Assembly (NCBI RefSeq): GCF_000710465.2
Contig: NZ_JAIZ01000139.1
Span: 1-64,000, forward strand
DNA from: Kitasatospora sp. MBT63
Lineage (GTDB): Bacteria > Actinomycetota > Actinomycetes > Streptomycetales > Streptomycetaceae
Direction of reading: 5' to 3'
DNA: 64,000 nucleotides
Position 1 is the stretch's first letter. Each line of letters begins with the position of its first letter. The notes under the pieces are model-generated. The model had not been told where the DNA came from and ran no database searches. It saw only the letters and a program-made list of their open reading frames with translations. A program made the translations under genes and the position numbers. Positions 1 through 64,000 of the stretch are shown piece by piece.

Positions 1-4
1 GGCG

Positions 5-36
5 GGGGCACCGGCGGCATGGACCGCCGGTGCCCC
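5..36 (-). terminator. Hairpin terminator after the first gene
   Basis: A perfect 13-bp stem (GGGGCACCGGCGG and its complement) with a 6-base loop lies just past the stop codon of the minus-strand gene at 45-734. There is no T run, as is usual for Streptomyces terminators. Confidence 0.6.
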
Positions 37-44
37 GGCTGTGG

Positions 45-734
45 TCAGGCAATGGAGTTGATCTCATGGAAGGGGAAGGCGAGCGGCATGACCGTGGCGG
101 CGGGGTCGATTCCGGCGCGCTCGGCCCCAAAGTGCCGACGTGCGGCCACGTACGCCTCGGCGGCGCTGTCGGCGGTGAGGGTGTAGGAGCTGATCGCCTC
201 GGTGTACTGCGCGGTGTAGAAGTCGGAGAAGAGGTCGTCGTCCCAGTCGTGCACGATCTCGGGCAGGACGCCCAGCAGGACCATGCGCCAGCCGTAGTCG
301 GCGAAGGTGACGCACCAGCGCTCCGGCCCGGTGACGGGGTAGGCGGTGCGGCGCATCTGGCGCAGCTGCTCGGCCGTCTGCGACGAGTTCCTGTCGTCGA
401 GCTCGCTCCACACCCAGCAGTTGCTGCCGATGTGGAACAGGCCGTCGCTGTCGGCCTCCAGCACCTTGGCGACCGTCGAGGCGCTGGCAGGGGTCTGTGC
501 GGCCGAGCGGATCTCGACGCGGTCCCCCACGACGTGCACGCTCTGCCACGAGCTGGGGTCGTCCAACTGGGAGGCTGCGCGCTGGGTGTCGGCGGCGATG
601 GCGCGGGCCGTCTCCAGGGTGAAGCGCGGACAGGCGAAGCCCTTCCAGGTCAGTTCGCTGGTCTGGGCGGGGTAGGGGCCGAGGTCGTCAAGGTGGACGA
701 GATTGGGCAGCCAGGTCAGGCGGGTGTCGGTCAG
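45..734 (-). CDS. Hypothetical protein, about 229 residues, probable CTG start
   Basis: I do not recognise this protein. It is soluble-looking and rich in Trp, Asp and Ser, with no signal peptide or membrane segment. The first conventional start in frame is TTG at 566 (173 residues). The frame stays open upstream, and the next 56 codons read like ordinary protein. They contain no ATG, GTG or TTG, but a CTG at 734 follows a GAGGAG ribosome site at 741-746 with good spacing, so I take that as the start. It is a single-gene unit: P-box 1 lies about 120 bases upstream and a strong hairpin follows the stop. The coding call is secure; the start is not. Confidence 0.65.
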   Translation of the reverse strand: MTDTRLTWLPNLVHLDDLGPYPAQTSELTWKGFACPRFTLETARAIAADTQRAASQLDDPSSWQSVHVVGDRVEIRSAAQTPASASTVAKVLEADSDGLFHIGSNCWVWSELDDRNSSQTAEQLRQMRRTAYPVTGPERWCVTFADYGWRMVLLGVLPEIVHDWDDDLFSDFYTAQYTEAISSYTLTADSAAEAYVAARRHFGAERAGIDPAATVMPLAFPFHEINSIA

Positions 735-859
735 AGTGGGCTCCTCGCTCGGGCGGACCGGCGTTCGGTCCTCGGGCCCGGGGGCCGCCCTCAGCGGAAG
801 GCGACCCCCGGGCCTTGGCGCCCGGCGAGGCTGCGGGAGGAGGGGAGCGACTGCATGAC

Positions 860-892
860 ATATAAGTTACAGCAGCTATGGATGTTGTGCAA
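860..892 (-). promoter_or_regulatory. P-box 1, promoter of the 45-734 gene
   Basis: Read on the minus strand: -35 TTGCAC (887-892), a 17-bp spacer ending in GCTG, and -10 TAACTT (864-869), then ATAT. It is one of thirteen near-identical elements in the left 28 kb. The 735-1050 stretch holds only this promoter, its leader and the hairpin at 1041. Confidence 0.8.
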
Positions 893-1040
893 CCTGGATG
901 GCTCGCCTGACGCTCCTCCCCCTCCTGCACCCAGTGAACCCGCACCGCCCCCGCCGGCCGGAAGCACGGCCCGGAGACTCGGAAGCTCACCCGCGGGCCA
1001 CTGCGGTGGATCCGAGGTGGCCCTCGGCCCGCAGCGCCGC

Positions 1041-1088
1041 CTCGCCGGCGTCACGGTGACGGGCCACGGGGTGGGGCCCGCCGGCGAG
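1041..1088 (-). terminator. Hairpin at the end of operon 2
   Basis: The 10-bp arms CTCGCCGGCG (1041-1050) and CGCCGGCGAG (1079-1088) are exact complements. The left arm abuts the stop of the shifted reading frame at 1051-1053, which supports that frame as the true C-terminus of the preceding gene. Confidence 0.45.
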
Positions 1089-1310
1089 CGTGACGTCGAC
1101 TGAGGCCAGTCCCCACCGCCGCCCCGAGCGACCACCAGGGCCACCAGGGCACGGTCGGCGCCAGTTGGGCCGTCAGCGTTTCGGCGATGCCGATCAGCAG
1201 ACCGAGGCCGGCGGCCTGGCCGCGGTCGCGGTGCGCTCCAGCCGGAGAGCAGCGCGCGGCCGGAGGGTGAAGCCCATAGCGGCCGGGGTGAAGAGAGCGC
1301 CGGTGTTCAT
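1051..1310 (-). pseudogene. Small putative membrane protein, apparently frameshifted
   Basis: The ATG at 1310 overlaps the TGA of the previous gene (ATGA), so translation is probably coupled. The frame from that ATG stops after 38 codons, at 1194. Near 1217-1230 another frame takes over and runs to a TGA at 1051. It encodes a hydrophobic stretch (GLGLLIGIAETL, then WWPWWSLGAAVGTGL) and a basic tail, ending exactly at a hairpin. One missing or extra base would join the two into a protein of about 87 residues with one or two membrane segments. This may be a real mutation, a sequencing error or programmed frameshifting. Read literally, the CDS is 1194-1310. Confidence 0.45.
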
Positions 1311-1837
1311 CAGGAGCGCCCCGGGGCGGCGGGGACGGGGACGGTGGCGGTCCCTGCAGCGAACACCCGGGCGCTGGCCTGGAGGGCTCCCACGGCGGCC
1401 CGCAGCCCGATGCGGTGAAGACGAAGGTCGGCGGTGCCGTCCAGGCGCACCCGGACGGTGTCCTCCCGGCCGTCGTAGGGGCTGGGCTCGCCGTACTCGT
1501 CCGGGTCCGCGTCGGCGAGCCGCTCGGTGTACTCGCCGCTGGTGGTGACGAGGCAGCCGAACCAGCCGGGCCGGCCACCGTGGTCCACGAGCGCCTGGAC
1601 GGCGGCGACGGGCACGCGCTCGGCCGTGAGGGTGACCGAGAAACCCCGCTCCAGCCGGATGGTGATCCGGCCACCGCCGGGGGCCGGGGCCAGGAGCGTA
1701 GCGGGTGCGATGCCCGGAGCGGCGCCGGGCATGGCCGTGGCGAGCGCGGCCAGGCCGGCCCGGTCCGTCTCCTCTCGACAGGCCTCCCAGGCTGCGATCA
1801 GGCCGGTCAGGGTCGGGTGGGCGGGGCAGGTGGTCAT
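1310..1837 (-). CDS. Hypothetical protein, 175 residues
   Basis: Unknown function. The protein is soluble and Ala/Gly/Arg-rich, with a beta-rich middle (GRITIRLERGFSVTL) and an acidic loop (ADPDEYGEPSPYDGRED). The ATG at 1837 has AGAAGGG upstream and overlaps the stop of the 45-residue gene before it (ATGA). Its own stop overlaps the next start in the same way. It is third in a four-gene coupled operon behind P-box 2. Confidence 0.75.
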   Translation of the reverse strand: MTTCPAHPTLTGLIAAWEACREETDRAGLAALATAMPGAAPGIAPATLLAPAPGGGRITIRLERGFSVTLTAERVPVAAVQALVDHGGRPGWFGCLVTTSGEYTERLADADPDEYGEPSPYDGREDTVRVRLDGTADLRLHRIGLRAAVGALQASARVFAAGTATVPVPAAPGRS

Positions 1838-1971
1838 GTGCTGACCCTTCTGTGATTGGTGGTCTGCCGCCGTCCAACCCGCTGGCGCTGCGCCTCGGAG
1901 GTCGGCGGCGCCGCCGTTGAACGGGCGGGAGGGGGCGGTACGGGGACGGAGCTGGGGTTGTGGCCGCTCAT
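1834..1971 (-). CDS. Small Pro-rich basic protein, 45 residues
   Basis: This short frame starts with ATG behind GGGCAGG and ends in a TGA overlapping the next ATG (ATGA). That coupling and its place in a tight operon are the main reasons to accept it. The N-terminal half has a run of Pro and Ala; the C-terminal half is basic and hydrophilic (RQRVGRRQTTNHRR). Function unknown. Confidence 0.5.
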   Translation of the reverse strand: MSGHNPSSVPVPPPPARSTAAPPTSEAQRQRVGRRQTTNHRRVST

Positions 1972-1994
1972 GGCGGCCTGCCCGGCACCGGGAA

Positions 1995-2444
1995 CTACAC
2001 GGCCGGGGGCGTGAACTCCTTGACCTGGCGGCTGGTGCCCTCGGAGCCCCAGAGCTCGGCGCCGGCGGCGACCCGGCGGGTGGCCACGAACCATGCACTG
2101 GACGGGATCTCGGGGTACGCGCGCTTTGCGGCCTCGATGACCAGCTGGGGGAGCCGGAACGGCTTCGCGGTGCAGATCTCGAAAGCCGGGCCGGTGATGT
2201 CCTTCACGAGAGTGCCGTTCGGGCGGCGGATCTTGTAGCGCAGATTGACGCGGTGGACCCGGACCGGGCGCGTGAACTCCGCTGCGTCGACGGGGGTGAA
2301 CTGGATTTCCGCGCGCAGGACTTCGGCATCGGGGTTCGAGGTGAGGAACGTGGTCAGCGCGCCCCGGTTCACGAAAGTCTTCAACCCCCACGGGGTGCGG
2401 ACGGCGAAGATTTCGGTCGGAAGGGCGGCCGGAGAGTGGCTCAT
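1995..2444 (-). CDS. Hypothetical protein, 149 residues, first gene of operon 2
   Basis: Unknown function. The sequence alternates short beta-like segments (IFAVRTPWGLKTF, VRVHRVNLRYKI) with charged turns; no membrane segment. The ATG at 2444 (MSHSPAALP) follows AGGGA with 9-base spacing. The frame runs open upstream, but those codons overlap the promoter and look non-coding. Transcription should start at P-box 2, about 60 bases upstream. Confidence 0.75.
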   Translation of the reverse strand: MSHSPAALPTEIFAVRTPWGLKTFVNRGALTTFLTSNPDAEVLRAEIQFTPVDAAEFTRPVRVHRVNLRYKIRRPNGTLVKDITGPAFEICTAKPFRLPQLVIEAAKRAYPEIPSSAWFVATRRVAAGAELWGSEGTSRQVKEFTPPAV

Positions 2445-2508
2445 CGGAGTACGTCCCTGGGGTGCGGTGTACGGAGGGGTGTGGGAGTCGGGCGCCGCCC
2501 GGTTCATC

Positions 2509-2541
2509 TAATAAGTTGCAGCATTCATGGTGTGGGGACAG
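2509..2541 (-). promoter_or_regulatory. P-box 2 (degenerate), promoter of operon 2
   Basis: Minus strand: -35 CTGTCC (2536-2541), 17 bp, -10 CAACTT (2513-2518), then ATTA. The GCTG before the -10 and the ATTA after it are kept, but both hexamers are poorer than in most copies, which suggests a weaker promoter. Confidence 0.6.
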
Positions 2542-2605
2542 CTGCCCGGATGTCGCGAACGTGCGCTGGTCGACCTGCGGGGTGTCGGCTCTGCCCGCCG
2601 GCCCG

Positions 2606-2866
2606 TTACCAGGCAGTGGGTGTGTGCCCCCAGGTGTCGTCGACGAGTTCGGCGTCCTCGCCGCGGATGAACTGCTCGTACGCGAGCTGGATGGCTTCCG
2701 TGTGCCGGCTGGTGGGAAACGTGCAGACCCAGTCGGCGCCGTCGTAGTCGGCGGCCCGCTCGACCAGGGAGTCGAGTGCTGCCTGGTCTCCCTCGTTGAG
2801 CTGCTCCGATCCGGTGATGGTGAGCGTGCCGTCGGTGTCCCAGCGGCCGATGAGCGCTGTCAGCAA
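2606..2866 (-). CDS. Hypothetical acidic protein, 86 residues
   Basis: Unknown. A small acidic protein (GEDAELVDDTW near the end). The start is TTG at 2866, seven bases after GAGGAA; no ATG or GTG gives a better choice. It lies 65 bases after the membrane protein at 2932-3387 and is probably the last gene of the P-box 3 operon. No terminator hairpin is evident downstream. Confidence 0.65.
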   Translation of the reverse strand: MLTALIGRWDTDGTLTITGSEQLNEGDQAALDSLVERAADYDGADWVCTFPTSRHTEAIQLAYEQFIRGEDAELVDDTWGHTPTAW

Positions 2867-2931
2867 GGCTTGGTTCCTCGGGAGGCGCGGCCGGGGCGGT
2901 GCGCTCGCCCCGGCCGGGGCGGGAGCTGGGC

Positions 2932-3387
2932 TCAGGGGTGGATGCGCTCGCCCTGGTTGTCGATCTCGACGAGCAGGACACGGGGGCGCGCGCGGTGCTC
3001 GACGTGGACGTAGGGCACGGGCTGGCCGTTGGGGTCCGTGCGCAGCCGCACGAGGACGCTCACGCCGTGGACCTGCATCTCGTAGGCGTCGCTGGGTGTG
3101 CTATCGCCGGGGTCGGCGTCGACCACGGTGATGCGGGCCGCGCGAATCTTGCGCTCGGTCGCCCGGGTGGCCCGGCGGGGCGTGGCGGGCATGGTGGAGG
3201 TGAAGACCATGAAGGCGGCGATGGCGAGGGTGGCGACGAGCGCCCCCTGGCCCGGGGAGCCGGTGTCGGCCAGCCAGGCGAGTGCCAGTGCGGTTGCGGC
3301 GGCGGGGGCGCCGTAGCGCCCTGCCCAGCGGTGCCACGGGTTGGGCTGCGGGCGCCTGGCGGGTATCTGGCGGACGGGGCGGTTCAT
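2932..3387 (-). CDS. Small membrane protein with two transmembrane helices, 151 residues
   Basis: A basic Pro/Arg-rich N-terminus (1-22) is followed by two adjacent hydrophobic segments (about 27-42 and 48-66), then a soluble C-terminal domain of about 80 residues with beta-strand character (VSVLVRLRT, VPYVHVEHRARPRVLLVEID). The short linker between the helices suggests a hairpin with both ends in the cytoplasm. ATG at 3387 follows GGAG with 7-base spacing. Family not recognised; second gene of the P-box 3 operon. Confidence 0.7.
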   Translation of the reverse strand: MNRPVRQIPARRPQPNPWHRWAGRYGAPAAATALALAWLADTGSPGQGALVATLAIAAFMVFTSTMPATPRRATRATERKIRAARITVVDADPGDSTPSDAYEMQVHGVSVLVRLRTDPNGQPVPYVHVEHRARPRVLLVEIDNQGERIHP

Positions 3388-3437
3388 GAGGTTCTCCGGG
3401 GCGAGGTTGGTGGCAGGTGTCGGCCGTGGGCGAAGGG

Positions 3438-3905
3438 TCAGGTGGCGGGTGTCTCGGTGTCCTCCGTGAGGTCGACCTCGACGCGAGTGCCGTCCGGTGC
3501 CTCGACGGTGAAGATGCTGGCGGTGGTCCGCTGCCGCCTCTGGGCGGCCCATGCCTTTTCGGCGGCTTCCCGGTAGCTGCTGGCCTCGATGTCCATGACC
3601 CAGCTGACGGTGTAGGAGCGTGTGGGCTGGCTCGGGATCTTGATCAGCGTGATGGTGAACTCCTGGAGCCCGGTCTCCCGGTTGGCGTCGGCGAGTTCGA
3701 TCAGCTCGTCGGCGATGGCGGAGCCGAAGTCGATCTCCACGGAACTGCCGTTGAGCAGCGTTGCGGTCAGGGCCTCGTCGTAGGCGGGCCCCTCGGGGTA
3801 GCTGTGGTCGAGGGTGACGGCGAGGGTGGTAACCGGGGACGGGAGGGCGCGCTCCGCAAGGTCGGCGCGGACCGCGTTGATCAGGTCGACCATCTCGGGT
3901 ATCAC
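3438..3905 (-). CDS. Hypothetical protein, 155 residues
   Basis: Unknown function; acidic, mixed alpha/beta, with a conserved-looking core (SYTVSWVMDIEASSY, then EAAEKAWAAQRR). GTG at 3905 has GGGAGA four bases upstream and is preferred to the in-frame ATG at 3893, which has no ribosome site. It is the first gene after P-box 3, with a leader of about 53 bases. Confidence 0.7.
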   Translation of the reverse strand: MIPEMVDLINAVRADLAERALPSPVTTLAVTLDHSYPEGPAYDEALTATLLNGSSVEIDFGSAIADELIELADANRETGLQEFTITLIKIPSQPTRSYTVSWVMDIEASSYREAAEKAWAAQRRQRTTASIFTVEAPDGTRVEVDLTEDTETPAT

Positions 3906-3960
3906 GGATTCTCCCTCGGCTCGTGTACTGGGTGGGGCCGGGGATCTCCACCGGCACATG

Positions 3961-3993
3961 TAATAAGTTACAGCATCTATGGTGATTAAGCAA
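3961..3993 (-). promoter_or_regulatory. P-box 3
   Basis: Minus strand: -35 TTGCTT (3988-3993), 17-bp spacer ending in ATGCTG, -10 TAACTT (3965-3970), then ATTA. It serves the 3905, 3387 and probably 2866 genes. Confidence 0.85.
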
Positions 3994-4120
3994 TGCACCT
4001 ATGGTCCGTCCGGCGCGGGGAGGCCGCCGGTGACGCCAGGGGGCGGCTGGGGCACGGTGATGGGGCGCGGAGGATCGGCGCGGCCCTGCATATCCGCCGG
4101 CCTGCCCGGCCGGTGTGCGC

Positions 4121-4444
4121 TCACCAGCTGATCTGGGCGTCGGCGCGGCCGAGTTCGCTCAGGCACCAGCGGATGGTCCTCTCGTTCTGCTGGTGCCACA
4201 CCTCGGCTTCCACGAGCGTCGCGGCGAAGGCGTCTACGGTGGTCACCCCTCGCTCGTAGGAGTTCTCCGCGTACGTAGCGAGGGCATCGGCGGCCGCGCG
4301 GGAGAGCTTGAGCGCGCGCAGCGCCCATGCCTCGGTGGCTTCGCCGTTGTCGTCGGCGGCGGGAGGGGCGCCGATGTGGCTCTTGAAGGCGGCGTCCGCC
4401 GCGTCGAGTTCTGTCCGCAGAGAGCCGGACTGCGCGGGGGTCAC
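4121..4444 (-). CDS. Hypothetical alpha-helical protein, 107 residues
   Basis: Unknown. Mostly helical, Ala/Glu/Arg-rich, ending in Trp. Its GTG start overlaps the stop of the gene before it (GTGA), so the two are translationally coupled. No P-box precedes this pair, unlike most neighbours. Confidence 0.65.
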   Translation of the reverse strand: MTPAQSGSLRTELDAADAAFKSHIGAPPAADDNGEATEAWALRALKLSRAAADALATYAENSYERGVTTVDAFAATLVEAEVWHQQNERTIRWCLSELGRADAQISW

Positions 4445-4716
4445 CAGGCGCCTCCGTCCTGCGGCGTGGCGTCGTCGGACTCGAGTGCCGTCATCCGCTT
4501 CGCGTGGTCGTCGGGGCTGATGAGTCCGGCCGCGAGCTGCGCGTCGATCAGGTCGCGAATGGGCGGCAGAGCGTCGGCCCGGGCGGCGGCGATGCGTTCC
4601 TCGTCGCCGCTGTGGCAGGCGAGCAGCCACACGGCTCGGCGGACGATGGCCAGGCCGGCCAGGTCGCGCAGCGGCAGTGCCGCCTGCGGGTCAGGGGCAG
4701 GAGCAGGGGTGGTCAC
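4441..4716 (-). CDS. Hypothetical protein with a SHOCT-like C-terminal helix, 91 residues
   Basis: Unknown. The segment IDAQLAAGLISPDDHAKRM (about 57-75) resembles the short oligomerisation helices of SHOCT/DUF1707-type proteins (length and I-S-x-x-x-H/E pattern); this is a weak similarity read by eye. GTG at 4716 has GGAAC five bases upstream. It is coupled to the 4121-4444 gene by a GTGA overlap. The 190 bases before it hold no gene I would accept. Confidence 0.6.
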   Translation of the reverse strand: MTTPAPAPDPQAALPLRDLAGLAIVRRAVWLLACHSGDEERIAAARADALPPIRDLIDAQLAAGLISPDDHAKRMTALESDDATPQDGGAW

Positions 4717-4868
4717 GGGGGTTCCGTTCTGGGGTGGAGGTGGGGTATGTCGGGGCTGGTGGGCCGGGAGGCGCCTTGTCCCGCGCGGTCCGCGGATTCG
4801 ATGCCAGATGGGTCGAGGTCGGCCGCCCTGTGGCGGGCGGAATGCCGCCCCGACGACTGAGGTCCAAG

Positions 4869-4899
4869 GCGGGCCTGCCGGTGCTACTGGCAGGCCCGC
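4869..4899 (-). terminator. Terminator after the 4908-5267 gene
   Basis: The 11-bp arms GCGGGCCTGCC (4869-4879) and GGCAGGCCCGC (4889-4899) pair perfectly around a 9-base loop, nine bases past the stop codon. Confidence 0.65.
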
Positions 4900-4907
4900 G
4901 CCGCCCG

Positions 4908-5267
4908 TCAGCGTCCGGTGACCATGACGAGGGCGTCGAGCGCACGCAGGAGGAGGGCGGCCTGCCCCCGGTCGGTGCTCTCCTCGTCGAACGACACCGT
5001 CATGGCGGTCCTCATCTCGGCCGACGCGCCGTCGAGGGAGGCGGTCAGTGCGGCGCGCACCTGGGCCGCGCTCTCGTTCCCCAGGGCGGAGATGACGACC
5101 TGGACCACACCCTCCAGCGAGACCTCGTAGTGGAGATCGTGGGTCGGCGACGCCTCGATCGTCGCCCCCTCTCCGAGCGCGGCCGCCAGTTCCTCGGTCG
5201 TCATCTCGATGAACTCCAGCCCCTCGGCCGGGCTGCTGTATCCGAGGCCAAGTCCTTCAGTGCTCAT
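4908..5267 (-). CDS. Hypothetical acidic protein, 119 residues
   Basis: Unknown function. Acidic, no membrane segment, with alternating beta segments (HYEVSLEGVVQVVISAL) and helices (EELAAAL, AALLLRALDALV). ATG at 5267 follows AAGGGGA with 7-base spacing. A monocistronic unit: P-box 4 about 80 bases upstream and a hairpin right after the stop. Confidence 0.7.
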   Translation of the reverse strand: MSTEGLGLGYSSPAEGLEFIEMTTEELAAALGEGATIEASPTHDLHYEVSLEGVVQVVISALGNESAAQVRAALTASLDGASAEMRTAMTVSFDEESTDRGQAALLLRALDALVMVTGR

Positions 5268-5351
5268 CAGTGGATCCCCTTCGCGGGCTCGATGTCGGTG
5301 GAGCGTGACCGGGGCGGCGGGCCGGATGGGCGGCGCCGCATCCGCGACTAG

Positions 5352-5384
5352 TTATAAGTTACAGCATCTATGGCTATGGGGCAA
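5352..5384 (-). promoter_or_regulatory. P-box 4
   Basis: Minus strand: -35 TTGCCC (5379-5384), 17-bp spacer ending ATGCTG, -10 TAACTT (5356-5361). It serves the single gene at 4908-5267. Confidence 0.85.
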
Positions 5385-5823
5385 TGCCAGTGTGCTTCTG
5401 CGGCTGGCATTCACACGGGCAGATCCACGAGCAGGCGCGCTGGTTGCCGGTCGTGACGACGAGGGCGAGGACGTAGCCCCTGCCGTCGGTGAGGGCGCCC
5501 AGGCCGGTGGCCGGGCCGTTGCGGGTGGCGCAGGTGGAGTGCCGGCCGCCGACGCAGTTCGAGCAGACGCCGCGCTCGCACTCGCACCAGCGGAAGTAGC
5601 CGTGGGGATAGGAGTCGTCGGTACGCCGCAGGTGCCGTGTCCAGGCATGGGCGCGCACCCAGGCGCCCTCCTCGGCGTTCATGGGCGAGGGCGTGGCGGA
5701 GGGGATGGGCTCGCGGATGGCCAGGAACGCGGCGCCGACCATGCGCAGCCGGGGGACCGGCCGGCCGCTGCCGAGGGGCAGGTGCGGGCCCCGGCGGCGG
5801 GGCGTCAGAGCCGTGGTGTTCAC
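5374..5823 (-). CDS. Cys-rich protein, possibly DUF6248-like, 149 residues
   Basis: The N-terminal 50 residues are basic and Pro-rich. From about 75 a compact Cys-rich domain begins: WVRAHAWTRHLR, then CECERGVCSNC near 101-111, and ACSWICPCEC near the C-terminus. The spacing suggests one or two zinc sites. The W-V-R-x-H-x-W segment before a Cys cluster and the C-terminal CPCEC recall the actinobacterial DUF6248 family; that match is from memory and tentative. GTG at 5823 overlaps the previous stop (GTGA). Its 3' end runs into P-box 4, so read-through would cross that promoter. Confidence 0.65.
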   Translation of the reverse strand: MNTTALTPRRRGPHLPLGSGRPVPRLRMVGAAFLAIREPIPSATPSPMNAEEGAWVRAHAWTRHLRRTDDSYPHGYFRWCECERGVCSNCVGGRHSTCATRNGPATGLGALTDGRGYVLALVVTTGNQRACSWICPCECQPQKHTGIAP

Positions 5824-6524
5824 CGCGGCCCGCCTTCCGTGCCGGGGCCCGGGAAGCCGGAGCTCGTGGGCCCGGACCGCGCCGGGGCGGCCAGGTCCGC
5901 CTCGTCCGCCGCCCACCCGTCAGCGGGGACCAGGTCGGTGATCCGGTAGCCGCCGTGGGCGTCGAGCAGGAGAGGGGTGCGCAGGAGACTGTCGAGTACG
6001 GCCCGGGCCTCCTTGTCGCCGGCGGCCCGCAGGTGGAGCACCGCGGTGGCCACCACCTTGAACGCGAACTCGTTGATGGCCGGCTCGGCCGTCGTGTCGG
6101 CGGCCGGGCCGTGCCGCCTCACCAGGCGGTTCGTCCCACGGTCCAGGACCAGGTCGTGGAAGGCGTCACCGGCCAGGCGGTCGTACCTGCGCTGGTCGAA
6201 GGGCTTGAAGTCGAGGTCGTACCCCCGCTCGCGGACCAGCAGAGCGAAGCGTTCGTCGGTGCTCTCGGGGTACAGCAGCTTGCCGGGGGTGAGGTCTGCG
6301 GTGGCCAGCACGGTCCCGGCCCGGTGGTCGACCAGCGTGCCGCCCCCGTTGAGGGTGAACGTGAGGACGTTCAGCCAGCCGTTCTCGAGGTAGAGGTGCC
6401 AGGCGTAGCGCGAGGGTGTCTGGCCGACGGCGAGGGTGCGGTCGGGGCCGGCGATCTCGGCGGCGCTGATGGTCGCCCGCCCCTGCGGCCTGGCCCGCAG
6501 AGCGGCGAGCTGTTCCTTGTTCAT
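5820..6524 (-). CDS. Hypothetical protein, 234 residues
   Basis: Unknown. Residues 30-100 are beta-rich (RYAWHLYLENGWLNVLTFTL, TVLATADLTPGKLLY), followed by a helical half (FAFKVVATAVLHLRAAGDKEARAVL) and a flexible Gly/Pro tail. ATG at 6524 has AGGAG about 11 bases upstream. The stop overlaps the next gene's GTG, so the two products are likely made together. Confidence 0.65.
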   Translation of the reverse strand: MNKEQLAALRARPQGRATISAAEIAGPDRTLAVGQTPSRYAWHLYLENGWLNVLTFTLNGGGTLVDHRAGTVLATADLTPGKLLYPESTDERFALLVRERGYDLDFKPFDQRRYDRLAGDAFHDLVLDRGTNRLVRRHGPAADTTAEPAINEFAFKVVATAVLHLRAAGDKEARAVLDSLLRTPLLLDAHGGYRITDLVPADGWAADEADLAAPARSGPTSSGFPGPGTEGGPR

Positions 6525-6610
6525 CGGTCGGGTGCTCCTATTCGTTGGATCGGTCTTGGCCGGCCGCCTCCCGCCTCGGCGGCCTCGGCAGGAGACGGCA
6601 CTGAGGTGGA

Positions 6611-7318
6611 TCAGGTGCTGAGGTCAACGGCGACCAGCGCGCAGCGGGGGTCGAGGGCCGCGATGTACTCGTTCGTCCGGCGGTGGAACAGGTCGGAGGC
6701 GGCCGCCTCGGTGGTGGAGGGGATGTTGGCCGGGTCGGTGCTCCAGCGCCCGTCGAGGTCGAGGAACGCTGACAGGCCGAAGCCGGTGACCGCCCGGTCC
6801 GCCGCGCGGGTGACCGCCTGCTGCTCGTCCGCGAGAGCGGTGACCGGGTCGGTGTAGGGGCGGAGCAGGCCCTCGGCCTGGGCGGCCGCGAGCTGGGGCT
6901 GGGCGGCGTGGGCCGCGTGCGCCAGATGGAGCGGGCATCCGGCGGGGTCGGCGCGGTGCATGGCCTCGAAGTGGGACAGCGGGAGAGCGCCGGGTGCGGC
7001 GGCGTCGATCTCGCGCCAGCGGACGTGGGCGGCCTGGGCACGGTCGACAGCCGCCCTGCGCATCGCTGCCAGGTCCAGGTCCTCGATCGCGCCGCCGGTC
7101 GCACGGTTCGGGCGCGTGTCCGGGCCGCGCAGGACACTGCGGGGCGAGGTACCGGGTGCCACCGCGAAGTGGTCCTGGAACCGGCCGCCGGTGCGCCAGG
7201 CCGACCAGCGGCCGGTCTCGTCCGCGTCCGCCATGATGGCCATGGCCGTGTCAGCGGCGGCGTCGAGGTCGGCGGTCGCGGTGGGCGGCAGCGCCACGAT
7301 GGCGAGGATGTGGCCCAT
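6611..7318 (-). CDS. Hypothetical helical protein, 235 residues
   Basis: Unknown. Helical and Ala/Asp/Arg-rich, with two Trp-containing motifs (GRWSAWRTGGRFQDHF near 36-51; LDLDGRWSTDPANI near 192). ATG at 7318 follows a strong AAAGGAG. A perfect hairpin between this gene and the one before may partly insulate it from the P-box 5 transcript. Confidence 0.7.
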   Translation of the reverse strand: MGHILAIVALPPTATADLDAAADTAMAIMADADETGRWSAWRTGGRFQDHFAVAPGTSPRSVLRGPDTRPNRATGGAIEDLDLAAMRRAAVDRAQAAHVRWREIDAAAPGALPLSHFEAMHRADPAGCPLHLAHAAHAAQPQLAAAQAEGLLRPYTDPVTALADEQQAVTRAADRAVTGFGLSAFLDLDGRWSTDPANIPSTTEAAASDLFHRRTNEYIAALDPRCALVAVDLST

Positions 7319-7362
7319 CGGTTGCTCCTTTGCTCAGTGGCCGGCTGGCGGCCTGGAAGGGA

Positions 7363-7389
7363 GCCGGTGCCCGAGGTGCGGGCACCGGC
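7363..7389 (-). terminator. Intra-operon terminator
   Basis: The 11-bp arms GCCGGTGCCCG (7363-7373) and CGGGCACCGGC (7379-7389) flank a 5-base loop, immediately after the stop of the 406-residue gene. Confidence 0.65.
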
Positions 7390-7395
7390 GGGTGT

Positions 7396-8616
7396 CTACA
7401 GCTGTGCTGCGGCGGTGCTCTCCGACGGCGGCGTGAGAGTGAAGACCGAGGGGACGCGCAGAGGCAGGTGCTTGGGGCCACGGATCGAGCCCGCGACGAT
7501 CTGCTCGGCATGCCTGCAGCGCCGGGTCTCGGGGTCGGGGCCGTGGATGGCGGTGTTCCAGCATGCGTTGGGGCGCCGGTAGGGCGGCACGGGGTAGCGG
7601 TGGGTGTAGCGGGTGGGGTTCTCGGCGTCGGCCTCGGCGCGGTCGCGGGCGGTGGCCTCGGGAGAGGGGCGACGGTTGGGCCGAAGGCGGATCAGGCACA
7701 CCTTCTCGTGCTGCGGTGCGCGGCGCTTGCCACTGGGGCGCTTCAAGGGCACCGAGACGGTCTCGGTCTCGGTCCACCCGTTGCGGCCCTCCTGCTGGAC
7801 GAGCTGCCAGGCCGTGTACACCGCCTGGGTCCAGAGGTAGGGCGAGTCGGGCGGGGCCTCGGGGAACGGCTCGTCGAAGGGGAGGTAGACGGTGTCGATC
7901 CGGTTGAGTGGCGCGTGCTTCTTGGACAGCCGGACCTGCTCGCCAGCGGTGGTGATCTGGCCGGTGTGGATCTCCGTGCCCAGCCGGGTCTCGGGCGCGA
8001 GGTACTCGAAGCCGAGACTCCGTGTGCTGTAGAAGGTGAGCCAGATGCCGCGCTTCTCGGGGAGGTTCTCGTACCGCTCCCGGCCCGACCGGTACACCCA
8101 GTTGACAATGGGATCGCTGTCCCGGTTGGTGGGTGACCAGATGCTCCAGGACACCGCGACGGTCGGGACGTGGAGCACGGGCGACTCATCCGGCAGCGGG
8201 ACGATGCCCTGCATCTCCTGAGCCGTGACCCGGTGTGTGCCGAGCGGCGTGGCGAACACCATGAAGCCCGCTGGCGAGGGCAGCCGGTCGACGCTGACGA
8301 GCTCCTGGGGCCGCTTGGCTCCGACCGCCGCAGCCAGGACGGTCATGTCCTCGTCGGCGAAGTACAGCCGCGCATCGTCGAGGCGCCCTGCCTCCTCCTC
8401 GCAGAGAAGGCGGGCGGAGACCAGCGCACCGGTGCGCCCCGGAACGATGGGGATGTGACGCTCCTTCCAGCCCGCGGTCTTGTACGAGATGAGACCGTGG
8501 ACCTCCTTCTGGAGGAAGTAGTTCCGCAACCGCGTGCGCCACATGGGAAGCCGGAGCGGATCCGGCGACCAGAGGGCGCCAACGGAGGGCATGGCAGGGC
8601 TGTCGATCGGGGGCAT
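7396..8616 (-). CDS. Hypothetical protein, 406 residues, remote paralogue of the next upstream gene
   Basis: Unknown function. The N-terminal two thirds are alpha/beta with several Trp-rich strands (VSWSIWSPT, GIWLTFYS). The C-terminal 110 residues are basic and carry Arg/His/Trp motifs (KRPSGKRRAPQHEK, HRYPVPPYRRPNACW, RGPKHLPLR). The protein at 8831-9838 has the same order of elements, so I read the two as distant paralogues. ATG at 8616 has GAGGA close upstream; another ATG at 8628 lacks a ribosome site. First gene of the P-box 5 operon. Confidence 0.7.
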   Translation of the reverse strand: MPPIDSPAMPSVGALWSPDPLRLPMWRTRLRNYFLQKEVHGLISYKTAGWKERHIPIVPGRTGALVSARLLCEEEAGRLDDARLYFADEDMTVLAAAVGAKRPQELVSVDRLPSPAGFMVFATPLGTHRVTAQEMQGIVPLPDESPVLHVPTVAVSWSIWSPTNRDSDPIVNWVYRSGRERYENLPEKRGIWLTFYSTRSLGFEYLAPETRLGTEIHTGQITTAGEQVRLSKKHAPLNRIDTVYLPFDEPFPEAPPDSPYLWTQAVYTAWQLVQQEGRNGWTETETVSVPLKRPSGKRRAPQHEKVCLIRLRPNRRPSPEATARDRAEADAENPTRYTHRYPVPPYRRPNACWNTAIHGPDPETRRCRHAEQIVAGSIRGPKHLPLRVPSVFTLTPPSESTAAAQL

Positions 8617-8676
8617 GCGTCCTCGCATGGGGTGAAGTGCTGGGAGTGCGGTGAGGCAGCGCCTCGAACCTTCATT

Positions 8677-8709
8677 TAATAAGTTACAGCACTGGATTAC
8701 TTATGGCAA
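8677..8709 (-). promoter_or_regulatory. P-box 5
   Basis: Minus strand: -35 TTGCCA (8704-8709), 17-bp spacer ending GTGCTG, -10 TAACTT (8681-8686), then ATTA. It serves the 8616-5374 gene string. Confidence 0.85.
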
Positions 8710-8830
8710 TCCGTGTTGTGGCAGGTGGACATTCTCGGAGGCTCGCTCGGGCGGGCCGGCTGGGCCGTCCGCCCTTCGCTAGCCGGGCTGCCTGCGGTTC
8801 GGCAGCTGCGCGCCCCCGGGGCCACCGGGC

Positions 8831-9838
8831 TCACGCGGACGTGGCGCCCTTGCTGCTGACGGTGGCAATGCGAACGGCGCGGCGCTCGTCGAGCGCCCGG
8901 CCCCGGGGGCCGTTGACGTGCTCCTTCACCAGCGCCCTGACCTTGGGGCACGTCCCACCGGCTTCGATGATGGCCCGGTGGTCGCGGGGGTTCGGGCAGC
9001 GCCAGCTCCACCGTTCCTCGACCGGCCACCGCAAGGTCTCCTCCCCCCAGTGGTGACCGTCGCCGGTGGGGACGGGCGTGCCGGTGTGGCGGGTCGCCGC
9101 CTCGCGGATCACGCGGACGGCCCGGAACTTGACCCGGCGCTTGCGGCCCTGCCCCGTCCGCTGGGCCACCGTCCGCTCGTCATGCTCGAACACGGCCCGC
9201 AGATCCCAGAAGGCGAGGAGGAGGCCGACGATCACCGATGTGGGCGCAGCGCCCCAGCTCGGATGGTGCCCGAAGCTCTGGATCTTCGTACTGACCTGCG
9301 GTACGGCGATGACCATCGCGTTCGGGACGTACGGGGACTTGGGCTGGTGGTTCGGGCGCAGGAGCGGCGGCAGGGCAGCGGCCAGGCCCGCGGTTCCGGT
9401 CAGGGCCGTGATGGACAGCTGGAGTTCCTCGCCGGTGCCGGCCAGGTCCCAGGCGATGCCGTGGATGGGCAGATCGGAAAGGCCGGTGATAGGAACGGGG
9501 AGGTGGAGCAGGCCCACTGGCGCCGGGGCCTCGCTGGCTCCCTCCAGGAGGTAGCCGTCGGAGCTGGTGACCAGGTCGTGCTCTGCCATCGCGTCGGTGA
9601 GGGCTGGGGAGGCCACCCACACCTGCGCCCCGTCGAGGTTCCTGGACATCATGCCGGCCCAGCTCAAGTGGGCCTGCACGGCGTCCCGGTTGTCGCTGAT
9701 GTCGTGGCCGGTGCGGCCGAACTGCATCGCCTGGACGTAGTCCATGGAGATCGGCAGGCCTCTGACCGGCTTGCCGAAGAAGTCGGCGAGGTGGGAGCGC
9801 ATCTGCTCGGCGCCCGCCGCGCTGTCCTGAAGGTTCAT
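8831..9838 (-). CDS. Hypothetical protein, 335 residues, remote paralogue of the 7396-8616 product
   Basis: Unknown function. The overall plan matches the 406-residue neighbour: an alpha/beta body with repeated hydrophobic strands, a helix containing LLLAFWDLRAVFEHDE, then a basic tail with KRRVKFRAVRVIREA and WPVEERWSWRCPNPRDH. The tail's Trp/Arg/His pattern looks like a nucleic-acid-binding element, but that is inference. ATG at 9838 overlaps the upstream stop (ATGA). Confidence 0.7.
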   Translation of the reverse strand: MNLQDSAAGAEQMRSHLADFFGKPVRGLPISMDYVQAMQFGRTGHDISDNRDAVQAHLSWAGMMSRNLDGAQVWVASPALTDAMAEHDLVTSSDGYLLEGASEAPAPVGLLHLPVPITGLSDLPIHGIAWDLAGTGEELQLSITALTGTAGLAAALPPLLRPNHQPKSPYVPNAMVIAVPQVSTKIQSFGHHPSWGAAPTSVIVGLLLAFWDLRAVFEHDERTVAQRTGQGRKRRVKFRAVRVIREAATRHTGTPVPTGDGHHWGEETLRWPVEERWSWRCPNPRDHRAIIEAGGTCPKVRALVKEHVNGPRGRALDERRAVRIATVSSKGATSA

Positions 9839-10149
9839 TCGCTCTCCTGCGTAGTCTCGCCGGGACGGTGGGCGGGCTCGTCGATGACCAGCCGTCCGAC
9901 GCGCACGGGGTTGAGGCCGTGGGTCTCGAACAGCTGCCTGAACAAGGCCGTGAGCATGTCGGCGTCGGCCTGTGTGGCCAAGGGCAGCGGGTGGCCGCAG
10001 TCGGCGCAGTTCAGCGAGACCTCGTCGGTCTGGATGTCATGGAGCTCCATGTGTCCCGGGTTCGGCGGCTCGGCGCCGAAGATGTCGATCCACGTCGTCG
10101 TGGCGAGCGATGCGGTGGTACTGCCGCAGCCGGGGCAGGGGTGAAGCAT
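9835..10149 (-). CDS. Small zinc-ribbon protein, 104 residues
   Basis: Two CxxC pairs (CPGCG at 5-9 and CADCG about 40 residues later) form a likely zinc ribbon, followed by an acidic helical C-terminus (DADMLTALFRQLFE). ATG at 10149 follows GGAAGGG with 7-base spacing. First gene after P-box 6 and coupled to the 335-residue gene. Specific role unknown. Confidence 0.75.
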   Translation of the reverse strand: MLHPCPGCGSTTASLATTTWIDIFGAEPPNPGHMELHDIQTDEVSLNCADCGHPLPLATQADADMLTALFRQLFETHGLNPVRVGRLVIDEPAHRPGETTQESE

Positions 10150-10277
10150 GAATGACCCTTCCAGGGGCATGGGAGTTTTCGGAGTGTGCGCGCCAGGGTG
10201 CTGCCGAGGGCGCTGGAGTCCGGATGGAGTGGCGCGTGCGTACGGCGCTCGGGGTGGCGGCGACACTCACCACCAAC

Positions 10278-10310
10278 AAATAAGTTACAGCATGGAATGT
10301 CTTTTGGGAA
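10278..10310 (-). promoter_or_regulatory. P-box 6
   Basis: Minus strand: -35 TTCCCA (10305-10310, a weaker hexamer), 17-bp spacer ending ATGCTG, -10 TAACTT (10282-10287). Its leader of about 126 bases is one of the longest in the set. Confidence 0.8.
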
Positions 10311-10335
10311 CCCCAATTTGATGGGTGGCCCTCAG

Positions 10336-11025
10336 TCAGGTGCGGGGCACTCGCGGCACCATGACGGCGAGAAAGTGCTCCCCGCCCGAGCGCTGGTAGA
10401 GCTGGGCGTCCCAACCGGCCGCGACGAGGACCGTCCGGCACTCCTCCAGCCGAGCCGCCGCCTCGCACCTCGCCGCGAAGGCATCCGGGCCGCGCCAGCC
10501 GACCCTGACCTCGGCGGACTCCTGGCCGGCGGACACGCAGTAGCCCGACCGCACCCGCCTGCGGCCATCGAAGCCCGAGGCGGGTATGCCCGCAGCTTCG
10601 AGAGCGAGCGCGACCGCCCACTCCGGGCGCGCCAGCTCCCAGGGTGCGGGGGTACCGCCCTCCCCGTTCAAGCGCCGGACCTCCAACAGCCCGGCCCACG
10701 CCTGCACCACCTCGCGCCGGCGCTCCCCGGGCTCGGTCGGAAGTCCGGCCTGACCGTCGCCGGACGCCGGCTGGAACGCCCCGGGCTCCGTCGAGCCGTC
10801 CCCGCGGGCCGCATGGGTAGCCGCTGCGGCGAGGTCCGCTCGCACCGCACGACCCGCCGGTGTCAGGTAGACCGCGCCACGACGGCCGTGAGCGACCGCT
10901 AGGCAGGAGCCGATCAGCGCATCCAGCACCGAACGCAATCCCTTCACCTCACCGCTCCCGTGATCGGCCGCCAGCAGCGCCCGGCGCTGCGCCGCGTTGA
11001 GTGAGGGACGGTCCTGTGCGGTCAT
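10336..11025 (-). CDS. Putative winged-helix protein, 229 residues
   Basis: Residues 5-65 look like a winged helix (LNAAQRRALLAA, a recognition-type helix near LRSVLDALIGSC, then a wing GRRGAVYLTPAGRAVRADL). A second alpha/beta domain fills 105-229. No ribosome site precedes ATG at 11025, but TATCGT lies six bases upstream, so the mRNA may be leaderless. No P-box precedes it. DNA binding is an inference from the fold pattern; no family name is assigned. Confidence 0.65.
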   Translation of the reverse strand: MTAQDRPSLNAAQRRALLAADHGSGEVKGLRSVLDALIGSCLAVAHGRRGAVYLTPAGRAVRADLAAAATHAARGDGSTEPGAFQPASGDGQAGLPTEPGERRREVVQAWAGLLEVRRLNGEGGTPAPWELARPEWAVALALEAAGIPASGFDGRRRVRSGYCVSAGQESAEVRVGWRGPDAFAARCEAAARLEECRTVLVAAGWDAQLYQRSGGEHFLAVMVPRVPRT

Positions 11026-11081
11026 GCCGTCACGATAGAAGGGAACGAGGACCAGGTGCCCCGGCCGCAGCCCGGTCCGTG

Positions 11082-11114
11082 CCTCCGACGCGGGCGCTGG
11101 CGGCGCGTCGGAGG
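11082..11114 (-). terminator. Terminator after the 11155-11643 gene
   Basis: The 11-bp arms CCTCCGACGCG (11082-11092) and CGCGTCGGAGG (11104-11114) pair perfectly around an 11-base loop. Confidence 0.6.
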
Positions 11115-11154
11115 TCGGACACCCGGGGACGTCGGCAAGACGCAGGGGGCCTCG

Positions 11155-11643
11155 TCATGCCGCGGCCGTCAGGTCGATGGAGGGGAGGTACTCGTACCGG
11201 TCGTCGACGTCGAGATCGCGGGCCGTCTCGGGCAGCGAGCCGAAGGTGACTCCCGCGGCCTGGAGATCGCCCACGATGTGGTCGAGGTTCAGCGGGTGGC
11301 ACGGGCGCTTTCCCCAGGCGCGGGCCAGGTCCTCGGGCAGTGCGGGTAGCGCGTCGTTGAACTCGTGGACGGTCGTCCCGTCGACGGTGACCGCGCGGTC
11401 CAACATGAAAGTGCCGTTGCCGCGGACCTGCAGCACCACGTACCCGGCCTGAGGGAACAGGACACGCAGGAGCGCGGTGAACTCCTTTGCGGCGGTTTCG
11501 GCCTCGCCGAGCAGCAGCTTCTGGAGGGCGAGCACCCGGCTGTAGCTGGCGGCCGGCGACCTCTCGTCGGCCTCGGTGGTCCTGATCTGGTCGACGGCGG
11601 GCACCGCACTGGGGCGGGCTGCGGGCGTGGGCTGCCGGGTCAT
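11155..11643 (-). CDS. Hypothetical protein, 162 residues
   Basis: Unknown. A helical segment (40-65, ALQKLLLGEAETAAKEFTALL) precedes a beta-rich core (GYVVLQVRGNGTFMLDRAVTV) and an acidic end. ATG at 11643 has GGAGG upstream. It lies alone between two hairpins (11742-11773 and 11082-11114); its promoter should be in 11644-11741 but is not obvious, and there is no P-box. Confidence 0.7.
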   Translation of the reverse strand: MTRQPTPAARPSAVPAVDQIRTTEADERSPAASYSRVLALQKLLLGEAETAAKEFTALLRVLFPQAGYVVLQVRGNGTFMLDRAVTVDGTTVHEFNDALPALPEDLARAWGKRPCHPLNLDHIVGDLQAAGVTFGSLPETARDLDVDDRYEYLPSIDLTAAA

Positions 11644-11741
11644 GTTCGGTCCTCCAGGCGGGTTGCGGGGGTGTTCTGGCGGGTGGGGAATGCCGGGTGG
11701 CCTCAGGGGGCGGTTCGGGGGCCGCCGGATTGGTGCCTGCC

Positions 11742-11773
11742 GGGCCGGACCATGCCTGCGCCTGGTCCGGCCC
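11742..11773 (-). terminator. Terminator of the P-box 7 operon
   Basis: The arms GGGCCGGACCA (11742-11752) and TGGTCCGGCCC (11763-11773) are exact complements, with a 10-base loop, seven bases past the stop of the 121-residue gene. Confidence 0.65.
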
Positions 11774-11779
11774 CGCGGG

Positions 11780-12145
11780 TCAGAGCACGATGGCGATGAG
11801 GTCGTTTACCTGGAAGGACCAGCGGTCGGCCCGGTCGCCCGTGCCGAAGGCAGGCCAGACCCCGTCATTGGTCTCGTCGAGCCGCTTGGCGGCCACGCTG
11901 ACCTCCTCGTTCGCTTCGCCGGCCAGCTCCACCTCGCGGCCTTCGCTGTTGTGGGCCGACCAGAAGGACAAACCGTCCTCCTCGGCGTTCCACAGGACGA
12001 CGCTGGACACGGTGGGATGAGCGGCCCGGATCAGCTCTCCGATCAGCCGCAATGAGACGAGGGCGATCCGGTTGTTGAGCTCGTTCTTCTGATCGGCGAG
12101 CTCGTCGAGGAGCGCGCTGATCTGGTCGCTGGTCATCGCGGTCAT
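11780..12145 (-). CDS. Hypothetical acidic protein, 121 residues
   Basis: Unknown. The N-terminal 40 residues form a heptad-like helix (LLDELADQKNELNNRIALVSLRL), possibly a dimer coiled coil. The rest is acidic alpha/beta. ATG at 12145 has GGAAGGA about 12 bases upstream; an alternative ATG lies at 12136. Last gene of the P-box 7 operon. Confidence 0.65.
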   Translation of the reverse strand: MTAMTSDQISALLDELADQKNELNNRIALVSLRLIGELIRAAHPTVSSVVLWNAEEDGLSFWSAHNSEGREVELAGEANEEVSVAAKRLDETNDGVWPAFGTGDRADRWSFQVNDLIAIVL

Positions 12146-12187
12146 GGCAGGGGCTGTCCTTCCAGCGGCGGGGGGAGCTCGGCCCGC

Positions 12188-12994
12188 TCAGGCGGCGGCC
12201 GGGTCGACGGCGGTCGCCGGGTCGGATGAGCGAGGCAGGGGCAGGACCACCTGAAGCGCGGGGGAGCGCTGAAGCGGCGCGGCGGCGGCGTGATCGGTGA
12301 ACAGGTCCCGTGCCGCTGCTTCGCTGAGTCTCCAGGCGATGGCCCGGCTGCGCCCCGGCTCGCTCAGCTCGAATCCGCCGTTGCACTTGCAGACGGTGCG
12401 GAACTGTCCCGCCCTGCCACCTGCGATGGCCTCGATCACCCGGCCGCGGTGCCCGTGAGCCTCGACCTCCACGCGGACCAGAGCGTCGATCTGTGCCCGG
12501 GTGACCAGCCGCAAGCGGTTGCAGTGCTCGGTGAGCACGTGCCCGTCGTTCTCGCTCACCACCTCGGCGAACCAGCCGCCCCGCTTGAAGACCTTCGTCA
12601 CCCGACCAGAGCCCGTCCGCTCGAAGAAGTCCTGGACCGCGAGGTGTCCTACCCGCACCGTGCGGCCGGTGGCGTCCACCGGGAGCTTCCAGGGCTCGAC
12701 GCCGGACTGAAGCAGCGTCTGGGCCTCGTCCTCGTCCGGAGTCACCGGCTCGAACGCGGTGCACGCGGGAAACAACGGCTGGAGGTTGGGACCCTTACGG
12801 GTCTTGGACCTCTTGCGCTCGCACTTGAGGTTGTCGCCGTGTGCGGACGGCCGGGCGTAGAGGTGGGCGCAGCCACCGCACGTGGCGGGCACGGTCGTGA
12901 GGAGCGGGAGCCCGGTGGCGGGGTGGACGTCGCGGTCGAAGTCCATCCGCGCGCTGCCGCGGCCCAGTGTCCGCGGCGGGCGGTCGAGGGGCAT
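12188..12994 (-). CDS. Hypothetical Cys-containing protein, 268 residues
   Basis: A likely zinc site lies near 39-80: CGGC, then LKCERKR, then FPACTAF. A charged alpha/beta domain follows, with RGGWFAEVV near 140 and CKCNGGFEL near 205. The KCERKRSKTRKG stretch is strongly basic and may touch nucleic acid. ATG at 12994 has GGAGAGA upstream. Fourth gene of the P-box 7 operon. Function unknown. Confidence 0.65.
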   Translation of the reverse strand: MPLDRPPRTLGRGSARMDFDRDVHPATGLPLLTTVPATCGGCAHLYARPSAHGDNLKCERKRSKTRKGPNLQPLFPACTAFEPVTPDEDEAQTLLQSGVEPWKLPVDATGRTVRVGHLAVQDFFERTGSGRVTKVFKRGGWFAEVVSENDGHVLTEHCNRLRLVTRAQIDALVRVEVEAHGHRGRVIEAIAGGRAGQFRTVCKCNGGFELSEPGRSRAIAWRLSEAAARDLFTDHAAAAPLQRSPALQVVLPLPRSSDPATAVDPAAA

Positions 12995-13013
12995 GTCGTC
13001 TCTCCGATTCGGT

Positions 13014-13352
13014 TCAGGTGTGTGGGACTGCTGCGGGCCAGAGGGCCGCGCAGGCCAAGCGAGTGCAGCGGGCGGGGGCGGCCACCGTCGCGGCGCGGAC
13101 CAGGGAGGAGTCCGCAGCCAGCGGACGGCCGCCGTCGCAGGCCGCCATGACGGCGCCGTGGGCCAGGCCGTAGCCCGTGACCGCGATGTGCCGTACAGGG
13201 GCCCGGGCGTCGGACTGCGGCACGGCCGCGATCGGTCCGGCCAGCAGGTTCCCGCCGTGGGTGAGCAGGCGCCTGGCGCGCGCTCTGGTCCGGTGGGGCG
13301 GTGTGGGCTCGGCGCGGTACGCGTGGAGCTCGACCGTCGTAGGGCTTGTCAC
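13014..13352 (-). CDS. Hypothetical Ala-rich protein, 112 residues
   Basis: Unknown. Basic N-terminus (RTRARARRLL), then a small-residue-rich half with two Cys near the end. GTG at 13352 overlaps the previous stop (GTGA), the main support for the start. Confidence 0.55.
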   Translation of the reverse strand: MTSPTTVELHAYRAEPTPPHRTRARARRLLTHGGNLLAGPIAAVPQSDARAPVRHIAVTGYGLAHGAVMAACDGGRPLAADSSLVRAATVAAPARCTRLACAALWPAAVPHT

Positions 13353-13867
13353 GGCTGCGGGCTGGTGCGGCGGAGGGAGGGAGCCCTGAGGCAGCCGCGG
13401 CCGATGTTGGCGAACTGGTGGCTCCAGGGCCGTCCGAGTGCGAGGTGGAGCCGGAGGGCGGCGTCGGGGCGGTGTGCGTCGCGGGCGAGGATGGCGAGCA
13501 CCTGGGAGGCGGAGAACAACGGCGACACCTTGTCGTCCTCGGACGGCACGTCGGTGCGGAAGTCGCCGAGGCGGGGGTGGTTCATCCGCAGTACGCCGGG
13601 GCCGCTCTCGCTCGCGCCGCCGATGACCGCGAAGCCGGCCTGCGGCGCGGCGCGGCGCAGCGCCTCGTAGAGGTCGTGGATCTCCGAGGGGTCCAGCTCG
13701 GCGTCGGTGCCGTCGATGCCGAGCGGCAGGCACCGGACCGCGGGGGAGCGGAAGTGCTCGGGGCAGGGGAGGCCGTAGTGCTGGTCGTCGAGGGAGGTCA
13801 GAAGCGGCTCGACCTGGGCAGGCGGGCAGGAGGCGAAGACGAAGCTCAGGGGCATGTCGCCGGACAT
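13349..13867 (-). CDS. Hypothetical protein, 172 residues
   Basis: Unknown. Alpha/beta, with a strand-like N-terminus (PLSFVFASCPPAQVEPLL) and an acidic centre (DGTDAELDPSEIHDLYEAL). ATG at 13867 has GGAGA three bases upstream; MPLSF at 13855 is an alternative. Coupled to the next gene by GTGA. Confidence 0.65.
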   Translation of the reverse strand: MSGDMPLSFVFASCPPAQVEPLLTSLDDQHYGLPCPEHFRSPAVRCLPLGIDGTDAELDPSEIHDLYEALRRAAPQAGFAVIGGASESGPGVLRMNHPRLGDFRTDVPSEDDKVSPLFSASQVLAILARDAHRPDAALRLHLALGRPWSHQFANIGRGCLRAPSLRRTSPQP

Positions 13868-13889
13868 GGGTCTCCGATCTCGGTGAGGG

Positions 13890-14225
13890 TCAGCGTCCGG
13901 ACTTGCCGGTGGGCTTCGTCTTCGTCAGGCCGCCAGCGGGGCTGGGCGCCGCCGGGGGCTTGAGGGCCGGGCTCGCCGGGGGCTTGCTCGCCAGGCTCGC
14001 CGGGGAGGTGGGCGGCGTGGCCTTGGTCGTGCGGCTGGCCGTGGCGGATGGGGTGGCCACCGCGTGCACCAGGCACGGACGGGGGGCGTAGTCGGGGACC
14101 ATGACACCGCCGGGCACCGAGATGGTGGGGCACGTCGGAGGGCCGGAGGGCTGCGTGGAGCAGCTGGTCAGGGCTATCGCTCCGGCCGCCACGGCAACAG
14201 TCAGGAGTACGGGCGACTTGCGCAT
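13890..14225 (-). CDS. Lipoprotein, 111 residues
   Basis: MRKSPVLLTVAVAAGAIALTSC is a classical lipoprotein signal: two basic residues, a hydrophobic core, and a lipobox LTSC with Cys 22. The mature part is short, with three further Cys, then a long Pro/Ala/Ser/Lys-rich low-complexity tail. It should be anchored on the outer face of the membrane. ATG at 14225 is preferred over a TTG at 14243 that has no ribosome site. First gene after P-box 7. Confidence 0.8.
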   Translation of the reverse strand: MRKSPVLLTVAVAAGAIALTSCSTQPSGPPTCPTISVPGGVMVPDYAPRPCLVHAVATPSATASRTTKATPPTSPASLASKPPASPALKPPAAPSPAGGLTKTKPTGKSGR

Positions 14226-14278
14226 GACGAGTCCGATCTGCAAGCGGAAGGAGAGGCGAGGAGGACGCTCCTCATGAC

Positions 14279-14311
14279 TAATAAGTTACAGCACTATTCG
14301 TCATTGGGCAA
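14279..14311 (-). promoter_or_regulatory. P-box 7
   Basis: Minus strand: -35 TTGCCC (14306-14311), 17-bp spacer ending GTGCTG, -10 TAACTT (14283-14288), then ATTA. It drives the lipoprotein and at least four downstream genes, to the hairpin at 11742. Its -35 lies inside the 3' end of the methylase-like gene. Confidence 0.85.
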
Positions 14312-15220
14312 GCTCTGCTGTGCCGGTCGGGCGGCTCGCACCTGGTGCAGCAGAGCGTCGCGCCGACCGACGGCTTCGCTGCGTTCGGCGGCGGCGCGCT
14401 CCAGGCCGCTGTCGGGCGTGGCGAGTGCGTCGGCGGCGGCGATCAGAACGTCGCCGCCCAACCTCCAGATGACGCTGTTGGCCGCGAGGACCGCAGCTGC
14501 GAGCGGATCCAGTTCCACGCCCACCCAGGACTTGCCGGCCGGGTCCTGGCCTTCGGCGAGCATGTGACGGGCGGCGGCCCGCCACATGGCACCGCTCCCT
14601 GCGGCCGGCTCCCCGATCACCTGGTCCGCGGGGGCGCCGCCGACGTCCAGGATCTCGGCCATGAGCGTGGTGACGGCTGCGGGCGTGTGGAACTCCCCGC
14701 GGCTCTGCTTGTCGGTGTGACCGCGCAACTGCTGGAGCAGGCGTCCGAGGATGTCGCCGCTCAGTGCCCGCTCGTGGTCGCCGGCGAGCTCCAGGAGGCC
14801 GGTCCGGATGCAGGTCTGGACGACCACCAGGGCACCGTGCTGCTGCCACGGCTGGGGGGCGTCGATCCAGGCCCGCAGAGGGCGGGCCCGCTCGACGATC
14901 GCCGGCCGCGCCCACCACAGCTGCTGCCAGGCGCGGTCGAGCAGTTCGGTCATGGCCTCAGGGGACAGGGCGGCGACCTGTCCCGCGAGGGCTCCGGCTG
15001 CGGGGTCGAGGACGGGCAGGACCGCGGTGATTGCCACTGCTCCGATGGCCACCTCGATTCCGGCGCCGCCGGTCGTGGCCAGCCAGGCGTCGCGGACGCT
15101 GTCGGCGATCTTCCGTGCGTGTTCCGCGCCGTCCTCGGGGATGAGCAGGCGCCGGGCCTGGGCGGACTGGAATAGAGGGAGGCGGGCGACCTCCGCAGCG
15201 GACAGGGCGAGGTCAGGCAT
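14294..15220 (-). CDS. Truncated N6-DNA-methylase-like protein, 308 residues
   Basis: The C-terminal half has the start of an N6-adenine methylase fold: GEFHTP (175-180), then the SAM loop GEPAAGSGAM (203-212), GVELDPLA and a GDVL strand. The chain ends soon after, without the NPP(Y/F) catalytic motif, so it may bind SAM or DNA but should not methylate. The N-terminal 160 residues are helical. It is a clear paralogue of the 16400-17314 product, which stops at the same place. ATG at 15220 has GGAG upstream and overlaps the previous gene by 8 bases. Confidence 0.75.
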   Translation of the reverse strand: MPDLALSAAEVARLPLFQSAQARRLLIPEDGAEHARKIADSVRDAWLATTGGAGIEVAIGAVAITAVLPVLDPAAGALAGQVAALSPEAMTELLDRAWQQLWWARPAIVERARPLRAWIDAPQPWQQHGALVVVQTCIRTGLLELAGDHERALSGDILGRLLQQLRGHTDKQSRGEFHTPAAVTTLMAEILDVGGAPADQVIGEPAAGSGAMWRAAARHMLAEGQDPAGKSWVGVELDPLAAAVLAANSVIWRLGGDVLIAAADALATPDSGLERAAAERSEAVGRRDALLHQVRAARPAQQSLPNDE

Positions 15221-16145
15221 GAGGACTCCGTTCGAGGTCTGTCGGCCGGTGCCCGGCGGCCGGAGCCGGATCGCCCGTGTTCTGAGCCGGGCCGGCTCCG
15301 ATCGCGGCTCGTTCCGCGCCGTGCGGGAGCGTGGTCCGGTGGGCGGGCGCCGGCTGCAGGGTGTCGATGTGGCGGGCACGCTCCAGCCAGTCGCCGCGGA
15401 TGGCTGCGACGGCTGCGCTCGGTCCTTCCAGCCAGCGCGGGCCCAGCTCGGCCAGAGCGGTGGCGGCGGCGGTCTCGGCCTGGCCGTGGAGGAAGGTGCC
15501 GGGGCGGACGAGTTCCACCGGCACGGCGCACCGGCCGGTGGCTCCGGCCAGGGCCTGGCTGAACTCCCTGCGCCAGCGCTGAACCGCCCCAGGCTGCTCC
15601 TGGGGGGTCATCAGGTACTCGGCCTGGTCGAGGGTCCTGAGCTGGCGGCGGTAGAGGGCTGCACCCGCGGCGGAGAGGCGGTCGAGAGCGGCCAGCGCGC
15701 CGGGGAGGACCTCGGCGAACGCGGCAAGCGCCTCGGCTTCTCCCTCCAGCCCAAGGTCGGTGCGACCGCGGCCCGCCCTCATCTCGATCCGCTCCCGGGT
15801 GCGGCTGGTGGCCCGGAGTGCCCCGTTGACCACCTCATGGCCGGTGTCCTCGGTCCAGGTCTTCGAGACCGGATGGCGGACCGGTGTCAGCTTGAAGTAG
15901 CGCGCGAGGCTGATGGCCAGCTCGCGCCTGTCGGGGCCGCGCTTGGAGGCGTCGGAGAACTCGAAGCGGGCGAAGCTGCCCGCCGCGTTGCTCCGGATGA
16001 GGCCGACCTGGCGGACCTGCGGTGGTCGCGTCCGGGCCGCCGGAACGCGCGCGACAGCGACCTGTGTTCCGGGCTCGTCACTGACGAGTTCGCCTTCGAG
16101 GATCTCGGTGTCGGGGATGTCCTTGTACTGGTCGGGTGGGGGCAT
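15213..16145 (-). CDS. Hypothetical protein, 310 residues, between two methylase-like genes
   Basis: Unknown. A Pro-rich acidic N-terminus (MPPPDQYKDIPDTEILEGEL), a basic segment (RVPAARTRPPQVRQVGLIRS), then about 200 mostly helical residues rich in Ala, Arg and Leu. ATG at 16145 has TGGAG upstream. It forms a two-gene unit with the 308-residue methylase-like protein. Its promoter should lie between the hairpin at 16338 and the start; I see no P-box there. Confidence 0.65.
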   Translation of the reverse strand: MPPPDQYKDIPDTEILEGELVSDEPGTQVAVARVPAARTRPPQVRQVGLIRSNAAGSFARFEFSDASKRGPDRRELAISLARYFKLTPVRHPVSKTWTEDTGHEVVNGALRATSRTRERIEMRAGRGRTDLGLEGEAEALAAFAEVLPGALAALDRLSAAGAALYRRQLRTLDQAEYLMTPQEQPGAVQRWRREFSQALAGATGRCAVPVELVRPGTFLHGQAETAAATALAELGPRWLEGPSAAVAAIRGDWLERARHIDTLQPAPAHRTTLPHGAERAAIGAGPAQNTGDPAPAAGHRPTDLERSPHA

Positions 16146-16337
16146 GTCTGCTCCAGGAGTCTGGCCGGCCGACACCGGCGCTCGGGTACGGCGGAGCGCC
16201 TGCCTGCGGCCTGGCGATTAGTCGGCTGTGGCGCGGCGAGTGCTCGGTGGCCATCGGTGCGGCCGGGGGTAGGCGTGCGCGCTGGTGGAGCGCGTGGAGG
16301 AAGGGCCCGTGCCGGGGCAGAGCCGGGATGGGCGCTG

Positions 16338-16377
16338 ACGGTGCCGCCGCCTCTGGCCTGGTGGGCGGCGGCACCGT
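16338..16377 (-). terminator. Strong terminator between the methylase-like units
   Basis: A 14-bp perfect stem (ACGGTGCCGCCGCC, 16338-16351, with 16364-16377) and a 12-base loop lie 22 bases past the stop of the 304-residue gene. It separates that gene from the next one. Confidence 0.7.
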
Positions 16378-16399
16378 GAGCCGTGCTGCGAGCCGTCGG

Positions 16400-17314
16400 T
16401 CAGCCGGCCATCGCAGCATCGAGGGTCCAGACGGCCGCGACGGCGGATGCGTGGCCGAGGAGCCGGTCGCGGTGGGCGACCAGTTCCGCCTTCTCCCGGG
16501 CGGCCTGCTCGGGGCCGTCGCCCTCCACCAGGGTGTCACCGGCCCAGACGAGGGTGTTGGGGCCGAGGTCCCAGAGAATCGCGTTGGCGGCGGCGACAGC
16601 GGCCGCGAGCGGGTCGAGCTCGTTCAGCACCCAGCGGTAGTCGGCGGGGGAGCGACCGTGCTCGCGCAGCCGCTGGGCCATGAGACGCACCATCGCGCCG
16701 GTCCCGCTGGTCGGCTCCAGGAAGGACTGCCCCGGGACGACAGCGTCCATGTCGACGGTGATCAGGCGGGCCATGAGGGCGGCCATGTCCGGCGGGGTGG
16801 GGAACTCGGCGAGCGCGCGCTGCTCACCCCTGGAGCGCATCAGGGCGACGACCCAGCCGAGGAGGTCGGTGTCGCTGCGGAAGTAGGGGTCGGCGTCGCC
16901 CACGAGGTCGAGCACTCCGGCCTTGAGGACGGCGTGGGTGACTGCCCTGACAGCGTCCGCGTACCGGGCGGCCTCGTCGTCGTCCTGCAGCCAGTCGTGG
17001 AGGGGACGGGCGCGGGTGGCGAGGTCGGGGCGCAGCACCCACCACCGGGTCCAGGTCTTGCGGTAGGCCTCGGCGAGGGTCTCGGCGTCCAGGCCCATGA
17101 CCCAGTCCGCGTAGCGCGGGGCCTGCTCGCCCTTGAACGGGAGGACAGCCAGGCTGGCGACCACACCGATGGGGATCTCGATGCGGTTACCGCCGCGCTC
17201 GCTGTGCCACGCGGAAACAGCGGCCTGCGCGATGGCGTAGGCGGCTTCCTCGCGGCTGCCGACGGCGCGGTAGTGATGTCCCCCGATGACCGGCTTGGGG
17301 AGGGAGTTGTACAT
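16400..17314 (-). CDS. Truncated N6-DNA-methylase-like protein, 304 residues
   Basis: Same plan as the 14294-15220 product: a helical N-terminal part with a shared WWxxRPxxxxRARPLxxW signature (91-109), AEFPTP (169-174), the SAM loop FLEPTSGTGAM (198-208), NELDPLAAAV and a GPNTLVWAGDTL strand. It then stops after a helix without NPPY. The shared end point suggests a stable family rather than random decay. ATG at 17314 follows AAGGGT. It lies 49 bases after the anti-sigma-type gene in the P-box 8 operon. Confidence 0.75.
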   Translation of the reverse strand: MYNSLPKPVIGGHHYRAVGSREEAAYAIAQAAVSAWHSERGGNRIEIPIGVVASLAVLPFKGEQAPRYADWVMGLDAETLAEAYRKTWTRWWVLRPDLATRARPLHDWLQDDDEAARYADAVRAVTHAVLKAGVLDLVGDADPYFRSDTDLLGWVVALMRSRGEQRALAEFPTPPDMAALMARLITVDMDAVVPGQSFLEPTSGTGAMVRLMAQRLREHGRSPADYRWVLNELDPLAAAVAAANAILWDLGPNTLVWAGDTLVEGDGPEQAAREKAELVAHRDRLLGHASAVAAVWTLDAAMAG

Positions 17315-17363
17315 GGGGTGACCCTTCGTCGAGCGGTGGCTGGTGGGTGTGGGCACTGGTGGG

Positions 17364-17828
17364 TCAGCGCACGGTCGGGACCCGGCAGTGGACCTGCTTG
17401 CCGGTTGCGGTGTAGTGGGTGCGGCGGTGGGTACCGAGCGTGTCGATGAGGAACAGGCCGCGTCCGTGCTCCGCGTCGAGGTCGGCCGGGCCGGGCCGGT
17501 GGAGCCGCGGTGCCGGCGGGCCGGCGGTGGGATCGGGGTCCGCGACGACCAGGCGGACCCCGTCCTTGTCGCGGATGACGGAGACCGATGCCGGTGCGTG
17601 CGGGCCGAGCGCGTTGTGCACGTTCGTCAGGAGCTCTGTGAGGATCAGTTCGACGCTCTCGACCGCGTCGGTGGGGACGTGGCCGCTGAGATGCGTGCGG
17701 GTGGTGGCGCGGACCCGGGCCAGGACGGGGGCGGTCACCTCAAGGTGGAGGCGGAAGCCGGCCGGCTCAGGCAGGAGGAACCAGCCGGGCTCGGGGCGGG
17801 CGGTGATCGGGGTGCGTGGTGCGGGCAT
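17364..17828 (-). CDS. Anti-sigma-factor-type ATPase (RsbW/HATPase_c), 154 residues
   Basis: The GHKL fold is visible: the N box ELLTNVHNA (65-73, Glu 65 and Asn 69), ADPDPTAGPPAP as the G1 region (97-108) and HGRGLFLID (121-129) as G2. This length and layout match the small Streptomyces RsbW-like proteins that bind sigma factors or their antagonists and act in the cytoplasm. No partner sigma or anti-anti-sigma gene is next to it. ATG at 17828 follows GGGGGT. First gene of the P-box 8 operon. Confidence 0.85.
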   Translation of the reverse strand: MPAPRTPITARPEPGWFLLPEPAGFRLHLEVTAPVLARVRATTRTHLSGHVPTDAVESVELILTELLTNVHNALGPHAPASVSVIRDKDGVRLVVADPDPTAGPPAPRLHRPGPADLDAEHGRGLFLIDTLGTHRRTHYTATGKQVHCRVPTVR

Positions 17829-17915
17829 GGCGTACCCCCAGGAATTGGATCTTGCGGGTGTGGTCCACCCGGGCGCAGTGCGACCCGGGAAGCAGTGCCA
17901 GCGGCCATCTGCATC

Positions 17916-17948
17916 TAATAAGTTACAGCATCAATCTTGAATGGGCAA
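17916..17948 (-). promoter_or_regulatory. P-box 8
   Basis: Minus strand: -35 TTGCCC (17943-17948), 17-bp spacer ending ATGCTG, -10 TAACTT (17920-17925), then ATTA. Confidence 0.85.
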
Positions 17949-18038
17949 TGCAAATCCAGGATTCCGAGGCCCGGGTCTGCGCGATGATTCCCAGCAGGTC
18001 GTAGGCCGCCGGCTGTCCGGCGGCCCACGCCGCCGGGT

Positions 18039-18788
18039 CTACCGCTGCTCCGACTCCGGAGGGAGGCGTCGGTGTTGCGGCCGCGGCCCGGCTGGATCGG
18101 ACATCAGCTCCGACAGCCGGTGCGCAGCACTGCCTCGCACCACCTCGGCACCGCGCGCCGGATGGCAGGCCTCGTCCAGGGCGAGCAGGTCGGGCCGGAG
18201 GTCGACGCTCTCGGAACCGAGGACGTCGGGGCTCAGCCCGCCGCTGGGTTCGGCACGCACCCAGAAGGCCGCCTGAGGCTGGTGGTCCAGGTCGATGAGA
18301 GCGACCCGCTGGCCGTACTGGTTCAAGGTCGCCGCCAGAGCGATGGTGGTGCGGGTCTTGTCGCGCCCGCCCGGCCGGATCCGAGGGAACAGGTCCGGCA
18401 GAGCAGTCCGCCGCGGCCCGCCGATCGCCAGCCAGGTGAGCTCGCCGCTCAGTCCGGTGGCTGCACGCAGCCGGTTCATGACTGGTTCGTCGAGACCCCG
18501 AGCGAGCTCGTAGAGCCTCGCGGACGCCGAAGTGCCCGGCTCAAGGCCCAGGAGCTCCATGGCCCGGTGCACACCGCAGCCGAGGTGACCGGCGACGCGC
18601 CGCACGTATACGGCGATCGGCTCGGCAGGGGCCGGGCGGGGGCAGTCGACAATCAGTGCAGGGAGATCAGCTTGCGGGCCCGAGCGAGTGGCGATAGCGG
18701 CGCGCGCCTCGGACAGGCTGACTCCAGGGTTCTCGCGCTGGTAGCGCCGGACAGCGCGCTGATGCTGACGGTCCTTGGGATCGGTCAC
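18039..18788 (-). CDS. Degenerate ParA-like protein with a TniQ-like helical N-terminus, 249 residues
   Basis: Residues 138-180 look like the start of a ParA/MinD ATPase: GGRDKTRTTIALAATLNQYG, then VALIDLDHQPQAAF (Walker A-prime type). The Walker A glycine before Lys is replaced by Asp (GGRDKT instead of GGxGKT), and the chain ends about 70 residues later, far short of a full ParA. The preceding 60 residues (PIAVYVRRVAGHLGCG to LRAATGLSGELTWLAI) resemble the helical repeat of TniQ/TnsD proteins. GTG at 18788 follows AAGGAAA. Nucleotide binding is doubtful; a partition or DNA-targeting role is inference. Confidence 0.6.
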   Translation of the reverse strand: MTDPKDRQHQRAVRRYQRENPGVSLSEARAAIATRSGPQADLPALIVDCPRPAPAEPIAVYVRRVAGHLGCGVHRAMELLGLEPGTSASARLYELARGLDEPVMNRLRAATGLSGELTWLAIGGPRRTALPDLFPRIRPGGRDKTRTTIALAATLNQYGQRVALIDLDHQPQAAFWVRAEPSGGLSPDVLGSESVDLRPDLLALDEACHPARGAEVVRGSAAHRLSELMSDPAGPRPQHRRLPPESEQR

Positions 18789-18923
18789 TGGTCGTTTCCT
18801 TGTCCGGCCGCGGCCCACACTCTTGCGGCCGAGGAGAAGGCCATCAGTCGATCCGGATTTCTGCGCGTGCGAGTCTGCGACGTCTTCGTGGCCCCCGGCG
18901 GTGTGGGCGCTGGGGGCACGGGC

Positions 18924-18971
18924 GTGGCACGGTTGCCCAGGGCAGGTTACCGCCTGGCGCAACCGTGCCAC
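18924..18971 (-). terminator. Long hairpin after the P-loop ATPase gene
   Basis: The 13-bp arms GTGGCACGGTTGC (18924-18936) and GCAACCGTGCCAC (18959-18971) enclose a second pairing (CCAGG with CCTGG). It lies 11 bases after the stop codon. Confidence 0.65.
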
Positions 18972-18981
18972 CACAAGCCCG

Positions 18982-20445
18982 TCAGTGAGCGGCGGCTGCC
19001 TCCCGCACCGCAGTGCGGACTGCTACGCCGCCGCGACGGCCGAGGCCGTGGAAAAGACGCAGCACGTCGGGCAGGTCGATCTGGCCGTTGGCCCGGCGAT
19101 ACATCGCACCCGCAGCCACCAGTTCGTCGAGCAGGGCGTCTCCGCCGGCGTTGCGCGGGCCGACCGGTGCACCGTGTGCCGACGGCTTCCCGAGAAGGGT
19201 GGTCTGGCGCCACCGATCGAACACCGCGTCAGGGACGAGGGGGACCTGCAGACCCTCCAGCGGGGCAAGGGCGTCGTGGATCCAGGGAGCGGTGCGGGCC
19301 AGTTCGTCGGCCCGCACACGGGCTCCGGCGATCACAGCGGCCCGGCCAGCGGTGTGGTGAATGGCTCGCTCGTGGCCGGGCAGCGTGTTGGCGGTCTGCT
19401 CGGCCGCCGCGGCGAGAGCGGCGAGGAAGGAGCGCGGTGAGACACGGCCGACGGCGTCCTGGAGGCGGCCGGGGAGCCAGTCGTAGAGGTTCCCGCGGCG
19501 GGGGCTTCCGTCGACGTGGGGGTCGGCGAGCTGGTCGAACAGGGTCCGCTGCGCTCCCGGATCGGAGCGCAGGGCGGAGGGGGCGGTGAACTTGCCGTCC
19601 TGGTCGAGCTCCCACCCCGGGTGCAGTGCGCGGAAGGCGGAGCCGGACGCGCCGGGGTGGTTGCCGAGGAGCTCGAAGGCCAGGCCGTACAGGGCGACCC
19701 AGCGGTCGGGTGCGTAGCGGTCACGGCCCCACGACAGCTCGGCGGTGCGGGGCGCCCGCCGGCTGGGCTCCCTGCTGGTTCCCAGGCCGGCGAGCACGTC
19801 CGGCTGGACGAACACCTTGAGGCGCACCCTGCTGCAGTGCTGCCGGCCGGCCGGGGCGTCGGCGAGAGCCCCGTCGAGTTCGAGGAGCGCCCGGAGGTGT
19901 CCCTCGACCGCGGCGCGGTCGGTGTGCAGCATCTCCAGGCCGTCGAAGAGCACCAGGACGTCGCCCTGGTCCTGCTCGGCGCAGCTGGTCGCGAAGCGCT
20001 GGAGGGCGCCCGGGTCGGCGGCGACCCAGTTGCAGCGCTCTGCCCACGTCGGGTAGCCGGCGGCCTCGGGGGCTCCGACGGCCGTCAGCAGGACGGCGGT
20101 CCACAGGTGGAGCGGGCGTACACCCGCGCTGATGAGGCCGGCCACGGTGGCCGGCTGGATCCCGGAGCGCTCACCCCCTGCGGTGTGGCCGGCGACCACG
20201 CGGGTGCGGGTCAGACGCGGAAGCCGGTAGGAGCGGGCGATGAGGTGCCGCGAGGCGGTGTCGGCAAGCGCGGTGCTCCAGAACGTCTTGCCCGCCCCCA
20301 TGGCACCGGTGACCACGGAGGTCTCGGCGACGAGGGCCGCCCTGAAGCCGGCCGCGGTGTACAGGTGAGCCTGCTGGGAGTCCGCAGTGCCGGTCAGTGC
20401 CTCGCTCATCAAGGCCCGAGCCTGCCGTGCGGGGAGCTCGATCAC
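18982..20445 (-). CDS. P-loop ATPase of unknown family, 487 residues
   Basis: Walker A is VTGAMGAGKT (45-54) and Walker B is DVLVLFDGLEML (162-173), so ATP or GTP binding is likely. The roughly 300-residue C-terminal region is helical, basic and Ala-rich, without a recognised domain. The layout resembles STAND or AAA-type proteins more than ParA. GTG at 20445 has GAAGGGA upstream. It precedes the degenerate ParA-like gene, with a hairpin between; the two might form a partition or regulatory pair (inference). Confidence 0.75.
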   Translation of the reverse strand: MIELPARQARALMSEALTGTADSQQAHLYTAAGFRAALVAETSVVTGAMGAGKTFWSTALADTASRHLIARSYRLPRLTRTRVVAGHTAGGERSGIQPATVAGLISAGVRPLHLWTAVLLTAVGAPEAAGYPTWAERCNWVAADPGALQRFATSCAEQDQGDVLVLFDGLEMLHTDRAAVEGHLRALLELDGALADAPAGRQHCSRVRLKVFVQPDVLAGLGTSREPSRRAPRTAELSWGRDRYAPDRWVALYGLAFELLGNHPGASGSAFRALHPGWELDQDGKFTAPSALRSDPGAQRTLFDQLADPHVDGSPRRGNLYDWLPGRLQDAVGRVSPRSFLAALAAAAEQTANTLPGHERAIHHTAGRAAVIAGARVRADELARTAPWIHDALAPLEGLQVPLVPDAVFDRWRQTTLLGKPSAHGAPVGPRNAGGDALLDELVAAGAMYRRANGQIDLPDVLRLFHGLGRRGGVAVRTAVREAAAAH

Positions 20446-20524
20446 GGTTGTCCCTTCGTGTCGGTGTGCGTGCGGGGTTCGGGCCGGCGCGGCATCGGGA
20501 GGGCGGCGCCGCGGCGCCCTGCGG

Positions 20525-20839
20525 TCAGCCGGCGGTGTCGCGGCGCTCGCGCTCCTGGTCGGTGACGATCTCCACCGCCGTCACGGTCCTGCCCGGGTGG
20601 CCGGCCCGCGCCAGGAGTTCGGTGCCGAGCGCGACGGCGCGGGACGTCGCCTCGACGATGCCGACGGCGTCCACGCTGAGCACGAGGGCAAGGTGGCCGG
20701 TGTCGGTGGTGGTCGGTGTGCCGTGGTGGGCCTGCACCAGCGTGAACAGGGTGTCGTGGAGCTCGTCGTCGGGGTCGGTGACGTCGAACTCGATGAAGGC
20801 GCTCCAGCCGGTGCCGGCCTGCTGCGCGTTCGTGGTCAT
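20525..20839 (-). CDS. Small hypothetical protein, 104 residues
   Basis: Unknown. Beta-alpha pattern (WSAFIEFDVTDPDDELHDTL, then HLALVLSVDA, then TVTAVEIVTDQ), which suggests a small ferredoxin-like fold. No membrane segment. It lies between the HicA-like and P-loop ATPase genes in the P-box 9 operon. Confidence 0.7.
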   Translation of the reverse strand: MTTNAQQAGTGWSAFIEFDVTDPDDELHDTLFTLVQAHHGTPTTTDTGHLALVLSVDAVGIVEATSRAVALGTELLARAGHPGRTVTAVEIVTDQERERRDTAG

Positions 20840-20917
20840 GGTGGTTGCCTCCTGGGCGGACGGGTGATGGTGCAGGGGGTGGGGCCCGCCGGTTTCCCGG
20901 CGGGCTGTCCCGGAGTG

Positions 20918-21115
20918 CTAGCGCTTCCAGACGAACCCGGCGCGCCTCAGAGGTGCGATGGCGTTCTTCAGGGCACGCGAGTCGGATGGTGTCCCGGCAA
21001 TTGTGGCAAGCCGCAGTCCGGCCTTTCGCACTATCAGGTGGCCCTTGCTGGACCGCTCGACAGTGAAGCCCTGCTTCGTCAGAGCCCGCTCAAGATCGCG
21101 TACTTCCTTGTTCAC
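20918..21115 (-). CDS. HicA-like mRNA interferase, 65 residues
   Basis: The small dsRBD-like HicA pattern is clear: helix RDLERALTKQGF (6-17), strand TVERSSKGHLIV with the catalytic-type Gly-His (25-26), then TPSDSRALKNAIAPLRRAGF. This TPSD-R-LKN version is common in actinophage and plasmid HicA-like proteins. No HicB-like antitoxin is adjacent; the next gene encodes an unrelated 104-residue protein. It may be an orphan toxin or an RNA-binding regulator. GTG at 21115 follows GGGAGG. Confidence 0.75.
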   Translation of the reverse strand: MNKEVRDLERALTKQGFTVERSSKGHLIVRKAGLRLATIAGTPSDSRALKNAIAPLRRAGFVWKR

Positions 21116-21155
21116 CGATGCCCTCCCTGGCGGCGGGGCACCTCGCCCCTTCATG

Positions 21156-21188
21156 TAATAAGTTACAGCACATGGAGTCATTGGGCAA
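21156..21188 (-). promoter_or_regulatory. P-box 9
   Basis: Minus strand: -35 TTGCCC (21183-21188), 17-bp spacer ending GTGCTG, -10 TAACTT (21160-21165), then ATTA. The shortest leader of the set (about 38 bases), before the HicA-like gene. Confidence 0.85.
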
Positions 21189-21242
21189 GAGTTAAAGGAG
21201 CGTGGCCGCACCAGCGGTCACGTGCGCGGGGGAGGTTCGGCG

Positions 21243-22262
21243 TCAGCTGGGCGCCCCGGGCGCCGTCCTGATGATCTGCAGCCACGCGTCGTGGGCGGCG
21301 GCCGGAAGGATGATCGGGGGAACCTTCGCGCTCCGGCCGAAGCACACGGGGCAGGTGGTTGTACGCCCGTCCCGCACCGCAGTCAGATCGACGGCGCGCT
21401 CCAAGGTGGCTTCGCACAGCGAGACCACCCCTCCGCCGCTGGTCCAGGAGGCGTCGAACGTCAGGTGGACCCGATCGTCCGCCGCGGCCCGGCCCGCGCC
21501 TACTTCACCGGCCGGGCCCGAACCTGCCACAGCTGCCAGCACGGGCTGCGGTGAGCCGGCCCGCGACGGCGCCACCTGCGGGTCACCATGCTCGGGAGTC
21601 GCCGGGCTGGCCGCCGTCACTGGCCGGCGGCGGGGTCCACCACCCAGCAGTCCAGCTGCCCGCCGGGCCTCCAGCCAGTCCGCCGCCAGAATCGGTTCGG
21701 TGTCCTCGGGGATCGCGATGTAGTAGTCGAGAACCCCGCCGAGCAGCCGCGCCAGAGGGTCACCGAGCTCGAACGCGTGATGCTGGGGCTGGCCCGCCTC
21801 GTTGAGCGAGTTCGCCCGGCGCTCGTACGCCGCGTAGTAGGTGAACGAGGTAACGGCCAGGCGGTCGATGGTGGAGCTCAGGACCGGGCAAGCGAACAGG
21901 GCGAAGGCGGCGCAGGGCGCGTGCATGGCCGGCTCGACGAACACGGGCGACCCGACGCCCGCAACGAAGACCGGAGGTTCCCCACCCAGGGCCAGGTCGC
22001 GGCCGCACGCGCTGCACAGCCGCTCCTGGATCTGGCGCCGCTGCGCCACCGGGCACTGGTCGCCGAACGACGGCACCCCCTCCCCCTGCACGCAGTCGCA
22101 GGTGAGGTGCGGACCGAGCCCGTCCGTGAACCGGAGCTGCATCGGCACGTCCGCCCCGGGAGCCCTCCAGGGCGTGTTGGCGGGAATAGGGGCGCCGGCG
22201 CGGGTGCGGGGCCTGGCGGCGAGCAGGTCCGGGATCGGGATGGAGTGCCACTGGTTGGACAA
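21243..22262 (-). CDS. Hypothetical protein with zinc-type Cys pairs, 339 residues
   Basis: Cys clusters near the N-terminus (CDCVQGEG at about 55, CPVAQRR at 70, CSACGRDL at 83) and C-terminus (CPVCFGR at about 311) suggest two zinc sites flanking a helical middle (TYYAAYERRANSLNEAG) and a Pro/Ala-rich linker (225-265). Role unknown. The start is a TTG at 22262, nine bases after AGGAG. Second gene of the P-box 10 operon, after DUF3263. Confidence 0.7.
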   Translation of the reverse strand: MSNQWHSIPIPDLLAARPRTRAGAPIPANTPWRAPGADVPMQLRFTDGLGPHLTCDCVQGEGVPSFGDQCPVAQRRQIQERLCSACGRDLALGGEPPVFVAGVGSPVFVEPAMHAPCAAFALFACPVLSSTIDRLAVTSFTYYAAYERRANSLNEAGQPQHHAFELGDPLARLLGGVLDYYIAIPEDTEPILAADWLEARRAAGLLGGGPRRRPVTAASPATPEHGDPQVAPSRAGSPQPVLAAVAGSGPAGEVGAGRAAADDRVHLTFDASWTSGGGVVSLCEATLERAVDLTAVRDGRTTTCPVCFGRSAKVPPIILPAAAHDAWLQIIRTAPGAPS

Positions 22263-22307
22263 GGCTCTGATCTCCTCTGGCTGGGGATGGGCGAGGTGCG
22301 GCGGGGG

Positions 22308-22607
22308 TCAGTACCCGGACGTGCTCTGGCGGGCGGCGCGGGAGGCCTCACGCGCGGCCCGGAGGCGGTTGACCATCACGGGGTGATGGGCGAGGGCCCG
22401 CTCGGTGTCGAGCAAGCCGTTGAGCAGCTGGTAGTAGCGACTCGGCGAGATGCCGAGTTCCTGGCGGATCGCGCTTTCCTTCTGGCCGGCCGTGATCGGA
22501 GGATCGGCGGACCAGTGGCGGGACTCGAAGTCCAGAACCGCACGCTCCCGGTCGGAAAGCGCGATGGGCCCGGCGCGCTCACTGGAGAGCTGGTTGGAAT
22601 CGGTCAC
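22308..22607 (-). CDS. DUF3263 family protein, 99 residues
   Basis: The DUF3263 signature covers nearly the whole chain: LSDRERAVLDFESRHW (about 16-31), the KESAIRQELGISPSRYYQLLNGL helix-turn-helix-like core, then a HHPVMVNRLRAAREASRAAR tail. The family is actinobacterial, small and probably DNA-binding; its function is not established. GTG at 22607 follows TGGAGAA. First gene after P-box 10. Confidence 0.85.
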   Translation of the reverse strand: MTDSNQLSSERAGPIALSDRERAVLDFESRHWSADPPITAGQKESAIRQELGISPSRYYQLLNGLLDTERALAHHPVMVNRLRAAREASRAARQSTSGY

Positions 22608-22701
22608 GTGGTTCTCCAGTCCTTGGCGGTCCCGCCGGGGCGCGGGTACTGCGAGAGAGGGGAGCGTGTTCCGGATGGCGCATGACCGCATCGGAAGACT
22701 C

Positions 22702-22734
22702 AAATAAGTTACAGCGCAAACTTCAATAAGACAA
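22702..22734 (-). promoter_or_regulatory. P-box 10
   Basis: Minus strand: -35 TTGTCT (22729-22734), 17-bp spacer ending GCGCTG, -10 TAACTT (22706-22711), then ATTT. It lies back to back with the plus-strand ADP-ribosylglycohydrolase gene. Confidence 0.8.
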
Positions 22735-22896
22735 CTCGTATTCGTCTCATTGACGATAAGTGGTCGAGTGTGCCAGCATGATGCCCAGCGAGCCCCCGGG
22801 GTGAGCGGAAGCGCCGCAGAGCGCCCCGCCCCGACGCTCCGCTCCCCTCACACCATCCGCCCGCTTCGGCGCGGCAACCACTGACCCGGAGGCACC

Positions 22897-24495
22897 ATGT
22901 CCCACCCCACCCGTGCCCAGGCCCGCCGCCCCGCCGTCTCCCTCGGCGAGGTGGCCACCGCCCGCGCCGCCGGCGTCCTGATCGGCGCCGCCGTCGGCGA
23001 CGCCCTGGGCGTGCCGTACGAGTTCGGCAGCGCCCCGCTGCGCCTCGACCAGCGGCCGGCGATGATCGGCGGTGGCCTCGGCCCGTACGCTCCCGGCGAG
23101 TACTCGGACGACACCCAGATGCACGTCTGCATCGCCAAGGTCGCCGCCACCGGCGTGGATCTCCGGGCGCCCGAGGCCCTGGACGCCATCGCGGGCAACT
23201 TCCTCCACTGGATCCGCAACGGTGCGAGCGACCGGGGCGCGCAGACCAGTTCCGTCCTCTCCGCGACCGCCCGTGCCGCCGGGACCCCGGGCGCCGCGAT
23301 GCGCGACGCCGCCGCCGCCTACGCCCGCCGCAACCGCCGCTCGGCGGGCAACGGGAGCCTGATGCGCACCGGCATCGTCGCCCTCGCCTATCTCGGCGAC
23401 GTCGAGGCCATGGCCGAAGCCGCCCGTACCGTCAGCTCCCTCACCCACGCCGACCCCCTGGCGGGCGATGCGTGCGTCCTGTGGTGCTCCGGCATCCGCA
23501 CCGCCGTCCTCGACGGCAGCTTCGACGGTGTCCGGGCAGGTCTGGCGCTGCTGCCCGCCGATCGCCGCGAGCAGTGGGCGGCGTGGCTGGACGAAGCCGA
23601 GAACAACCCGCCCCGGCGGTTCAACCCGAACGGGTTCGTCGTGTCGGCTCTCCAGGCCGCCTGGTCCGCCATCACCCGCACCCCCGTCCCCGACCACCGC
23701 CCCGAGCACGGCTCCTTCCGCAGCCAGCACTTCACCTACGCCCTGGAAGCCGCCGTCCACGCGGGCAACGACACCGACACCGTCGCCGCCATCGCGGGCA
23801 TGCTCCTCGGCGCGCGCTGGGGGATCGGCGCGATCCCGCTGCCCTGGCAGCAGGCCGTTCACGGCTGGCCGGGCCTCACGGGCCCCGACCTGATGCGCCT
23901 GGCGGTGCTCACGGCCCGGCAGGGCCGTGACGAGTACAACGGCTGGCCGTCGGTCGCCCGCATCCCCGCCACCTACAAGTCCGGCCCGGCCTTCCGCGTG
24001 GTGCACCCGGACGACGACGGGGTACTGCTGGGCAATCTCCCCCTCACCCAGACCCCGCAGGGCGTACCGGTGGACGCCGTGGTGTCCCTCTGCCGGGTGG
24101 GCACCGACCCGATCCTGGCCGACCGCCCCGTCGAGCACGTCCAGGTGTGGCTCGTGGACCTCCCGGATGCGAACGCCGACATCGACTACGTCCTCGACCA
24201 GGCGGCCCGCGAGGTCGCGCGCCTTCGCGCCGAGGGCAAGCGGGTGCTGGTCCACTGCGTCGCCGGACGCAGTCGCACCGCCGCCGTCGCCGCCCGCTAC
24301 AGCACGCTGCGCAGCGGCAGGCGGCCCATGCGGGCGCTGGAGGCCGTCCACCGTGCCCTCGGACGGAACTGGCGGCTGCCGCACAACCCCGACCTCTACC
24401 AGGCCGTCTTCCGCCTCGCCGGGCACCCGCCGCAGCCGTGGCCGGGCCACCGGCCGATGGTGAGGCGGGACTGGAAGTCCCCTACCAACTGGTAG
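22897..24495 (+). CDS. ADP-ribosylglycohydrolase fused to a dual-specificity phosphatase, 532 residues
   Basis: The N-terminal domain is an ADP-ribosylglycohydrolase (DraG/ARH type, removes ADP-ribose from proteins). It has GAAVGDALG (30-38), the metal-binding YSDDTQM (69-75) and a second metal motif HAGNDTDTVAAIAG at about 288-301. From about 385 a second domain carries VHCVAGRSRTA (about 451-461), the HCxxGxxR loop of tyrosine or dual-specificity phosphatases. The enzyme should be cytoplasmic. ATG at 22897 follows GGAGGCACC. It is the only plus-strand gene of the left 41 kb, and a huge hairpin insulates it at its 3' end. Separate acquisition from its neighbours is likely. Confidence 0.9.
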   Translation: MSHPTRAQARRPAVSLGEVATARAAGVLIGAAVGDALGVPYEFGSAPLRLDQRPAMIGGGLGPYAPGEYSDDTQMHVCIAKVAATGVDLRAPEALDAIAGNFLHWIRNGASDRGAQTSSVLSATARAAGTPGAAMRDAAAAYARRNRRSAGNGSLMRTGIVALAYLGDVEAMAEAARTVSSLTHADPLAGDACVLWCSGIRTAVLDGSFDGVRAGLALLPADRREQWAAWLDEAENNPPRRFNPNGFVVSALQAAWSAITRTPVPDHRPEHGSFRSQHFTYALEAAVHAGNDTDTVAAIAGMLLGARWGIGAIPLPWQQAVHGWPGLTGPDLMRLAVLTARQGRDEYNGWPSVARIPATYKSGPAFRVVHPDDDGVLLGNLPLTQTPQGVPVDAVVSLCRVGTDPILADRPVEHVQVWLVDLPDANADIDYVLDQAAREVARLRAEGKRVLVHCVAGRSRTAAVAARYSTLRSGRRPMRALEAVHRALGRNWRLPHNPDLYQAVFRLAGHPPQPWPGHRPMVRRDWKSPTNW

Positions 24496-24503
24496 CGAGC
24501 AGC

Positions 24504-24570
24504 CGGAACGCCAGAGGTGGCGGTGGCCACCCCCGATTCGGGGGTGGCCACCGCCACCTCTGGCGTTCCG
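24504..24570. terminator. 31-bp perfect hairpin, bidirectional terminator
   Basis: The arms 24504-24534 and 24540-24570 are exact complements with a 5-base loop (GATTC). It lies between the stop codons of the convergent 22897 (+) and 25375 (-) genes, 8 and 4 bases away, and should end both transcripts. Confidence 0.85.
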
Positions 24571-24574
24571 CCCT

Positions 24575-25375
24575 CTACCCTCGGGCGATCTTGCGCTGGG
24601 CCTCGGCCAACGCGTTGACGGTGCTGCGCAGGTAGAGGGGTTCCTTCACATCCGGGTGCCGGCCGTCGCCCGGCGTGCGGTCGGGCGTGATCCGACCGTT
24701 GGTCTTCAGGTTGTTCATGGTGTTGCGGGGATACGGCTTGCCGCGGGCGAAGTTGCCGACAATGACGCCGGCCTCCGTGAGGGTCAGGTAGTCGTCGGGG
24801 TTGCCCTCCGGCAGGACACCGATCAGCGCCGGGTTGCCGGGCTCGCTCTCGGTGCGCTTCCGGCCTTGGCCGCGCATGCCGCGGCCCGGCCGGTTGAGCA
24901 GGAACGTGTTGATGGTGCGGCGGAACCAGTGCGGCTCGTAGACCTGCGGCTCCTTGCCGTCGTCGGGTTGCCGGTCCGGCTCCGGAACTTGGCCGCGGGC
25001 GACGTAGCTGCGCATCGTGCTGTCGCCGAGCGGCTCCCCGCGCGTGAAGTTGCCGAAGACCACGCCGAACTCCTTGCGGTTCAGCAGGTCGGCCGGGTTG
25101 CCGCGGGGCAGCTTCGCCAGGAGCTCCTGCTCAACGGCGTCGGAGCCGTGGTGGGCCTGAAGCCACTGCAGACGGTCGTGCGTCTCGACGTAGGCGTCCA
25201 CCTCGGCCGCGTCGTAGAGGAGCTGCGCGGCGCCCCTGGACTGCTCGGGGGCACGCTCGGAGCCGACTGCGTCCGGGAAGTCGGGGTCGGCGATCCATTG
25301 CTGCAACAGGCCGGGCTGGATCTCGTAGGTCTCCTGGATGCCGGCGCGGGTGGTGGTCCCGGCTTGGATGCTCAT
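24575..25375 (-). CDS. AlpA-like multi-domain DNA-binding protein, 266 residues
   Basis: An AlpA/MerR-type unit occupies about 12-72 (QPGLLQQWIADPDFP, then EVDAYVETHDRLQW). Two copies of a related unit follow, at about 91-160 and 190-258. Each has LPxGNPxDxL, a xGNFxRGxP turn, a helix (STMRSYVARGQV; NTMNNLKTNGRI), a PDRxPxDGxxP loop and a closing W/YLRxTxN helix. Such units resemble excisionase-type winged helices that read one half-site each, so this protein may bind a long, repeated operator. ATG at 25375 overlaps the upstream stop (ATGA). Regulatory function is inference. Confidence 0.7.
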   Translation of the reverse strand: MSIQAGTTTRAGIQETYEIQPGLLQQWIADPDFPDAVGSERAPEQSRGAAQLLYDAAEVDAYVETHDRLQWLQAHHGSDAVEQELLAKLPRGNPADLLNRKEFGVVFGNFTRGEPLGDSTMRSYVARGQVPEPDRQPDDGKEPQVYEPHWFRRTINTFLLNRPGRGMRGQGRKRTESEPGNPALIGVLPEGNPDDYLTLTEAGVIVGNFARGKPYPRNTMNNLKTNGRITPDRTPGDGRHPDVKEPLYLRSTVNALAEAQRKIARG

Positions 25376-25902
25376 TCGGCGGACTCCGCGTCAGGGGTGG
25401 AAGTAGTGGTGTCGGGATGTCCCGCAGGGCTCGCGGGTCGGCTGCCGGCAGGCAGCTTGTGCGGCTCGAGGATGTACGCGTAGACCGTCCGTCGGTACCA
25501 GCGGGGTCCCCGTACGGTCGGGGACTTGCCGTCGGCGGGGCGGCGGTCGGCCCGGGGGACCTTGCCGCGCGCCTCGTAGCTCCGGATGGTGATCTGGGGG
25601 ATCGGACGCCCGCGGGTGAACTCCAGGAGGCTCCCGAACTCCTGGGCGGTGAGCAGGTCCTCGTCGTCGCCCTCGGGCAGGCCCAGCGGGTTGGGGTCGG
25701 TCTGAGTGGCGGCCCAGACCGCTGGGTGGTTCGCGCGGACCCAGGCATCGACCAGCTCGGGCCTGTACCGCCGGGTGCCGGGCTCGGGAGCGGGGAAGGT
25801 CGGGTCCGTGGTCCACCGGCGGGTCACATTGTCCGTGACCCTGTACTTGCGGCTGATGGCCGGCCGAGGCATCGGTTGGGGGCCGGCGCCTGCAGGGATC
25901 AC
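25372..25902 (-). CDS. AlpA-like DNA-binding protein, 176 residues, shorter paralogue
   Basis: Same architecture as the next gene but with one repeat unit. An AlpA-like domain at about 16-62 (YRVTDNVTRRWTTDPTFP, then ELVDAWVRANHPAVW) is followed by one unit at about 74-145 (LPEGDDEDLL, RGRPIPQITIRSYEARGKV, RRPADGKSP, WYRRTVYAYIL). The pair probably arose by duplication of the helix unit. GTG at 25902 follows GGAGAA. Transcription starts from P-box 11, the most divergent copy, which would fit autoregulation. Confidence 0.7.
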   Translation of the reverse strand: MIPAGAGPQPMPRPAISRKYRVTDNVTRRWTTDPTFPAPEPGTRRYRPELVDAWVRANHPAVWAATQTDPNPLGLPEGDDEDLLTAQEFGSLLEFTRGRPIPQITIRSYEARGKVPRADRRPADGKSPTVRGPRWYRRTVYAYILEPHKLPAGSRPASPAGHPDTTTSTPDAESAE

Positions 25903-25996
25903 GGGAGTTCTCCAACGGGCTCAAGAGCCCTGGAAGGGCCTTCTGGGGACTCGGGCCCGAGTGGACCGGAGGGTTGTGCCGGCTGCCCGGCACAGG

Positions 25997-26029
25997 AAAT
26001 AGAATACAGCGCAGTATGACGAGGTGCAT
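25997..26029 (-). promoter_or_regulatory. P-box 11 (divergent)
   Basis: Minus strand: -35 ATGCAC (26024-26029), 17-bp spacer ending GCGCTG, -10 TATTCT (26001-26006), then ATTT. It keeps the spacing and GCTG of the family but has a different, stronger-looking -10. It drives the AlpA-like pair. Confidence 0.65.
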
Positions 26030-26073
26030 CGTTCTGGTCCAAGTTCGGCCAGAAGGTCGTCAGTGGCGCAAAC

Positions 26074-26110
26074 GCCGGAACGCCCGCTCCTGGGGAGCGG
26101 GCGTTCCGGC
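26074..26110 (-). terminator. Tandem terminator, distal hairpin
   Basis: A perfect 17-bp stem (26074-26090 with 26094-26110) and a 3-base loop, between P-box 11 and the end of the 26164-26814 gene. Confidence 0.7.
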
Positions 26111-26122
26111 ATCGTGGCGGGT

Positions 26123-26159
26123 GCGGTGGGTGGCGGCGCGGCGGGCCGCCACCCACCGC
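26123..26159 (-). terminator. Tandem terminator, proximal hairpin
   Basis: A perfect 14-bp stem (GCGGTGGGTGGCGG, 26123-26136, with 26146-26159), four bases past the stop of the 216-residue gene. With the next hairpin it shields P-box 11 from read-through. Confidence 0.7.
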
Positions 26160-26163
26160 TTGG

Positions 26164-26814
26164 TCACTCGGTGCCGGTCTCGGCCTCGCTGTCGGTGCCG
26201 GTCTCGTCCTGGTGTACGAGGTCGAGGAAGGCGATCTTGCTCTCGTAGTCGGACGCGGTCAGCTCCAGCGCGGTGATGTTGGCGCGGAGGATGGCGAGCT
26301 TGGCGTGCAGTGCGGCCTTCACCTCCGGGGCGCGGAACTTGCTGTACGCCGTGGTCAGCGCCGTGTGCTCGGGCCGGGCGAGCCAGTGCTTGACCAGCGC
26401 GCCGACGATGTCCCCGGCCCGCTCGCCCGTCTCCTCACCGGCCGAGTGGGAGTGCGAGTGCGTGGGGTGGGAGGCGACCCGCGAACGGAACCACTGCCCG
26501 TCCTCGTCCGTGATCTTGTTCGGGTTCAGGATCGCGCCGCCGACCAGGTACGGCCCGTCGCCCCCGATGGTGGGCACGTTGGTCCGGGCGTGGCGGTCGT
26601 TCAGGTCACCCTCTCCGAACTGCACGTAGACGCGACCCGGCTTCGGGTCCGTGCGGTGGTCCGGGTGGATCACGACCGAGCCCATCGGCAGGACCTCGCC
26701 GGTGCGCTTGACGAGGCTTGTGGCGTAGGTGGAGCGGCCGAACTGGTCGTCGGTGATCTCGACCTTGAGCACGCGGCCGGTGGGGGTCTCGATCGTGGCG
26801 GTGGTGGCAGACAT
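26164..26814 (-). CDS. Hypothetical protein, 216 residues
   Basis: Unknown. The N-terminal 100 residues are beta-rich (TGRVLKVEITDDQFGRSTYA, GSVVIHPDHRT, GRVYVQFGEGDLND). The middle carries a His-rich HPTHSHSHS segment that could bind metal. The C-terminal 70 residues form helices ending in an acidic tail. ATG at 26814 follows GAAGGGA. Monocistronic behind P-box 12, with two terminators after it. Confidence 0.7.
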   Translation of the reverse strand: MSATTATIETPTGRVLKVEITDDQFGRSTYATSLVKRTGEVLPMGSVVIHPDHRTDPKPGRVYVQFGEGDLNDRHARTNVPTIGGDGPYLVGGAILNPNKITDEDGQWFRSRVASHPTHSHSHSAGEETGERAGDIVGALVKHWLARPEHTALTTAYSKFRAPEVKAALHAKLAILRANITALELTASDYESKIAFLDLVHQDETGTDSEAETGTE

Positions 26815-26874
26815 GACGGTCCCTTCGTGGGTTTGCTGGGGTTCTGTGAGGGGCTGTCGCCCCGGGCTCACATC

Positions 26875-26907
26875 TAATAAGTTACAGCACTTTGAGTCGC
26901 TGTGCAA
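26875..26907 (-). promoter_or_regulatory. P-box 12
   Basis: Minus strand: -35 TTGCAC (26902-26907), 17-bp spacer ending GTGCTG, -10 TAACTT (26879-26884), then ATTA. Confidence 0.85.
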
Positions 26908-26923
26908 CTCGAATTCGGATGGA

Positions 26924-27667
26924 TCAGGAGGTGAGGCCGAGGTTGGCCCGCTTGGCGGCGCGTACGAGGCTCTTCTCCGCGTCTATCGCGCGCTGGATCT
27001 CACCGAAGGTGCGGTCGCCCTGCAGCTTCTGGAGATGCTTGATGTTGTTGGCCGGCATGCCGACCTGGATCGCCTCGCCCGCGGCCACGAGGTCGGACGG
27101 GGTGTTCGAGACGTAGCCGGCCGCGGCCACGGCGTCCTCGGTGGGGAAGACCTCCGCGTGCGGGTCGAGGGCCAGGTCCAGGAGCCGGTCGTGCTTCCCG
27201 CCGAGGCTGTAGCGCCAGCGGAAATTGGCCGGCGCCTTTCCTTCGACGTGCCTGCGGAACATGACCACCTCCTTCGTGTAGGTGTAGAAAAGGACGTCCG
27301 GAGCGGTCTCCATGATCCGAAGCCAGCGCTTCAAGTAGTCCGCCGAATAAAAGTCTCCACTATCGTGCAAGCGAACGCTCTTGCCGAAATAGCGCTTGTG
27401 GGCGAGTTCCTCGATCATCGCCGCCTCCCATTCGTCGGGGTGGTCCATGACGAATTCCAGCGTACGCGTGTGGGCTGCCAGAACGTTGGAGAAGCGGTAT
27501 GCGCCCGCCCTTGCGTAGCAAAGCGAAATGCAAGCGGAAGCGCTGGGACAGACGTTGACCTCCCTTCCGTCGGGAAGCGTGACCTCCTCGGCGGGAAGCG
27601 TGAAGTTGTAGACCCCGATCCTCCGGAGCTGGGAATTCTGCGTCAGCATGAACTTACGGGCGGCCAT
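26924..27667 (-). CDS. Phage gp88-family protein, 247 residues
   Basis: The pattern VCPSASACISLCYARAGAY (Cys 40, 46 and 50), then LHDSGDFYSADYLKRWL and YTYTKEV, matches the family named after mycobacteriophage gene product 88. Its members are common in actinophages and plasmids; their function is unknown. The three Cys could hold a metal or cluster. ATG at 27667 is taken, a few bases after AAGGGGA; an ATG directly before it (27670) is possible. Its start overlaps the end of the previous gene. Base composition is visibly less GC-rich than its neighbours, a sign of separate origin. Confidence 0.8.
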   Translation of the reverse strand: MAARKFMLTQNSQLRRIGVYNFTLPAEEVTLPDGREVNVCPSASACISLCYARAGAYRFSNVLAAHTRTLEFVMDHPDEWEAAMIEELAHKRYFGKSVRLHDSGDFYSADYLKRWLRIMETAPDVLFYTYTKEVVMFRRHVEGKAPANFRWRYSLGGKHDRLLDLALDPHAEVFPTEDAVAAAGYVSNTPSDLVAAGEAIQVGMPANNIKHLQKLQGDRTFGEIQRAIDAEKSLVRAAKRANLGLTS

Positions 27668-28187
27668 CATTCCCCTTGTATGCGTGTGTATCCGGCGTCG
27701 GCTGATTGCCGGGGCAGTATTCGTGAACGCTGGTACAGGCGTGCACGCCGAATGCGGTGATGCCGCCCGGCTGGCGCGCGAGAAGAGCGAATGCCTTGGC
27801 GAGGGCGGTCCGCGAGGCGGCGCGGTGGCTTCCCCCGAACTGGAGCTCGTCGCCGTAGCTGGTGATGAGCTCGACACACCGGTCCCGCCCCGCCTCCAGA
27901 TGCTCCGGGGTCGCCCCCTGCTGCTCGGCGATCATCAGTGGGACCAGGCCGAGAAGGAAAGTGCGGAGAAGCTCGGGGTCGATGGGGCTGTTGCGGAGGG
28001 TCGAGGGGACGATTTCCGCGGTCACGACCCGCCCGAACGGGCCGTGGGGCCGAGCGGCGTGCACCTCGGTGCGGTTCGGGGTGCCGCTCGCCTCGCGGGT
28101 CGCGGGCCCGGGGATCGGCCGGCTGTCGGCAGTCGTCGGGCCTCGCGCGCCGGATCTCCGGCTGTTCGAGGTGGGCTTCGTCGCCAT
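27654..28187 (-). CDS. Hypothetical protein, 177 residues
   Basis: Unknown. A basic, Ser/Pro/Arg-rich N-terminal 60 residues precede a helical core (LLRTFLLGLVPLMIAEQQGATPEHLEAG, then ALAKAFALLAR). ATG at 28187 has GAAAGG upstream. It overlaps the gp88-type gene by 14 bases and shares the P-box 13 transcript, with the longest leader of the set (about 190 bases). Confidence 0.65.
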   Translation of the reverse strand: MATKPTSNSRRSGARGPTTADSRPIPGPATREASGTPNRTEVHAARPHGPFGRVVTAEIVPSTLRNSPIDPELLRTFLLGLVPLMIAEQQGATPEHLEAGRDRCVELITSYGDELQFGGSHRAASRTALAKAFALLARQPGGITAFGVHACTSVHEYCPGNQPTPDTHAYKGNDGRP

Positions 28188-28382
28188 GGCGCGGCGGCCT
28201 TTCGCTGGATCGGTTCGGCGGGGCACGGCGGCGCTGGAGCGGCGCCCGGCTGGGCCTGGGCGGCTCGGGAGGCTCCGCTCCCGGCGCGGGGGCTCCGCCC
28301 CGCCGCCGGGGAGGGGGGAGGCGGCGGGGCGGGCTCGCCGCACGGCGGGTGCGGCTCCGGTGGGGCCGGTTGCCCTCACATC

Positions 28383-28415
28383 AAATAAGTTACAGCATTC
28401 ATTGTCGTTGAGCAA
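28383..28415 (-). promoter_or_regulatory. P-box 13
   Basis: Minus strand: -35 TTGCTC (28410-28415), 17-bp spacer ending ATGCTG, -10 TAACTT (28387-28392), then ATTT. The rightmost copy; none is seen to its right. Confidence 0.85.
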
Positions 28416-28435
28416 CTCTGAGTGCTGTTGGTGGG

Positions 28436-28861
28436 TCAGGCCGCGCTGAGGCTGCCTACGGTGTCCAGCACGTGCTGCGCACGATCGAAAGCGATCGCCT
28501 TGTGCCCGTAGGAGGGCCAGCCGATGTGCATGACCTCGTGGGCGAGGGCCTGGTCGGCAGCCCGCCGAGTGCCGAGCGCCGGCAGGTTCAGGTAGACCAG
28601 AGGAACCGGGAGCCGGGCGCCGTCCGGGCCGAAGTAGGCACGTCCGATGTCCCCGGCGCTGAGCTGCTCTCCGGTCATCCGGGTGTACAGACCGGCTTGG
28701 GTGATCAGGTGGAACCTGACGCTCGCGGCCGTGCTGAACAGTCGCGCCCGGTCACGGAGCCAGCTGGCGGTCGGGACCTGGACCGCCTCGTCGGCGGCAA
28801 GGGGGCTAACGAGGGCCTCAGTCCGGGCTGTGGTCAGCGGATGACCGCGGTGACTTCCCAT
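28436..28861 (-). CDS. Small zinc metallopeptidase-like protein, 141 residues
   Basis: HEVMHIGWPSYGH (108-120) is a zincin motif: HExxH plus a third His seven residues on. A short strand before it (LVYLNLPAL) fits the edge strand of such folds. At 141 residues it is close to the size of ImmA/SprT-like domains but matches neither exactly. With ImmA-like peptidases in mind, a role in cleaving a repressor is possible but unproven. ATG at 28861 follows AAGGAGGAG with short spacing. It starts only 24 bases after a strong hairpin. Confidence 0.65.
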   Translation of the reverse strand: MGSHRGHPLTTARTEALVSPLAADEAVQVPTASWLRDRARLFSTAASVRFHLITQAGLYTRMTGEQLSAGDIGRAYFGPDGARLPVPLVYLNLPALGTRRAADQALAHEVMHIGWPSYGHKAIAFDRAQHVLDTVGSLSAA

Positions 28862-28884
28862 CTCTCCTCCTTGCTGCTGTCGAA

Positions 28885-28919
28885 CGGATGTGGTGGCCGG
28901 CGGTTCGCCGGCCACCACA
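28885..28919 (-). terminator. Terminator of the 41-kb transfer operon
   Basis: A perfect 16-bp stem (28885-28900 with 28904-28919) and a 3-base loop, about 33 bases past the stop of the 168-residue gene. It also directly precedes the metallopeptidase-like gene. Confidence 0.75.
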
Positions 28920-28951
28920 TCATCCCAGGGTCCCGTTGAAAGAGGTGATCC

Positions 28952-29458
28952 TCAGGAGTAGGCGGTGCCAGCCCAGGAGTCCGCCTCCAGCCGGTCCAGT
29001 TCGGCCTCGTCGTCGGCGCTGAGCCGGCTGACGAAGTCGTCCCAGCGACTGAGCGTCTCGAGCTCCTCGCCGTCGGCCGCTTCCACCCGTGCGACCTGCC
29101 CCTGCTCCTCGTCGCCGAGGGGTGCCAGTTGGAAGGACACAGCGCCGTCGGCTCCGACCTCCACCCGGTCCCAGACCAGCGCCCTGCGGCGTGCCACGTT
29201 CAGGTTGTAGTCGTACAGCGTGGGCACGTCCGGGTTCGGGCTGCCGCCCACTATGGGCCGCAGCCACAGGAGGTTCGGCTGGTCGGAGTCGATGCGGTGG
29301 TGTCGAGCGAGTGGAGCCCGGAACACCTCGGTGCCGTCCGGATCGGTCACGACGAGTTGGGCGCCGGCGTCGTCGTGATCACCGCTGGCGCTGTGCCGGC
29401 CGGCCACGAGGTCCGCAAGGGCGCTCTGCCAGCTGTCGGGGGTAGTAGTGGAGGTCAT
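28952..29458 (-). CDS. Hypothetical acidic protein, 168 residues
   Basis: Unknown. Very acidic (many Asp and Glu, especially after 120), beta-rich in the middle (TEVFRAPLARHH, ALVWDRVEVGADGAVSFQL). ATG at 29458 follows GGAAAGG. It is the last gene of the long operon, 23 bases after the ART-like giant. Its size, charge and position would suit a chaperone or immunity partner of that protein; this is inference. Confidence 0.65.
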   Translation of the reverse strand: MTSTTTPDSWQSALADLVAGRHSASGDHDDAGAQLVVTDPDGTEVFRAPLARHHRIDSDQPNLLWLRPIVGGSPNPDVPTLYDYNLNVARRRALVWDRVEVGADGAVSFQLAPLGDEEQGQVARVEAADGEELETLSRWDDFVSRLSADDEAELDRLEADSWAGTAYS

Positions 29459-29481
29459 GGATCTGCCTTTCCGTGCAGGGG

Positions 29482-31761
29482 TCAGTTGCCGTTGTAGATG
29501 ACGACGTCCTCGACGGGCTTGCCGTTGAGGTGGGTGATGCCGCGGGAGGCGAACAGGGCCAGGACGGCGTTGCGCTCCGCGGCGCTACTCGCGATCGCCC
29601 GGGTGGGCGCCTGCTCGGAGTAGAGGTCGGCCCCGTTGCGGAGCATCACCTCGTTGCTGCCCGAGGTGAAGTTGGCGATCTTGTAGGGATCGCGGGTCTG
29701 TCCGTAGGTGCTGTGGCCGCCGTGCGGGTTCAGGGCGCCGAAGTGGTCTCCGTCGTAGGCGTAGTAGTCCGCGCGCTGCATCAGGGTGCGGGGGTTGTCC
29801 CAGATGAGGCGGCCGGCCTTGCCTGCCGAGCTGGTGTCCGCGACGCGAACGAAGGCGTAGTTGGCGCCGCCGGTCTTCTTGTCCGCGCCCTCGCTCATGC
29901 CGAGCCCGCCGCCTATGCCCATCACCGCACGACGCTCGGTGGACGCGAGAACCCCGGTCGCGAAAACGTCGACGAGGCTGCCCTTGCCGATGTTGTGGAT
30001 GAGGCTCTTGCCCTTCCACGCCGCGTCGAACTGCTCGGGGGCACCGGTCACGTCGAACCGGTTCCACGACGACCACCCTGCGGAACGCGACGGGGTGGGG
30101 TCGTACCCGGAGCTGGCCGCGAGGGCGGCGCCGTCGGCGAAACCCGTCGCCTTGGCGACGGCATCGCGTAGCACGGTCACCTTCTTCGGGAGGACCTTGT
30201 GCGCGGCCTCCAGCTGGATCCGCTTCGCGAAGGCGCCCAGCTCGGTGGCGTCCAGCCCGATCGCCTCGTGGGCCCGCTCGTGGAAGAGCTCCTGTACCTG
30301 CAGGTCCTCCAGCGCGTGCGCGGTCTCGAGGGCCTGCTGCACTCCGGTGTTCTTCGCCAGGCCCTGCGCGGTGATGTTGGCGTGCAGGTACGTCAGCTCG
30401 CCCTCGGGCGCCTTCATGGCCCGGTTGTTCAGGTGCAGCTGCTCCAGCCGGCCTACAAGGTCCTGGCCGTGGCCGGCCCCCGCCGGGGCGTGGATCTCCA
30501 GCTGACCGCGCATGGAGTACTCCGTGGTCGCCGGGTCGTTGCCGGCGTACGGCCGGTACACCGCGCGGTAGCCGTCACCGAGGTCGATCGCATACTCGAT
30601 GCCGTTGGCCTTCGACCGGGTCTCGCCGTCCCACGAGGTCGTACCCGTGCTCTTGTCGATCGTCGCCTTGATCCGGCTCGCACTCCGCTTGGTGGCCTTC
30701 AGGAGGCCGTCGTCCTCCCCCTCCTCGGGCGGCGCCGGCACGTACTCGGTGACGGTGGCCATGCCGGTGTGCAGGTACGGCGTCACCATCGGGATCTTGC
30801 CGCCCTCCAGGTAGGGCAGGGCCTTCGGGTTCTCCATCCGCTCGCCGATCGTCGCGAGGTGGCCGGCGTAGTACTGCGCCATGGTCTTCTCGTCGTCGGT
30901 CAGAGCAGGGTTGTCCAGCACCGCGCCGACAGCCTTCTGGGCAGCCTGGTACTGGGAGAGCGTCTTCGTGGTCATCTCCTCTCCGTGCTTCAGCTTCCCG
31001 TTGACGCCCTTGGCGGCAAGGCCCACGAGCTCGGCGAGCTTGTGCTGCTCATCCATACCCAGGCGGCCTGTCACCTCCTTCTCCACCTGGATCGGCACCA
31101 GCTTCGGCTCCCCGGCGTCGAGCGCGTCCAGAAGCTTGCCCTCCGCGTCCTCGCTCAGGTGCGCGAGCAGCACTTCGCGTGGCTCGTCGGAGCCCGTGTT
31201 GTACGAGATGAGGGTCGCGGTCGAGTCCACCAGGTCATGACCGCTGATGAGCGCGGGCACCCCGGCGGCAACTCCTACCGGCGGGGTCACCGGTACAGTC
31301 CACAGCGCCTCCTCCTCCGGCTCGTCCTCCTCCTCTGCGTCAGCCTCGGCGCTGTCCAGTTCGAACGCGAGCTCGGCCTCCGGTATGGCCGCACCCTCGG
31401 ACTGCAGCTCGACGTGCTGCTCCGCGGCCGGGCCGTCCTCCTCCGGCTCCTCCTCCTCTGCGTCAGCGCCGGCCGCGCCGCCGCCCAGTTCACCGCCCGC
31501 CGCCTCGCCCTTCGCCGGAGCCGGACCGATCTCGGCAGGCGGCGCTGCCTGTTCCAGCACCGAGGTGAGCTTCTCCTGGACCAGATGCTGCAGGTCGGGA
31601 GGAAGCACGGGGCCACCCAGGGCGCTCATGTCGAGCAACTCCGCCGCCGTACCGGTCGGTGGCGGGCCGACGGCGCCGGCCGGGGCGGGCAGCTCCGCCA
31701 CCTCGGTGGCGGTCGGCGCCACGGCGTACGGCTGGTGGCTCGTCTTCGAGTTCGTTCCCAT
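29482..31761 (-). CDS. Large tagged protein with a C-terminal ADP-ribosyltransferase-like domain, 759 residues
   Basis: It begins MGTNSKTSHQPYAVAP, nearly identical to the start of the upstream giant. Residues 90-170 are extremely acidic (AEEEEPEEDG, EEEDEPEEEA). A long helical middle and a region around 380-400 (IEYAIDLGDGYRAVYRPY) follow. The last 180 residues look like an ADP-ribosyltransferase of DarT/ART type: SLIHNIGKGSLVDVFATGVLAS (about 584-605, His then a helix then GVLxS) and a late strand SNEVMLRNGADL (about 701-712) where the catalytic Glu would lie. The domain call is by pattern only. ATG at 31761 follows GAGAGGA, 8 bases after the kinase-like gene. Confidence 0.6.
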   Translation of the reverse strand: MGTNSKTSHQPYAVAPTATEVAELPAPAGAVGPPPTGTAAELLDMSALGGPVLPPDLQHLVQEKLTSVLEQAAPPAEIGPAPAKGEAAGGELGGGAAGADAEEEEPEEDGPAAEQHVELQSEGAAIPEAELAFELDSAEADAEEEDEPEEEALWTVPVTPPVGVAAGVPALISGHDLVDSTATLISYNTGSDEPREVLLAHLSEDAEGKLLDALDAGEPKLVPIQVEKEVTGRLGMDEQHKLAELVGLAAKGVNGKLKHGEEMTTKTLSQYQAAQKAVGAVLDNPALTDDEKTMAQYYAGHLATIGERMENPKALPYLEGGKIPMVTPYLHTGMATVTEYVPAPPEEGEDDGLLKATKRSASRIKATIDKSTGTTSWDGETRSKANGIEYAIDLGDGYRAVYRPYAGNDPATTEYSMRGQLEIHAPAGAGHGQDLVGRLEQLHLNNRAMKAPEGELTYLHANITAQGLAKNTGVQQALETAHALEDLQVQELFHERAHEAIGLDATELGAFAKRIQLEAAHKVLPKKVTVLRDAVAKATGFADGAALAASSGYDPTPSRSAGWSSWNRFDVTGAPEQFDAAWKGKSLIHNIGKGSLVDVFATGVLASTERRAVMGIGGGLGMSEGADKKTGGANYAFVRVADTSSAGKAGRLIWDNPRTLMQRADYYAYDGDHFGALNPHGGHSTYGQTRDPYKIANFTSGSNEVMLRNGADLYSEQAPTRAIASSAAERNAVLALFASRGITHLNGKPVEDVVIYNGN

Positions 31762-31769
31762 GCGTCCTC

Positions 31770-34424
31770 TCAGTTCCCATACTTCAGAGCGGCCCCGGAG
31801 GGCAGCTTCATCTGCTCGGTGTAGAAGTCCGCGAAGGCGGTGCGGAGCCCGTTCTTGCGCTCGCACGAGTAGTCGAGGAACGCCTCGGCCACCTGAGCGG
31901 TCGTCACCTCGGCAGGCTTGACTCCCAGCGCCTTGGCAGCACGCTTGCGCATGTGGGGCTCCCAACGGACCTTGGCCGCTGCGCCCTCATGCGCTGTGGT
32001 GTGGAGCACCGCTCGCCACTGTGCGTCCGGGATCGACTCGATCTGCTTGATCACCGGGTGGGCGACCGCCGGGTTGATCTTCACTCCCGGAGCAAGGCCG
32101 CCGCTCTGCGACGCCAGGTACGCCTTCTGGTGCACCGGCATGTACTGGCTGCCGGCGGGGAGGCCATCCGGGGTCCACCCGACCTTGAGCTCGTCCGTTC
32201 CGAAGTACTTGAACGCCTGGCCGCGGTCGATGGGCGACATCCCCCCGGACGCGGTGCGCAGCATGTTCGCGGCGTGCCCGTCATGATCGCCGACCGCCCA
32301 CGCGACGACGTGGTTGCGGACCACGCTGTCGACCTCGGTCTGGCTCCACGACTTCGGGCTCGCGCTGAGCTGGCTTGCGCCGCTGACCATCGGCTGGATG
32401 CAGCCCTTCTTGCCGCCGATCTCCTTCTCGTAGACCGGCACCGTGGCCACGCCGCCCAGGTGGGAGATGTGGGACGCCGCAGCCTCGGCGCTGGCGCGGG
32501 CAGCCGACGCGGAGGTGTAGTGCTTGAACATCCACTGGCTGCCGTCGGGCGCGGTGTGCAGGGTCTTCGGGTGCGTCCCGCCGATGTGCGCGGTCTTGCC
32601 GGGGCCGAAGTCCGTGGCCTGGATCTGCGCCGCATCGACCCGCGCGGGCACGTCGGACTTCGTGGCCTGGGCCTGCTGCAGCGCGGCCACCAGAGCCTGG
32701 TGCTTGGCCGCGAACGAGCCCGCCGGAGGCTGCACCTTGGGCACCTTGGACGCCTTGGGCGTTGCCGGCACCGCGGCGGCTGCCGCAGGGGCTGCGCCCG
32801 GTGCCGGTTCACCAGCAGTGGCGGGCTTCGGCTGCGGGCCGGCGACCGCCGGTGCCGGCGGGGGCGGAGGTGCCGGTGGCACGGCCGGGCTCGCCAGGAC
32901 CGCGGCGAGCTTGGCCTCCTTCTTCGCCTGGTGCGCCGCCTGGGCCGTCTCCAGCACCGCAGCCTTGTCGAGCGAGGGGTCCATGTGGGCCGCCAGGTAC
33001 GCCTGCACTGTGGCCCGGGATGCCATGAGCGATGCGGGCATGCCGAGCTTGTCCGCGACTTGGCGCAGCTGCCCGAGCGGCTGCTGCTTGGCCCAGGCGG
33101 AGAGCTCCTTCTTCAGCTCCTTCGGATCCACCTGGTGGGAGGCCAGCAGACCGGGATTGGTCATGCTCAAGTCGTTGGGGTGAGGGATGACCTCATGGAT
33201 CCAGCCCTGCGCCGACTGCTGGAGGCCGTGGAGCTCGCCGGCGTTCGCGACCCAGCTGGCGACCTTGTCCTGGGCGGCCAGTCCGTCGTGAGCCAGCGCG
33301 GGCAGGGCCAGGTGGGAGGACTGGTCCGGCTTGGCCCAGGTGTGACCGTCGAGCGCCTGGTCGAGGGCCGCCAGCTGACCCTTTCGCTCCTGGGCGCGCT
33401 CGCTCAGCAGCGCCCGCTCAGCCTCCGGGGTGCTCGACCGCACCAGGGCCAGGAGCTCGGCGGCCTTGAGGTGGTTCGCCTCGTCCTTGGTCAACTGCCC
33501 CGACTCGACGGCCGCCTTGACCGCCGGCGCGACCATGTACGTGTCGAGACCGCCGCCGGACAGCGCCTGGTCGGTCGTCAACTTGGCCGTCGCCTGCAGC
33601 TGTGCCAGAGTCGCGCCCATCTCGGGTGACTCGGCTGTGGCGACCTTGTTCTCCGCCGCAACGAGCTCGGCCAGGGCCTGCGCCTGCCCGGGGCCGCCCT
33701 TGGCCGCTGCGTACGCCTTGGCCGCGGCCGACCAAGAATTGACAGCGGCGTTCACCTCGGCCGGCGACGCCGTCCACGGACCGGGCGGTCCGGGCGCCGC
33801 CGGCGCTGGGGTGCCTTCCAGCGCGTGCAGGTCGGCGAGCGTCAGCCCACCGACCGTCTCGCCGGCGACCAGTTGGGCGTACCGCTTCGTAGCGGCCGCC
33901 TGGATCTTCGCCTTGGAGATGATGTCCTGGTCGTAGGCCGGGTCCAGCCAGTGCACGAGCGGGTGCTGGCTCTTGCCGGACATGCCGACCAAGGCCGGAT
34001 GCTCGAAGCCCTGAGCAGCGGCGATCGCCTGCAACTCCTCGGGGGTGAGCTTGGACAGGTACTCGAGCGACTGTGCCTTGATCGCCTTGAGGGTCTCGTC
34101 GATGACCTCCTGCGGTGCTCCGGCCTCCTTCATCAACGCCAGCGCCTCGCGCTGCGCCTTGATCTGCTCGGCGAACTGCTCGAACTGCTCCACCGGGTCG
34201 TCAGGCACGTCGATGAGCGGCACGCCGTCGTCCCCGTTCTCGTCGAAGCCGCCGCCGTTGCCGATCAGCTGCGCCAGCTCGGCAGCTGCGGCGTAGACCT
34301 GCTGGGCTGCCTGAAGCTCGGGAGTCTCGGACTGCTGCGCGCCGGTGGGCTCCTCGGGGGCTTCGCCCGGCTCGGCGGGGGCGACGGTGTACGCCTGGTG
34401 GCTGGTCTTGGAGTTGGTGCCCAT
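31770..34424 (-). CDS. Large tagged protein with a C-terminal PI3/4K- or HipA-like kinase domain, 884 residues
   Basis: It begins MGTNSKTSHQAYTVAP. A helical, Ala/Gln-rich body (50-510) leads to a Pro/Ala linker (515-570) and a kinase-like domain: an ATP-Lys strand WMFKHY (about 630-635), IQPMVSG as hinge, the catalytic loop AVGDHDGHAANML (about 710-722, D-x-H-x-x-N) and SPIDRGQAFKYF (about 728-739, DxG-type metal Asp). This matches PI3/4-kinase or HipA-like folds. The ATG overlaps the upstream stop (TGATG). The substrate is unknown; a transferred effector is a reasonable guess from the shared tag and the transfer operon. Confidence 0.7.
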   Translation of the reverse strand: MGTNSKTSHQAYTVAPAEPGEAPEEPTGAQQSETPELQAAQQVYAAAAELAQLIGNGGGFDENGDDGVPLIDVPDDPVEQFEQFAEQIKAQREALALMKEAGAPQEVIDETLKAIKAQSLEYLSKLTPEELQAIAAAQGFEHPALVGMSGKSQHPLVHWLDPAYDQDIISKAKIQAAATKRYAQLVAGETVGGLTLADLHALEGTPAPAAPGPPGPWTASPAEVNAAVNSWSAAAKAYAAAKGGPGQAQALAELVAAENKVATAESPEMGATLAQLQATAKLTTDQALSGGGLDTYMVAPAVKAAVESGQLTKDEANHLKAAELLALVRSSTPEAERALLSERAQERKGQLAALDQALDGHTWAKPDQSSHLALPALAHDGLAAQDKVASWVANAGELHGLQQSAQGWIHEVIPHPNDLSMTNPGLLASHQVDPKELKKELSAWAKQQPLGQLRQVADKLGMPASLMASRATVQAYLAAHMDPSLDKAAVLETAQAAHQAKKEAKLAAVLASPAVPPAPPPPPAPAVAGPQPKPATAGEPAPGAAPAAAAAVPATPKASKVPKVQPPAGSFAAKHQALVAALQQAQATKSDVPARVDAAQIQATDFGPGKTAHIGGTHPKTLHTAPDGSQWMFKHYTSASAARASAEAAASHISHLGGVATVPVYEKEIGGKKGCIQPMVSGASQLSASPKSWSQTEVDSVVRNHVVAWAVGDHDGHAANMLRTASGGMSPIDRGQAFKYFGTDELKVGWTPDGLPAGSQYMPVHQKAYLASQSGGLAPGVKINPAVAHPVIKQIESIPDAQWRAVLHTTAHEGAAAKVRWEPHMRKRAAKALGVKPAEVTTAQVAEAFLDYSCERKNGLRTAFADFYTEQMKLPSGAALKYGN

Positions 34425-34810
34425 CAGCGCCGGCTCGCTGAAGTGAGGGCAGGGATCGACTCGCCGAGGAGGACGTCGAGGACGATCTCGGCGGCGTGGG
34501 GCAGGTCGAGCGCCTCGCCGGGGACGTCGGCCGCGACGGCGGCGCAGGTGCCGTCCTCGCGGGACCAGCGCTCGACCTGCTCCGGCGTTATGGGGCCGTC
34601 CAGTCGCTCCCGCCATGGTGTGGCGGCGTCGTAGGTGAGAGGCACCCAGGCGATGCAGGACGGCGTCGGCGCGTCCGGCGCCCGGTCGAGCGCAAGGACG
34701 GCCACCGGGTCGACGGGGGCGCCGAGCGGGCCGTGCCACACGAGGAGGACCCACAGCTCCCAGCTCTGGGTCCCCTCGGTTGCTGCGGTGGATTCGTTGT
34801 TCGCCGGCAT
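34424..34810 (-). CDS. Hypothetical acidic protein, 128 residues
   Basis: Unknown. Acidic, with a hydrophobic strand pair (WELWVLLVWHGPLG, VDPVAVLALDRAP) and a helical end (HAAEIVLDVLLGESI). ATG at 34810 follows AAGGAGT. Its stop overlaps the start of the kinase-like giant by one base, so the two are coupled; a partner or chaperone role is possible. Confidence 0.65.
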   Translation of the reverse strand: MPANNESTAATEGTQSWELWVLLVWHGPLGAPVDPVAVLALDRAPDAPTPSCIAWVPLTYDAATPWRERLDGPITPEQVERWSREDGTCAAVAADVPGEALDLPHAAEIVLDVLLGESIPALTSASRR

Positions 34811-34912
34811 CGAGACTCCTTCCAGGTTCTGCACCTAGAAGCCGCGCGGGCGGGCTCGGTGTGACACAGGCCGGGAAGAAGTTCGGGCCGCCGGGCGCCG
34901 GTCTGCACCGGC

Positions 34913-36022
34913 TCAGCGAGATGGGAGCAACGAGGCCATGTACCGGACGGTGGCGGCGAAGGCGTCCGCGGGACGGGCCTTGATGTCCTCGCGCCCGTCG
35001 GAGGTCATGATCGCCCCGTGCAGCGCGTACTGGTGGGGATTTTGGCTGACCAAGGTCAGGCGCGTACCGAACAGGCTGACGACCTGGGCGATCCGGTCGG
35101 CCCTGGAGAGGCCCGTGAGGATGACGGGCATGTCCTCGGGGAGGTTCTCCGCCAGCCAGAACAGGCCCGGCAGGGCCCAGCTGTCCCAGTTGACGTTCTC
35201 GCGGACGGTCTGGAGGTTGACCGCCACCGCGGGCGGAGGTGCGTCGGCGATCCAGGCGGTGTAGCGCTGGAGGTCTTCGAGCCGGTACCAGTAGAGGTTC
35301 GGCACGGCGACGACGCCGGCCTCGGCGAACTCGGCGGCCAGGAGGAGGGCCCGCCGCATGTTCAGCATGTGCTCGACCCGCGGCCAGTTCCCGTAGATGC
35401 TGAAGTTGCAGGCCAGGACGACGTCCCAGCCCTGGGAGGCGATCTCCTCGACCAGGCGGTCGCGCTGCCGCAAGGTCCAGAACTTTTCGACCAGGGGGTC
35501 CTCCCCGTAGCCGACGAGCACCGCCTTCTGCTCTGCGCGCAGCCCGAGGACCTCGCGCGCGTTCTTGCCGGCGAACCTCGGGTACACCGTGTGGGTGTCG
35601 GGGCTGAAGATGCGGCGCAGGCCGACGCCGTACGCGGGCCAGCGGAGGCTGGCGTCCAGGGTGGTGACGGCGCTGCCGTCGGTCATGGGGATGAAGGACG
35701 GCAGGGCCGGAAGCGTGCCGTCGATCTCGACGTCGTCGAAGGTGAGAGTCCCGCCGACGTCCCGCATCCAGGCGCTGATGTCGGTGCGGGAACCACAGCG
35801 GATAGGGCAGCTGCTGCACGCGTTGGTGGGAGAGCCGGCCTCCGAGGCGGCGCACCCGCAGTAGGAGCAGTCGGAGTTGGAACCGCTGCACAGCGGCTCC
35901 ACGGTGGCCGGTCCGCCGCTGCGGCCGTCGGGGCCGGCCCAGAAAGCGCAGGTGCGGCAGTCGCAGCCGCGGCCGGGCAGTGGAACGCCGACCTTCGGGG
36001 TGGGGAGGGAGATGCGGGTCAT
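34913..36022 (-). CDS. DUF4417-type Cys-rich protein, 369 residues
   Basis: The N-terminal 80 residues hold ten Cys (CDCRTC, CSGSNSDCSYCGC, CSSCPIRC), a likely metal or iron-sulfur site. The C-terminal 200 residues follow the DUF4417 pattern: WDVVLACNFSIYGNWPRVEH, NMRRALLLAAEFAEAGVVAVP, then the NLYWYRLEDL and AVAVNLQT strands. DUF4417 proteins are frequent on phages and plasmids and have no assigned reaction. ATG at 36022 overlaps the ParB stop (ATGA), so it is co-translated with the partition gene. Confidence 0.65.
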   Translation of the reverse strand: MTRISLPTPKVGVPLPGRGCDCRTCAFWAGPDGRSGGPATVEPLCSGSNSDCSYCGCAASEAGSPTNACSSCPIRCGSRTDISAWMRDVGGTLTFDDVEIDGTLPALPSFIPMTDGSAVTTLDASLRWPAYGVGLRRIFSPDTHTVYPRFAGKNAREVLGLRAEQKAVLVGYGEDPLVEKFWTLRQRDRLVEEIASQGWDVVLACNFSIYGNWPRVEHMLNMRRALLLAAEFAEAGVVAVPNLYWYRLEDLQRYTAWIADAPPPAVAVNLQTVRENVNWDSWALPGLFWLAENLPEDMPVILTGLSRADRIAQVVSLFGTRLTLVSQNPHQYALHGAIMTSDGREDIKARPADAFAATVRYMASLLPSR

Positions 36023-37338
36023 GCGGCTTTCTCGCCTTCGAAGATGGTGGCAGAGGATGTGAGGAAGGGCTGGATCTCGCGGATCGCCAGGCGTAGGGAG
36101 CCTTCGTCGTAGCGGCCGAGGGCGCTGCCGGTACGCAGCTCGGCCAAGAGCTCCCGCAGGCCGTCGAGGGCCCGACGGACGGTGGGAGCGGCCACCTGCC
36201 GGGGATCGCCCGTGGTGCTGTCCGGCGTTCCTGCCTCCGGCGAACTGTCGGCCGGCTCGTCGGGGGCGTCGTCAGGCGCATCCGGCCGTGGGTCGTGACC
36301 CGTCGACTCGGCGGAGGAGACGACAGATGCGGACGTCTCGGGAACATCGGCGCCGGACGGATCGCCCGTTGGCAGGTCGGGGACCCGGGACAGCTTGGTC
36401 CGGCGGGAGGCGTTGGCGGCGTCTTGGCGCTCCTGGGCGACCTCGAGGATCTCCTCGGTGTCCAGTTGCCGGGCCTCGAGACCGACCTTGATCGCGGTCG
36501 GCAGCAGGTCGAGCCGCTTGGTGCCCTTGAGGGCGGCCCAGATGCCGGCGGCGGCGTCCTCGCGTCCGCGGAGCAGCTCCGCGAAGCGGATTCGGGTGTG
36601 GAGGCGGACGGCCTGCTCGTCCATCTCGAGCGTGAGCTCCCGAGGGAGCTCACGGAATGCTCTGACCAACTCGGTGGCCTTGCGTTCGCTCAGCTGCAGG
36701 CCGAGGCGGGTCAGGACGTCAGGCCACGGCGCCGCGCACGACGGGTCGTTGCCGCGGATTCTCTCCAGGGCGTTGAACCGGTCGACGCTGTCGGTGATGC
36801 CGTACACCTCGGCCGGGACCGGCTTGCCGGCGCGCAGCAGCCGGCCCACCAGGACCGCGCACCGGTGGTACATCAGCGCAGCTGCCTGCTCGCCCGGCTT
36901 CAGGTTCTCCCGGGCGAAGTTCTCTGTGAAGCGCCACATGTGCCGTTCTTCCTCGCTCAGCGGCCCGGGGCAGATGATCGCCGCCAGCGAGGCGAAGTGT
37001 GGGTTGTCGGGGCGGTTGACGGCGCCCCAACGCATCGCCCGGTAGCGGCGCTCACCGGTGACGAGGCGGATGCTGGGCGCTCCGCCCGGGGTGGTGATCT
37101 CCTCTGCCATCACTGGTCCGAGCTGGCCCATGACCGAGATCGTGGAGATCAGGTCAGCCAGCTCTGCCGGGGGCGTGGCCTCGCCCGGTGCCCGGCCCTG
37201 AGGCTCGGTGAACGCTGCGCCGGGGCCGCGCAGGGGCAGAAGTTCGAACCGGCGCTGGCGGAGCTTGGGGTGGTGCTGGAGGATCTCCGCGAGGTGGATC
37301 ATGCTGTCGGCGCTCGGCGCGGTCGGCGGTGTGCTCAT
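36019..37338 (-). CDS. ParB/Spo0J-like partition protein, 439 residues
   Basis: The ParB N-terminal domain is visible: LADLISTISVMGQLGPVM (61-78), GERRYRAMRW (95-104, the CTP/DNA-contact motif) and FTENFARENLKPGEQA (137-152). A helix-turn-helix region lies near 215-235 (LGLQLSERKATELVRAF), then an acidic linker (300-380) and a short C-terminal dimerisation-type region. It should bind a parS-like centromere for partition. No standard ParA is adjacent; the degenerate ParA-like gene at 18039 is the only candidate here. ATG at 37338 overlaps the upstream stop. Confidence 0.85.
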   Translation of the reverse strand: MSTPPTAPSADSMIHLAEILQHHPKLRQRRFELLPLRGPGAAFTEPQGRAPGEATPPAELADLISTISVMGQLGPVMAEEITTPGGAPSIRLVTGERRYRAMRWGAVNRPDNPHFASLAAIICPGPLSEEERHMWRFTENFARENLKPGEQAAALMYHRCAVLVGRLLRAGKPVPAEVYGITDSVDRFNALERIRGNDPSCAAPWPDVLTRLGLQLSERKATELVRAFRELPRELTLEMDEQAVRLHTRIRFAELLRGREDAAAGIWAALKGTKRLDLLPTAIKVGLEARQLDTEEILEVAQERQDAANASRRTKLSRVPDLPTGDPSGADVPETSASVVSSAESTGHDPRPDAPDDAPDEPADSSPEAGTPDSTTGDPRQVAAPTVRRALDGLRELLAELRTGSALGRYDEGSLRLAIREIQPFLTSSATIFEGEKAA

Positions 37339-38306
37339 TCGTCGACTCCGTGGTCGTCCTCGTCGGCCGGGGGCCGCAGGTACAGGTCGGTCGGGCCGAA
37401 GTCACGGAGCAGTGGGGTGAAGATCGGCTCGAGCGGTCCGCGCTTCTGGAGATGGGCCAGGGTGGTCACGCCGATGGCGAGGGTCTCGCGGTGACGCATC
37501 AGACGCGGGTTGGAGCCGGCGAGAAGGGCCAGGTCCCTGGCCCGGCCGGCGAGCGCCCGGGGGCTGGCGCCGGTGAGCACGACCAGAATCTGAGGGAAGG
37601 TCGGGTACTGGTAGCGCCAGGCCGGCCGTGCGCCGGGCTGCGCCCGGGGACGGTCGGGCTCCTGCGGGATGTAGTCGTACATCCGCCCGTAGGCGGCGAG
37701 CTTGGCGGCGAGCCGGGTCACAGTCATCGTCGCGCGGTCGAGCTCGATGAACGCCTGCAGGGGCGTGCGGCGGCCGTTCGGATGGATGTGGACGTAGTTC
37801 ACCACCGCGTCGGAGATGACGTGGTCGTCCTCGAAGCGGCGCTGGCCGTCCCGGATCCGGCCGGCTACCTCCGGGGTCCAGTCGAGGGGCCCGCACTCGT
37901 GAGCGAGCCGGCGGGCATGCTCGACGAAAGCTAGGCCGACGTCGTTGACCGCCAGGGTGTGGGCCTGGCGGGTACCCATCGCGCCGCCTTCGGTCACCCG
38001 GTAGGGGCGGTGCATCAGCTCGTGGTCGAGCTCCACCTGGTCGGCCCCGACGTCCGTCAGGAACCACATGTAGGGCATGCGGGTCAGTTCGGGCCCCTGG
38101 ACGCGGACCCGGTCGGCCACGCCGAGCTCCCGCAGCCGGTTCAGCTGCTTCAGCAGGTAGACCGGGCGGGCTGTGTTGGGGGTGAGCAGCCGGTGCAGCT
38201 GGGGGGTCGACATCATGCGGTGCTGGTAGAGCACCCGCATGGCGTCCTGGGCGACGGCGGGCAGACTCATCGGAGGGGCCGCCTGCAGTTCGGTGGTGAT
38301 CGTCAC
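37335..38306 (-). CDS. Replication-relaxation family protein, 323 residues
   Basis: Residues 20-110 are a winged-helix domain (VLYQHRMMSTPQLHRLL, then YLLKQLNRLRELGVADR), followed by HTLAVNDVGLAFVEHAR (about 115-131) and a conserved IELDRATMTVTRLAAKLAAY segment. This is the pattern of the replication-relaxation (PF13814) proteins, which sit beside coupling ATPases on actinobacterial plasmids and are thought to act with DNA processing. GTG at 38306 overlaps the ATPase stop (GTGA). Confidence 0.8.
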   Translation of the reverse strand: MTITTELQAAPPMSLPAVAQDAMRVLYQHRMMSTPQLHRLLTPNTARPVYLLKQLNRLRELGVADRVRVQGPELTRMPYMWFLTDVGADQVELDHELMHRPYRVTEGGAMGTRQAHTLAVNDVGLAFVEHARRLAHECGPLDWTPEVAGRIRDGQRRFEDDHVISDAVVNYVHIHPNGRRTPLQAFIELDRATMTVTRLAAKLAAYGRMYDYIPQEPDRPRAQPGARPAWRYQYPTFPQILVVLTGASPRALAGRARDLALLAGSNPRLMRHRETLAIGVTTLAHLQKRGPLEPIFTPLLRDFGPTDLYLRPPADEDDHGVDE

Positions 38307-40735
38307 GGGGCCTCATCCCTCACATCCATGCCCTCCCACAGATCGAACTTCTCCGGGGCCGGCTGCCCGACGGCGGTACCGGCGCCCCCGTGGACGCGCG
38401 GCTTCTCCGCGTGGGTGGCCTCCGGGGAAGCCGGGGCTTCGGGATCGGTCTTCGGCTTCGCCTTCCGGGCCTTGTTCTCCGGCGAGGAGAGCAGGAGCTC
38501 TGTGAGCTTGCCGTTGAGCTGCTCAAGGTCCGAGAGGATCTTGTGGACCGGTCGGCGGTGGAGGTTGTCGTTGACGGCCTCGTCGAGGGCGGGCAGGCCT
38601 GCGGGGTTGCAGTAGTCCTTGTAGAGCTCCTCGACATTGGCCCCGCGGACATGGAAGGGGGCGGTGGCCTGCCCGTCCAGGGCGACCGACATGTAGTACT
38701 GGTAGCGGGGCAGCCGCAGAATGGCGTCCGCAGTCAGCGCGCTACCCCACTGCCGGACGGTCATCGCCGCCTCGTCGATCCCCGAGGCTGCGGTGGAGAG
38801 GATCGAGAGGTTCTGCAGCAGTCCCTGGCGGGTCGTCGTGGTCAACCGCTGTGCCATCTGGGTCATCGCGAGCATCTTCACGCGGTACTTCCGGAGTTGC
38901 TCGGTGATCGCGGCCAGGGTGCCCTTGGAGGCCCCGTCGACAGCGGTGAGTTCGTCGATGAAGGCGAAGAAGTCCAGGCGCTCGTTCGCCGGGATCGCCT
39001 TGCGGGACAGGCCGGCGCGGAAGAGGTCGAACAGCAGCAGGCAGCTGATGATCTTGTCGGTGTCTCCGGTGCCGCTGGGGCAGACGAAGACCACCTTGCC
39101 GTTGTCCATGGCGTGGCGGATGTCGTAGGTGCTGCGGCTCGAACCGAGGAACGCCTTGACCGCGGTGGAGGAGTCGAGCCGCTCGATGATGTTCGTGACG
39201 ACCGGCATCGCGTCCGGCGGGTACTTCGGAAAGACCTTGAGCCAGAACTCCTGCACGGTGGGCGGAAGGTGCGGGAGGGCCGCGTCGCGGAAGTCCTCGT
39301 CGGTCAAGATGGTGCGGATCTGGAACAGTGTCGGAGCCAACTCGGGCTGCTTGAGCTCGTGGGTGACGTAGTAGGAGATGTGCGCGAGCGACTCGACCGC
39401 CCGGGTCAGGATGGTCTTGGCCCGGCTGGCAGTGTCGCCCCAGCTCAGCGCGGAGCCGATGCCGGTGACGATCGCGCCGACGATGTCGGAGATCTCGTCG
39501 CGGCTGCGGCGCTCCATCGACAGCGGGTTCCAGGAGCCGACCATCGAGGACAGGCTCGGTGAGGTCAGGTCGATCTCCCACAGCCGGTCCGCGATCGAAG
39601 CGTGCGCGAGGTAGGGCCGCGCCCGCTGCCAGCCATCCCCATGCGGATCCAAGAACAGGATCCCATGGCCCTGGTGGGCCAAGGCGATCGCCTGCACCAG
39701 GGCCATCTCGGTCTTGCCGTAACCGCTCTTGCCGAGGAACAGGCCGAAGAGGAGGAACTCGAGCGGCAGGCCGACCAGGCGCCAGCCACCGCCCGGCTTG
39801 GCGACGTAGCCGAGCGGGAAGACGCCGTCCTGACCGGTGAATTCGGGCAGCTCGGGGGGTGCGGGCGGTGCCGCGCCGCCGGCGCGGGCGATGTTTGGGG
39901 CGCTGTTGTGCCGCGTCGGGGGCTTGACCAGGCCCGCGATCTCGGTGCTCGTGACGAGGTTGTACCGCCCCCGCGGCTCGAACAGGCCGCTCCCGAAGCG
40001 TCGGTCGAAGGAGGCCCGGTACAGCAGGCCGTCGGCGGACAGCCTCGTGATTCCGAGGTTGGCACCGACGGGCCGGAAGTGGTTGTGACCGGCCCAGATC
40101 TCCAGGGCGGCACGGATCTGCTCCAGCATCAGCCGCGGCCGGGTGGCGTCGGCGGACTGGGCGCGTATCAGCAACTGCAGGGCGAAGACCACGTCGGGGT
40201 TGGCAGGCGCGAACTTGCCCATGGAGGTCTTCTGGTCGCCGGCTTGAGCTGCGGTCCGGAAGCGAGGCGCCGACGGGCCGCGCCCACCCGCGGCCTGGCC
40301 CCGCATCTCGGCCGCTGCCTCGGCGAAGACCGTGGACAGGTCGAGCCCCAGCCCCGCGGCGCCCTGCTCGTGTGGCATGCCGGCCACCATGGGGCCCGCG
40401 CCGAGCGGGCGCCGGTGGGCGGTCTTGAGGAGACGCTGGCGCTTGCGGTTGACGGAGCGGGGCGACAGCGGGACCAGGTCGAGGCTGACTTCTGCCTGCT
40501 CACCCAGGTCCGGCCGGATCCCGCCGAAGGCACCAGCGAGCGCGGTCAGCGGGTCCGGCTGCAAGGGGACGTCGCGCAGCGCCAGGTAGTCCGGAAGGGC
40601 GAGGGTGAGCTCCTCGCGGGCGATGTACAGCTGGGGCTCCGCAGCGGGCTCGTGATCCTCCGCTGCAGCGTGCTGCGAGTCGTCGTCGGACGGCGTCTTC
40701 GACAACGAAATCGGGGCCTGGGTCGGCGAGGTCAT
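38303..40735 (-). CDS. Conjugative coupling ATPase (TraD/VirD4/HerA-like), 810 residues
   Basis: Walker A LGKSGYGKTEM (about 332-342), ILFLDPHGDGW shortly after, Walker B FFAFIDELTAV (about 589-599) and a sensor-type MTQMAQRL make this a hexameric DNA-pumping ATPase of the type IV coupling class. The 300 N-terminal residues replace the usual membrane anchor and show no transmembrane helix. The small membrane protein encoded just upstream probably supplies the anchor. The C-terminal 100 residues are charged and flexible, suited to substrate docking. ATG at 40735 follows GGAG. Confidence 0.85.
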   Translation of the reverse strand: MTSPTQAPISLSKTPSDDDSQHAAAEDHEPAAEPQLYIAREELTLALPDYLALRDVPLQPDPLTALAGAFGGIRPDLGEQAEVSLDLVPLSPRSVNRKRQRLLKTAHRRPLGAGPMVAGMPHEQGAAGLGLDLSTVFAEAAAEMRGQAAGGRGPSAPRFRTAAQAGDQKTSMGKFAPANPDVVFALQLLIRAQSADATRPRLMLEQIRAALEIWAGHNHFRPVGANLGITRLSADGLLYRASFDRRFGSGLFEPRGRYNLVTSTEIAGLVKPPTRHNSAPNIARAGGAAPPAPPELPEFTGQDGVFPLGYVAKPGGGWRLVGLPLEFLLFGLFLGKSGYGKTEMALVQAIALAHQGHGILFLDPHGDGWQRARPYLAHASIADRLWEIDLTSPSLSSMVGSWNPLSMERRSRDEISDIVGAIVTGIGSALSWGDTASRAKTILTRAVESLAHISYYVTHELKQPELAPTLFQIRTILTDEDFRDAALPHLPPTVQEFWLKVFPKYPPDAMPVVTNIIERLDSSTAVKAFLGSSRSTYDIRHAMDNGKVVFVCPSGTGDTDKIISCLLLFDLFRAGLSRKAIPANERLDFFAFIDELTAVDGASKGTLAAITEQLRKYRVKMLAMTQMAQRLTTTTRQGLLQNLSILSTAASGIDEAAMTVRQWGSALTADAILRLPRYQYYMSVALDGQATAPFHVRGANVEELYKDYCNPAGLPALDEAVNDNLHRRPVHKILSDLEQLNGKLTELLLSSPENKARKAKPKTDPEAPASPEATHAEKPRVHGGAGTAVGQPAPEKFDLWEGMDVRDEAP

Positions 40736-40748
40736 CTCGGACTCCGTG

Positions 40749-41261
40749 TCAGTTGGACGGCGCGAGCGGCGTCTTGGGGAAGCGGATCGGGGCAGGAGCG
40801 TCGGGGGCTGAGTCCCCTGGGGCAGAGCGTTCGACGGATCGGACCTCGCAGCCCGCGTAGACCTGGTGCCGCAGAACAGCGGCGGAGGTCGCCGGCCCCT
40901 CGATGCGCATGGTCAGTCCGCCCTCCGAGGTGAGCAGCACGCGCATGGCCAAGCCCCGGCGCGGCGTCAGCCGCCACCGGCTGGCTGCGCGCTGGGCATG
41001 CGACAGGTGCTGCGCGAAGCGCAGGATCTCTTCCGGCTTGGGGTCGAAGGATGTCGTCGGCAGCAGGTCGTAGCTCACGCGAGAGCGCAGGGCCCGGCGG
41101 ACCAGAAGGGCCCGGAAGCCGGTCAGGGCACCGGCACCGATCACCACTGCCGGCAGCCACAGCCAGATGGTGGCCAGGAGGTAGGCCGGGGTCTGCGCGA
41201 TCAGGTCGGGCAGGGCGCCGACGAGGTCGATCGCCGAGTCGATGATCGTAGAGGTACTCAT
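40749..41261 (-). CDS. Membrane-anchored partner of the coupling ATPase, 170 residues
   Basis: One strong transmembrane segment (about 27-47, LLATIWLWLPAVVIGAGALTG) is followed by a soluble alpha/beta domain (RFAQHLSHAQRAA, MRVLLTSEGGLTMRIEGPA). That domain resembles the membrane-proximal part of TraD-like ATPases. The next gene is such an ATPase without a membrane anchor, so this looks like its split N-terminal half (inference). ATG at 41261 follows GAAGGAG; a longer frame from 41357 has no ribosome site. Confidence 0.65.
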   Translation of the reverse strand: MSTSTIIDSAIDLVGALPDLIAQTPAYLLATIWLWLPAVVIGAGALTGFRALLVRRALRSRVSYDLLPTTSFDPKPEEILRFAQHLSHAQRAASRWRLTPRRGLAMRVLLTSEGGLTMRIEGPATSAAVLRHQVYAGCEVRSVERSAPGDSAPDAPAPIRFPKTPLAPSN

Positions 41262-41367
41262 GGACGCTCCTTCGTGTGCGGGGTCGGCGGGGAAGCAAGG
41301 GACCTGTTCCAGGTCGCATGCATAGAGGCCGGATTCGGGCGCCGTGTGTGACATCAACCGGGCGGAA

Positions 41368-41382
41368 TTGCATCCGATGCAA
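41368..41382. promoter_or_regulatory. 15-bp palindrome, candidate operator
   Basis: TTGCATCCGATGCAA is a perfect inverted repeat (7 bp around one base) in the 266-bp divergent region between the coupling-ATPase operon and the recombinase trio. A near-identical copy lies at 41499. Confidence 0.6.
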
Positions 41383-41390
41383 CAAGCGGC
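41380..41390. repeat. 11-bp direct repeat, left copy
   Basis: CAACAAGCGGC recurs at 44985-44995, just outside the other end of the recombinase trio. Candidate crossover core or target duplication of a small mobile element. Confidence 0.4.
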
Positions 41391-41479
41391 TGGGCCGGAG
41401 AAAGCACGTCTGACCTGCTCAGAGTCATGGGGAGGGGAGCCCGGCCGGGGAGGGATGTGCGGTCGGACCTGCGACGGTC

Positions 41480-41513
41480 TACATTAAACGCCACGATGTT
41501 GTATCTGATGCAA
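41480..41513 (+). promoter_or_regulatory. Putative -10 and second palindromic operator of the recombinase operon
   Basis: TACATT (41480-41485) is a plausible -10, though no good -35 is seen. TTGTATCTGATGCAA (41499-41513) lies where the transcript would begin, a typical repressor position. It is one base from the palindrome at 41368. Confidence 0.45.
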
Positions 41514-41527
41514 CCATTGAGGCGGGG

Positions 41528-42670
41528 ATGAGAACGGTCGATCTGCCGGGAGCGATCCACCTGGTTGTGCCGGACAACGTGCGGGCCTTGGACCCGGCGC
41601 CGGCGATGTTCAGCGCGATGCTGGAGGGCTGGTCCAGGCAGCAGCTGAGCCGCCTGCTCCAGCGGAAGACGATCGACGACAGGCTGGGCCTGGTCCGCCG
41701 CTTCGCCGAGTACACCGGCACCTACCCCTGGGAGTGGACGCCGGAGGACGTCGAGGCGTACTTCGCCTCCCAGATGTCCAAGAGGCCGCCGCTCGCCCAC
41801 TCCACCGTCCGCGGCCAGCAGGGCGACCTGGCGATGTTCTGCTCCTTCATCACCGACTCCCGCTACGGCTGGTCGTCGGCCTGCGAGGAGAAGTTCGGGC
41901 AGTTCCCCGTCCAGGTGTGCCACGAGTGGAACACCGCCGACCACGTCGCCGAGTACGAAGGCCGGCCCGGCCGGCGGGCGCTGACCTACGACGAGCTGCA
42001 GCAGTTCTTCGACGCGGCCGACAACCGGGTCGAGCGCATCCGCAAGCTCGGTCGCAAGGGCTCCCTGGCGGCCTGGCGCGACTCCGTGATGCTGAAGTCC
42101 GTCTACGCCTACGGGCTTCGCCGCCGCGAGTCCTCGATGCTCGACCTGCAGGACATGCGGCACAACCCGCGGGCCAAGGACTACGGCCGCTTCGGCGCCC
42201 AGGAGGTCCGCTTCGGCAAGGCCTCGCGCGGAAGCCCGCCCAAGCGCCGCACAGTGCTCACCGTCCCCGAGCTCGACTGGATCGTGGAGCTCCTGGAGGA
42301 GTGGGTCGACGAGGTCCGCCCCCGCTTCCAACCCGCCCAGCACCCCGCGCTGTGGGTGACCGAACGGTGTGGCCGCATGTCCGCACGCCGGCTGGACGAG
42401 GTCTTCGCGACCATCCGCCAGGAGGCCGAGCTCCCCGAGGAGCTCGAGCTCCACTGCCTGAGACACTCCTACATCACGCACTTGATCGAGTTCGGCTACC
42501 CGGAGCGGTTCGTCCAGGACCAGGTCGGCCACCGCTTCGGTTCCACCACCGCCCTCTACACCTGGGTGTCGGACGAGTTCCGCAACCGGCTGCTGGAACA
42601 GTCGCTCAAGCGCCAGTCCGTACGGCCAAGCCAGCGCCGCACGAAGCCGGAGAAAGGAAGCAGGAGATGA
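41528..42670 (+). CDS. Tyrosine recombinase/integrase, 380 residues
   Basis: Full catalytic set: Arg in YGLRRRESSML (about 195-205), HCLRHSYITH (309-318, H-x-x-R), GHRFGSTTALYTWV with His and the nucleophile Tyr near 343. The N-terminal SAM-like core-binding domain covers about 35-150. ATG at 41528 follows GGCGGGG. Coupled by ATGA to the HTH gene. It should cut and rejoin DNA at short core sites; the 11-bp direct repeat around the trio is a candidate. Confidence 0.9.
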   Translation: MRTVDLPGAIHLVVPDNVRALDPAPAMFSAMLEGWSRQQLSRLLQRKTIDDRLGLVRRFAEYTGTYPWEWTPEDVEAYFASQMSKRPPLAHSTVRGQQGDLAMFCSFITDSRYGWSSACEEKFGQFPVQVCHEWNTADHVAEYEGRPGRRALTYDELQQFFDAADNRVERIRKLGRKGSLAAWRDSVMLKSVYAYGLRRRESSMLDLQDMRHNPRAKDYGRFGAQEVRFGKASRGSPPKRRTVLTVPELDWIVELLEEWVDEVRPRFQPAQHPALWVTERCGRMSARRLDEVFATIRQEAELPEELELHCLRHSYITHLIEFGYPERFVQDQVGHRFGSTTALYTWVSDEFRNRLLEQSLKRQSVRPSQRRTKPEKGSRR

Positions 42671-43002
42671 AGAAGAACATGAGCATCCGCTGGAACCTGC
42701 GGAAGCTGATGGCCGCACGGGACCTGTTCCAGACCAGTGACCTGGTGCCCCTGCTGGCCGAACGCGGTGTCCACCTGTCACGCGAGCAGGTGTATCGACT
42801 CGTCGCACAGCCACCTCAGCGCCTCTCGATGGACACGCTGGCCGCGCTCTGCGACATCCTCGCCGTCACCCCGAACGACCTCATCGAGGTTGTCGAGGTC
42901 AAGGCCCAGGTCGCCAAGCCGACCGCCTCCGGCGAGACCGCCAGCAGCGAACCGGCCCCGCCGACCCGCCGCACCCGCGTCCGCCGGCCGGAGGGCCTGT
43001 GA
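42667..43002 (+). CDS. XRE-type helix-turn-helix regulator, 111 residues
   Basis: Residues 5-68 form a Cro/CI-type HTH (LRKLMAARDLFQTSDLVPLL, LSREQVYRLVAQ, LSMDTLAALCDILAVTPNDLI). A Ser/Pro/Arg-rich tail follows. Start and stop overlap both neighbours (ATGA, GTGA). It is the best candidate to bind the twin palindromes upstream and control the operon. Family and context are clear; the target is inferred. Confidence 0.8.
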   Translation: MKKNMSIRWNLRKLMAARDLFQTSDLVPLLAERGVHLSREQVYRLVAQPPQRLSMDTLAALCDILAVTPNDLIEVVEVKAQVAKPTASGETASSEPAPPTRRTRVRRPEGL

Positions 43003-44954
43003 CCCCTCGCACCACGCAGGAGTTCTTCGACCGGCTGGTCGCCCTGGTGGCCGCCGACCTCCCGGAACTGGGAACGGAAGGCGCCGCAACGATCCTCCGC
43101 TCGATGGACCACCGCACCCGCCGCTTCCTGCGGGAACATCTGGAGGTGTTCCCACAGGCCCTGACCAGCGGAAGCGCCCACGCGACGCCGTGCGTCCAGC
43201 GCTTCATCACCGTGCTGCGGGAAGCCGGCTACACCCGCGTGAAGCAGCCGGCCTGCCCGCGCTGCGGACTGCTCCGCCCGCTGGTCGAGAACGCCTCGCC
43301 CGGCATCGGACACCTGTGCAGGAACTGCTTCTACCTCAGCAAGACCGGCTCCTGCCGACGCTGCGGAAAGACCCGCCCACTGGTTTCCCAGGGCCACTGC
43401 TCGGCCTGCTACCGCCTCCACGTGGGTCCGAAGAAGGTGTGCGCCGCCTGCGGCCGGCTGACAGTCTGCTCGGCCGGGACCGGCCGACTCCTGTGCGACT
43501 CGTGCCGTCCGCGCCGCCCGAAGCCCTGCACACTCTGCGCCAAGTCCGCTGTGGCATACGCTCATTGGCCACTCGGGCCGGTCTGCGGAATGTGCTACGA
43601 CCGGAACCGGCAGCACCCGGGAACGTGCACCCGGTGCGGCCAGCGCCGGGTCCTGATCGCCCGACTCGACGGCCAACCGGCCTGCGGCCCCTGCGCGGGC
43701 AGCACCACCGACTACCTCTGCACGCACTGCGGCAACCCAAGCGACTCGTCCTTCCGCCCGACGTTGTGCGCCCGCTGTGCCCTCAAGGTCGAGGTGGCCG
43801 ACTACTTCGAGGGCCTGCCCCCGGCCGCCGCACGGCAGTTGAACCCGCTCCGCGAAGCGTTCAGCCGCACCGACCAGCCCCAAACCGTCGCCTCCTGGCT
43901 CCGCAATGCCAAGGGCGCCCGCTTCCTCCGCGACCTTGCCCGGGCCGGACGCGAGGTGACCCACCAACGTCTCGACGCCTTCACTGCGGAACACCCCATG
44001 GCCGGCGGCCACCTGCGCAAGCTCCTCGTCGCCGTCGGAGTCCTGGCCGCCCGTGACGAACACCTGGCCCAGGTCGAACGCCACCTGGAGCGCGTCATCG
44101 CCCGCCACCCGCAGTTCAGCGCGGTACTCAGGGCCTACGGCCGCTGGAGCGTCCTTCCGCGCCTGCGGCGCCGAGCCCAGCGGCGCCCGCCCACCAGCTA
44201 CGTCACCAGCTGGGCGACCACCCGGATCAACCGCGGGGTCCAGTTCCTGACCTGGGCCGCGAACCAGCAGGTCGAGCTCGCCCAGGTCACCCAGGAGCAG
44301 GTCGACCAGTGGCTCACGGAGGGATCGCGCGCCCGCTACCAGCTGCGCGACTTCCTCGTCTGGACCGCCCGCCGGGGCCTGTCCCGAGACCTGCTCGTCC
44401 CCCACCTCAGCAAGCCCGACCCGGCCGGGATGGACGAGGACGACCACTGGGACATGCTCCAGCAGTGCCTCCACGACGACGAACTCCCGCTCGACGTCCG
44501 TGTCGCCGGCGCCCTGGTCCTCCTCTACGGCCAGCAGGTCAGCCGCATCGTCAGGCTGACCGCCGCCGATCTCAGCCGAACGGGTGAGCAGACCTTCCTT
44601 ACGCTCGAGCAGGCGCCCGTGCTGCTGCCCGCGGATCTCGCGGTGCTGGTCACCGAGCTCAGCGACCGGCCGGACAACGCCGCGGTTCGAGGCAGCGGCG
44701 CGACCCGCTGGCTCTTCCCCAGCAACCGTCATCCGAACGGCCACTGGCAGCCGGCCACCATCACCAAGCGCCTCAACCAGGCTGGCATCCAGGTGAAACC
44801 AGGCCGCGCCACCGCGCTGACGAACCTCGGGCAGGACCTGCCGCCGGCCGTACTCGCCTCGCTGACCGGCATGCACATCGTCACGGCAGAGAAGTGGTAC
44901 CGGCGGGCGGCTCCGGACTGGGCCGTCTACATCCAGAGCCGCCGGAACAGCTGA
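42999..44954 (+). CDS. Zinc-ribbon array fused to a degenerate tyrosine-recombinase-like domain, 651 residues
   Basis: Residues 85-285 contain about nine CxxC pairs (CPRCG, CRNC, CRRCG, CSAC, CAACG, CDSC, CTLC, CGMC, CTRCG and more), a tandem zinc-ribbon array. From about 380 a core-binding and catalytic-like fold follows. The usual GLRxxE position reads YGQQVSRIVRLT, and the LRH box reads PGRATALTNLG. TGMHIVTAEKWYRRA keeps a His and the final Tyr. Catalysis is therefore doubtful, and a DNA-targeting subunit is more likely. The trio's sizes (380, 111, 651) recall Tn554 TnpA, TnpC and TnpB. GTG start overlaps the HTH stop. Confidence 0.75.
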   Translation: MTPRTTQEFFDRLVALVAADLPELGTEGAATILRSMDHRTRRFLREHLEVFPQALTSGSAHATPCVQRFITVLREAGYTRVKQPACPRCGLLRPLVENASPGIGHLCRNCFYLSKTGSCRRCGKTRPLVSQGHCSACYRLHVGPKKVCAACGRLTVCSAGTGRLLCDSCRPRRPKPCTLCAKSAVAYAHWPLGPVCGMCYDRNRQHPGTCTRCGQRRVLIARLDGQPACGPCAGSTTDYLCTHCGNPSDSSFRPTLCARCALKVEVADYFEGLPPAAARQLNPLREAFSRTDQPQTVASWLRNAKGARFLRDLARAGREVTHQRLDAFTAEHPMAGGHLRKLLVAVGVLAARDEHLAQVERHLERVIARHPQFSAVLRAYGRWSVLPRLRRRAQRRPPTSYVTSWATTRINRGVQFLTWAANQQVELAQVTQEQVDQWLTEGSRARYQLRDFLVWTARRGLSRDLLVPHLSKPDPAGMDEDDHWDMLQQCLHDDELPLDVRVAGALVLLYGQQVSRIVRLTAADLSRTGEQTFLTLEQAPVLLPADLAVLVTELSDRPDNAAVRGSGATRWLFPSNRHPNGHWQPATITKRLNQAGIQVKPGRATALTNLGQDLPPAVLASLTGMHIVTAEKWYRRAAPDWAVYIQSRRNS

Positions 44955-44957
44955 ATA

Positions 44958-44983
44958 TGGGGCGTCACGAATGACGCTCCCCA
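44958..44983 (+). terminator. Weak hairpin after the recombinase trio
   Basis: TGGGGCGTCA pairs with TGACGCTCCCCA apart from a 2-base bulge, four bases past the stop. Confidence 0.4.
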
Positions 44984-44984
44984 C

Positions 44985-44995
44985 CAACAAGCGGC
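44985..44995. repeat. 11-bp direct repeat, right copy
   Basis: CAACAAGCGGC, identical to 41380-41390 and 3,605 bp away, directly after the trio. Confidence 0.4.
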
Positions 44996-45038
44996 CGAGA
45001 GGTTTCTCGGCCAGCCGAATGGATGACGTCTTTGCAGG

Positions 45039-46040
45039 TCAGGCGATATGCCGCATGGCCAGGACCTCATCGCGCCAGTCGTTGAGGGTGCGGATCCGCA
45101 CGTTCAGGCCCGTCCTCGGCGCCTCGATCACCTGGCCTTCCCCGATGTACATGCCGACGTGCTCGGGGCGCGTGGCGGTGCCGCGGGAGAACAGCAGGTC
45201 TCCGGGGCGCAGGTCGGCGATCGAGAGGACCGCCGTGCCGGAGTTGATCTGGTCGTACGTGGTCCGGGGGAGGTTCACCCCGGCCGATCCCCAGGCCATT
45301 TTCACCAAGCTTGAGCAGTCGCAGCCGTTCTGGCCCGCGTACGGGGAGACGCAGTCTCCGCCCCACACGTACGGCGTGTCGAGGGCGGTGCGCGCGGCGG
45401 CGATGGCACGGCCGGCGCCCTCGGAGCCCTGCGGAAGCGGGATCGCCCCATCGCCGCTGGCCGCCCACTGCGCCGCACGCTCGCGGATCAGCCGCACGTA
45501 GTCCCGGGTCTCCTGGTACGGCGGGATCCCGTTGTACTTCTTCACCGCTCCGGGGCCGGCGTTGTAGCCGGCCAGCATGTTCTCGGTACTGTCGCCGGCG
45601 ACGCCCTTGAGCTCCTCCGCCAGCGCGCAGTCGAAGGCGGCGGCCGCCGGCACGGCGTCCGCCGGATCGAACGGATCCTTGCGGCCGTCACCGTTGCCGT
45701 CGACGCCGTAACTGCTCCAGGTCCCGTCCATGAACTGGGCGATTCCGCGGGCATGCACCGGCGACTCTGCCTTCGGATCGAAACCCGACTCCTGGAAGAG
45801 CTGCGCGGCCAGCAGCGAGGGCGTCAGCTGGGGGCACTTGCCGACGAGCGCGGTGGCGATGAGGGAGCGCAGCCACTCCGGCACGGGGGCGGCGGTCGTG
45901 ATGCCTCCTCCGGGGCCGGTCTCGCGCCCGGGCTGGGCCGAGGCCTTGCCGATGGTGCCCGCCACGGCCAGCATCAGCGCGACGAGGAAGACGCCGCCGG
46001 TGAAGAGCGCCGTGCCGGCCGTCTTCAGAAACTTGTTCAT
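45039..46040 (-). CDS. Bifunctional cell-wall hydrolase of the secretion system (lysozyme plus NlpC/P60), 333 residues
   Basis: An N-terminal membrane or signal segment (10-31) is followed by a lytic transglycosylase domain (LFQESGFDPKAE with Glu 84, GIAQFMDGTW, YNAGPGAV) and an NlpC/P60 peptidase domain (Cys 242 in CDCSSLV, His 294 in PEHVGMY). This TcpG/CwlT/VirB1 arrangement opens the peptidoglycan for the conjugation channel. It acts outside the membrane. ATG at 46040 has GAGAG upstream. Last gene of the channel operon. Confidence 0.9.
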   Translation of the reverse strand: MNKFLKTAGTALFTGGVFLVALMLAVAGTIGKASAQPGRETGPGGGITTAAPVPEWLRSLIATALVGKCPQLTPSLLAAQLFQESGFDPKAESPVHARGIAQFMDGTWSSYGVDGNGDGRKDPFDPADAVPAAAAFDCALAEELKGVAGDSTENMLAGYNAGPGAVKKYNGIPPYQETRDYVRLIRERAAQWAASGDGAIPLPQGSEGAGRAIAAARTALDTPYVWGGDCVSPYAGQNGCDCSSLVKMAWGSAGVNLPRTTYDQINSGTAVLSIADLRPGDLLFSRGTATRPEHVGMYIGEGQVIEAPRTGLNVRIRTLNDWRDEVLAMRHIA

Positions 46041-46049
46041 CTCGGGCTC

Positions 46050-46703
46050 TCAGGCGTTCGGCAGCGCCGTGACGCGCCAGCTGTCGTCGGTACCGGCGCG
46101 GACCTCGAGCGCCGCTTGCTCGAGGGCCACGGTTGTAGGGGTGCCTGGCGCGGTGATGGTCACCCGGTAGGTGACTCGCACGACCGCGACCGCGCCGGTA
46201 GGCGCGGGTGCTCCGTCGGGGAGCGCGACCTCGATGACCTCGGCGACGACCTGGGCCTGCTGGCTTCTCAGCTCCTCCCATCGGTGGGCTGCTGCGGGCC
46301 GGGGTGAGGAGAGGTCGGCCCCGAGGTCCGGGGAGGCGACGGCAGAGGCGCGGCGACCGGCGTCCTCGAAGGAGGTGTCATGGCCGGGCCGGGCGTCGTG
46401 AGAAGCCCAGGCCGTCACGAACCGGCGGGCGACCTGCTCGACGGCGGCGGGTATGACGACGTGCTGCTCCGGCTCACCCGTCGCACCGCTGGAGGCGGCG
46501 GTACCCGGGAGGGGAAGCCCGGAAGAGGTGTGCACCGCCGACGGCTGAGGACTGGCCGCTTCAGTTCCCGTCGCGGCGGCCGGCCGCTGGGGGGCAGCGT
46601 CGTGCGACGGCACTACCGCGAGCAGCAGCACACCGATGACGGCGAGCACGACGGCTGTGGCGAACAGGGCGGCGGTGGCCATCTTCTGGGCACGGGGCGA
46701 CAT
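46050..46703 (-). CDS. Membrane protein with an NTF2-like external domain, 217 residues
   Basis: One transmembrane helix (about 9-33, ATAALFATAVVLAVIGVLLLA), a Pro/Ala/Ser linker (35-80), then an alpha+beta domain (VEQVARRFVTAWASHD; VVAEVIEVALPDG; VAVVRVTYRVTI; VALEQAALEV) typical of VirB8/TcpC-type NTF2 folds. It would be a second, smaller VirB8-like scaffold beside the 363-residue TcpC-like protein. ATG at 46703 follows GGGAG. Confidence 0.7.
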   Translation of the reverse strand: MSPRAQKMATAALFATAVVLAVIGVLLLAVVPSHDAAPQRPAAATGTEAASPQPSAVHTSSGLPLPGTAASSGATGEPEQHVVIPAAVEQVARRFVTAWASHDARPGHDTSFEDAGRRASAVASPDLGADLSSPRPAAAHRWEELRSQQAQVVAEVIEVALPDGAPAPTGAVAVVRVTYRVTITAPGTPTTVALEQAALEVRAGTDDSWRVTALPNA

Positions 46704-46759
46704 GCGGGACTCCCTGGCGGGGTGGGTTTGTGTTCGGGTGGGACCGTGACGACGGCCGG

Positions 46760-46791
46760 GTGGTGAGGGTGCGCCGGGGCGCCCTCACCAC
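46760..46791 (-). terminator. Hairpin after the VirB6/TcpH-like gene
   Basis: GTGGTGAGGG (46760-46769) pairs with CCCTCACCAC (46782-46791), four bases past the stop. Two channel genes follow it, so it may lower their expression rather than end the operon. Confidence 0.6.
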
Positions 46792-46795
46792 CTGG

Positions 46796-49477
46796 TCAGC
46801 TCTCGTCGCCGGCCCGGTTGGCGGGACCGGCCGGCCTGGTGGCCCGGCGCAGTCGCCTGGCGGGCGCGCTCGGCGGGGCGGTGCTGGCCTCAGGTGCGAC
46901 GGACGGCTCGGCCGGCTCCGGACCGGCTGCAGCCGGCTGAGCGTCACCGGCCGGCTCCACCTGCGGCGCCTCGGCGTCGGTCTCCTGCTCGGGTGCTGGC
47001 GGTTGCTCCGGGTCCTGAGGTTCTGCCTTGGGAGAGGGGGCGACCAAGCCAGCCGTCGAGGCCGAGGTTGGCGCCGGCCGCAGGCCGCTGCTCGGCTGGG
47101 GGGCGGGCCCGGGCACTCGAGGCGCGGTGGCCGCGGACTTGGCCCGCGGGACCCCGGTGGTCGGCTGCTGGGGGGCGAGCGGCTGGGCGAGGCCGAGCTG
47201 CAGATAGGCACCCTGGCGGCCGACGAACCGGGCCGCGGTGCCGACGTTGTCCCGGTACTCCTGCATGAACGCGGACGCCTCGTCCACCTTCTTGCCGACC
47301 TTGGTGCTGGCACGGTCCTTCGCTGCCATCAGGTCGCTGCGTACCTGGGCGGCGCGAACTCCGGCTGCCTGGGCCCCGCGCTTGGTGGCCTTCACGCCTC
47401 GCGGGACGCTCACCGGTGCGCCCGCGGTGGCGTACACCGCGAACTTGCCGGCCTTGGCTCCGTAGCGGGCGGCCATCGCCGCTGCCTTGCCCGTGGCCAT
47501 GGTGGCGCGCCCGCCTCGCGTCTGGGCGAGCTTGTTGGCCGCCGCAGTGGCGATCCTCTTGCGCAGGTGCTGCTTGGCCGCGTTCTGGGCGGCCATCTTG
47601 GCCGCCGTCGCGGTGCCGCCGGTGCCGGCCGCGACCGCCACGTTCGTGGCGAGGCGGGCGGCGGCTCGCAGTTTCCCGCCCTTGGCGCGGCCCTTCTGCG
47701 GTCCGACCCACAGATCGCGGGCCCGGCGTCCGGCCTTGCCGATGGGCTGGGTGACCTTCCGAGCCTCGGCCTTGCTGTCCCCCCAGATCTGCTTGAGGCC
47801 CGGCGCCGTCTCCGCGTACCGGCCGGGCGAGGAGAACACCGAGTTCCGTGAGCCGCCCACCCTGGCGTTGGCCAGGCGGCGGTTCAAGTTCACGGCGATC
47901 TGGCGAGAGGTCTCCTTGATCTTCTTTTGGCCTGCCAGCGCGGCGATCGCGGTCAGGTCGATCGCGACGAATTTGGTCGCGAGGACCTTTCCGGTGTCCG
48001 CGTCGATCAGCGCGAGGATTATCAGGATGAAGATCGCCAGGAAGAGGATGGCCAGGACGACACTCAGGACCGACTTGATGACCGCCGAGACCCACCGCCA
48101 GAGCGTGGCGCGGCCGCCGCCGGGCAGGATGCCGGCCGCCAAGGCCCAGTGGCCCTGGATCGCCTGGAACGCCAGCCACCCCTGGGCGACCAGGAAGCCG
48201 CCGGTGATGAGGACCAGGAGAACGACGACGATCACGGCGGCGATCGCCACGAACAGGGCGCTGAACGCCATGTCCGCCGAGGCCTTCTTCGCTTCCGGCT
48301 CGACTCCGCTCTGCTCACATGTCTTGAGGAAGTTGGCGCCGGCGTCCTGGAGTTGCTGCAGGTACGTTGGTCCGCCCGCGGGGTTGGCCCGGTTGCCTTC
48401 CCAGGCGTTGAGGCCCATCTGGCCCCAGTTGTACTCGACGACCTTGTACTTGCCGTACGCCTTGGCGCAGGCACCGTCGAAGGTGCGGCCGTACTGCATC
48501 AGCTGCGTCGGCTTGACGATGAGCGCATCGACCAGCGCGTCCTTGATCGGCTTGCTGACCTGCTCGGGGTTCGCGTCGACCTTGCTCGGGTCCTTGCTGA
48601 GCACCAGGGAGGAGACCTGGAGGCTGAAGTTCTTTGCTGTGCCGAGGAGGCCGTCCTCGGACAGCAGCATGGTCGAGCCCGCCGGGGCGGCCAGGTTCTT
48701 GTCCGTGCCCAGCAGCACCTGGGCCGGCGAGACGAGCACGGTGGTGGCCACCGCGGCGATGACGAGGGACAGGCCCGCCTCGGCGAAGCCGCGGCTGCGG
48801 TTGCGGAACATGATCTGCCAGCCCGCGAAGACGGCCGCGATCATCAGGAAGAGCGACGGCAGCCCGAGGCGGTTGATGACCTGGTCGCGGATCGTGGTGG
48901 CGATGCCGTCGACCGGCTTGACGAGGATGCCGGCGAGGCCGAATCCCAGGGCCCACTGGAGGAGCCAGCAGGCGAAGCCGACGACCCAGCGCGCGACCGA
49001 GAAGAAGAGGACGGCCAGCACGTTCCAGATCTTGAGGTCGAAGTCGTCCCACTCTCCGGTGTCGCTGCTGACGGAGTACGCGGAGATCGGCACACCCTCG
49101 CGGTCGGTCACGTTGAACGGCTGCAGCAGCCCGTCGCCGGCGTCGGTCGGCGGGATGCTCAAGTCCTTGACCGGCTTGCCCTGCGGGTCCGGGGGCGCCG
49201 GCGACGTGCCCGGCTTGGGGGTCCAGGACGGTCCGGTGGCCGGCGTCGTCGGTGCCGGGCTCGGCGCCGGCGGGTTCGGCCCGGGCTGCGGGGTGGCGCT
49301 GGAGCCCGGCGGCTTCGGCGCCGGGCCCGGAGACGGGGTCGGGACCTGCGGGTCGGCCCAGGCCATCGCGGCCACGAAGGCGAGGAAGATCGCGATCGGC
49401 ACCGCGACCAGCCACAGCCGACGCCGGCTCGGCCACCGCAGCCGGCCCCCGCCGGTGGCGTTGGTCTGCCGGCTCAC
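46796..49477 (-). CDS. VirB6/TcpH-like channel membrane protein, 893 residues
   Basis: Signal-like N-terminus (about 20-42) and a Pro-rich extracellular linker (45-95), then at least seven hydrophobic segments between about 140 and 480 (for example LFLMIAAVFAGWQIMF, AVIVVVLLVLITGGFLVA, VVLAILFLAIFILIILALI). The long basic, Ala/Lys/Arg-rich cytoplasmic region (490-730) and the Pro/Ala/Glu tail match the actinobacterial TrbL/VirB6-like proteins. It should form the central membrane conduit. GTG at 49477 overlaps the VirB4-like stop (GTGA). Confidence 0.8.
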   Translation of the reverse strand: MSRQTNATGGGRLRWPSRRRLWLVAVPIAIFLAFVAAMAWADPQVPTPSPGPAPKPPGSSATPQPGPNPPAPSPAPTTPATGPSWTPKPGTSPAPPDPQGKPVKDLSIPPTDAGDGLLQPFNVTDREGVPISAYSVSSDTGEWDDFDLKIWNVLAVLFFSVARWVVGFACWLLQWALGFGLAGILVKPVDGIATTIRDQVINRLGLPSLFLMIAAVFAGWQIMFRNRSRGFAEAGLSLVIAAVATTVLVSPAQVLLGTDKNLAAPAGSTMLLSEDGLLGTAKNFSLQVSSLVLSKDPSKVDANPEQVSKPIKDALVDALIVKPTQLMQYGRTFDGACAKAYGKYKVVEYNWGQMGLNAWEGNRANPAGGPTYLQQLQDAGANFLKTCEQSGVEPEAKKASADMAFSALFVAIAAVIVVVLLVLITGGFLVAQGWLAFQAIQGHWALAAGILPGGGRATLWRWVSAVIKSVLSVVLAILFLAIFILIILALIDADTGKVLATKFVAIDLTAIAALAGQKKIKETSRQIAVNLNRRLANARVGGSRNSVFSSPGRYAETAPGLKQIWGDSKAEARKVTQPIGKAGRRARDLWVGPQKGRAKGGKLRAAARLATNVAVAAGTGGTATAAKMAAQNAAKQHLRKRIATAAANKLAQTRGGRATMATGKAAAMAARYGAKAGKFAVYATAGAPVSVPRGVKATKRGAQAAGVRAAQVRSDLMAAKDRASTKVGKKVDEASAFMQEYRDNVGTAARFVGRQGAYLQLGLAQPLAPQQPTTGVPRAKSAATAPRVPGPAPQPSSGLRPAPTSASTAGLVAPSPKAEPQDPEQPPAPEQETDAEAPQVEPAGDAQPAAAGPEPAEPSVAPEASTAPPSAPARRLRRATRPAGPANRAGDES

Positions 49478-52059
49478 GAGGTCACCTCCGCGAGGAGTTC
49501 GGACAGGCTCGGCTCGTCCTGGCCCGGCGTGGTGTGGATCGCCTCGGCAGCGGCCTCGTCCGCCGGCGCCAACACCTTCATGGCGCCGATGCGCTTGCGC
49601 AGGTCGCGGTACAGGCACTCGCCGGCGCGCACGATCCGCTCCTCGTCGGAGAGGTTGAGCGGCGACAGGCCCTCGGTGATGAGCTTGACCATCTCCAGGT
49701 CGTCCGGGTCCAGGTCGAGGAACTCCAGGCAGCGCCGCGCGAGGCTCTTGGCACGGTGGCGGAAGACGAAGATGTGGCTCAGCAGAGCTCGGATCTTGTC
49801 CCCGATCTCGTTCTTCGGCCCGATGTCGTAGGGATCGTGACTGCCCACGAAGGCGCCCGCATTGTGCTTGCGGCCGTCGGCGATGATCTCCAGCAGCAGA
49901 CCGGTGCCCTCGGCCGACGCGGTCAGCCACCAGACCTCGTCCAGCATCACCGCGGTGAACTCGGCGGGGTTGGAGAACGCCACCTCCCGGCACAGCGCGG
50001 TGATGAGGTACATCAGCCGCCACCCGAAGCGCTTCTCCACCTCCAGCGACCTCAGCCGGTGCTCGGCCAGGTCCTCTCGGCTGGGCAGGCCAAGGCGGTC
50101 CACCGAGAAGACGATCGAGTCGGCGTCGCTGATCCGCACGATCGGCAGCGTCGGGTCGAACACGACCCGCCCCAGGTCCTTCTTGCTCAGGGCACGGAGC
50201 TTGCGCACCAGCTCGGACGCGGCGGCCCGGATGACGTCGTCGTTCGGCTCGTCGGCGTCCGCCGTGCGGGCCCGCACCGCGAGCGTGTCGATGAGCGCGC
50301 TCATGCTCGGCTCGGGTCCAGTGCGCGTCGCCTCGATCGCGTCGGCGAGGGTGATGCCCTCCACCGACATGCTCGCGATGTCGAGCAGCGGCGTCAGGAA
50401 GGACTCGGTGTAGCGGGCGGCCCGGGGGCCGCGGAAGATCCGCAGGGGGTCCAGGGACAGGCCGGCGTTCTCGTCGACCGTGACGATCTGCGTGGTCCCG
50501 GGGCAGGCCAGCGCGAATCTGGCCCATTCCTGCTGCGGCGTGCGGTCGATCACCAGGACACGGCCGCGGCTGCTCCTGCTACCGACCCGCCGACCCGTCG
50601 TCAGGACCGAGTGCATCGCGCACTTCATCGCGAAGGACTTGCCGCTGCCGAGCTCGCCGACGAACGCGGCGGACGCGGAGGCGTTCACCCGTGGGCCGTG
50701 CGAGAAGTCGGTGAGCACCGGGCGCACGCCGCCTCCGGAGAGCTGGAGGGCGAACAGGCTGCCGGTGTCGTCGCCCAGGCCCTGGCCGCAGAACGGCATG
50801 GCCATCGCGAAGTCCCTGGCCAGCAAGTACTGGGTGTAGTCGAGCAGGGGGCGGGGCGTCTTGGTGCCGGGCAGCATCGCGTGGAAGAGCGCGACCTGGT
50901 CCCCGACGGGCCGGACGAGTGTGTACTCGTTGCCCCCGAAGTGGTGCTGCAGCAGCGTGATCCGCTCGTCCGCCTCCGCGGGGCTCTGGCCCCACACGCA
51001 GAGCGCGACCGAGGCCCGGATCTCCACCTCGGTGGAGGACGAGGTCAGCCGGTCCCGGTACTCGTCCAGCGACGCGGACGCCTTGTCGAGACTGGCCGGC
51101 ACGCCGGCGGTCTCACCGTCGTACTCACCTCGCTGGTTGGCCAGCTCGCGAGCCTGGCGCCGTGACCGGGGCTCCGCCTTCGAGCCCTGCTCGACGTTCA
51201 TCCTCACCGCCCAGTCGACGGGGAAGCTGAAGTCGTCCAGCGCAGCGAGGTACTCCGAGCCGGGGAAGACGAAGGACTCGGGCATCTCGGAGAGCACCGC
51301 GAAGGCCTGGTAGCTGTCACCGTGCTCGGTGGTGGCCTTGACGTACCGGCGGCGGAACGGGTTGCTCACCGCTCCGCCCCGGTCGCTGCGCCCGCCCTCG
51401 TCGAGCACGACGGCGGTGTGGGCGGCGAGGGTGCGGCCTCGGCCGCGGACCCCGCGGCGGCTGCCTTCCTCCGGAAGGAACGGCTCGTCGATTCCGCGCC
51501 GGGCGCTGTGGCCGTAGATCCACAGGATCTCGGCCTCGGTGGCGGGACGGAGCTTGATGCCTGCGGGCCAGGACGCGGCGAGCCGACGGGCCTGCTCGAA
51601 GCGGCTCTTCTCCTCCTTGAGCGCCACCGGCGCCACCGGCAGGCCCAGGGAGGCCATCACCTCGACCTGGACGGAGGACAGGACCGCCCGGGTGGTCTGC
51701 TTCAGGTCCAGGTGCGGCAGCGGTATCGCGAGGAAGTCGGCCCGGCCGCTCAGCTCGAGGTCCTCCAGGTCCTGGAGGACGCGCAGGCTGATGTCGACGT
51801 ACTCGGGCGAGTGGTCGAGATCGACGCCGGCGGTCATCCGGCGGACCACGGAGGCCGCGTCGACGGACGGGCACAAGGAGAGCAGGAGCGCCTCCCCGCG
51901 CAACGCCTTGAACAGGGACTCCAGCGCGTCGAGCCGGGCCCGCTTGGTGGCACGGCTGGCGTGCGTGTAGTTCTCCTCCGCGACCCGCCACACGGCCCAC
52001 ACGGTCGCGTTCGTGGTCCACAGAAGATTGCCGCTGAGGTGACGGACGGGCAGGCGCAT
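49474..52059 (-). CDS. VirB4/TcpF-like secretion ATPase, 861 residues
   Basis: Walker A FVGELGSGKSFAMK (about 463-476) and Walker B AVMLDEVWWL (about 701-710), then DGRKHNAGAFVGSHDP. This is the VirB4 pattern, with the SCO6880-like N-terminal region common in actinobacteria. It powers substrate movement from the inner face of the membrane. ATG at 52059 has AGGA upstream; a longer frame to 52116 reads as non-coding. Stop overlaps the TcpH-like start. Confidence 0.9.
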   Translation of the reverse strand: MRLPVRHLSGNLLWTTNATVWAVWRVAEENYTHASRATKRARLDALESLFKALRGEALLLSLCPSVDAASVVRRMTAGVDLDHSPEYVDISLRVLQDLEDLELSGRADFLAIPLPHLDLKQTTRAVLSSVQVEVMASLGLPVAPVALKEEKSRFEQARRLAASWPAGIKLRPATEAEILWIYGHSARRGIDEPFLPEEGSRRGVRGRGRTLAAHTAVVLDEGGRSDRGGAVSNPFRRRYVKATTEHGDSYQAFAVLSEMPESFVFPGSEYLAALDDFSFPVDWAVRMNVEQGSKAEPRSRRQARELANQRGEYDGETAGVPASLDKASASLDEYRDRLTSSSTEVEIRASVALCVWGQSPAEADERITLLQHHFGGNEYTLVRPVGDQVALFHAMLPGTKTPRPLLDYTQYLLARDFAMAMPFCGQGLGDDTGSLFALQLSGGGVRPVLTDFSHGPRVNASASAAFVGELGSGKSFAMKCAMHSVLTTGRRVGSRSSRGRVLVIDRTPQQEWARFALACPGTTQIVTVDENAGLSLDPLRIFRGPRAARYTESFLTPLLDIASMSVEGITLADAIEATRTGPEPSMSALIDTLAVRARTADADEPNDDVIRAAASELVRKLRALSKKDLGRVVFDPTLPIVRISDADSIVFSVDRLGLPSREDLAEHRLRSLEVEKRFGWRLMYLITALCREVAFSNPAEFTAVMLDEVWWLTASAEGTGLLLEIIADGRKHNAGAFVGSHDPYDIGPKNEIGDKIRALLSHIFVFRHRAKSLARRCLEFLDLDPDDLEMVKLITEGLSPLNLSDEERIVRAGECLYRDLRKRIGAMKVLAPADEAAAEAIHTTPGQDEPSLSELLAEVTS

Positions 52060-52117
52060 GACGGGTCCTAACAAGAAGAGGGGAGGGGCGGGCCTGGGGC
52101 GGCCCGCCCCGGGCATC

Positions 52118-52801
52118 TCATGCCTCGTCGAGCGAGGCGAGCAGGTTCTGCAGGGTGCTGCGGCTTCCGGGGCTTCGGCGGCCGGCGCCTGCCGGCGGCC
52201 GCGGGTCCTCCGGAGCCGAGGCGGGACGGGCCTTCGGGGTAACCGGCCGCGGCCGGTTCGGAGCCGGTACCGCCGCGGGCCGAACGCGCTGCGCCGTCGG
52301 TGCGCTCCGAGTACTGGCCGGTGCGGTGGTGGCCGTGCCGTGCGGGTCGCTCGCGGGCTCGGGGGCGTCGCGCTCTCGGACGGTGCACCGGCCGGTGGCT
52401 GCCTGGATGCGTCCTCGGCGCTGGGGCCGCCCGGCGAGGCGGCCGGACCCAGGCGCGGAGAGGTAGACGAAGAGGCTGCGAATCGCCCGGGCCGGATCCC
52501 GTCCGTCGACGCGCGCGTACCGCATCACCCAGGCCAGGCCCCACGGCAGCACGACCATGATCACGATGTCGAAGAGCCCGAAGTGGGCCCAGAGCGCGCG
52601 AGTCATGATCAGGACCACGAAGCCGATGACCATCGTCACGAGCTGCGTGATGGTGTACGGGCCTCCCGGGATCCGCCCCGCCCCCGGCAGCTTGCCGACC
52701 ACCAGCGGGTGGCGGCGGGCGCGGGTGTAGGAGCGGCCGATCAGGATCTCTTCGTCGCGGGTGAGCGGCGCACCCGGGGCGAGAGCGTGAGCGGCGCTCA
52801 C
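52118..52801 (-). CDS. TcpE-like (VirB3-like) membrane protein, 227 residues
   Basis: Two adjacent transmembrane helices (about 52-68 and 74-92) are followed by RVDGRDPARAIRSLFVYL (about 97-114). That motif is typical of TcpE proteins, where a D/V-D-G-R/K-x-P segment ends a PrgI-type fold. The C-terminal half is Pro/Arg-rich and disordered. It lies directly before the VirB4-like gene, as in pCW3 and ICEBs1. GTG at 52801 overlaps the previous stop. Confidence 0.75.
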   Translation of the reverse strand: MSAAHALAPGAPLTRDEEILIGRSYTRARRHPLVVGKLPGAGRIPGGPYTITQLVTMVIGFVVLIMTRALWAHFGLFDIVIMVVLPWGLAWVMRYARVDGRDPARAIRSLFVYLSAPGSGRLAGRPQRRGRIQAATGRCTVRERDAPEPASDPHGTATTAPASTRSAPTAQRVRPAAVPAPNRPRPVTPKARPASAPEDPRPPAGAGRRSPGSRSTLQNLLASLDEA

Positions 52802-53124
52802 AGCCGGCCGATCTCATGAGCGCTCGGACCCGGAAGCGCCTGGACGACCCGGACATGGGGAGCGCTCGCGGCGGGCTTCTCGTCGATCTCCGAGCCGACC
52901 TTGCCCTTGAGCGAGTCCATGTTGTTGATGCCCCAGAGGACCAGGGCGCCGAGCACGAAGGCGACGAGCGTGGCGACCCAGGACTTCGTCCTCCAGTAGG
53001 CACTGATGACCGCGGCGATCACCAGGACGACGGCGACCGCGAGTATCAGCGTCTTGACCTGGGTGGTCTTGGTGGTTGCCCAGGTGAGGACGTCACCGGC
53101 GAGCATCACGTTTTCGGGCTTCAT
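52798..53124 (-). CDS. Small two-helix membrane protein, TcpD/VirB2-like position, 108 residues
   Basis: Two transmembrane helices (about 24-43 and 48-66) and a short charged tail. No signal cleavage site is clear. By position between the TcpC-like and TcpE-like genes it corresponds to TcpD or ConC of Gram-positive systems; sequence alone would not prove that. ATG at 53124 follows GAGGAA. Confidence 0.7.
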   Translation of the reverse strand: MKPENVMLAGDVLTWATTKTTQVKTLILAVAVVLVIAAVISAYWRTKSWVATLVAFVLGALVLWGINNMDSLKGKVGSEIDEKPAASAPHVRVVQALPGPSAHEIGRL

Positions 53125-53151
53125 GGTGGGGTTCCTCTTTCTCGGAGTGGG

Positions 53152-54243
53152 TTAGCGGGCCGGCGCCGACGGCGCGGTGGCGCGCGTGCCGGTGCCGGGG
53201 TCGGTGGGCCGGGGAGCGGCGCTCGGGGCCGATCCGCTCTTGAGCGCGGGCGCCTCGGTGAGCGCCCACACCTCCCAGCGGCCGCCGCGTGAGCGCAGGT
53301 CGAGGGCGTAGGTGAGCGGGTAGGTCTGGCCGGCGGTGTTGGTGGCGGCGATGTTCACCAGGAGCCGCCGCGCGGTGCCGTCGCTCGGCACGGACTGGAT
53401 GCCGGCGTTGGCCGAGTTGTCGTAGGAGTCCGTGACCTTGACCGCGGTGTACGGCGCGGGGCTGACCGGGCGCAGGCGGGTGCCGGGAGAGCTGTAGCGG
53501 TCGAGGTCGCCGGTCCCGGTGAGGTAGGCGGTGAGGAAAGAGCTGGCGGTGTCGACGACGGGGTCGGTGAGGGCGTTTCCGCGGGTCGTGCCGTACGCCA
53601 GGTCGCCGGCCGACAGGGTGTCGGGGGCTGCGACCTGCGCCGGGAGTGACGTGGCGGCGTAGCCGACGGTGCTGTCGGGCTTGGCCGCGGCGCCGCCGGC
53701 CCAGTACGGGCCGACGGCCTGGACGCCGACCCGGAAGTACTGGACCGCGGTGGTGTCCGGCCGTCCGGCCTGGTGGCTGACGACCTGGGCGGCGACGGTC
53801 ACCGCCCAGTAGCCGGAGGACACCTCGTTGGTGGCCACCGCGACCGTGCGGTTTGCGCTGCGGGTCCCGGGGGTGTTGGTGAGGGACACCGGGGTGGGGT
53901 AGTAGGGGGCGAGGGTGGACTCGGTGCCTTGGCCGGCCTCCAGGTAGGCGGCCACGTAGAGCTCGGCGAAGCCGGCCGGCGCGACACCGGACGCGGCCTT
54001 GACCACTGCGGGTGCTGTTCGGGTGCCGGCCGGTTCCGCTGCTGTGGAGGCCATGGCCAGCAGCCCGAGGACCGGGCCGGAGGCCACGAGCAGCCAGGCA
54101 CCGGCGCGGGCCAGGCGCGTAAGCCCGGAGAGGCCGGCGGTGCTGGCCTTCCACCCGGTGACCTCGTGTTCGACGACGTCGTGCTCCTCGGGCGGCGTGG
54201 CCGGAGCCGTGGTCGGCTTCTTGCTGCGGCGCTCGCGCTTCAC
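53152..54243 (-). CDS. TcpC-like conjugation scaffold protein, 363 residues
   Basis: A basic, Pro-rich cytoplasmic N-terminus, one transmembrane helix (about 46-69), then two NTF2-like domains outside the membrane: 85-215 (FAELYVAAYLEAG, YWAVTVAAQVV, VQYFRVGVQAVG) and 230-345 (VDTASSFLTAYLTGTGDLDRY, PYTAVKVTDSY, RWEVWAL). This two-domain layout is that of TcpC/ConB. GTG at 54243 overlaps the stop of the 91-residue gene. Confidence 0.85.
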   Translation of the reverse strand: MKRERRSKKPTTAPATPPEEHDVVEHEVTGWKASTAGLSGLTRLARAGAWLLVASGPVLGLLAMASTAAEPAGTRTAPAVVKAASGVAPAGFAELYVAAYLEAGQGTESTLAPYYPTPVSLTNTPGTRSANRTVAVATNEVSSGYWAVTVAAQVVSHQAGRPDTTAVQYFRVGVQAVGPYWAGGAAAKPDSTVGYAATSLPAQVAAPDTLSAGDLAYGTTRGNALTDPVVDTASSFLTAYLTGTGDLDRYSSPGTRLRPVSPAPYTAVKVTDSYDNSANAGIQSVPSDGTARRLLVNIAATNTAGQTYPLTYALDLRSRGGRWEVWALTEAPALKSGSAPSAAPRPTDPGTGTRATAPSAPAR

Positions 54244-54515
54244 GCGCCACCTCGCAGGGTGCTGTCGAGGAGGGCGATCGCCGCCCGGACCTGGTCGCGC
54301 AGTTCCGGCGCCGGCCGGCGCCGGAGGGCGTCCATCGCCGCACGCGCCTCGTCCGCCTCCGTGTCGAGCCAGGCCCGGAACTGCGCGTGCAGCTCGGGGT
54401 CGAGGGGGTTGTCGATCAGCTGGTGTGCGAGCTGGATGACGTGCCGCCGAGCCTGGGCGACGCGTCGCTCATCCGAGTCCCGGCCGGGGTTGTGCGCGGT
54501 CGGTGCTGCTGTCAT
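54240..54515 (-). CDS. Small helical protein, 91 residues
   Basis: Unknown. Entirely helical and highly charged (RRVAQARRHVIQLAHQLIDN, then HAQFRAWLDTEADEARAAMDAL, then RAAIALLDSTL). ATG at 54515 follows AGGAG. Coupled to the TcpC-like gene, so it probably serves the channel, perhaps as a small cytoplasmic adaptor. Confidence 0.65.
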   Translation of the reverse strand: MTAAPTAHNPGRDSDERRVAQARRHVIQLAHQLIDNPLDPELHAQFRAWLDTEADEARAAMDALRRRPAPELRDQVRAAIALLDSTLRGGA

Positions 54516-54571
54516 CGTGAGCGCTCCTGAATGTGCGGGTCGGGTGTGGGTGATCGGTGCGGTGGCCAAGG

Positions 54572-55480
54572 TCAGGCCGCGACGTCGAAGTAGGAGTTCA
54601 GGTCCGCGCCGCGCAGGGAGCGCACGGCGCGGGAGGCGCCCTGGCGGATCCGGGCGCCCTCGCTGCCCATGGCGCGGGTGGTCATCGCCGCCCGGTCGGT
54701 GGTGGTGCGGTAGTAGCCCGCGATCCGGCGGGCCTCGATCGTGGTGATCGCGTCCGCTTCGACCGCCCAGACCAGGAGGTCGATCAGTTCGGTGCGGGGG
54801 TCCGGGCCGGCGTCGGCGAGGTTCTCGTCCTCGGCCAGGAGCTGCAGGTGCGTGGCGCGGGCCAGGAGGTCGGCCAGCAGGGCGACCTGCTCGGGCTGGT
54901 CGGCCTCGGGGTCCACCGGGCGGAGGCTGAGGGCCTCGGCCATGCACTCCCGCTCGCGCTCCTCGCTCGAGCTGACGCCGATGAGGCGCTCGGCGAGCTT
55001 GCGGGTGTCCAGCGCGAGGTTGATGAAGACCCGGGCCGGCCGGTCCTCCAAGGGGTAGGTCCGCACGTTCTCGAACAGAGCGCTCAGGACGAGCGAGGCG
55101 GTGTCCTCCCAGTCGAAGCCCACCCGCACCAGCCCGGCGGTGATCAGGACGGCCTTCGGCAGCATGATCCGCACTCCGACGCACCAGGCCAGCTGGCCCT
55201 CGGCGCCGCCGAGGCGGGTGCGCTCGAGCAGCACGCGGAAGAGCGCGTCGTAGGCCGGCCAGTCATTGGACCGCCGCAGGTTGTCGAGGCGGTCGACGAC
55301 CTCCTGCGGTGAGCGCAGGCCCGCCAGCTCCGAGAACCGCTCGGCCCACTCGGCGATCTGCCGGCGTGCGTGGGAGTCGTCGTTCAGTACGGCCCAGTCC
55401 CGGTTGAACCGGGCGAAGGAGCCAAGGTCGGGGTCGCAGTCGCGGGTACCGGCATGGGAGAAGTCGATGGAGGTGGCCAC
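54572..55480 (-). CDS. Sigma-factor-like regulator heading the channel operon, 302 residues
   Basis: The C-terminal third resembles sigma region 4 and related HTH domains (DLLVWAVEADAITTIEARRIAGYYRTT, then ARIRQGASRAVRSLRGA). The middle (RVFINLALDTRKLAERLIG) and N-terminal helices are less clear. Proteins of this kind often open conjugation operons in actinobacteria. It lies 56 bases before the 91-residue gene and next to the iteron region. GTG at 55480 has only a distant AAGGGA, so the start is uncertain. Confidence 0.65.
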   Translation of the reverse strand: MATSIDFSHAGTRDCDPDLGSFARFNRDWAVLNDDSHARRQIAEWAERFSELAGLRSPQEVVDRLDNLRRSNDWPAYDALFRVLLERTRLGGAEGQLAWCVGVRIMLPKAVLITAGLVRVGFDWEDTASLVLSALFENVRTYPLEDRPARVFINLALDTRKLAERLIGVSSSEERERECMAEALSLRPVDPEADQPEQVALLADLLARATHLQLLAEDENLADAGPDPRTELIDLLVWAVEADAITTIEARRIAGYYRTTTDRAAMTTRAMGSEGARIRQGASRAVRSLRGADLNSYFDVAA

Positions 55481-55975
55481 GTCCGTGCCCGTCCCTTCGC
55501 GTCGTCGGCTGGTGATGACGCTGAGACTGGCTGGACCCCCCTTGTCCGCAGTCTTGACCTGCGAAAGCGCGCTCCGGGGACAAGGGGCCACCGCCTGGTG
55601 GGCGGCGAGCGCTCGCGCTGCCGCGCAGGTGGGACAACCTCGGGGCAACCTCCGTGATCGCTCCCCGGTGGTGGGGGGTGAAATCTCCGGGGTGAGCGTC
55701 GGGCGGGTGCGCTCACCGGTCGGAGTGGCGGGAGCGGGGCGCTCAGGACGGCTCGGATGGCGCCGGGGCAGAGGGGCGCTCATGGTCGTGTTGCCGAGTC
55801 CGGGGCGGGCGCAGGTGCCCGCAGCTGGTGAGTGCGATCGCTCCTGGGACGACCGCCGAGCGCGTGCCCGGCACGACGAAGGCGCCCACGCTCCGCTGCA
55901 GGGAACTGGCCGGCCCCCCTGGCTGCGGATGCCCGAGACATCGCGGGCATCCGTGTGAGCGCCAGCCGGACCCCG

Positions 55976-56157
55976 GGGACAACCCCAGGTCAGCACCCTC
56001 GGTCAGCGGGACAACCGATGGCGGACTCCGGGACAACACGGCCGAGCCGCCTGCTTGCCCCGGGACAACACGGCGACGGTTCGGTACCCGTCCCCGCGGC
56101 CGTTCCCCCTGGGGCGGCTCGGCCGGGGACAACATGCGCGCCGCTCCGGGTTGTCCC
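55976..56157. repeat. Phased iteron cluster GGGACAAC
   Basis: Five direct copies (55976, 56008, 56030, 56062, 56126) and one inverted copy (56150-56157). The centre spacing puts all direct copies on one face of the helix, as expected for a cooperatively bound initiator. Confidence 0.7.
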
Positions 56158-56309
56158 GCTCACGGTGGCGACTCGTTATCCGGCAGCTGCGGAGAGCGGG
56201 AGCGCCGACCGGAGGAGCGGAGCACCCCGGCCCGCTCGATGGGACGCGACCACTCGCACCCGCGCGCTGGATGCGCTCACGACCGACGAGCAACGCGGAG
56301 CGCTCCGGC

Positions 56310-56331
56310 GCCCCCGCTCACGAGCGGGGGC
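56310..56331 (-). terminator. Terminator after the rep-like gene
   Basis: GCCCCCGCTC (56310-56319) and GAGCGGGGGC (56322-56331) are complementary, eight bases past the stop. Only two bases separate the arms, so the innermost pairs will be open. Confidence 0.55.
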
Positions 56332-56338
56332 CAAGCGC

Positions 56339-58279
56339 TCATGAACGCATGACGGGCATGTGCGCCGACGTCCGACTGGAAGCCGAAGCAACCATCCGAG
56401 ACCGGGGCGCGGGTAGGCCGGGAAGCCCATGCGTGTCCGCCGCGAGCCGGGCGGCGAGGCGAGCGAACGCGGGATGTGCACCTGCGGCGGCGGCGGCCTC
56501 GGCCGCGGCAGCCGCCGCCCGCCGCACCGAAGCTCCACTCTCGGCTGCGTCCTGAGCAGTCGCACCGGAGCGCAGGGCCCGCTGGACGGCCAGCTCGGCG
56601 GCGGCCGTGACGGCGGACTCGTGCTCACACCCCGCACAGTCGCCGCCGGCGAACAGCTCGCCCCGCCGACCGCAGCCCGGGCAGATGCCGCGGACGGCAC
56701 CGGCCGAGGGCCCAGCTGCGCACTGGTCACAGGTCCCGAAGTGGCTCGGTGAGCCGTGGAACGTCCGCCCGCAGCTCCCGCAGGCGGTGACCTGGGGAAG
56801 CTGCGACAGAAGCCAAGCCAGGGGGGACCGGATTACCCCCCGGTCGTCCCGGGGCCCCTCGAAGCTCATCGGAGCAAGCCGGGCGACCAAGTGCTGACCC
56901 AGGTCGGCGGCAGTGCGAACGCGCAGCACACGAGCGATCGCCTGAGCGGCGACCCGGTGCTCCCGGGAGTCGAGCCGGTCCACGAGCGGTGCGATCTCGG
57001 CCATCACGGACAGCACTGGGGCACTGGTCAGCTCCACCGTCCGGCCGGGCCCGCGCCTGGTCTCGGTGGACGACGATGAGCGACTGGGTTGGCAGTTCTC
57101 CGCGCGCAGCGCGTCCAAGGGCTCGCCCGCTGAGCGCTCATCACCGGCGCTCACCCGCGGAGCCGGGACCCTCGCGTGCGCACGCGCGCCACCGGCGACG
57201 GCGAGTACCCCGATCTCGGCTTCGCCGGAGTTACCCCCAGAGACCTCAGCAGAATCAGGGACAACAGCTGAAGCAGCGTGAGGAGCGTGAAGGTCCGCAG
57301 CAGCAGGCTGGTGTGCGATCAGGGGCCCGACAGTCTTTCGGGCCCGCCTGGCCTGGGACTTTGCCGCCTGCCGAGCAGGGATCTCTCTGGTTGCACTACC
57401 AGGGCGTTCGGTGGGGGCGGGTCCGTGGGGCGCCATGACGCTCAGGGGAGACGCGCTGACGACCGCGGGGACGAGGATCCGGCCGCGTCCGAGCAGCCCC
57501 GAGCGCGTGCTTCTCCTGACGAGCTCGATCGCCCCGTGCTGCTGGAGCCGGCCCAGCACCTTGGCCGCGCCGTCGGGAGTGCACCCCAGCAGGCGGGCCA
57601 GCGTCGCAGCCGAGCGCCCGCGGCGCTCGTCGATCCGCCCCCCGCACATCCTCACCGATCCGTCCGAGCGCGCCTCCAGCGCGAGCAGGAGCAAGGCGAG
57701 CCGATCGGTGGCCGCGCCCCGGCCCTTGCGCTCGGCGAGTACACCCCCAGGAGTGTCGGCCCGGTCGGCGTGGCGCCACCCCGGGGCGAACAAGACCTCG
57801 AGCAGCCGCAGGAAGACAGCCAGCTCACGCCGCTGCAGCGCCAGCGGATGCCGAAGATCACCAGAGCGCTTGGCACCGATCATCGCGGGCACGCCGACGT
57901 CGAGACCGATCACCCCCGCCACGCCGCGGCGCTGTCGGCTCACCAGCGTGCCCGCCTTCCGCTGCCGGGCGAGCGCCTGGTCGATGGACGAGGCACCGAC
58001 GCCCGCCCACCGACCGAGCTCGGCCGCAGTCGAGGACGCCGCACACATCCGCTGGCTGTTGGCCTTGGCCACCACGATGATCCGCAGCAGCCGGTCGAGG
58101 TCGCCGGCCCCCTGCATCTCGGGCTCGGCGAGCAGATAGTGCACAGCCGTCCGCAGTCGCCGGCGCATCCCGGAGCCGAGCCGCAGTGCGGAGGGCGTAC
58201 CGGAGCCGGCCACCGCCTCCAGCCGACCGGCAGGAGCGACCGGCAGCGGTCCTTCCGCAGAGCCCGCGGCGACGCTCAT
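56339..58279 (-). CDS. Putative plasmid replication initiator, 646 residues
   Basis: The N-terminal 250 residues read as two winged helices (LLAEPEMQGAGDLDRLLRIIVVAK, SSTAAELGRWAGVGASSIDQALARQRKAG; later SAATLARLLGCTPDGAAKVLGRLQQHGAIEL). A long low-complexity linker (300-430) follows, then a region near 440-500 and two zinc ribbons (CGSCG...CDQC, CPGCGRRG...CAGC, about 495-550) and Ala-rich helices. Two winged helices plus zinc ribbons, and GGGACAAC iterons on both sides, point to a theta-type Rep of Streptomyces plasmids. I cannot name the family. ATG at 58279 follows CGGAGG. Confidence 0.65.
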   Translation of the reverse strand: MSVAAGSAEGPLPVAPAGRLEAVAGSGTPSALRLGSGMRRRLRTAVHYLLAEPEMQGAGDLDRLLRIIVVAKANSQRMCAASSTAAELGRWAGVGASSIDQALARQRKAGTLVSRQRRGVAGVIGLDVGVPAMIGAKRSGDLRHPLALQRRELAVFLRLLEVLFAPGWRHADRADTPGGVLAERKGRGAATDRLALLLLALEARSDGSVRMCGGRIDERRGRSAATLARLLGCTPDGAAKVLGRLQQHGAIELVRRSTRSGLLGRGRILVPAVVSASPLSVMAPHGPAPTERPGSATREIPARQAAKSQARRARKTVGPLIAHQPAAADLHAPHAASAVVPDSAEVSGGNSGEAEIGVLAVAGGARAHARVPAPRVSAGDERSAGEPLDALRAENCQPSRSSSSTETRRGPGRTVELTSAPVLSVMAEIAPLVDRLDSREHRVAAQAIARVLRVRTAADLGQHLVARLAPMSFEGPRDDRGVIRSPLAWLLSQLPQVTACGSCGRTFHGSPSHFGTCDQCAAGPSAGAVRGICPGCGRRGELFAGGDCAGCEHESAVTAAAELAVQRALRSGATAQDAAESGASVRRAAAAAAEAAAAAGAHPAFARLAARLAADTHGLPGLPAPRSRMVASASSRTSAHMPVMRS

Positions 58280-58564
58280 CGGCCTCCGCCCGTCTGCAGT
58301 TGCGCACCCCGGCAGGCCCGGACCGACGAGCGGGGCCCGGCACCCCCGTAGACTCGGGGGCCTGGATTGTGGACGGCGTAGGCGCGCATGGATCTCCCGG
58401 CGTCTGCCCGTCGGACACCCAGGCAGCACGGTTCGGCCGGCGCCGAAGGCCGGCGCCGGATGGTCACGGTCATGGCCGGTCGCCACCCATGGGTGCTCCA
58501 GCCAGAGCTAGAGGCCGCCGAGGGGGCCGTCGTGTGACACGGAACGGGAAGAACACCTCGGCCG

Positions 58565-58867
58565 GGGACAACCTCGCGCCGCAGAGCGCGGTGCTGCGCC
58601 GAAGCGCGGACAAGTCGGCTCGGCCCGAGTGGTGTCCAAGGCCGCTGCCTGCACTGATGTGAGGGTTCACCGTCAACCAGCAGGTTGTCCCGGCCTCCCT
58701 GGCTGGTGTTTCCCCAGGTGAGCGCTACCGGCGGAGGCGTCGGGCAGGAGCCGTCAGGAGCGTGCCCGATGGCTGGGAAGAGCGGTTGCGCAGGAGGGTC
58801 AAGCTGACAAACGGCATGGCGGTGCTGCAAGATGTACTCCGTTCTCCCGAGGTTGCCTCGGGACAAC
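58565..58867. repeat. Dispersed iterons upstream of the rep-like gene
   Basis: Copies of GGGACAAC at 58565-58572 and 58860-58867 and of the inverse at 58684-58691. They could bind Rep for autoregulation or form a second part of the origin. Confidence 0.5.
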
Positions 58868-59241
58868 ACGAAGGCCCCTTCGGGGGTCGACTGCTGGAGG
58901 GCAGTTACTGCCGAGCCTTCGGGCCCGGTCTTCGCGAAGGGGAGCGGGAACTCCACTGCGCGGTGACGGCTGGTTGAGCGGAGAGGGATACTCCGCTGCC
59001 AGCGAGGAAGGGCGGACCGCCTCGGGATAGAGGTATGGCCGCCCAGTTCTCTCTTATGACACGCGAGCCCCCTTCAAGGGGGCGCTGAATCCGATCGCGC
59101 CAATGGCCGCGGACAGCACAAAGCCCCGCCGGAGCTGCGGTTGGACACGCGCTCGTGCGGCGGGTGCCGGGTCAACCCGCGTGAGGATGCGGGTAGCCTC
59201 GGTCATAGCGAGACACCGTCCGATCGGTTCTCGGCTCATTC

Positions 59242-59268
59242 CCCCGCGGCTTGCCTAAGGCCGCGGGG
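59242..59268 (+). terminator. Factor-independent terminator on the plus strand, no gene before it
   Basis: CCCCGCGGC (59242-59250) pairs with GCCGCGGGG (59260-59268) and is followed by TTTTGCCTTTT. It is the only hairpin in the window with a clear T run. No plus-strand gene precedes it, so a short untranslated RNA is possible. Confidence 0.65.
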
Positions 59269-59372
59269 TTTTGCCTTTTCGGGCTTGCGTTCGGTTACTG
59301 GGATGTCACCCTATCCCGACACCGTGGCCGGGTGTCCACCCTGGTTTTCCGGGTGTTCTCCGCCCTGAAGCC

Positions 59373-60131
59373 TTAGGTGGAGGGCCCGTTGGTGTACGTG
59401 GCGGAGGGGTGCAGCGCCCGGACTCGATCCCCCCGCAGCGAGGCGATCTGACACCACCACGGCTCACCGTCGCGGAGCGCGACCCGGGTCCAGGACAACA
59501 CCGTGCCGTCGCTGGCGAGAAGACGAGCCGTCTCGGGTGCCGCCTCCTGGGCCGTCATCCAGGCCCGGTGGCGGACATGCGTGCTGAGCTCCTCGAGTTC
59601 GTCGGTTCCCGCGCTGTCCGGACGGCGCAGGGCAGGGTGGAGATCGGCAAGGGCCGGCGGCAGGTAGGTCTCGACGACCGCCCAGGGTGCGCCGTCGACG
59701 AAGTGGGTGCTTCGGCGTAGCAGTACCTGCTCGCCGGCCGGTACCTGGAGCACCGGGACTACCGCTGGGGGTGCGGGGCAGACCTCGACGGTGGTGGCCT
59801 CTGCCAGCCCGGTCGTCGGCGAGACCACGACCAGCCTGCCCTGCTCGGTCGCCACGACGTCGACGGGCTGGTATCCGGCCAGCACCACGCTGCCGACCTG
59901 CGGAATGGTCTGGAGCAGGCCCTGGCTGGTCAGTATCGCGAGCGCCTCGCGCATCGTGTTGTAGGCGACGGCATGGGTCTCGCTGAGCTTGCGCAGCCCA
60001 GGCAGCTTCTCACCCACCGGGTACAGGCCGGCCTGGATGGCCGCTCGGACGGCATCGGCCGCGCGCTGCTTCTGGGTGGTGGATGCCGCCATGGGCTCAT
60101 CTTGCCGTACCTCGGCACCTGGCAGTTCCAT
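59373..60131 (-). CDS. GntR/HutC-family (UTRA) transcriptional repressor, 252 residues
   Basis: Winged helix at about 18-85 (AVRAAIQAGLYPVGEKLPGLRKLSE, NTMREALAILTSQGLLQTIPQVGSVV) and a UTRA ligand domain at 95-250 (RRSTHFVDGAPWAVVETYLPPALA). KorSA-type members of this family repress transfer and excision on Streptomyces elements such as pSAM2, so it may play the kor role here. ATG at 60131 has GGAG at good spacing; ATG at 60092 is an alternative that begins nearer the DNA-binding domain. Confidence 0.85.
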   Translation of the reverse strand: MELPGAEVRQDEPMAASTTQKQRAADAVRAAIQAGLYPVGEKLPGLRKLSETHAVAYNTMREALAILTSQGLLQTIPQVGSVVLAGYQPVDVVATEQGRLVVVSPTTGLAEATTVEVCPAPPAVVPVLQVPAGEQVLLRRSTHFVDGAPWAVVETYLPPALADLHPALRRPDSAGTDELEELSTHVRHRAWMTAQEAAPETARLLASDGTVLSWTRVALRDGEPWWCQIASLRGDRVRALHPSATYTNGPST

Positions 60132-60171
60132 CGGGCTCCATTCGCGCTTGACGTTCGGGGATCTTCAGGGC

Positions 60172-60209
60172 AGCATGCTGAATCAACTGAAGCAAGTCAA
60201 ATGATTCAG
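60172..60209 (-). promoter_or_regulatory. Promoter of the GntR gene with an overlapping inverted repeat
   Basis: Minus strand: -35 TTGACT (60195-60200), 17 bp, -10 CATGCT (60172-60177). The inverted repeat CTGAATCA (60178-60185) and TGATTCAG (60202-60209) straddles the -35 and spacer. It lies between divergent GntR and WhiB genes and may be the repressor's own operator. Confidence 0.6.
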
Positions 60210-60260
60210 AGCTGGATGTGCGAGGCCACGCACACCTGAACCCGCCCGAGGAGGCCCTCC

Positions 60261-60839
60261 GTGCCCACCACCAACCAGCCCGCCGCCGCCGGACGCCACA
60301 CCCGGCACCAGCACAGCTCCCCCGCCAGCCACCACTCCCCGACCGCCGAAACCATGCGCCGTCCACAGCTCCAGGCCGCGATCGCCAACGGCCACTGCTC
60401 GCTGTTCAGCCTCCCCGCCGAGGACCCCTTCGAGCGCGAGAAGAGCGAGACCATCGAGAGCTGGCACACCCGCCGGCAGCTCACCATCCAGAACATCTGT
60501 GGGGGCTGCCCCGCAGCCGCAGCCTGCGAGGAACTCGCGCTGCGCGACCGGGCCTACACCGGCGTCCGCGGAGGCCTGACCGAGGAGGAGCTGCGCCAGC
60601 GCGCCCGCAAGCAGGCCACGCGGCTCGCCGCCGCCCGCAAGGCCGATAACCACCTCCACGACCAGGACGCGCAGATCCGCCAGGCGTACCGCCAGCTCCA
60701 CCGCGCCTGCGCCGTCAACTCCGACCGCTACACGGCCAGCACCCCGCAGCGGCACGCCGCGGTCACCACCGCACGCTCCAAGCTGGCGCACCTTCAGGCC
60801 GCCCGCCGGACCGAGAACGGTTGGGGAGCCCACCGGTGA
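60261..60839 (+). CDS. WhiB-like iron-sulfur regulator, 192 residues
   Basis: The four Wbl cysteines are present: one in NGHCSLF (about 51) and CGGCPAAAAC (about 85-94), the CxxCx5C cluster. They are followed by YTGVRGGLTEEE, where the usual GVWGG or GIWGG turn has Arg for Trp. C-terminal basic helices (QRARKQATRLAAARK) extend it beyond typical length (about 80-130 residues). It would hold a 4Fe-4S cluster and act on transcription, probably with a sigma factor. GTG at 60261 follows GAGGAGG. Confidence 0.85.
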   Translation: MPTTNQPAAAGRHTRHQHSSPASHHSPTAETMRRPQLQAAIANGHCSLFSLPAEDPFEREKSETIESWHTRRQLTIQNICGGCPAAAACEELALRDRAYTGVRGGLTEEELRQRARKQATRLAAARKADNHLHDQDAQIRQAYRQLHRACAVNSDRYTASTPQRHAAVTTARSKLAHLQAARRTENGWGAHR

Positions 60840-61172
60840 ACAGCAGCCCGTCGCCGGCCGGCTCCGCAGACCCACCCGAGATACTCGGCCAGCAGCCCAC
60901 AGCCGCCGTGACTCTGCTCACGAGAACGGGCGTCGGATGTTCACGACTTCGGGAGGCGCGGCGCCTGGCATCTGTTCGATTTGCGGTGCCCGGTCGAACC
61001 TGGGAACCAGGCGGGCTCGCCTAGCACACCCAAGATCCATATTGGCGAGTTCAGCCTTTCTGGCCGGCGGAGGAGTTGAATCCGATCACCAAGGGGGTTC
61101 AGGTGACTACCTTCGGTGCTAGTCGCCTTGGGATCGGGCCCGAGGCTGTTGTGCTGCGCTGAGGGAGATTTG
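60840..61172. other. Intergenic region with one arm of a 38-bp inverted repeat
   Basis: No credible gene. The left arm lies at 60922-60959. Further on, CCGATCACCAAGG (61083) can pair with CCTTGGGATCGG (61129), a leader hairpin before the propeller gene. A promoter for that gene must lie here but is not obvious. Confidence 0.5.
60922..60959 (+). repeat. 38-bp inverted repeat, left arm
   Basis: GAGAACGGGCG...ATGTTCACGACTTCGGGAGG type sequence; 33 of 38 bases match the inverted copy at 63244-63281, on the far side of the propeller gene. Confidence 0.6.
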
Positions 61173-63035
61173 ATGTCAACGCGTACGGAGGCGGACCAGT
61201 GGGATTCCGTCGGCCCCTACAGCTCGGCCGTGACGGTGGAGTGTCTGCCCACACCGGACGGGGATTCCCTGCTCCTGGTGTCGTCCCCCACTGCCGTGGG
61301 TGGCTTCTGGAGTGACGACTCCGGAGAAACCTGGCAGCGCGTCGAGCCGCCCACCCGCTACCCGGTGGGCACCTGTCTGGTCGGAAACCACGCGGACCCG
61401 CGGCGGTGGTGGCTGTCCACCACCGCCCTGCCCGGAGCCCATGCGAGCGGCGTCTACCGCACCGACGACAAGGGCGCGCGCTGGGAGCGCCTGGACGTCG
61501 AACCGCCGGCGAGTGAGTCCTTCCAGTCGATCTCTGCCCACCACGAGGGGCAGGTCGTGGTGGCGGTCACGGGGAGCGGCCACACGTTCGTGAGCCGGAA
61601 CGGCGGCGACGACTGGCAGGTCGAGGATCTCTCGGGCGGCCGCGAGGTCTTCAAACTGGCGTTCCTGGGAGACGACCTCGTCTTCCAGCCCCTGCGGGAG
61701 GGGGGCCTCTACGCGGTCCGCGATGCCGCCGGTGAACCGCAGCCCCCTGAGCCCCTGGAGTTCTTGAACGACGGCCAGGCCCTGCACTCGTGGGACGGAG
61801 CTGGCCAAACCATCGCCGCAGTCGTCATGGGCCCCGGAGGCGGGCTGGTCGTCAGCCAGAACGCCGGCCACACGTGGGATGCTCCCCGAACTGATCTGCA
61901 CGGCGGCACCGTGGTGGTGACGGCCTCCCACTCGGGTGACCAGATCCTGCACCAGTCCTCCACTGCCACCCGGCTCGACTCCGGCGACGGCTCGTTCCGG
62001 AAGGTCAAGCGGCCCGGAGGCACCGTGGCCGACTTCTGCCCGCTGCCCGAGGGCGGCTGGCTCGCCACCGACCGCGTCCACGGCCTCCACTCCACGACGG
62101 ACTGGCAGCGATTCAACCGCGTCGGCGTCCCCGCAGCCTCGGTCACGGCCCTGGCCGTCGCCGAGGAAGCCCTCCTGGCGGGCACCGACACCGGCTTGTT
62201 CCGCACCCCCGCACGGATCACCACGCCCGACTGGCAGTCGCCGGACGGCCTGTCCGCCGACGGCAACCACGTCGTCGCCCTGGCCGTCCAGGCCGACAAC
62301 CCGTCACTGGTGTGGCGCACCCGCAGGATCAACCTGCAGTGCGCGGCCGAGCGCAGCACCGACGGCGGTGAGACGTGGCAGCAGCGGGGTTCCTGGCCGG
62401 ACGGCATCTTCGCCGTCCACATCCACCCGCAGAAGCCCGAGCGTATCTTGCACAGCTTCGGCTACCTGCACGATGACAAGGAGGTCCTCGGGGTGCGGAC
62501 GACAACCGACGGCGGCGACTCCTGGGCGGAACACGACCACGGCCGCTTCTACCTGGGCCTCGTGGCCGATCCCGGCAACCCCGACGGCGTGTGGATGGCC
62601 TCCTACACCAACGGCCTGTACTACTCTGCCGACTTCGGCAAGACCTTCACGGCCAAGACCACCGAAGAGGCCACCGCCGTTCACTTCGCCGGCAACCGCC
62701 TTCTGATCGGCGGCGACGCCATCCGCTACAGCGACGACCGCGGCACCACCTTCCACACCGCGACCATCGAGAACAACCGCGGCCCCCAGCGCGTCGTCGC
62801 GTTCGCCCAGCACGACGGCGTCCTGTTCGCCGCCACCGCCAGCATCTCGTACCCGGAGAACCCGGTGGCCACGGCCGGGCGCGGGGTCCTGCGCTCCCGC
62901 GACAACGGCAAGACCTGGCAGGACGCCTCCGGCAACCTGCCGTCCCTCGACGTCCGCGCCTTGGCCGTCGACCCCGGACAGCGGTGGCTGTACGCGGGCC
63001 TGCACGGCGGCAGCGTCCACCGACTGGCCCTGTGA
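61173..63035 (+). CDS. Asp-box (BNR/VPS10-type) beta-propeller protein, 620 residues
   Basis: At least nine Asp-box turns (S-x-D-x-G-x-T-W): SDDSGETW near 40, TDDKGARW, SRNGGDDW, SQNAGHTW, STDGGETW, TTDGGDSW, SADFGKTF, SDDRGTTF and SRDNGKTW near 589. They are spread over the whole chain, as in sialidase-like or photosystem-assembly-type propellers. There is no signal peptide, no catalytic sialidase Arg triad that I can see, and no other domain, so a cytoplasmic binding or scaffold protein is likely. ATG at 61173 has GAGGGAG upstream. Confidence 0.8.
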   Translation: MSTRTEADQWDSVGPYSSAVTVECLPTPDGDSLLLVSSPTAVGGFWSDDSGETWQRVEPPTRYPVGTCLVGNHADPRRWWLSTTALPGAHASGVYRTDDKGARWERLDVEPPASESFQSISAHHEGQVVVAVTGSGHTFVSRNGGDDWQVEDLSGGREVFKLAFLGDDLVFQPLREGGLYAVRDAAGEPQPPEPLEFLNDGQALHSWDGAGQTIAAVVMGPGGGLVVSQNAGHTWDAPRTDLHGGTVVVTASHSGDQILHQSSTATRLDSGDGSFRKVKRPGGTVADFCPLPEGGWLATDRVHGLHSTTDWQRFNRVGVPAASVTALAVAEEALLAGTDTGLFRTPARITTPDWQSPDGLSADGNHVVALAVQADNPSLVWRTRRINLQCAAERSTDGGETWQQRGSWPDGIFAVHIHPQKPERILHSFGYLHDDKEVLGVRTTTDGGDSWAEHDHGRFYLGLVADPGNPDGVWMASYTNGLYYSADFGKTFTAKTTEEATAVHFAGNRLLIGGDAIRYSDDRGTTFHTATIENNRGPQRVVAFAQHDGVLFAATASISYPENPVATAGRGVLRSRDNGKTWQDASGNLPSLDVRALAVDPGQRWLYAGLHGGSVHRLAL

Positions 63036-63149
63036 CCGCCGAACCCGCCACCTGCCGGACATCCGCGCCCAGGCACCCCACGGTTCCAAGACCACTACGC
63101 CGGCTGCCCGACGCCCGTACTCAGGCCCACGACTGATCCAACGGACCAT

Positions 63150-63177
63150 GAAGCCCTGGCCACCCGGCCGGGGCTTC
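63150..63177 (+). terminator. Terminator after the propeller gene
   Basis: GAAGCCCTGGCC (63150-63161) pairs with GGCCGGGGCTTC (63166-63177) with one G-T pair and a 4-base loop, about 115 bases past the stop. Confidence 0.6.
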
Positions 63178-63243
63178 GCCATCCACCCATCCACCCAGAT
63201 CCCAGCGTGCCGACCCAAGCAGTTCGATTTCTGCCGACTCCGG

Positions 63244-63281
63244 GCGCCTCCCGAAGTGGTGAACATTTGTCGTCCGTTCTC
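63244..63281 (-). repeat. 38-bp inverted repeat, right arm
   Basis: Inverted copy of 60922-60959. It ends at the ATG (63282) of a decayed small frame, so it may be a promoter-leader element copied with that gene. Confidence 0.6.
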
Positions 63282-63477
63282 ATGAACAAAGCCAGCCGCC
63301 GACCTCCACGCACACATTGCCCACCTCGAAGGCATGCTGCGCACCTTGCGTGCCGAGAACACCGCCTTGCGTGCCGAGAACACCGCCTTACGCGCCTGGG
63401 TCGGCGGGGACCCCGTCGCACTCGCGTTCCTCCAAATGCACCGCACCCCGACGACCACCTGCGGGAGTACAGAGTGA
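63282..63477 (+). pseudogene. Decayed small coiled-coil protein with a 21-bp tandem repeat
   Basis: MNKASR starts in one frame, and within 16 bases the coding frame shifts to DLHAHIAHLEGMLRTLRAEN, continuing TALRAENTALRAWVGGDP and ending at 63477. The joined product would be about 65 residues with a leucine-type coiled coil. Two perfect 21-bp units (63346-63366 and 63367-63387) encode LRAENTA twice. No ribosome site precedes the ATG. A single-base frameshift is the simplest reading. Confidence 0.45.
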
Positions 63478-63598
63478 CCGCGTTCGAGGTCCCGACCTCA
63501 CCGCCCTTCTCCTGTCCTGACAGTCCGTCGCTGGCGCGCTCGTCCTGACGGTCGGGCCGCTCCTGCTCGCCCGCCGCGGCGCTCAAGCCACCCGTCTC

Positions 63599-63931
63599 GT
63601 GGTGCGAAGGCCGCCGACAACCCCGAGCACCCGACGGCGGTCACTGAACGGTGACCACCTCGGCAAGGCCATCATCGGCATCTTCGTCGCCATCGCGTTG
63701 CTGCGCCTCGTCTGCCCTGTTCTGGTGGAGACGATCACGGGCCTCGTGGTGCTCTGGGTCGCATCAGCCTGGGCGCTTGCGCCACCACCTGCTTCCGATA
63801 CCTCACGGGCCGGACCGGCCGGCCGCCGCGGGGCGTCCTCGTCTCGCCCGAAGGGGAGGAGTGATTTCTCTCCCCGACCAAGCAGAGCCGTGGTGACAGA
63901 GAAATCACCCTGGCTGGCGGGGCCTGAGTAG
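63599..63931 (+). CDS. Possible small membrane protein, 110 residues (doubtful)
   Basis: A basic start (RRPPTTPSTRRR), two predicted membrane segments (about 24-38 and 46-61) and a low-complexity tail that runs into inverted repeats. The GTG start has no ribosome site, and the frame is open further upstream to a stop near 63525. Function unknown; it may be a remnant. Confidence 0.3.
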   Translation: MVRRPPTTPSTRRRSLNGDHLGKAIIGIFVAIALLRLVCPVLVETITGLVVLWVASAWALAPPPASDTSRAGPAGRRGASSSRPKGRSDFSPRPSRAVVTEKSPWLAGPE

Positions 63932-63971
63932 AAGGGAGATTTCTCTCTGGTCTCCAGGGGAGAAATCTCCC
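63862..63971. repeat. Two nested inverted repeats built on GATTTCTCT
   Basis: TGATTTCTCT (63862-63871) pairs with AGAGAAATCA (63898-63907). GGGAGATTTCTC (63934-63945) pairs with GAGAAATCTCCC (63960-63971). The four copies alternate in direction. Confidence 0.6.
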
Positions 63972-64000
63972 CTCCGTAGCCACCGCGACGCCGGCGGCCG

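What the first reader, a model, noticed from the sequence alone, without database searches (positions are those of the whole stretch)
860..28415. A 13-copy promoter family (P-box) that unites the left 28 kb into one regulon
Thirteen minus-strand sites share -35 TTGCnC, exactly 17 bp, and TGCTG-TAACTT-ATTA. Every one lies 38-193 bases upstream of the first gene of an operon, and none is seen to the right of 28.4 kb. The conservation reaches beyond the hexamers: GCTG just before the -10 is kept in all copies, and AT-rich ATTA or ATTT after it in most. A plain housekeeping promoter does not need this. It implies a shared regulator, a special sigma factor or recent duplication of a promoter cassette. 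Linking about 25 unknown genes through one cis-element suggests they act as a set, perhaps at establishment after transfer.
Basis: seen in the sequence. Interest (0 to 1): 0.85.

Follow-up and report, generated by a model that had tools for sequence, protein, structure and literature searches.

The report
Lineage-specific promoter regulon on conjugative plasmids
Large conjugative plasmids of Streptomyces and Kitasatospora carry many near-identical promoters, nearly always on one strand beside the transfer genes; each plasmid lineage has its own version, probably read by a fast-changing DNA-binding protein of the plasmid that controls a set of mostly unknown genes together.

Summary
Twelve boxes match TTGCNC-N12-TGCTGTAACTT with at most 3 mismatches (shuffles: mean 0.05), all on the minus strand; a matrix scan adds a thirteenth, weak copy at 26001-26029. 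None lies right of 28.4 kb. TTGCnC is in only 7 of 13, GCTG in 13 of 13.

The box belongs to one plasmid lineage: sister plasmid pKP058 has 18; of 394 family genomes only the window's own has an exact copy. New: related Streptomyces plasmids carry a different box per lineage at the same place, all built as TTGC, 17 bp, TAnnnT: 149 on the gene strand, 4 on the other, 0-4 at other spacings, in 16 regions, 776 kb. Orthologous operons carry different boxes.

A tandem winged-helix-like protein family (window 25372-25902, 24575-25375) is in 10 of 10 plasmids chosen without it, has a box itself, and this is the weakest copy in 13 of 16 regions. Best reading: an autoregulated establishment regulon, like that of Regp576 in Bacillus, with an unrelated regulator. 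Binding, sign (repressor or activator) and timing are inferred, not shown.

The parts
864..892 (-). box (-35 to -10)
2513..2541 (-). box, degenerate -35, CAACTT
3965..3993 (-). box
5356..5384 (-). box
8681..8709 (-). box
10282..10310 (-). box
14283..14311 (-). box
17920..17948 (-). box
21160..21188 (-). box, before a HicA-like ORF (below Pfam cut-off)
22706..22734 (-). box, before the DUF3263 gene
26001..26029 (-). weakest box (12.5 bits), before the candidate regulator operon; conserved in pKP058
26879..26907 (-). box
28387..28415 (-). box, the first after the tra genes
25372..25902 (-). candidate regulator, protein 1 (176 aa, two winged-helix-like modules)
24575..25375 (-). candidate regulator, protein 2 (266 aa, further modules)
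22308..22607 (-). DUF3263 small protein, box-driven; of 10 plasmids searched only in pKP058
14294..15220 (-). N6-methyltransferase-like gene in the regulon region
16400..17314 (-). second N6-methyltransferase-like gene (just below Pfam cut-off)
28436..28861 (-). conserved HExxH protein between tra genes and first box
28952..55480 (-). conjugation region (with a plus-strand integrase cassette at 41528-44954): VirB4-like AAA_10 49474-52059, TcpC-like 53152-54243, SLT/NlpC 45039-46040, Replic_Relax 37335-38306, ParB-N protein 36019-37338
59373..60131 (-). GntR/UTRA regulator with its own palindromic site beside it, unlike the box
60261..60839 (+). WhiB-like protein, rival candidate regulator

Best explanation
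The 13 boxes are housekeeping-type promoters (-35 TTGC.., 17 bp, -10 TAnnnT) into which the binding site of a plasmid-encoded regulator is built. They join the operons beside the conjugation genes into one regulon. The regulator is most likely the tandem winged-helix-like protein encoded inside the regulon (window 25372-25902 plus 24575-25375), which reads a long, non-palindromic site and controls its own gene through the weakest box. In an established cell it holds the regulon down; when DNA without the protein enters a new cell, the operons fire until the regulator builds up (zygotic induction). The genes would then serve establishment: methyltransferases against restriction, and many unknown, mosaic genes. 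Each plasmid lineage has changed box and regulator together. Shown here: the boxes, their strand and spacing, their lineage specificity, the regulator family's presence and its own box. Inferred: that this protein binds the box (about 0.6), that it represses (about 0.75 if it binds), that the set is expressed on entry (about 0.55).
For: At 17 bp 149 boxes on the gene strand and 4 on the other; at 12-16 and 18-22 bp 0-4 on either strand; 16 regions (window and 15 plasmids), 776,014 bases. Eight distinct box families, one per lineage, C and H being one. Orthologous operons carry different boxes in different lineages. The tandem family is in 10 of 10 plasmids chosen by similarity to the window's DNA, not by this protein, and in 31 of 72,556 plasmid records, all Streptomyces or Kitasatospora. 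In 13 of 13 genomic loci found by the protein alone, a box lies 74-165 bp before it; these loci hold 48 boxes on its strand and 3 on the other, though several loci are near copies of one another. Its own box is the weakest in 13 of 16 regions; p = 0.007 with one region per box family, 0.02 with other representatives, 0.017 without family A. Two T4SS plasmids without the family have no box in the 49.9 kb read of each. A 13-sequence model (pLDDT 77) shows two modules whose best structural neighbours include BldC, RdfS, MerR-type proteins and Xis, Z 5.0-6.5; Pfam HTH_17, MerR and AlpA hits are below cut-off.
Against: No binding or expression data. The gene was picked as candidate before the rank test but after its odd box had been seen, so the p-values flatter it. 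In family E its box ranks 6 of 9 and in family B 2 of 11 and 4 of 12. Box distance between lineages A-F correlates with this protein's distance (0.84) no better than with WhiB-like (0.84) or VirB4 (0.87), and over nine lineages only 0.31. GntR and WhiB-like diverge as fast. WhiB is also in 10 of 10 plasmids. Foldseek E-values are not significant (0.63 at best), the list also holds unlike proteins (TniQ, EF-hand), and Z under 8 can be a common arrangement. In the control plasmids the whole island is missing, so they do not separate the regulator from the island. In the window's lineage the conserved block sits at the -10, in B-F nearer the -35, which one regulator family must explain.
Confidence: 0.5

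Rival explanations
1. The plasmid's WhiB-like protein, next to the GntR gene, gives the housekeeping sigma factor its preference for the box, as an activator.
For: WhiB family in 10 of 10 plasmids; diverges as fast as the tandem family and tracks box distance as well; Wbl proteins act through sigma region 4 at the -35 (recalled). All lineages share TTGC.
Against: No box was found before its gene; it lies outside the boxed region, beside GntR's own palindromic site. In families B-F the conserved block reaches about ten bases beyond the -35 hexamer, longer than a -35 contact needs. The spacing is near the optimum for unaided promoters (recalled).
Confidence: 0.2
2. The tandem winged-helix protein is an activator, so that the regulon is a late or donor-side set.
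For: MerR-like proteins often activate from the spacer (recalled); structural neighbours.
Against: MerR-type activation uses 19-20 bp spacers (recalled); here 17 bp has 149 sites on the gene strand, 19 and 20 bp have 3 each, near the other strand's 2 and 3. A weak own box fits negative better than positive autoregulation.
Confidence: 0.15
3. Single-stranded DNA promoters (Frpo/ssi type) that fire from the entering strand.
For: One strand, beside tra, several copies, methyltransferase genes: the layout of anti-defence islands (PMC11541004, passages). In 59-base folds, 6 of 13 window and 12 of 18 pKP058 boxes have four or more pairs between the -35 side and the -10 side; three of the ten 130-base folds show such a hairpin too.
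Against: Stability is that of shuffles: z -2.40 to +0.54 in ten boxes, mean z -0.21 and -0.55 in 13 and 18 boxes; partners differ from box to box and no common structure appears. oriT was not located.
Confidence: 0.07
4. A dedicated plasmid sigma factor reads the box.
For: Long fixed motif with strict spacing.
Against: Sigma70_r2 in 1 of 10 plasmids, Sigma70_r4_2 over cut-off in 2 of 10.
Confidence: 0.04
5. Recent spread of a promoter cassette by duplication, without a regulator.
For: Many near-identical copies.
Against: Spacers and flanks differ between copies and between window and pKP058 while the box stays; orthologous operons have different boxes in different lineages.
Confidence: 0.04

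Closest known systems
Regp576 / EGeRS2 establishment regulon of Bacillus plasmid p576 (PMC8708921; abstract, passages and section 3.7 read)
   Same: Several operons of a conjugative plasmid, each with the same promoter plus regulator site; regulator gene inside the set, its own promoter less strictly controlled; variable gene content with anti-restriction or methyltransferase genes; clades of one plasmid family using different regulatory sequences.
   Different: The regulator there is ribbon-helix-helix and its dual motif lies just upstream of the -35 (in some also behind the start). Here the conserved block is inside the promoter, copies are more numerous (6-18 per region), and it differs between lineages within one architecture. 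Repression and transience are reported there, not shown here.
Leading-region anti-defence islands with Frpo/ssi promoters (PMC11541004; passages read)
   Same: One-strand island with transfer genes, orphan methyltransferases, repeated promoters. One example there is from Streptomyces (figure legend).
   Different: No stable shared single-strand hairpin here.
BldC and Xis/RdfS winged-helix proteins (BldC: PMC5859096, abstract read; RdfS: PMC11963761, seen in a listing only)
   Same: MerR-like winged helix; BldC binds direct repeats head to tail, asymmetrically; among the best structural matches.
   Different: Here several modules are joined in one chain; similarity is weak (Z at most 6.5).
KorSA-like GntR repressors of Streptomyces plasmids (name recalled)
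   Same: A GntR gene lies on the far side of tra in the lineages A-F examined.
   Different: The likely site is a long palindrome at its own promoter, unlike the box.

Membership tests
EGeRS2 / Regp576-type establishment regulon | several operons on a conjugative plasmid, each preceded by the same promoter-plus-site | tested here: met
   13 boxes beside T4SS genes; conjugation itself is judged from gene content
EGeRS2 / Regp576-type establishment regulon | regulator gene is a member of the set with its own site | tested here: inconclusive
   a box precedes the tandem winged-helix gene in 16 of 16 regions, the window included; that this protein is the regulator is inferred
EGeRS2 / Regp576-type establishment regulon | own promoter less strictly controlled | tested here: inconclusive
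   weakest box in 13 of 16 regions, not in families B and E; repression not measured
EGeRS2 / Regp576-type establishment regulon | ribbon-helix-helix repressor | tested here: not met
   candidate is winged-helix-like; so not filed as a member
EGeRS2 / Regp576-type establishment regulon | TTATCCC motif upstream of -35 | tested here: not met
   0 of 13 boxes have TTATCCC within 100 bases upstream
EGeRS2 / Regp576-type establishment regulon | transient expression in the recipient | not testable with these tools
   needs RNA from mating cells
Frpo/ssi single-strand promoters | stable hairpin bringing -35 and -10 together in single-stranded DNA | tested here: inconclusive
   some pairing between the halves in 6 of 13 and 12 of 18 boxes, but no more stable than shuffles (mean z -0.21 and -0.55; z -2.40 to +0.54 in 10 boxes)
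Regulon of a plasmid sigma factor | sigma factor gene shared by the plasmids | tested here: not met
   Sigma70_r2 in 1 of 10 plasmids
BldC/MerR winged-helix proteins | winged-helix module of that fold | tested here: inconclusive
   Z 6.5 to BldC over 54 residues, rmsd 2.2; Pfam hits below cut-off
MerR-type activation | promoter spacer of 19-20 bp | tested here: not met
   gene strand / other strand: 17 bp 149/4, 19 bp 3/2, 20 bp 3/3

The most novel reading that the evidence does not exclude
A modular DNA reader: chains of two or more winged-helix modules read an asymmetric code of roughly 16-29 bases built into housekeeping promoters, and plasmid lineages change the code by reshuffling or changing modules, giving 'immunity groups' of establishment regulons in which a resident plasmid silences only incoming plasmids of its own group.
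Probability: 0.3. Interest if true: 0.85.

Novelty: new variant of a known kind. Interest (0 to 1): 0.72.

Why it matters
If the regulator assignment holds, the box is a reading key: it marks, in any such plasmid, which of the many unknown genes beside tra act together at entry, and so points to candidate anti-restriction and anti-defence genes of Actinomycetota. The eight box-regulator pairs would be a natural series for working out how tandem winged helices recognise DNA. Silencing between co-resident or incoming plasmids could be predicted from the box alone.

Tried and rejected
GntR as box binder: its intergenic region carries a different long palindrome in the lineages examined. DUF3263 as the general regulator: of ten plasmids only pKP058 has it; 8 of 72,556 plasmid records have a relative, NBC_01216 among them. 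The 140-142-residue protein before the first box: HExxH motif, no Pfam hit for the window copy. ParB-N protein: slow-evolving, not pursued. Co-evolution by distance correlation: did not discriminate. The box in viral contigs and in genome contigs: 0 and 0; the window's own or near genomes may be left out there. The regulator family in viral contigs: 67 pattern stretches, none a relative. Structure of 24575-25375 alone: useless, pLDDT 34. PDB sequence search with the family profile: 0 hits up to E 1. Literature: the listings showed nothing that by title or abstract start describes these boxes or this protein family; beyond listings I read only what is named in the text.

Rows left out or added: one word in BB1-1-1 (17639) that does not look like a box was dropped (it is still in the 122). 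In the window three degenerate boxes and in pKP058 one were added by hand to the pattern matches, whereas in the other plasmids only exact TTGNNN-N17-TANNNT matches were counted, so weak copies there may be missed. Boxes near the ends of linear plasmids and the box at 230 kb of pKP058 were not used in the rank test. Families C and H are nearly the same (distance 0.03) and were merged.

Changed on re-checking: the single-strand promoter rival went from 0.05 to 0.07 and its membership row to inconclusive, because one search shows that the two halves of the box often pair, if weakly; the row on the regulator gene being a member of the set went from met to inconclusive.
Full report
OBSERVATION. 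The window is contig 139 (64,533 bases) of a draft Streptomycetaceae genome. Its first 25 kb matches Kitasatospora purpeofusca plasmid pKP058 at 90.4% identity over 79%. TTGCNC-N12-TGCTGTAACTT has 12 hits with up to three mismatches (0.05 expected), all on the minus strand between 864 and 28415; 7 are exact. A matrix scan adds a thirteenth, weak copy at 26001-26029, 12.5 bits; the next word scores -3.3. GCTG before the -10 is kept in 13 of 13, TAACTT in 11, TTGCnC in only 7, ATTA or ATTT in 11. Nothing similar was found to the right of 28.4 kb.

LINEAGE. pKP058 has 18 boxes at up to three mismatches, all on the plus strand, 17 between 44.8 and 92.9 kb and one at 230 kb, with none for the reversed control pattern. 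Nearly all annotated genes there point the same way, directly after the conjugation genes. Five more copies lie on four other contigs of the window's genome. Of 394 genomes of the family one, the window's own, has an exact copy. Scans of viral and genome contigs gave none. So the box belongs to one plasmid lineage, not to host chromosomes at large.

THE SAME REGION ELSEWHERE. Related T4SS plasmids of Streptomyces have a mostly one-strand region of unknown genes at the same place. Word counts showed repeated boxes of their own in four of them. A neutral scan for TTGNNN-N17-TANNNT gave 122 hits on the gene strand and 3 on the other in the window and eleven plasmids (one of the 122 does not look like a box), none in the right part of the window, and 39 against 1 in four more plasmids. 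Consensus: A (window, pKP058) TTGCcCAAC..-TGCTG-TAACTT-ATTA; B TTGCTTACTTCTTTTT..TGTG-TAnnnT; C and H TTGCGTATTC...TTTCA.TGTG-TAcTGT; D TTGCnTAATTGGATTTA....G-TAnnnT; E TTGCATAnCTCGATAA....G-TAcTnT; F TTGCGTATTGGG.TTTCA..TG-TAnnnT; G TTGCTTAAGTCTATGAAT...G-TAnnnT; I TTGCGTAATG... (G and I read by eye). Spacing is strict: with TTGC and TANNNT over 776,014 bases in 16 regions, 17 bp gives 149 against 4 on the other strand; each other spacing from 12 to 22 gives 0 to 4 on either strand. The conserved block lies at the -10 in family A and nearer the -35 in B to F.

ORTHOLOGOUS PROMOTERS. When the first gene after each box was clustered, groups shared by lineages carried different boxes at similar distances: one group of 10 in B to F (in B, C, E and F the first operon after tra), a second group of 10 in B to F, a 396-410 residue protein in A and D, a 375-405 residue protein in B, D and E. 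A promoter that changes in step across a whole set is what a changing trans-acting factor would produce.

CANDIDATE REGULATOR. No sigma factor is shared (Sigma70_r2 in 1 of 10 plasmids; Sigma70_r4_2 in 3, over cut-off in 2). The second group of 10 is a protein of 371-469 residues (split into two genes in A and E) built of repeated modules with sub-threshold HTH_17, MerR and AlpA hits. It is in 10 of 10 plasmids that had been chosen by similarity to the window's DNA, and in the window's genome only in the window, as 25372-25902 and 24575-25375. 31 of 72,556 plasmid records hold it, 30 Streptomyces and 1 Kitasatospora. Used as bait in genome contigs it gave 13 loci, several of them near copies; each has a box 74-165 bp before the gene, and the loci hold 48 boxes on its strand and 3 on the other. 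Its own box is the weakest in 13 of 16 regions by leave-one-out scores; exceptions are B (2 of 11, 4 of 12) and E (6 of 9). With one region per box family p is 0.007, 0.02 with other representatives, 0.017 without family A; the candidate was noticed partly through its odd box, so these are optimistic. Two T4SS plasmids outside the list of 31 show no box in the 49.9 kb read of each, but they also lack the island. A model of protein 1 from 13 sequences (pLDDT 77, pTM 0.63) has two small modules whose best structural neighbours are BldC (Z 6.5, 54 residues, rmsd 2.2), a terminase protein, TniQ, RdfS, a MerR-type protein, RacA and Xis. Foldseek E-values were not significant, so this supports a common winged-helix arrangement, not a proven relationship. 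BldC is reported to bind direct repeats by asymmetric head-to-tail oligomerization (PMC5859096, abstract), which would suit a long non-palindromic site.

MECHANISM. In p576 of Bacillus a repressor encoded in the establishment set represses several promoters, its own less strictly, and the set is expressed transiently after transfer (PMC8708921, passages and section 3.7). The layout here is alike, with an unrelated protein and with the conserved block inside the promoter. I take repression with zygotic induction as most likely. The gene content fits loosely: two N6-methyltransferase-like genes in the window region, a methylase-like ORF behind the box on contig 80 (my reading of its NPPY motif), methylase annotations in 14 of 14 related regions, and mosaic unknown genes. 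A Streptomyces mirabilis plasmid record carries the family, and transfer of an S. mirabilis linear plasmid, pI, to S. lividans is reported (PMC9195940, abstract and passages); that the two are the same plasmid is my inference. oriT was not located.

AGAINST. The WhiB-like protein is also in 10 of 10 plasmids and diverges as fast: mean identity between lineages A-F 47%, against 46% for the first 160 residues of the tandem family, 41% GntR, 63% ParB-N, 68% ADP-ribosylglycohydrolase, 73% DUF4417, 83% VirB4-like. Distance correlations do not single out a protein. Single-strand promoters are unlikely but not excluded: the halves of the box can pair, no better than shuffles.

NOVELTY. Establishment regulons with repeated promoters are known. 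One in Actinomycetota with a promoter-embedded block that differs between lineages and a tandem winged-helix candidate regulator did not appear in the listings of my searches, which cover open-licence papers only. I rate it a new variant of a known kind.

Noticed in passing
window 18982-20445: 487-residue protein in the regulon region matches the PADLOC candidate model PDC-M28C over nearly its whole length (E 1.3e-93).
   Followed up: no
window 41528-44954: Integrase, small HTH protein and 651-residue protein on the plus strand inside the tra region; in several relatives an integrase, HTH and large unknown protein lie at the far end of the island.
   Followed up: partly
window 28436-28861: Small protein with HExMH and GHK motifs just before the first box, with relatives in the nine other plasmids aligned (not found at that place in D); looks like a zinc metallopeptidase but has no Pfam hit.
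   Followed up: partly
window 60132-60260: Palindromic stretch between divergent GntR and WhiB-like genes, present with other sequence in the other lineages; probably the GntR operator.
   Followed up: partly
L043 611; L039 853; L041 35356; L042 35393: Lineage boxes also lie near the ends of linear plasmids, before a gene with a shared downstream sequence, so the regulon seems to include telomere-near genes.
   Followed up: no
window 22308-22607: DUF3263 relatives in 137 phage records, mostly Gordonia and Mycobacterium phages; in most of the 12 rows shown a metalloprotease, peptidase or IrrE-like gene is named beside it, like a repressor-protease pair.
   Followed up: no
window 56339-58486 and flanks: Large protein with a weak Crp-like HTH hit; at that place relatives have a large unknown protein with about 1 kb without annotated genes on each side, a possible replication or transfer origin region.
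   Followed up: no
AP028456.1 230111-230139: One isolated box 137 kb from the rest of the cluster, before a 160-residue unknown protein.
   Followed up: no
plasmid records: MOB-suite of 41 and 30 of 31 of these records non-mobilizable, although many carry a replication-relaxation family protein and T4SS genes.
   Followed up: no
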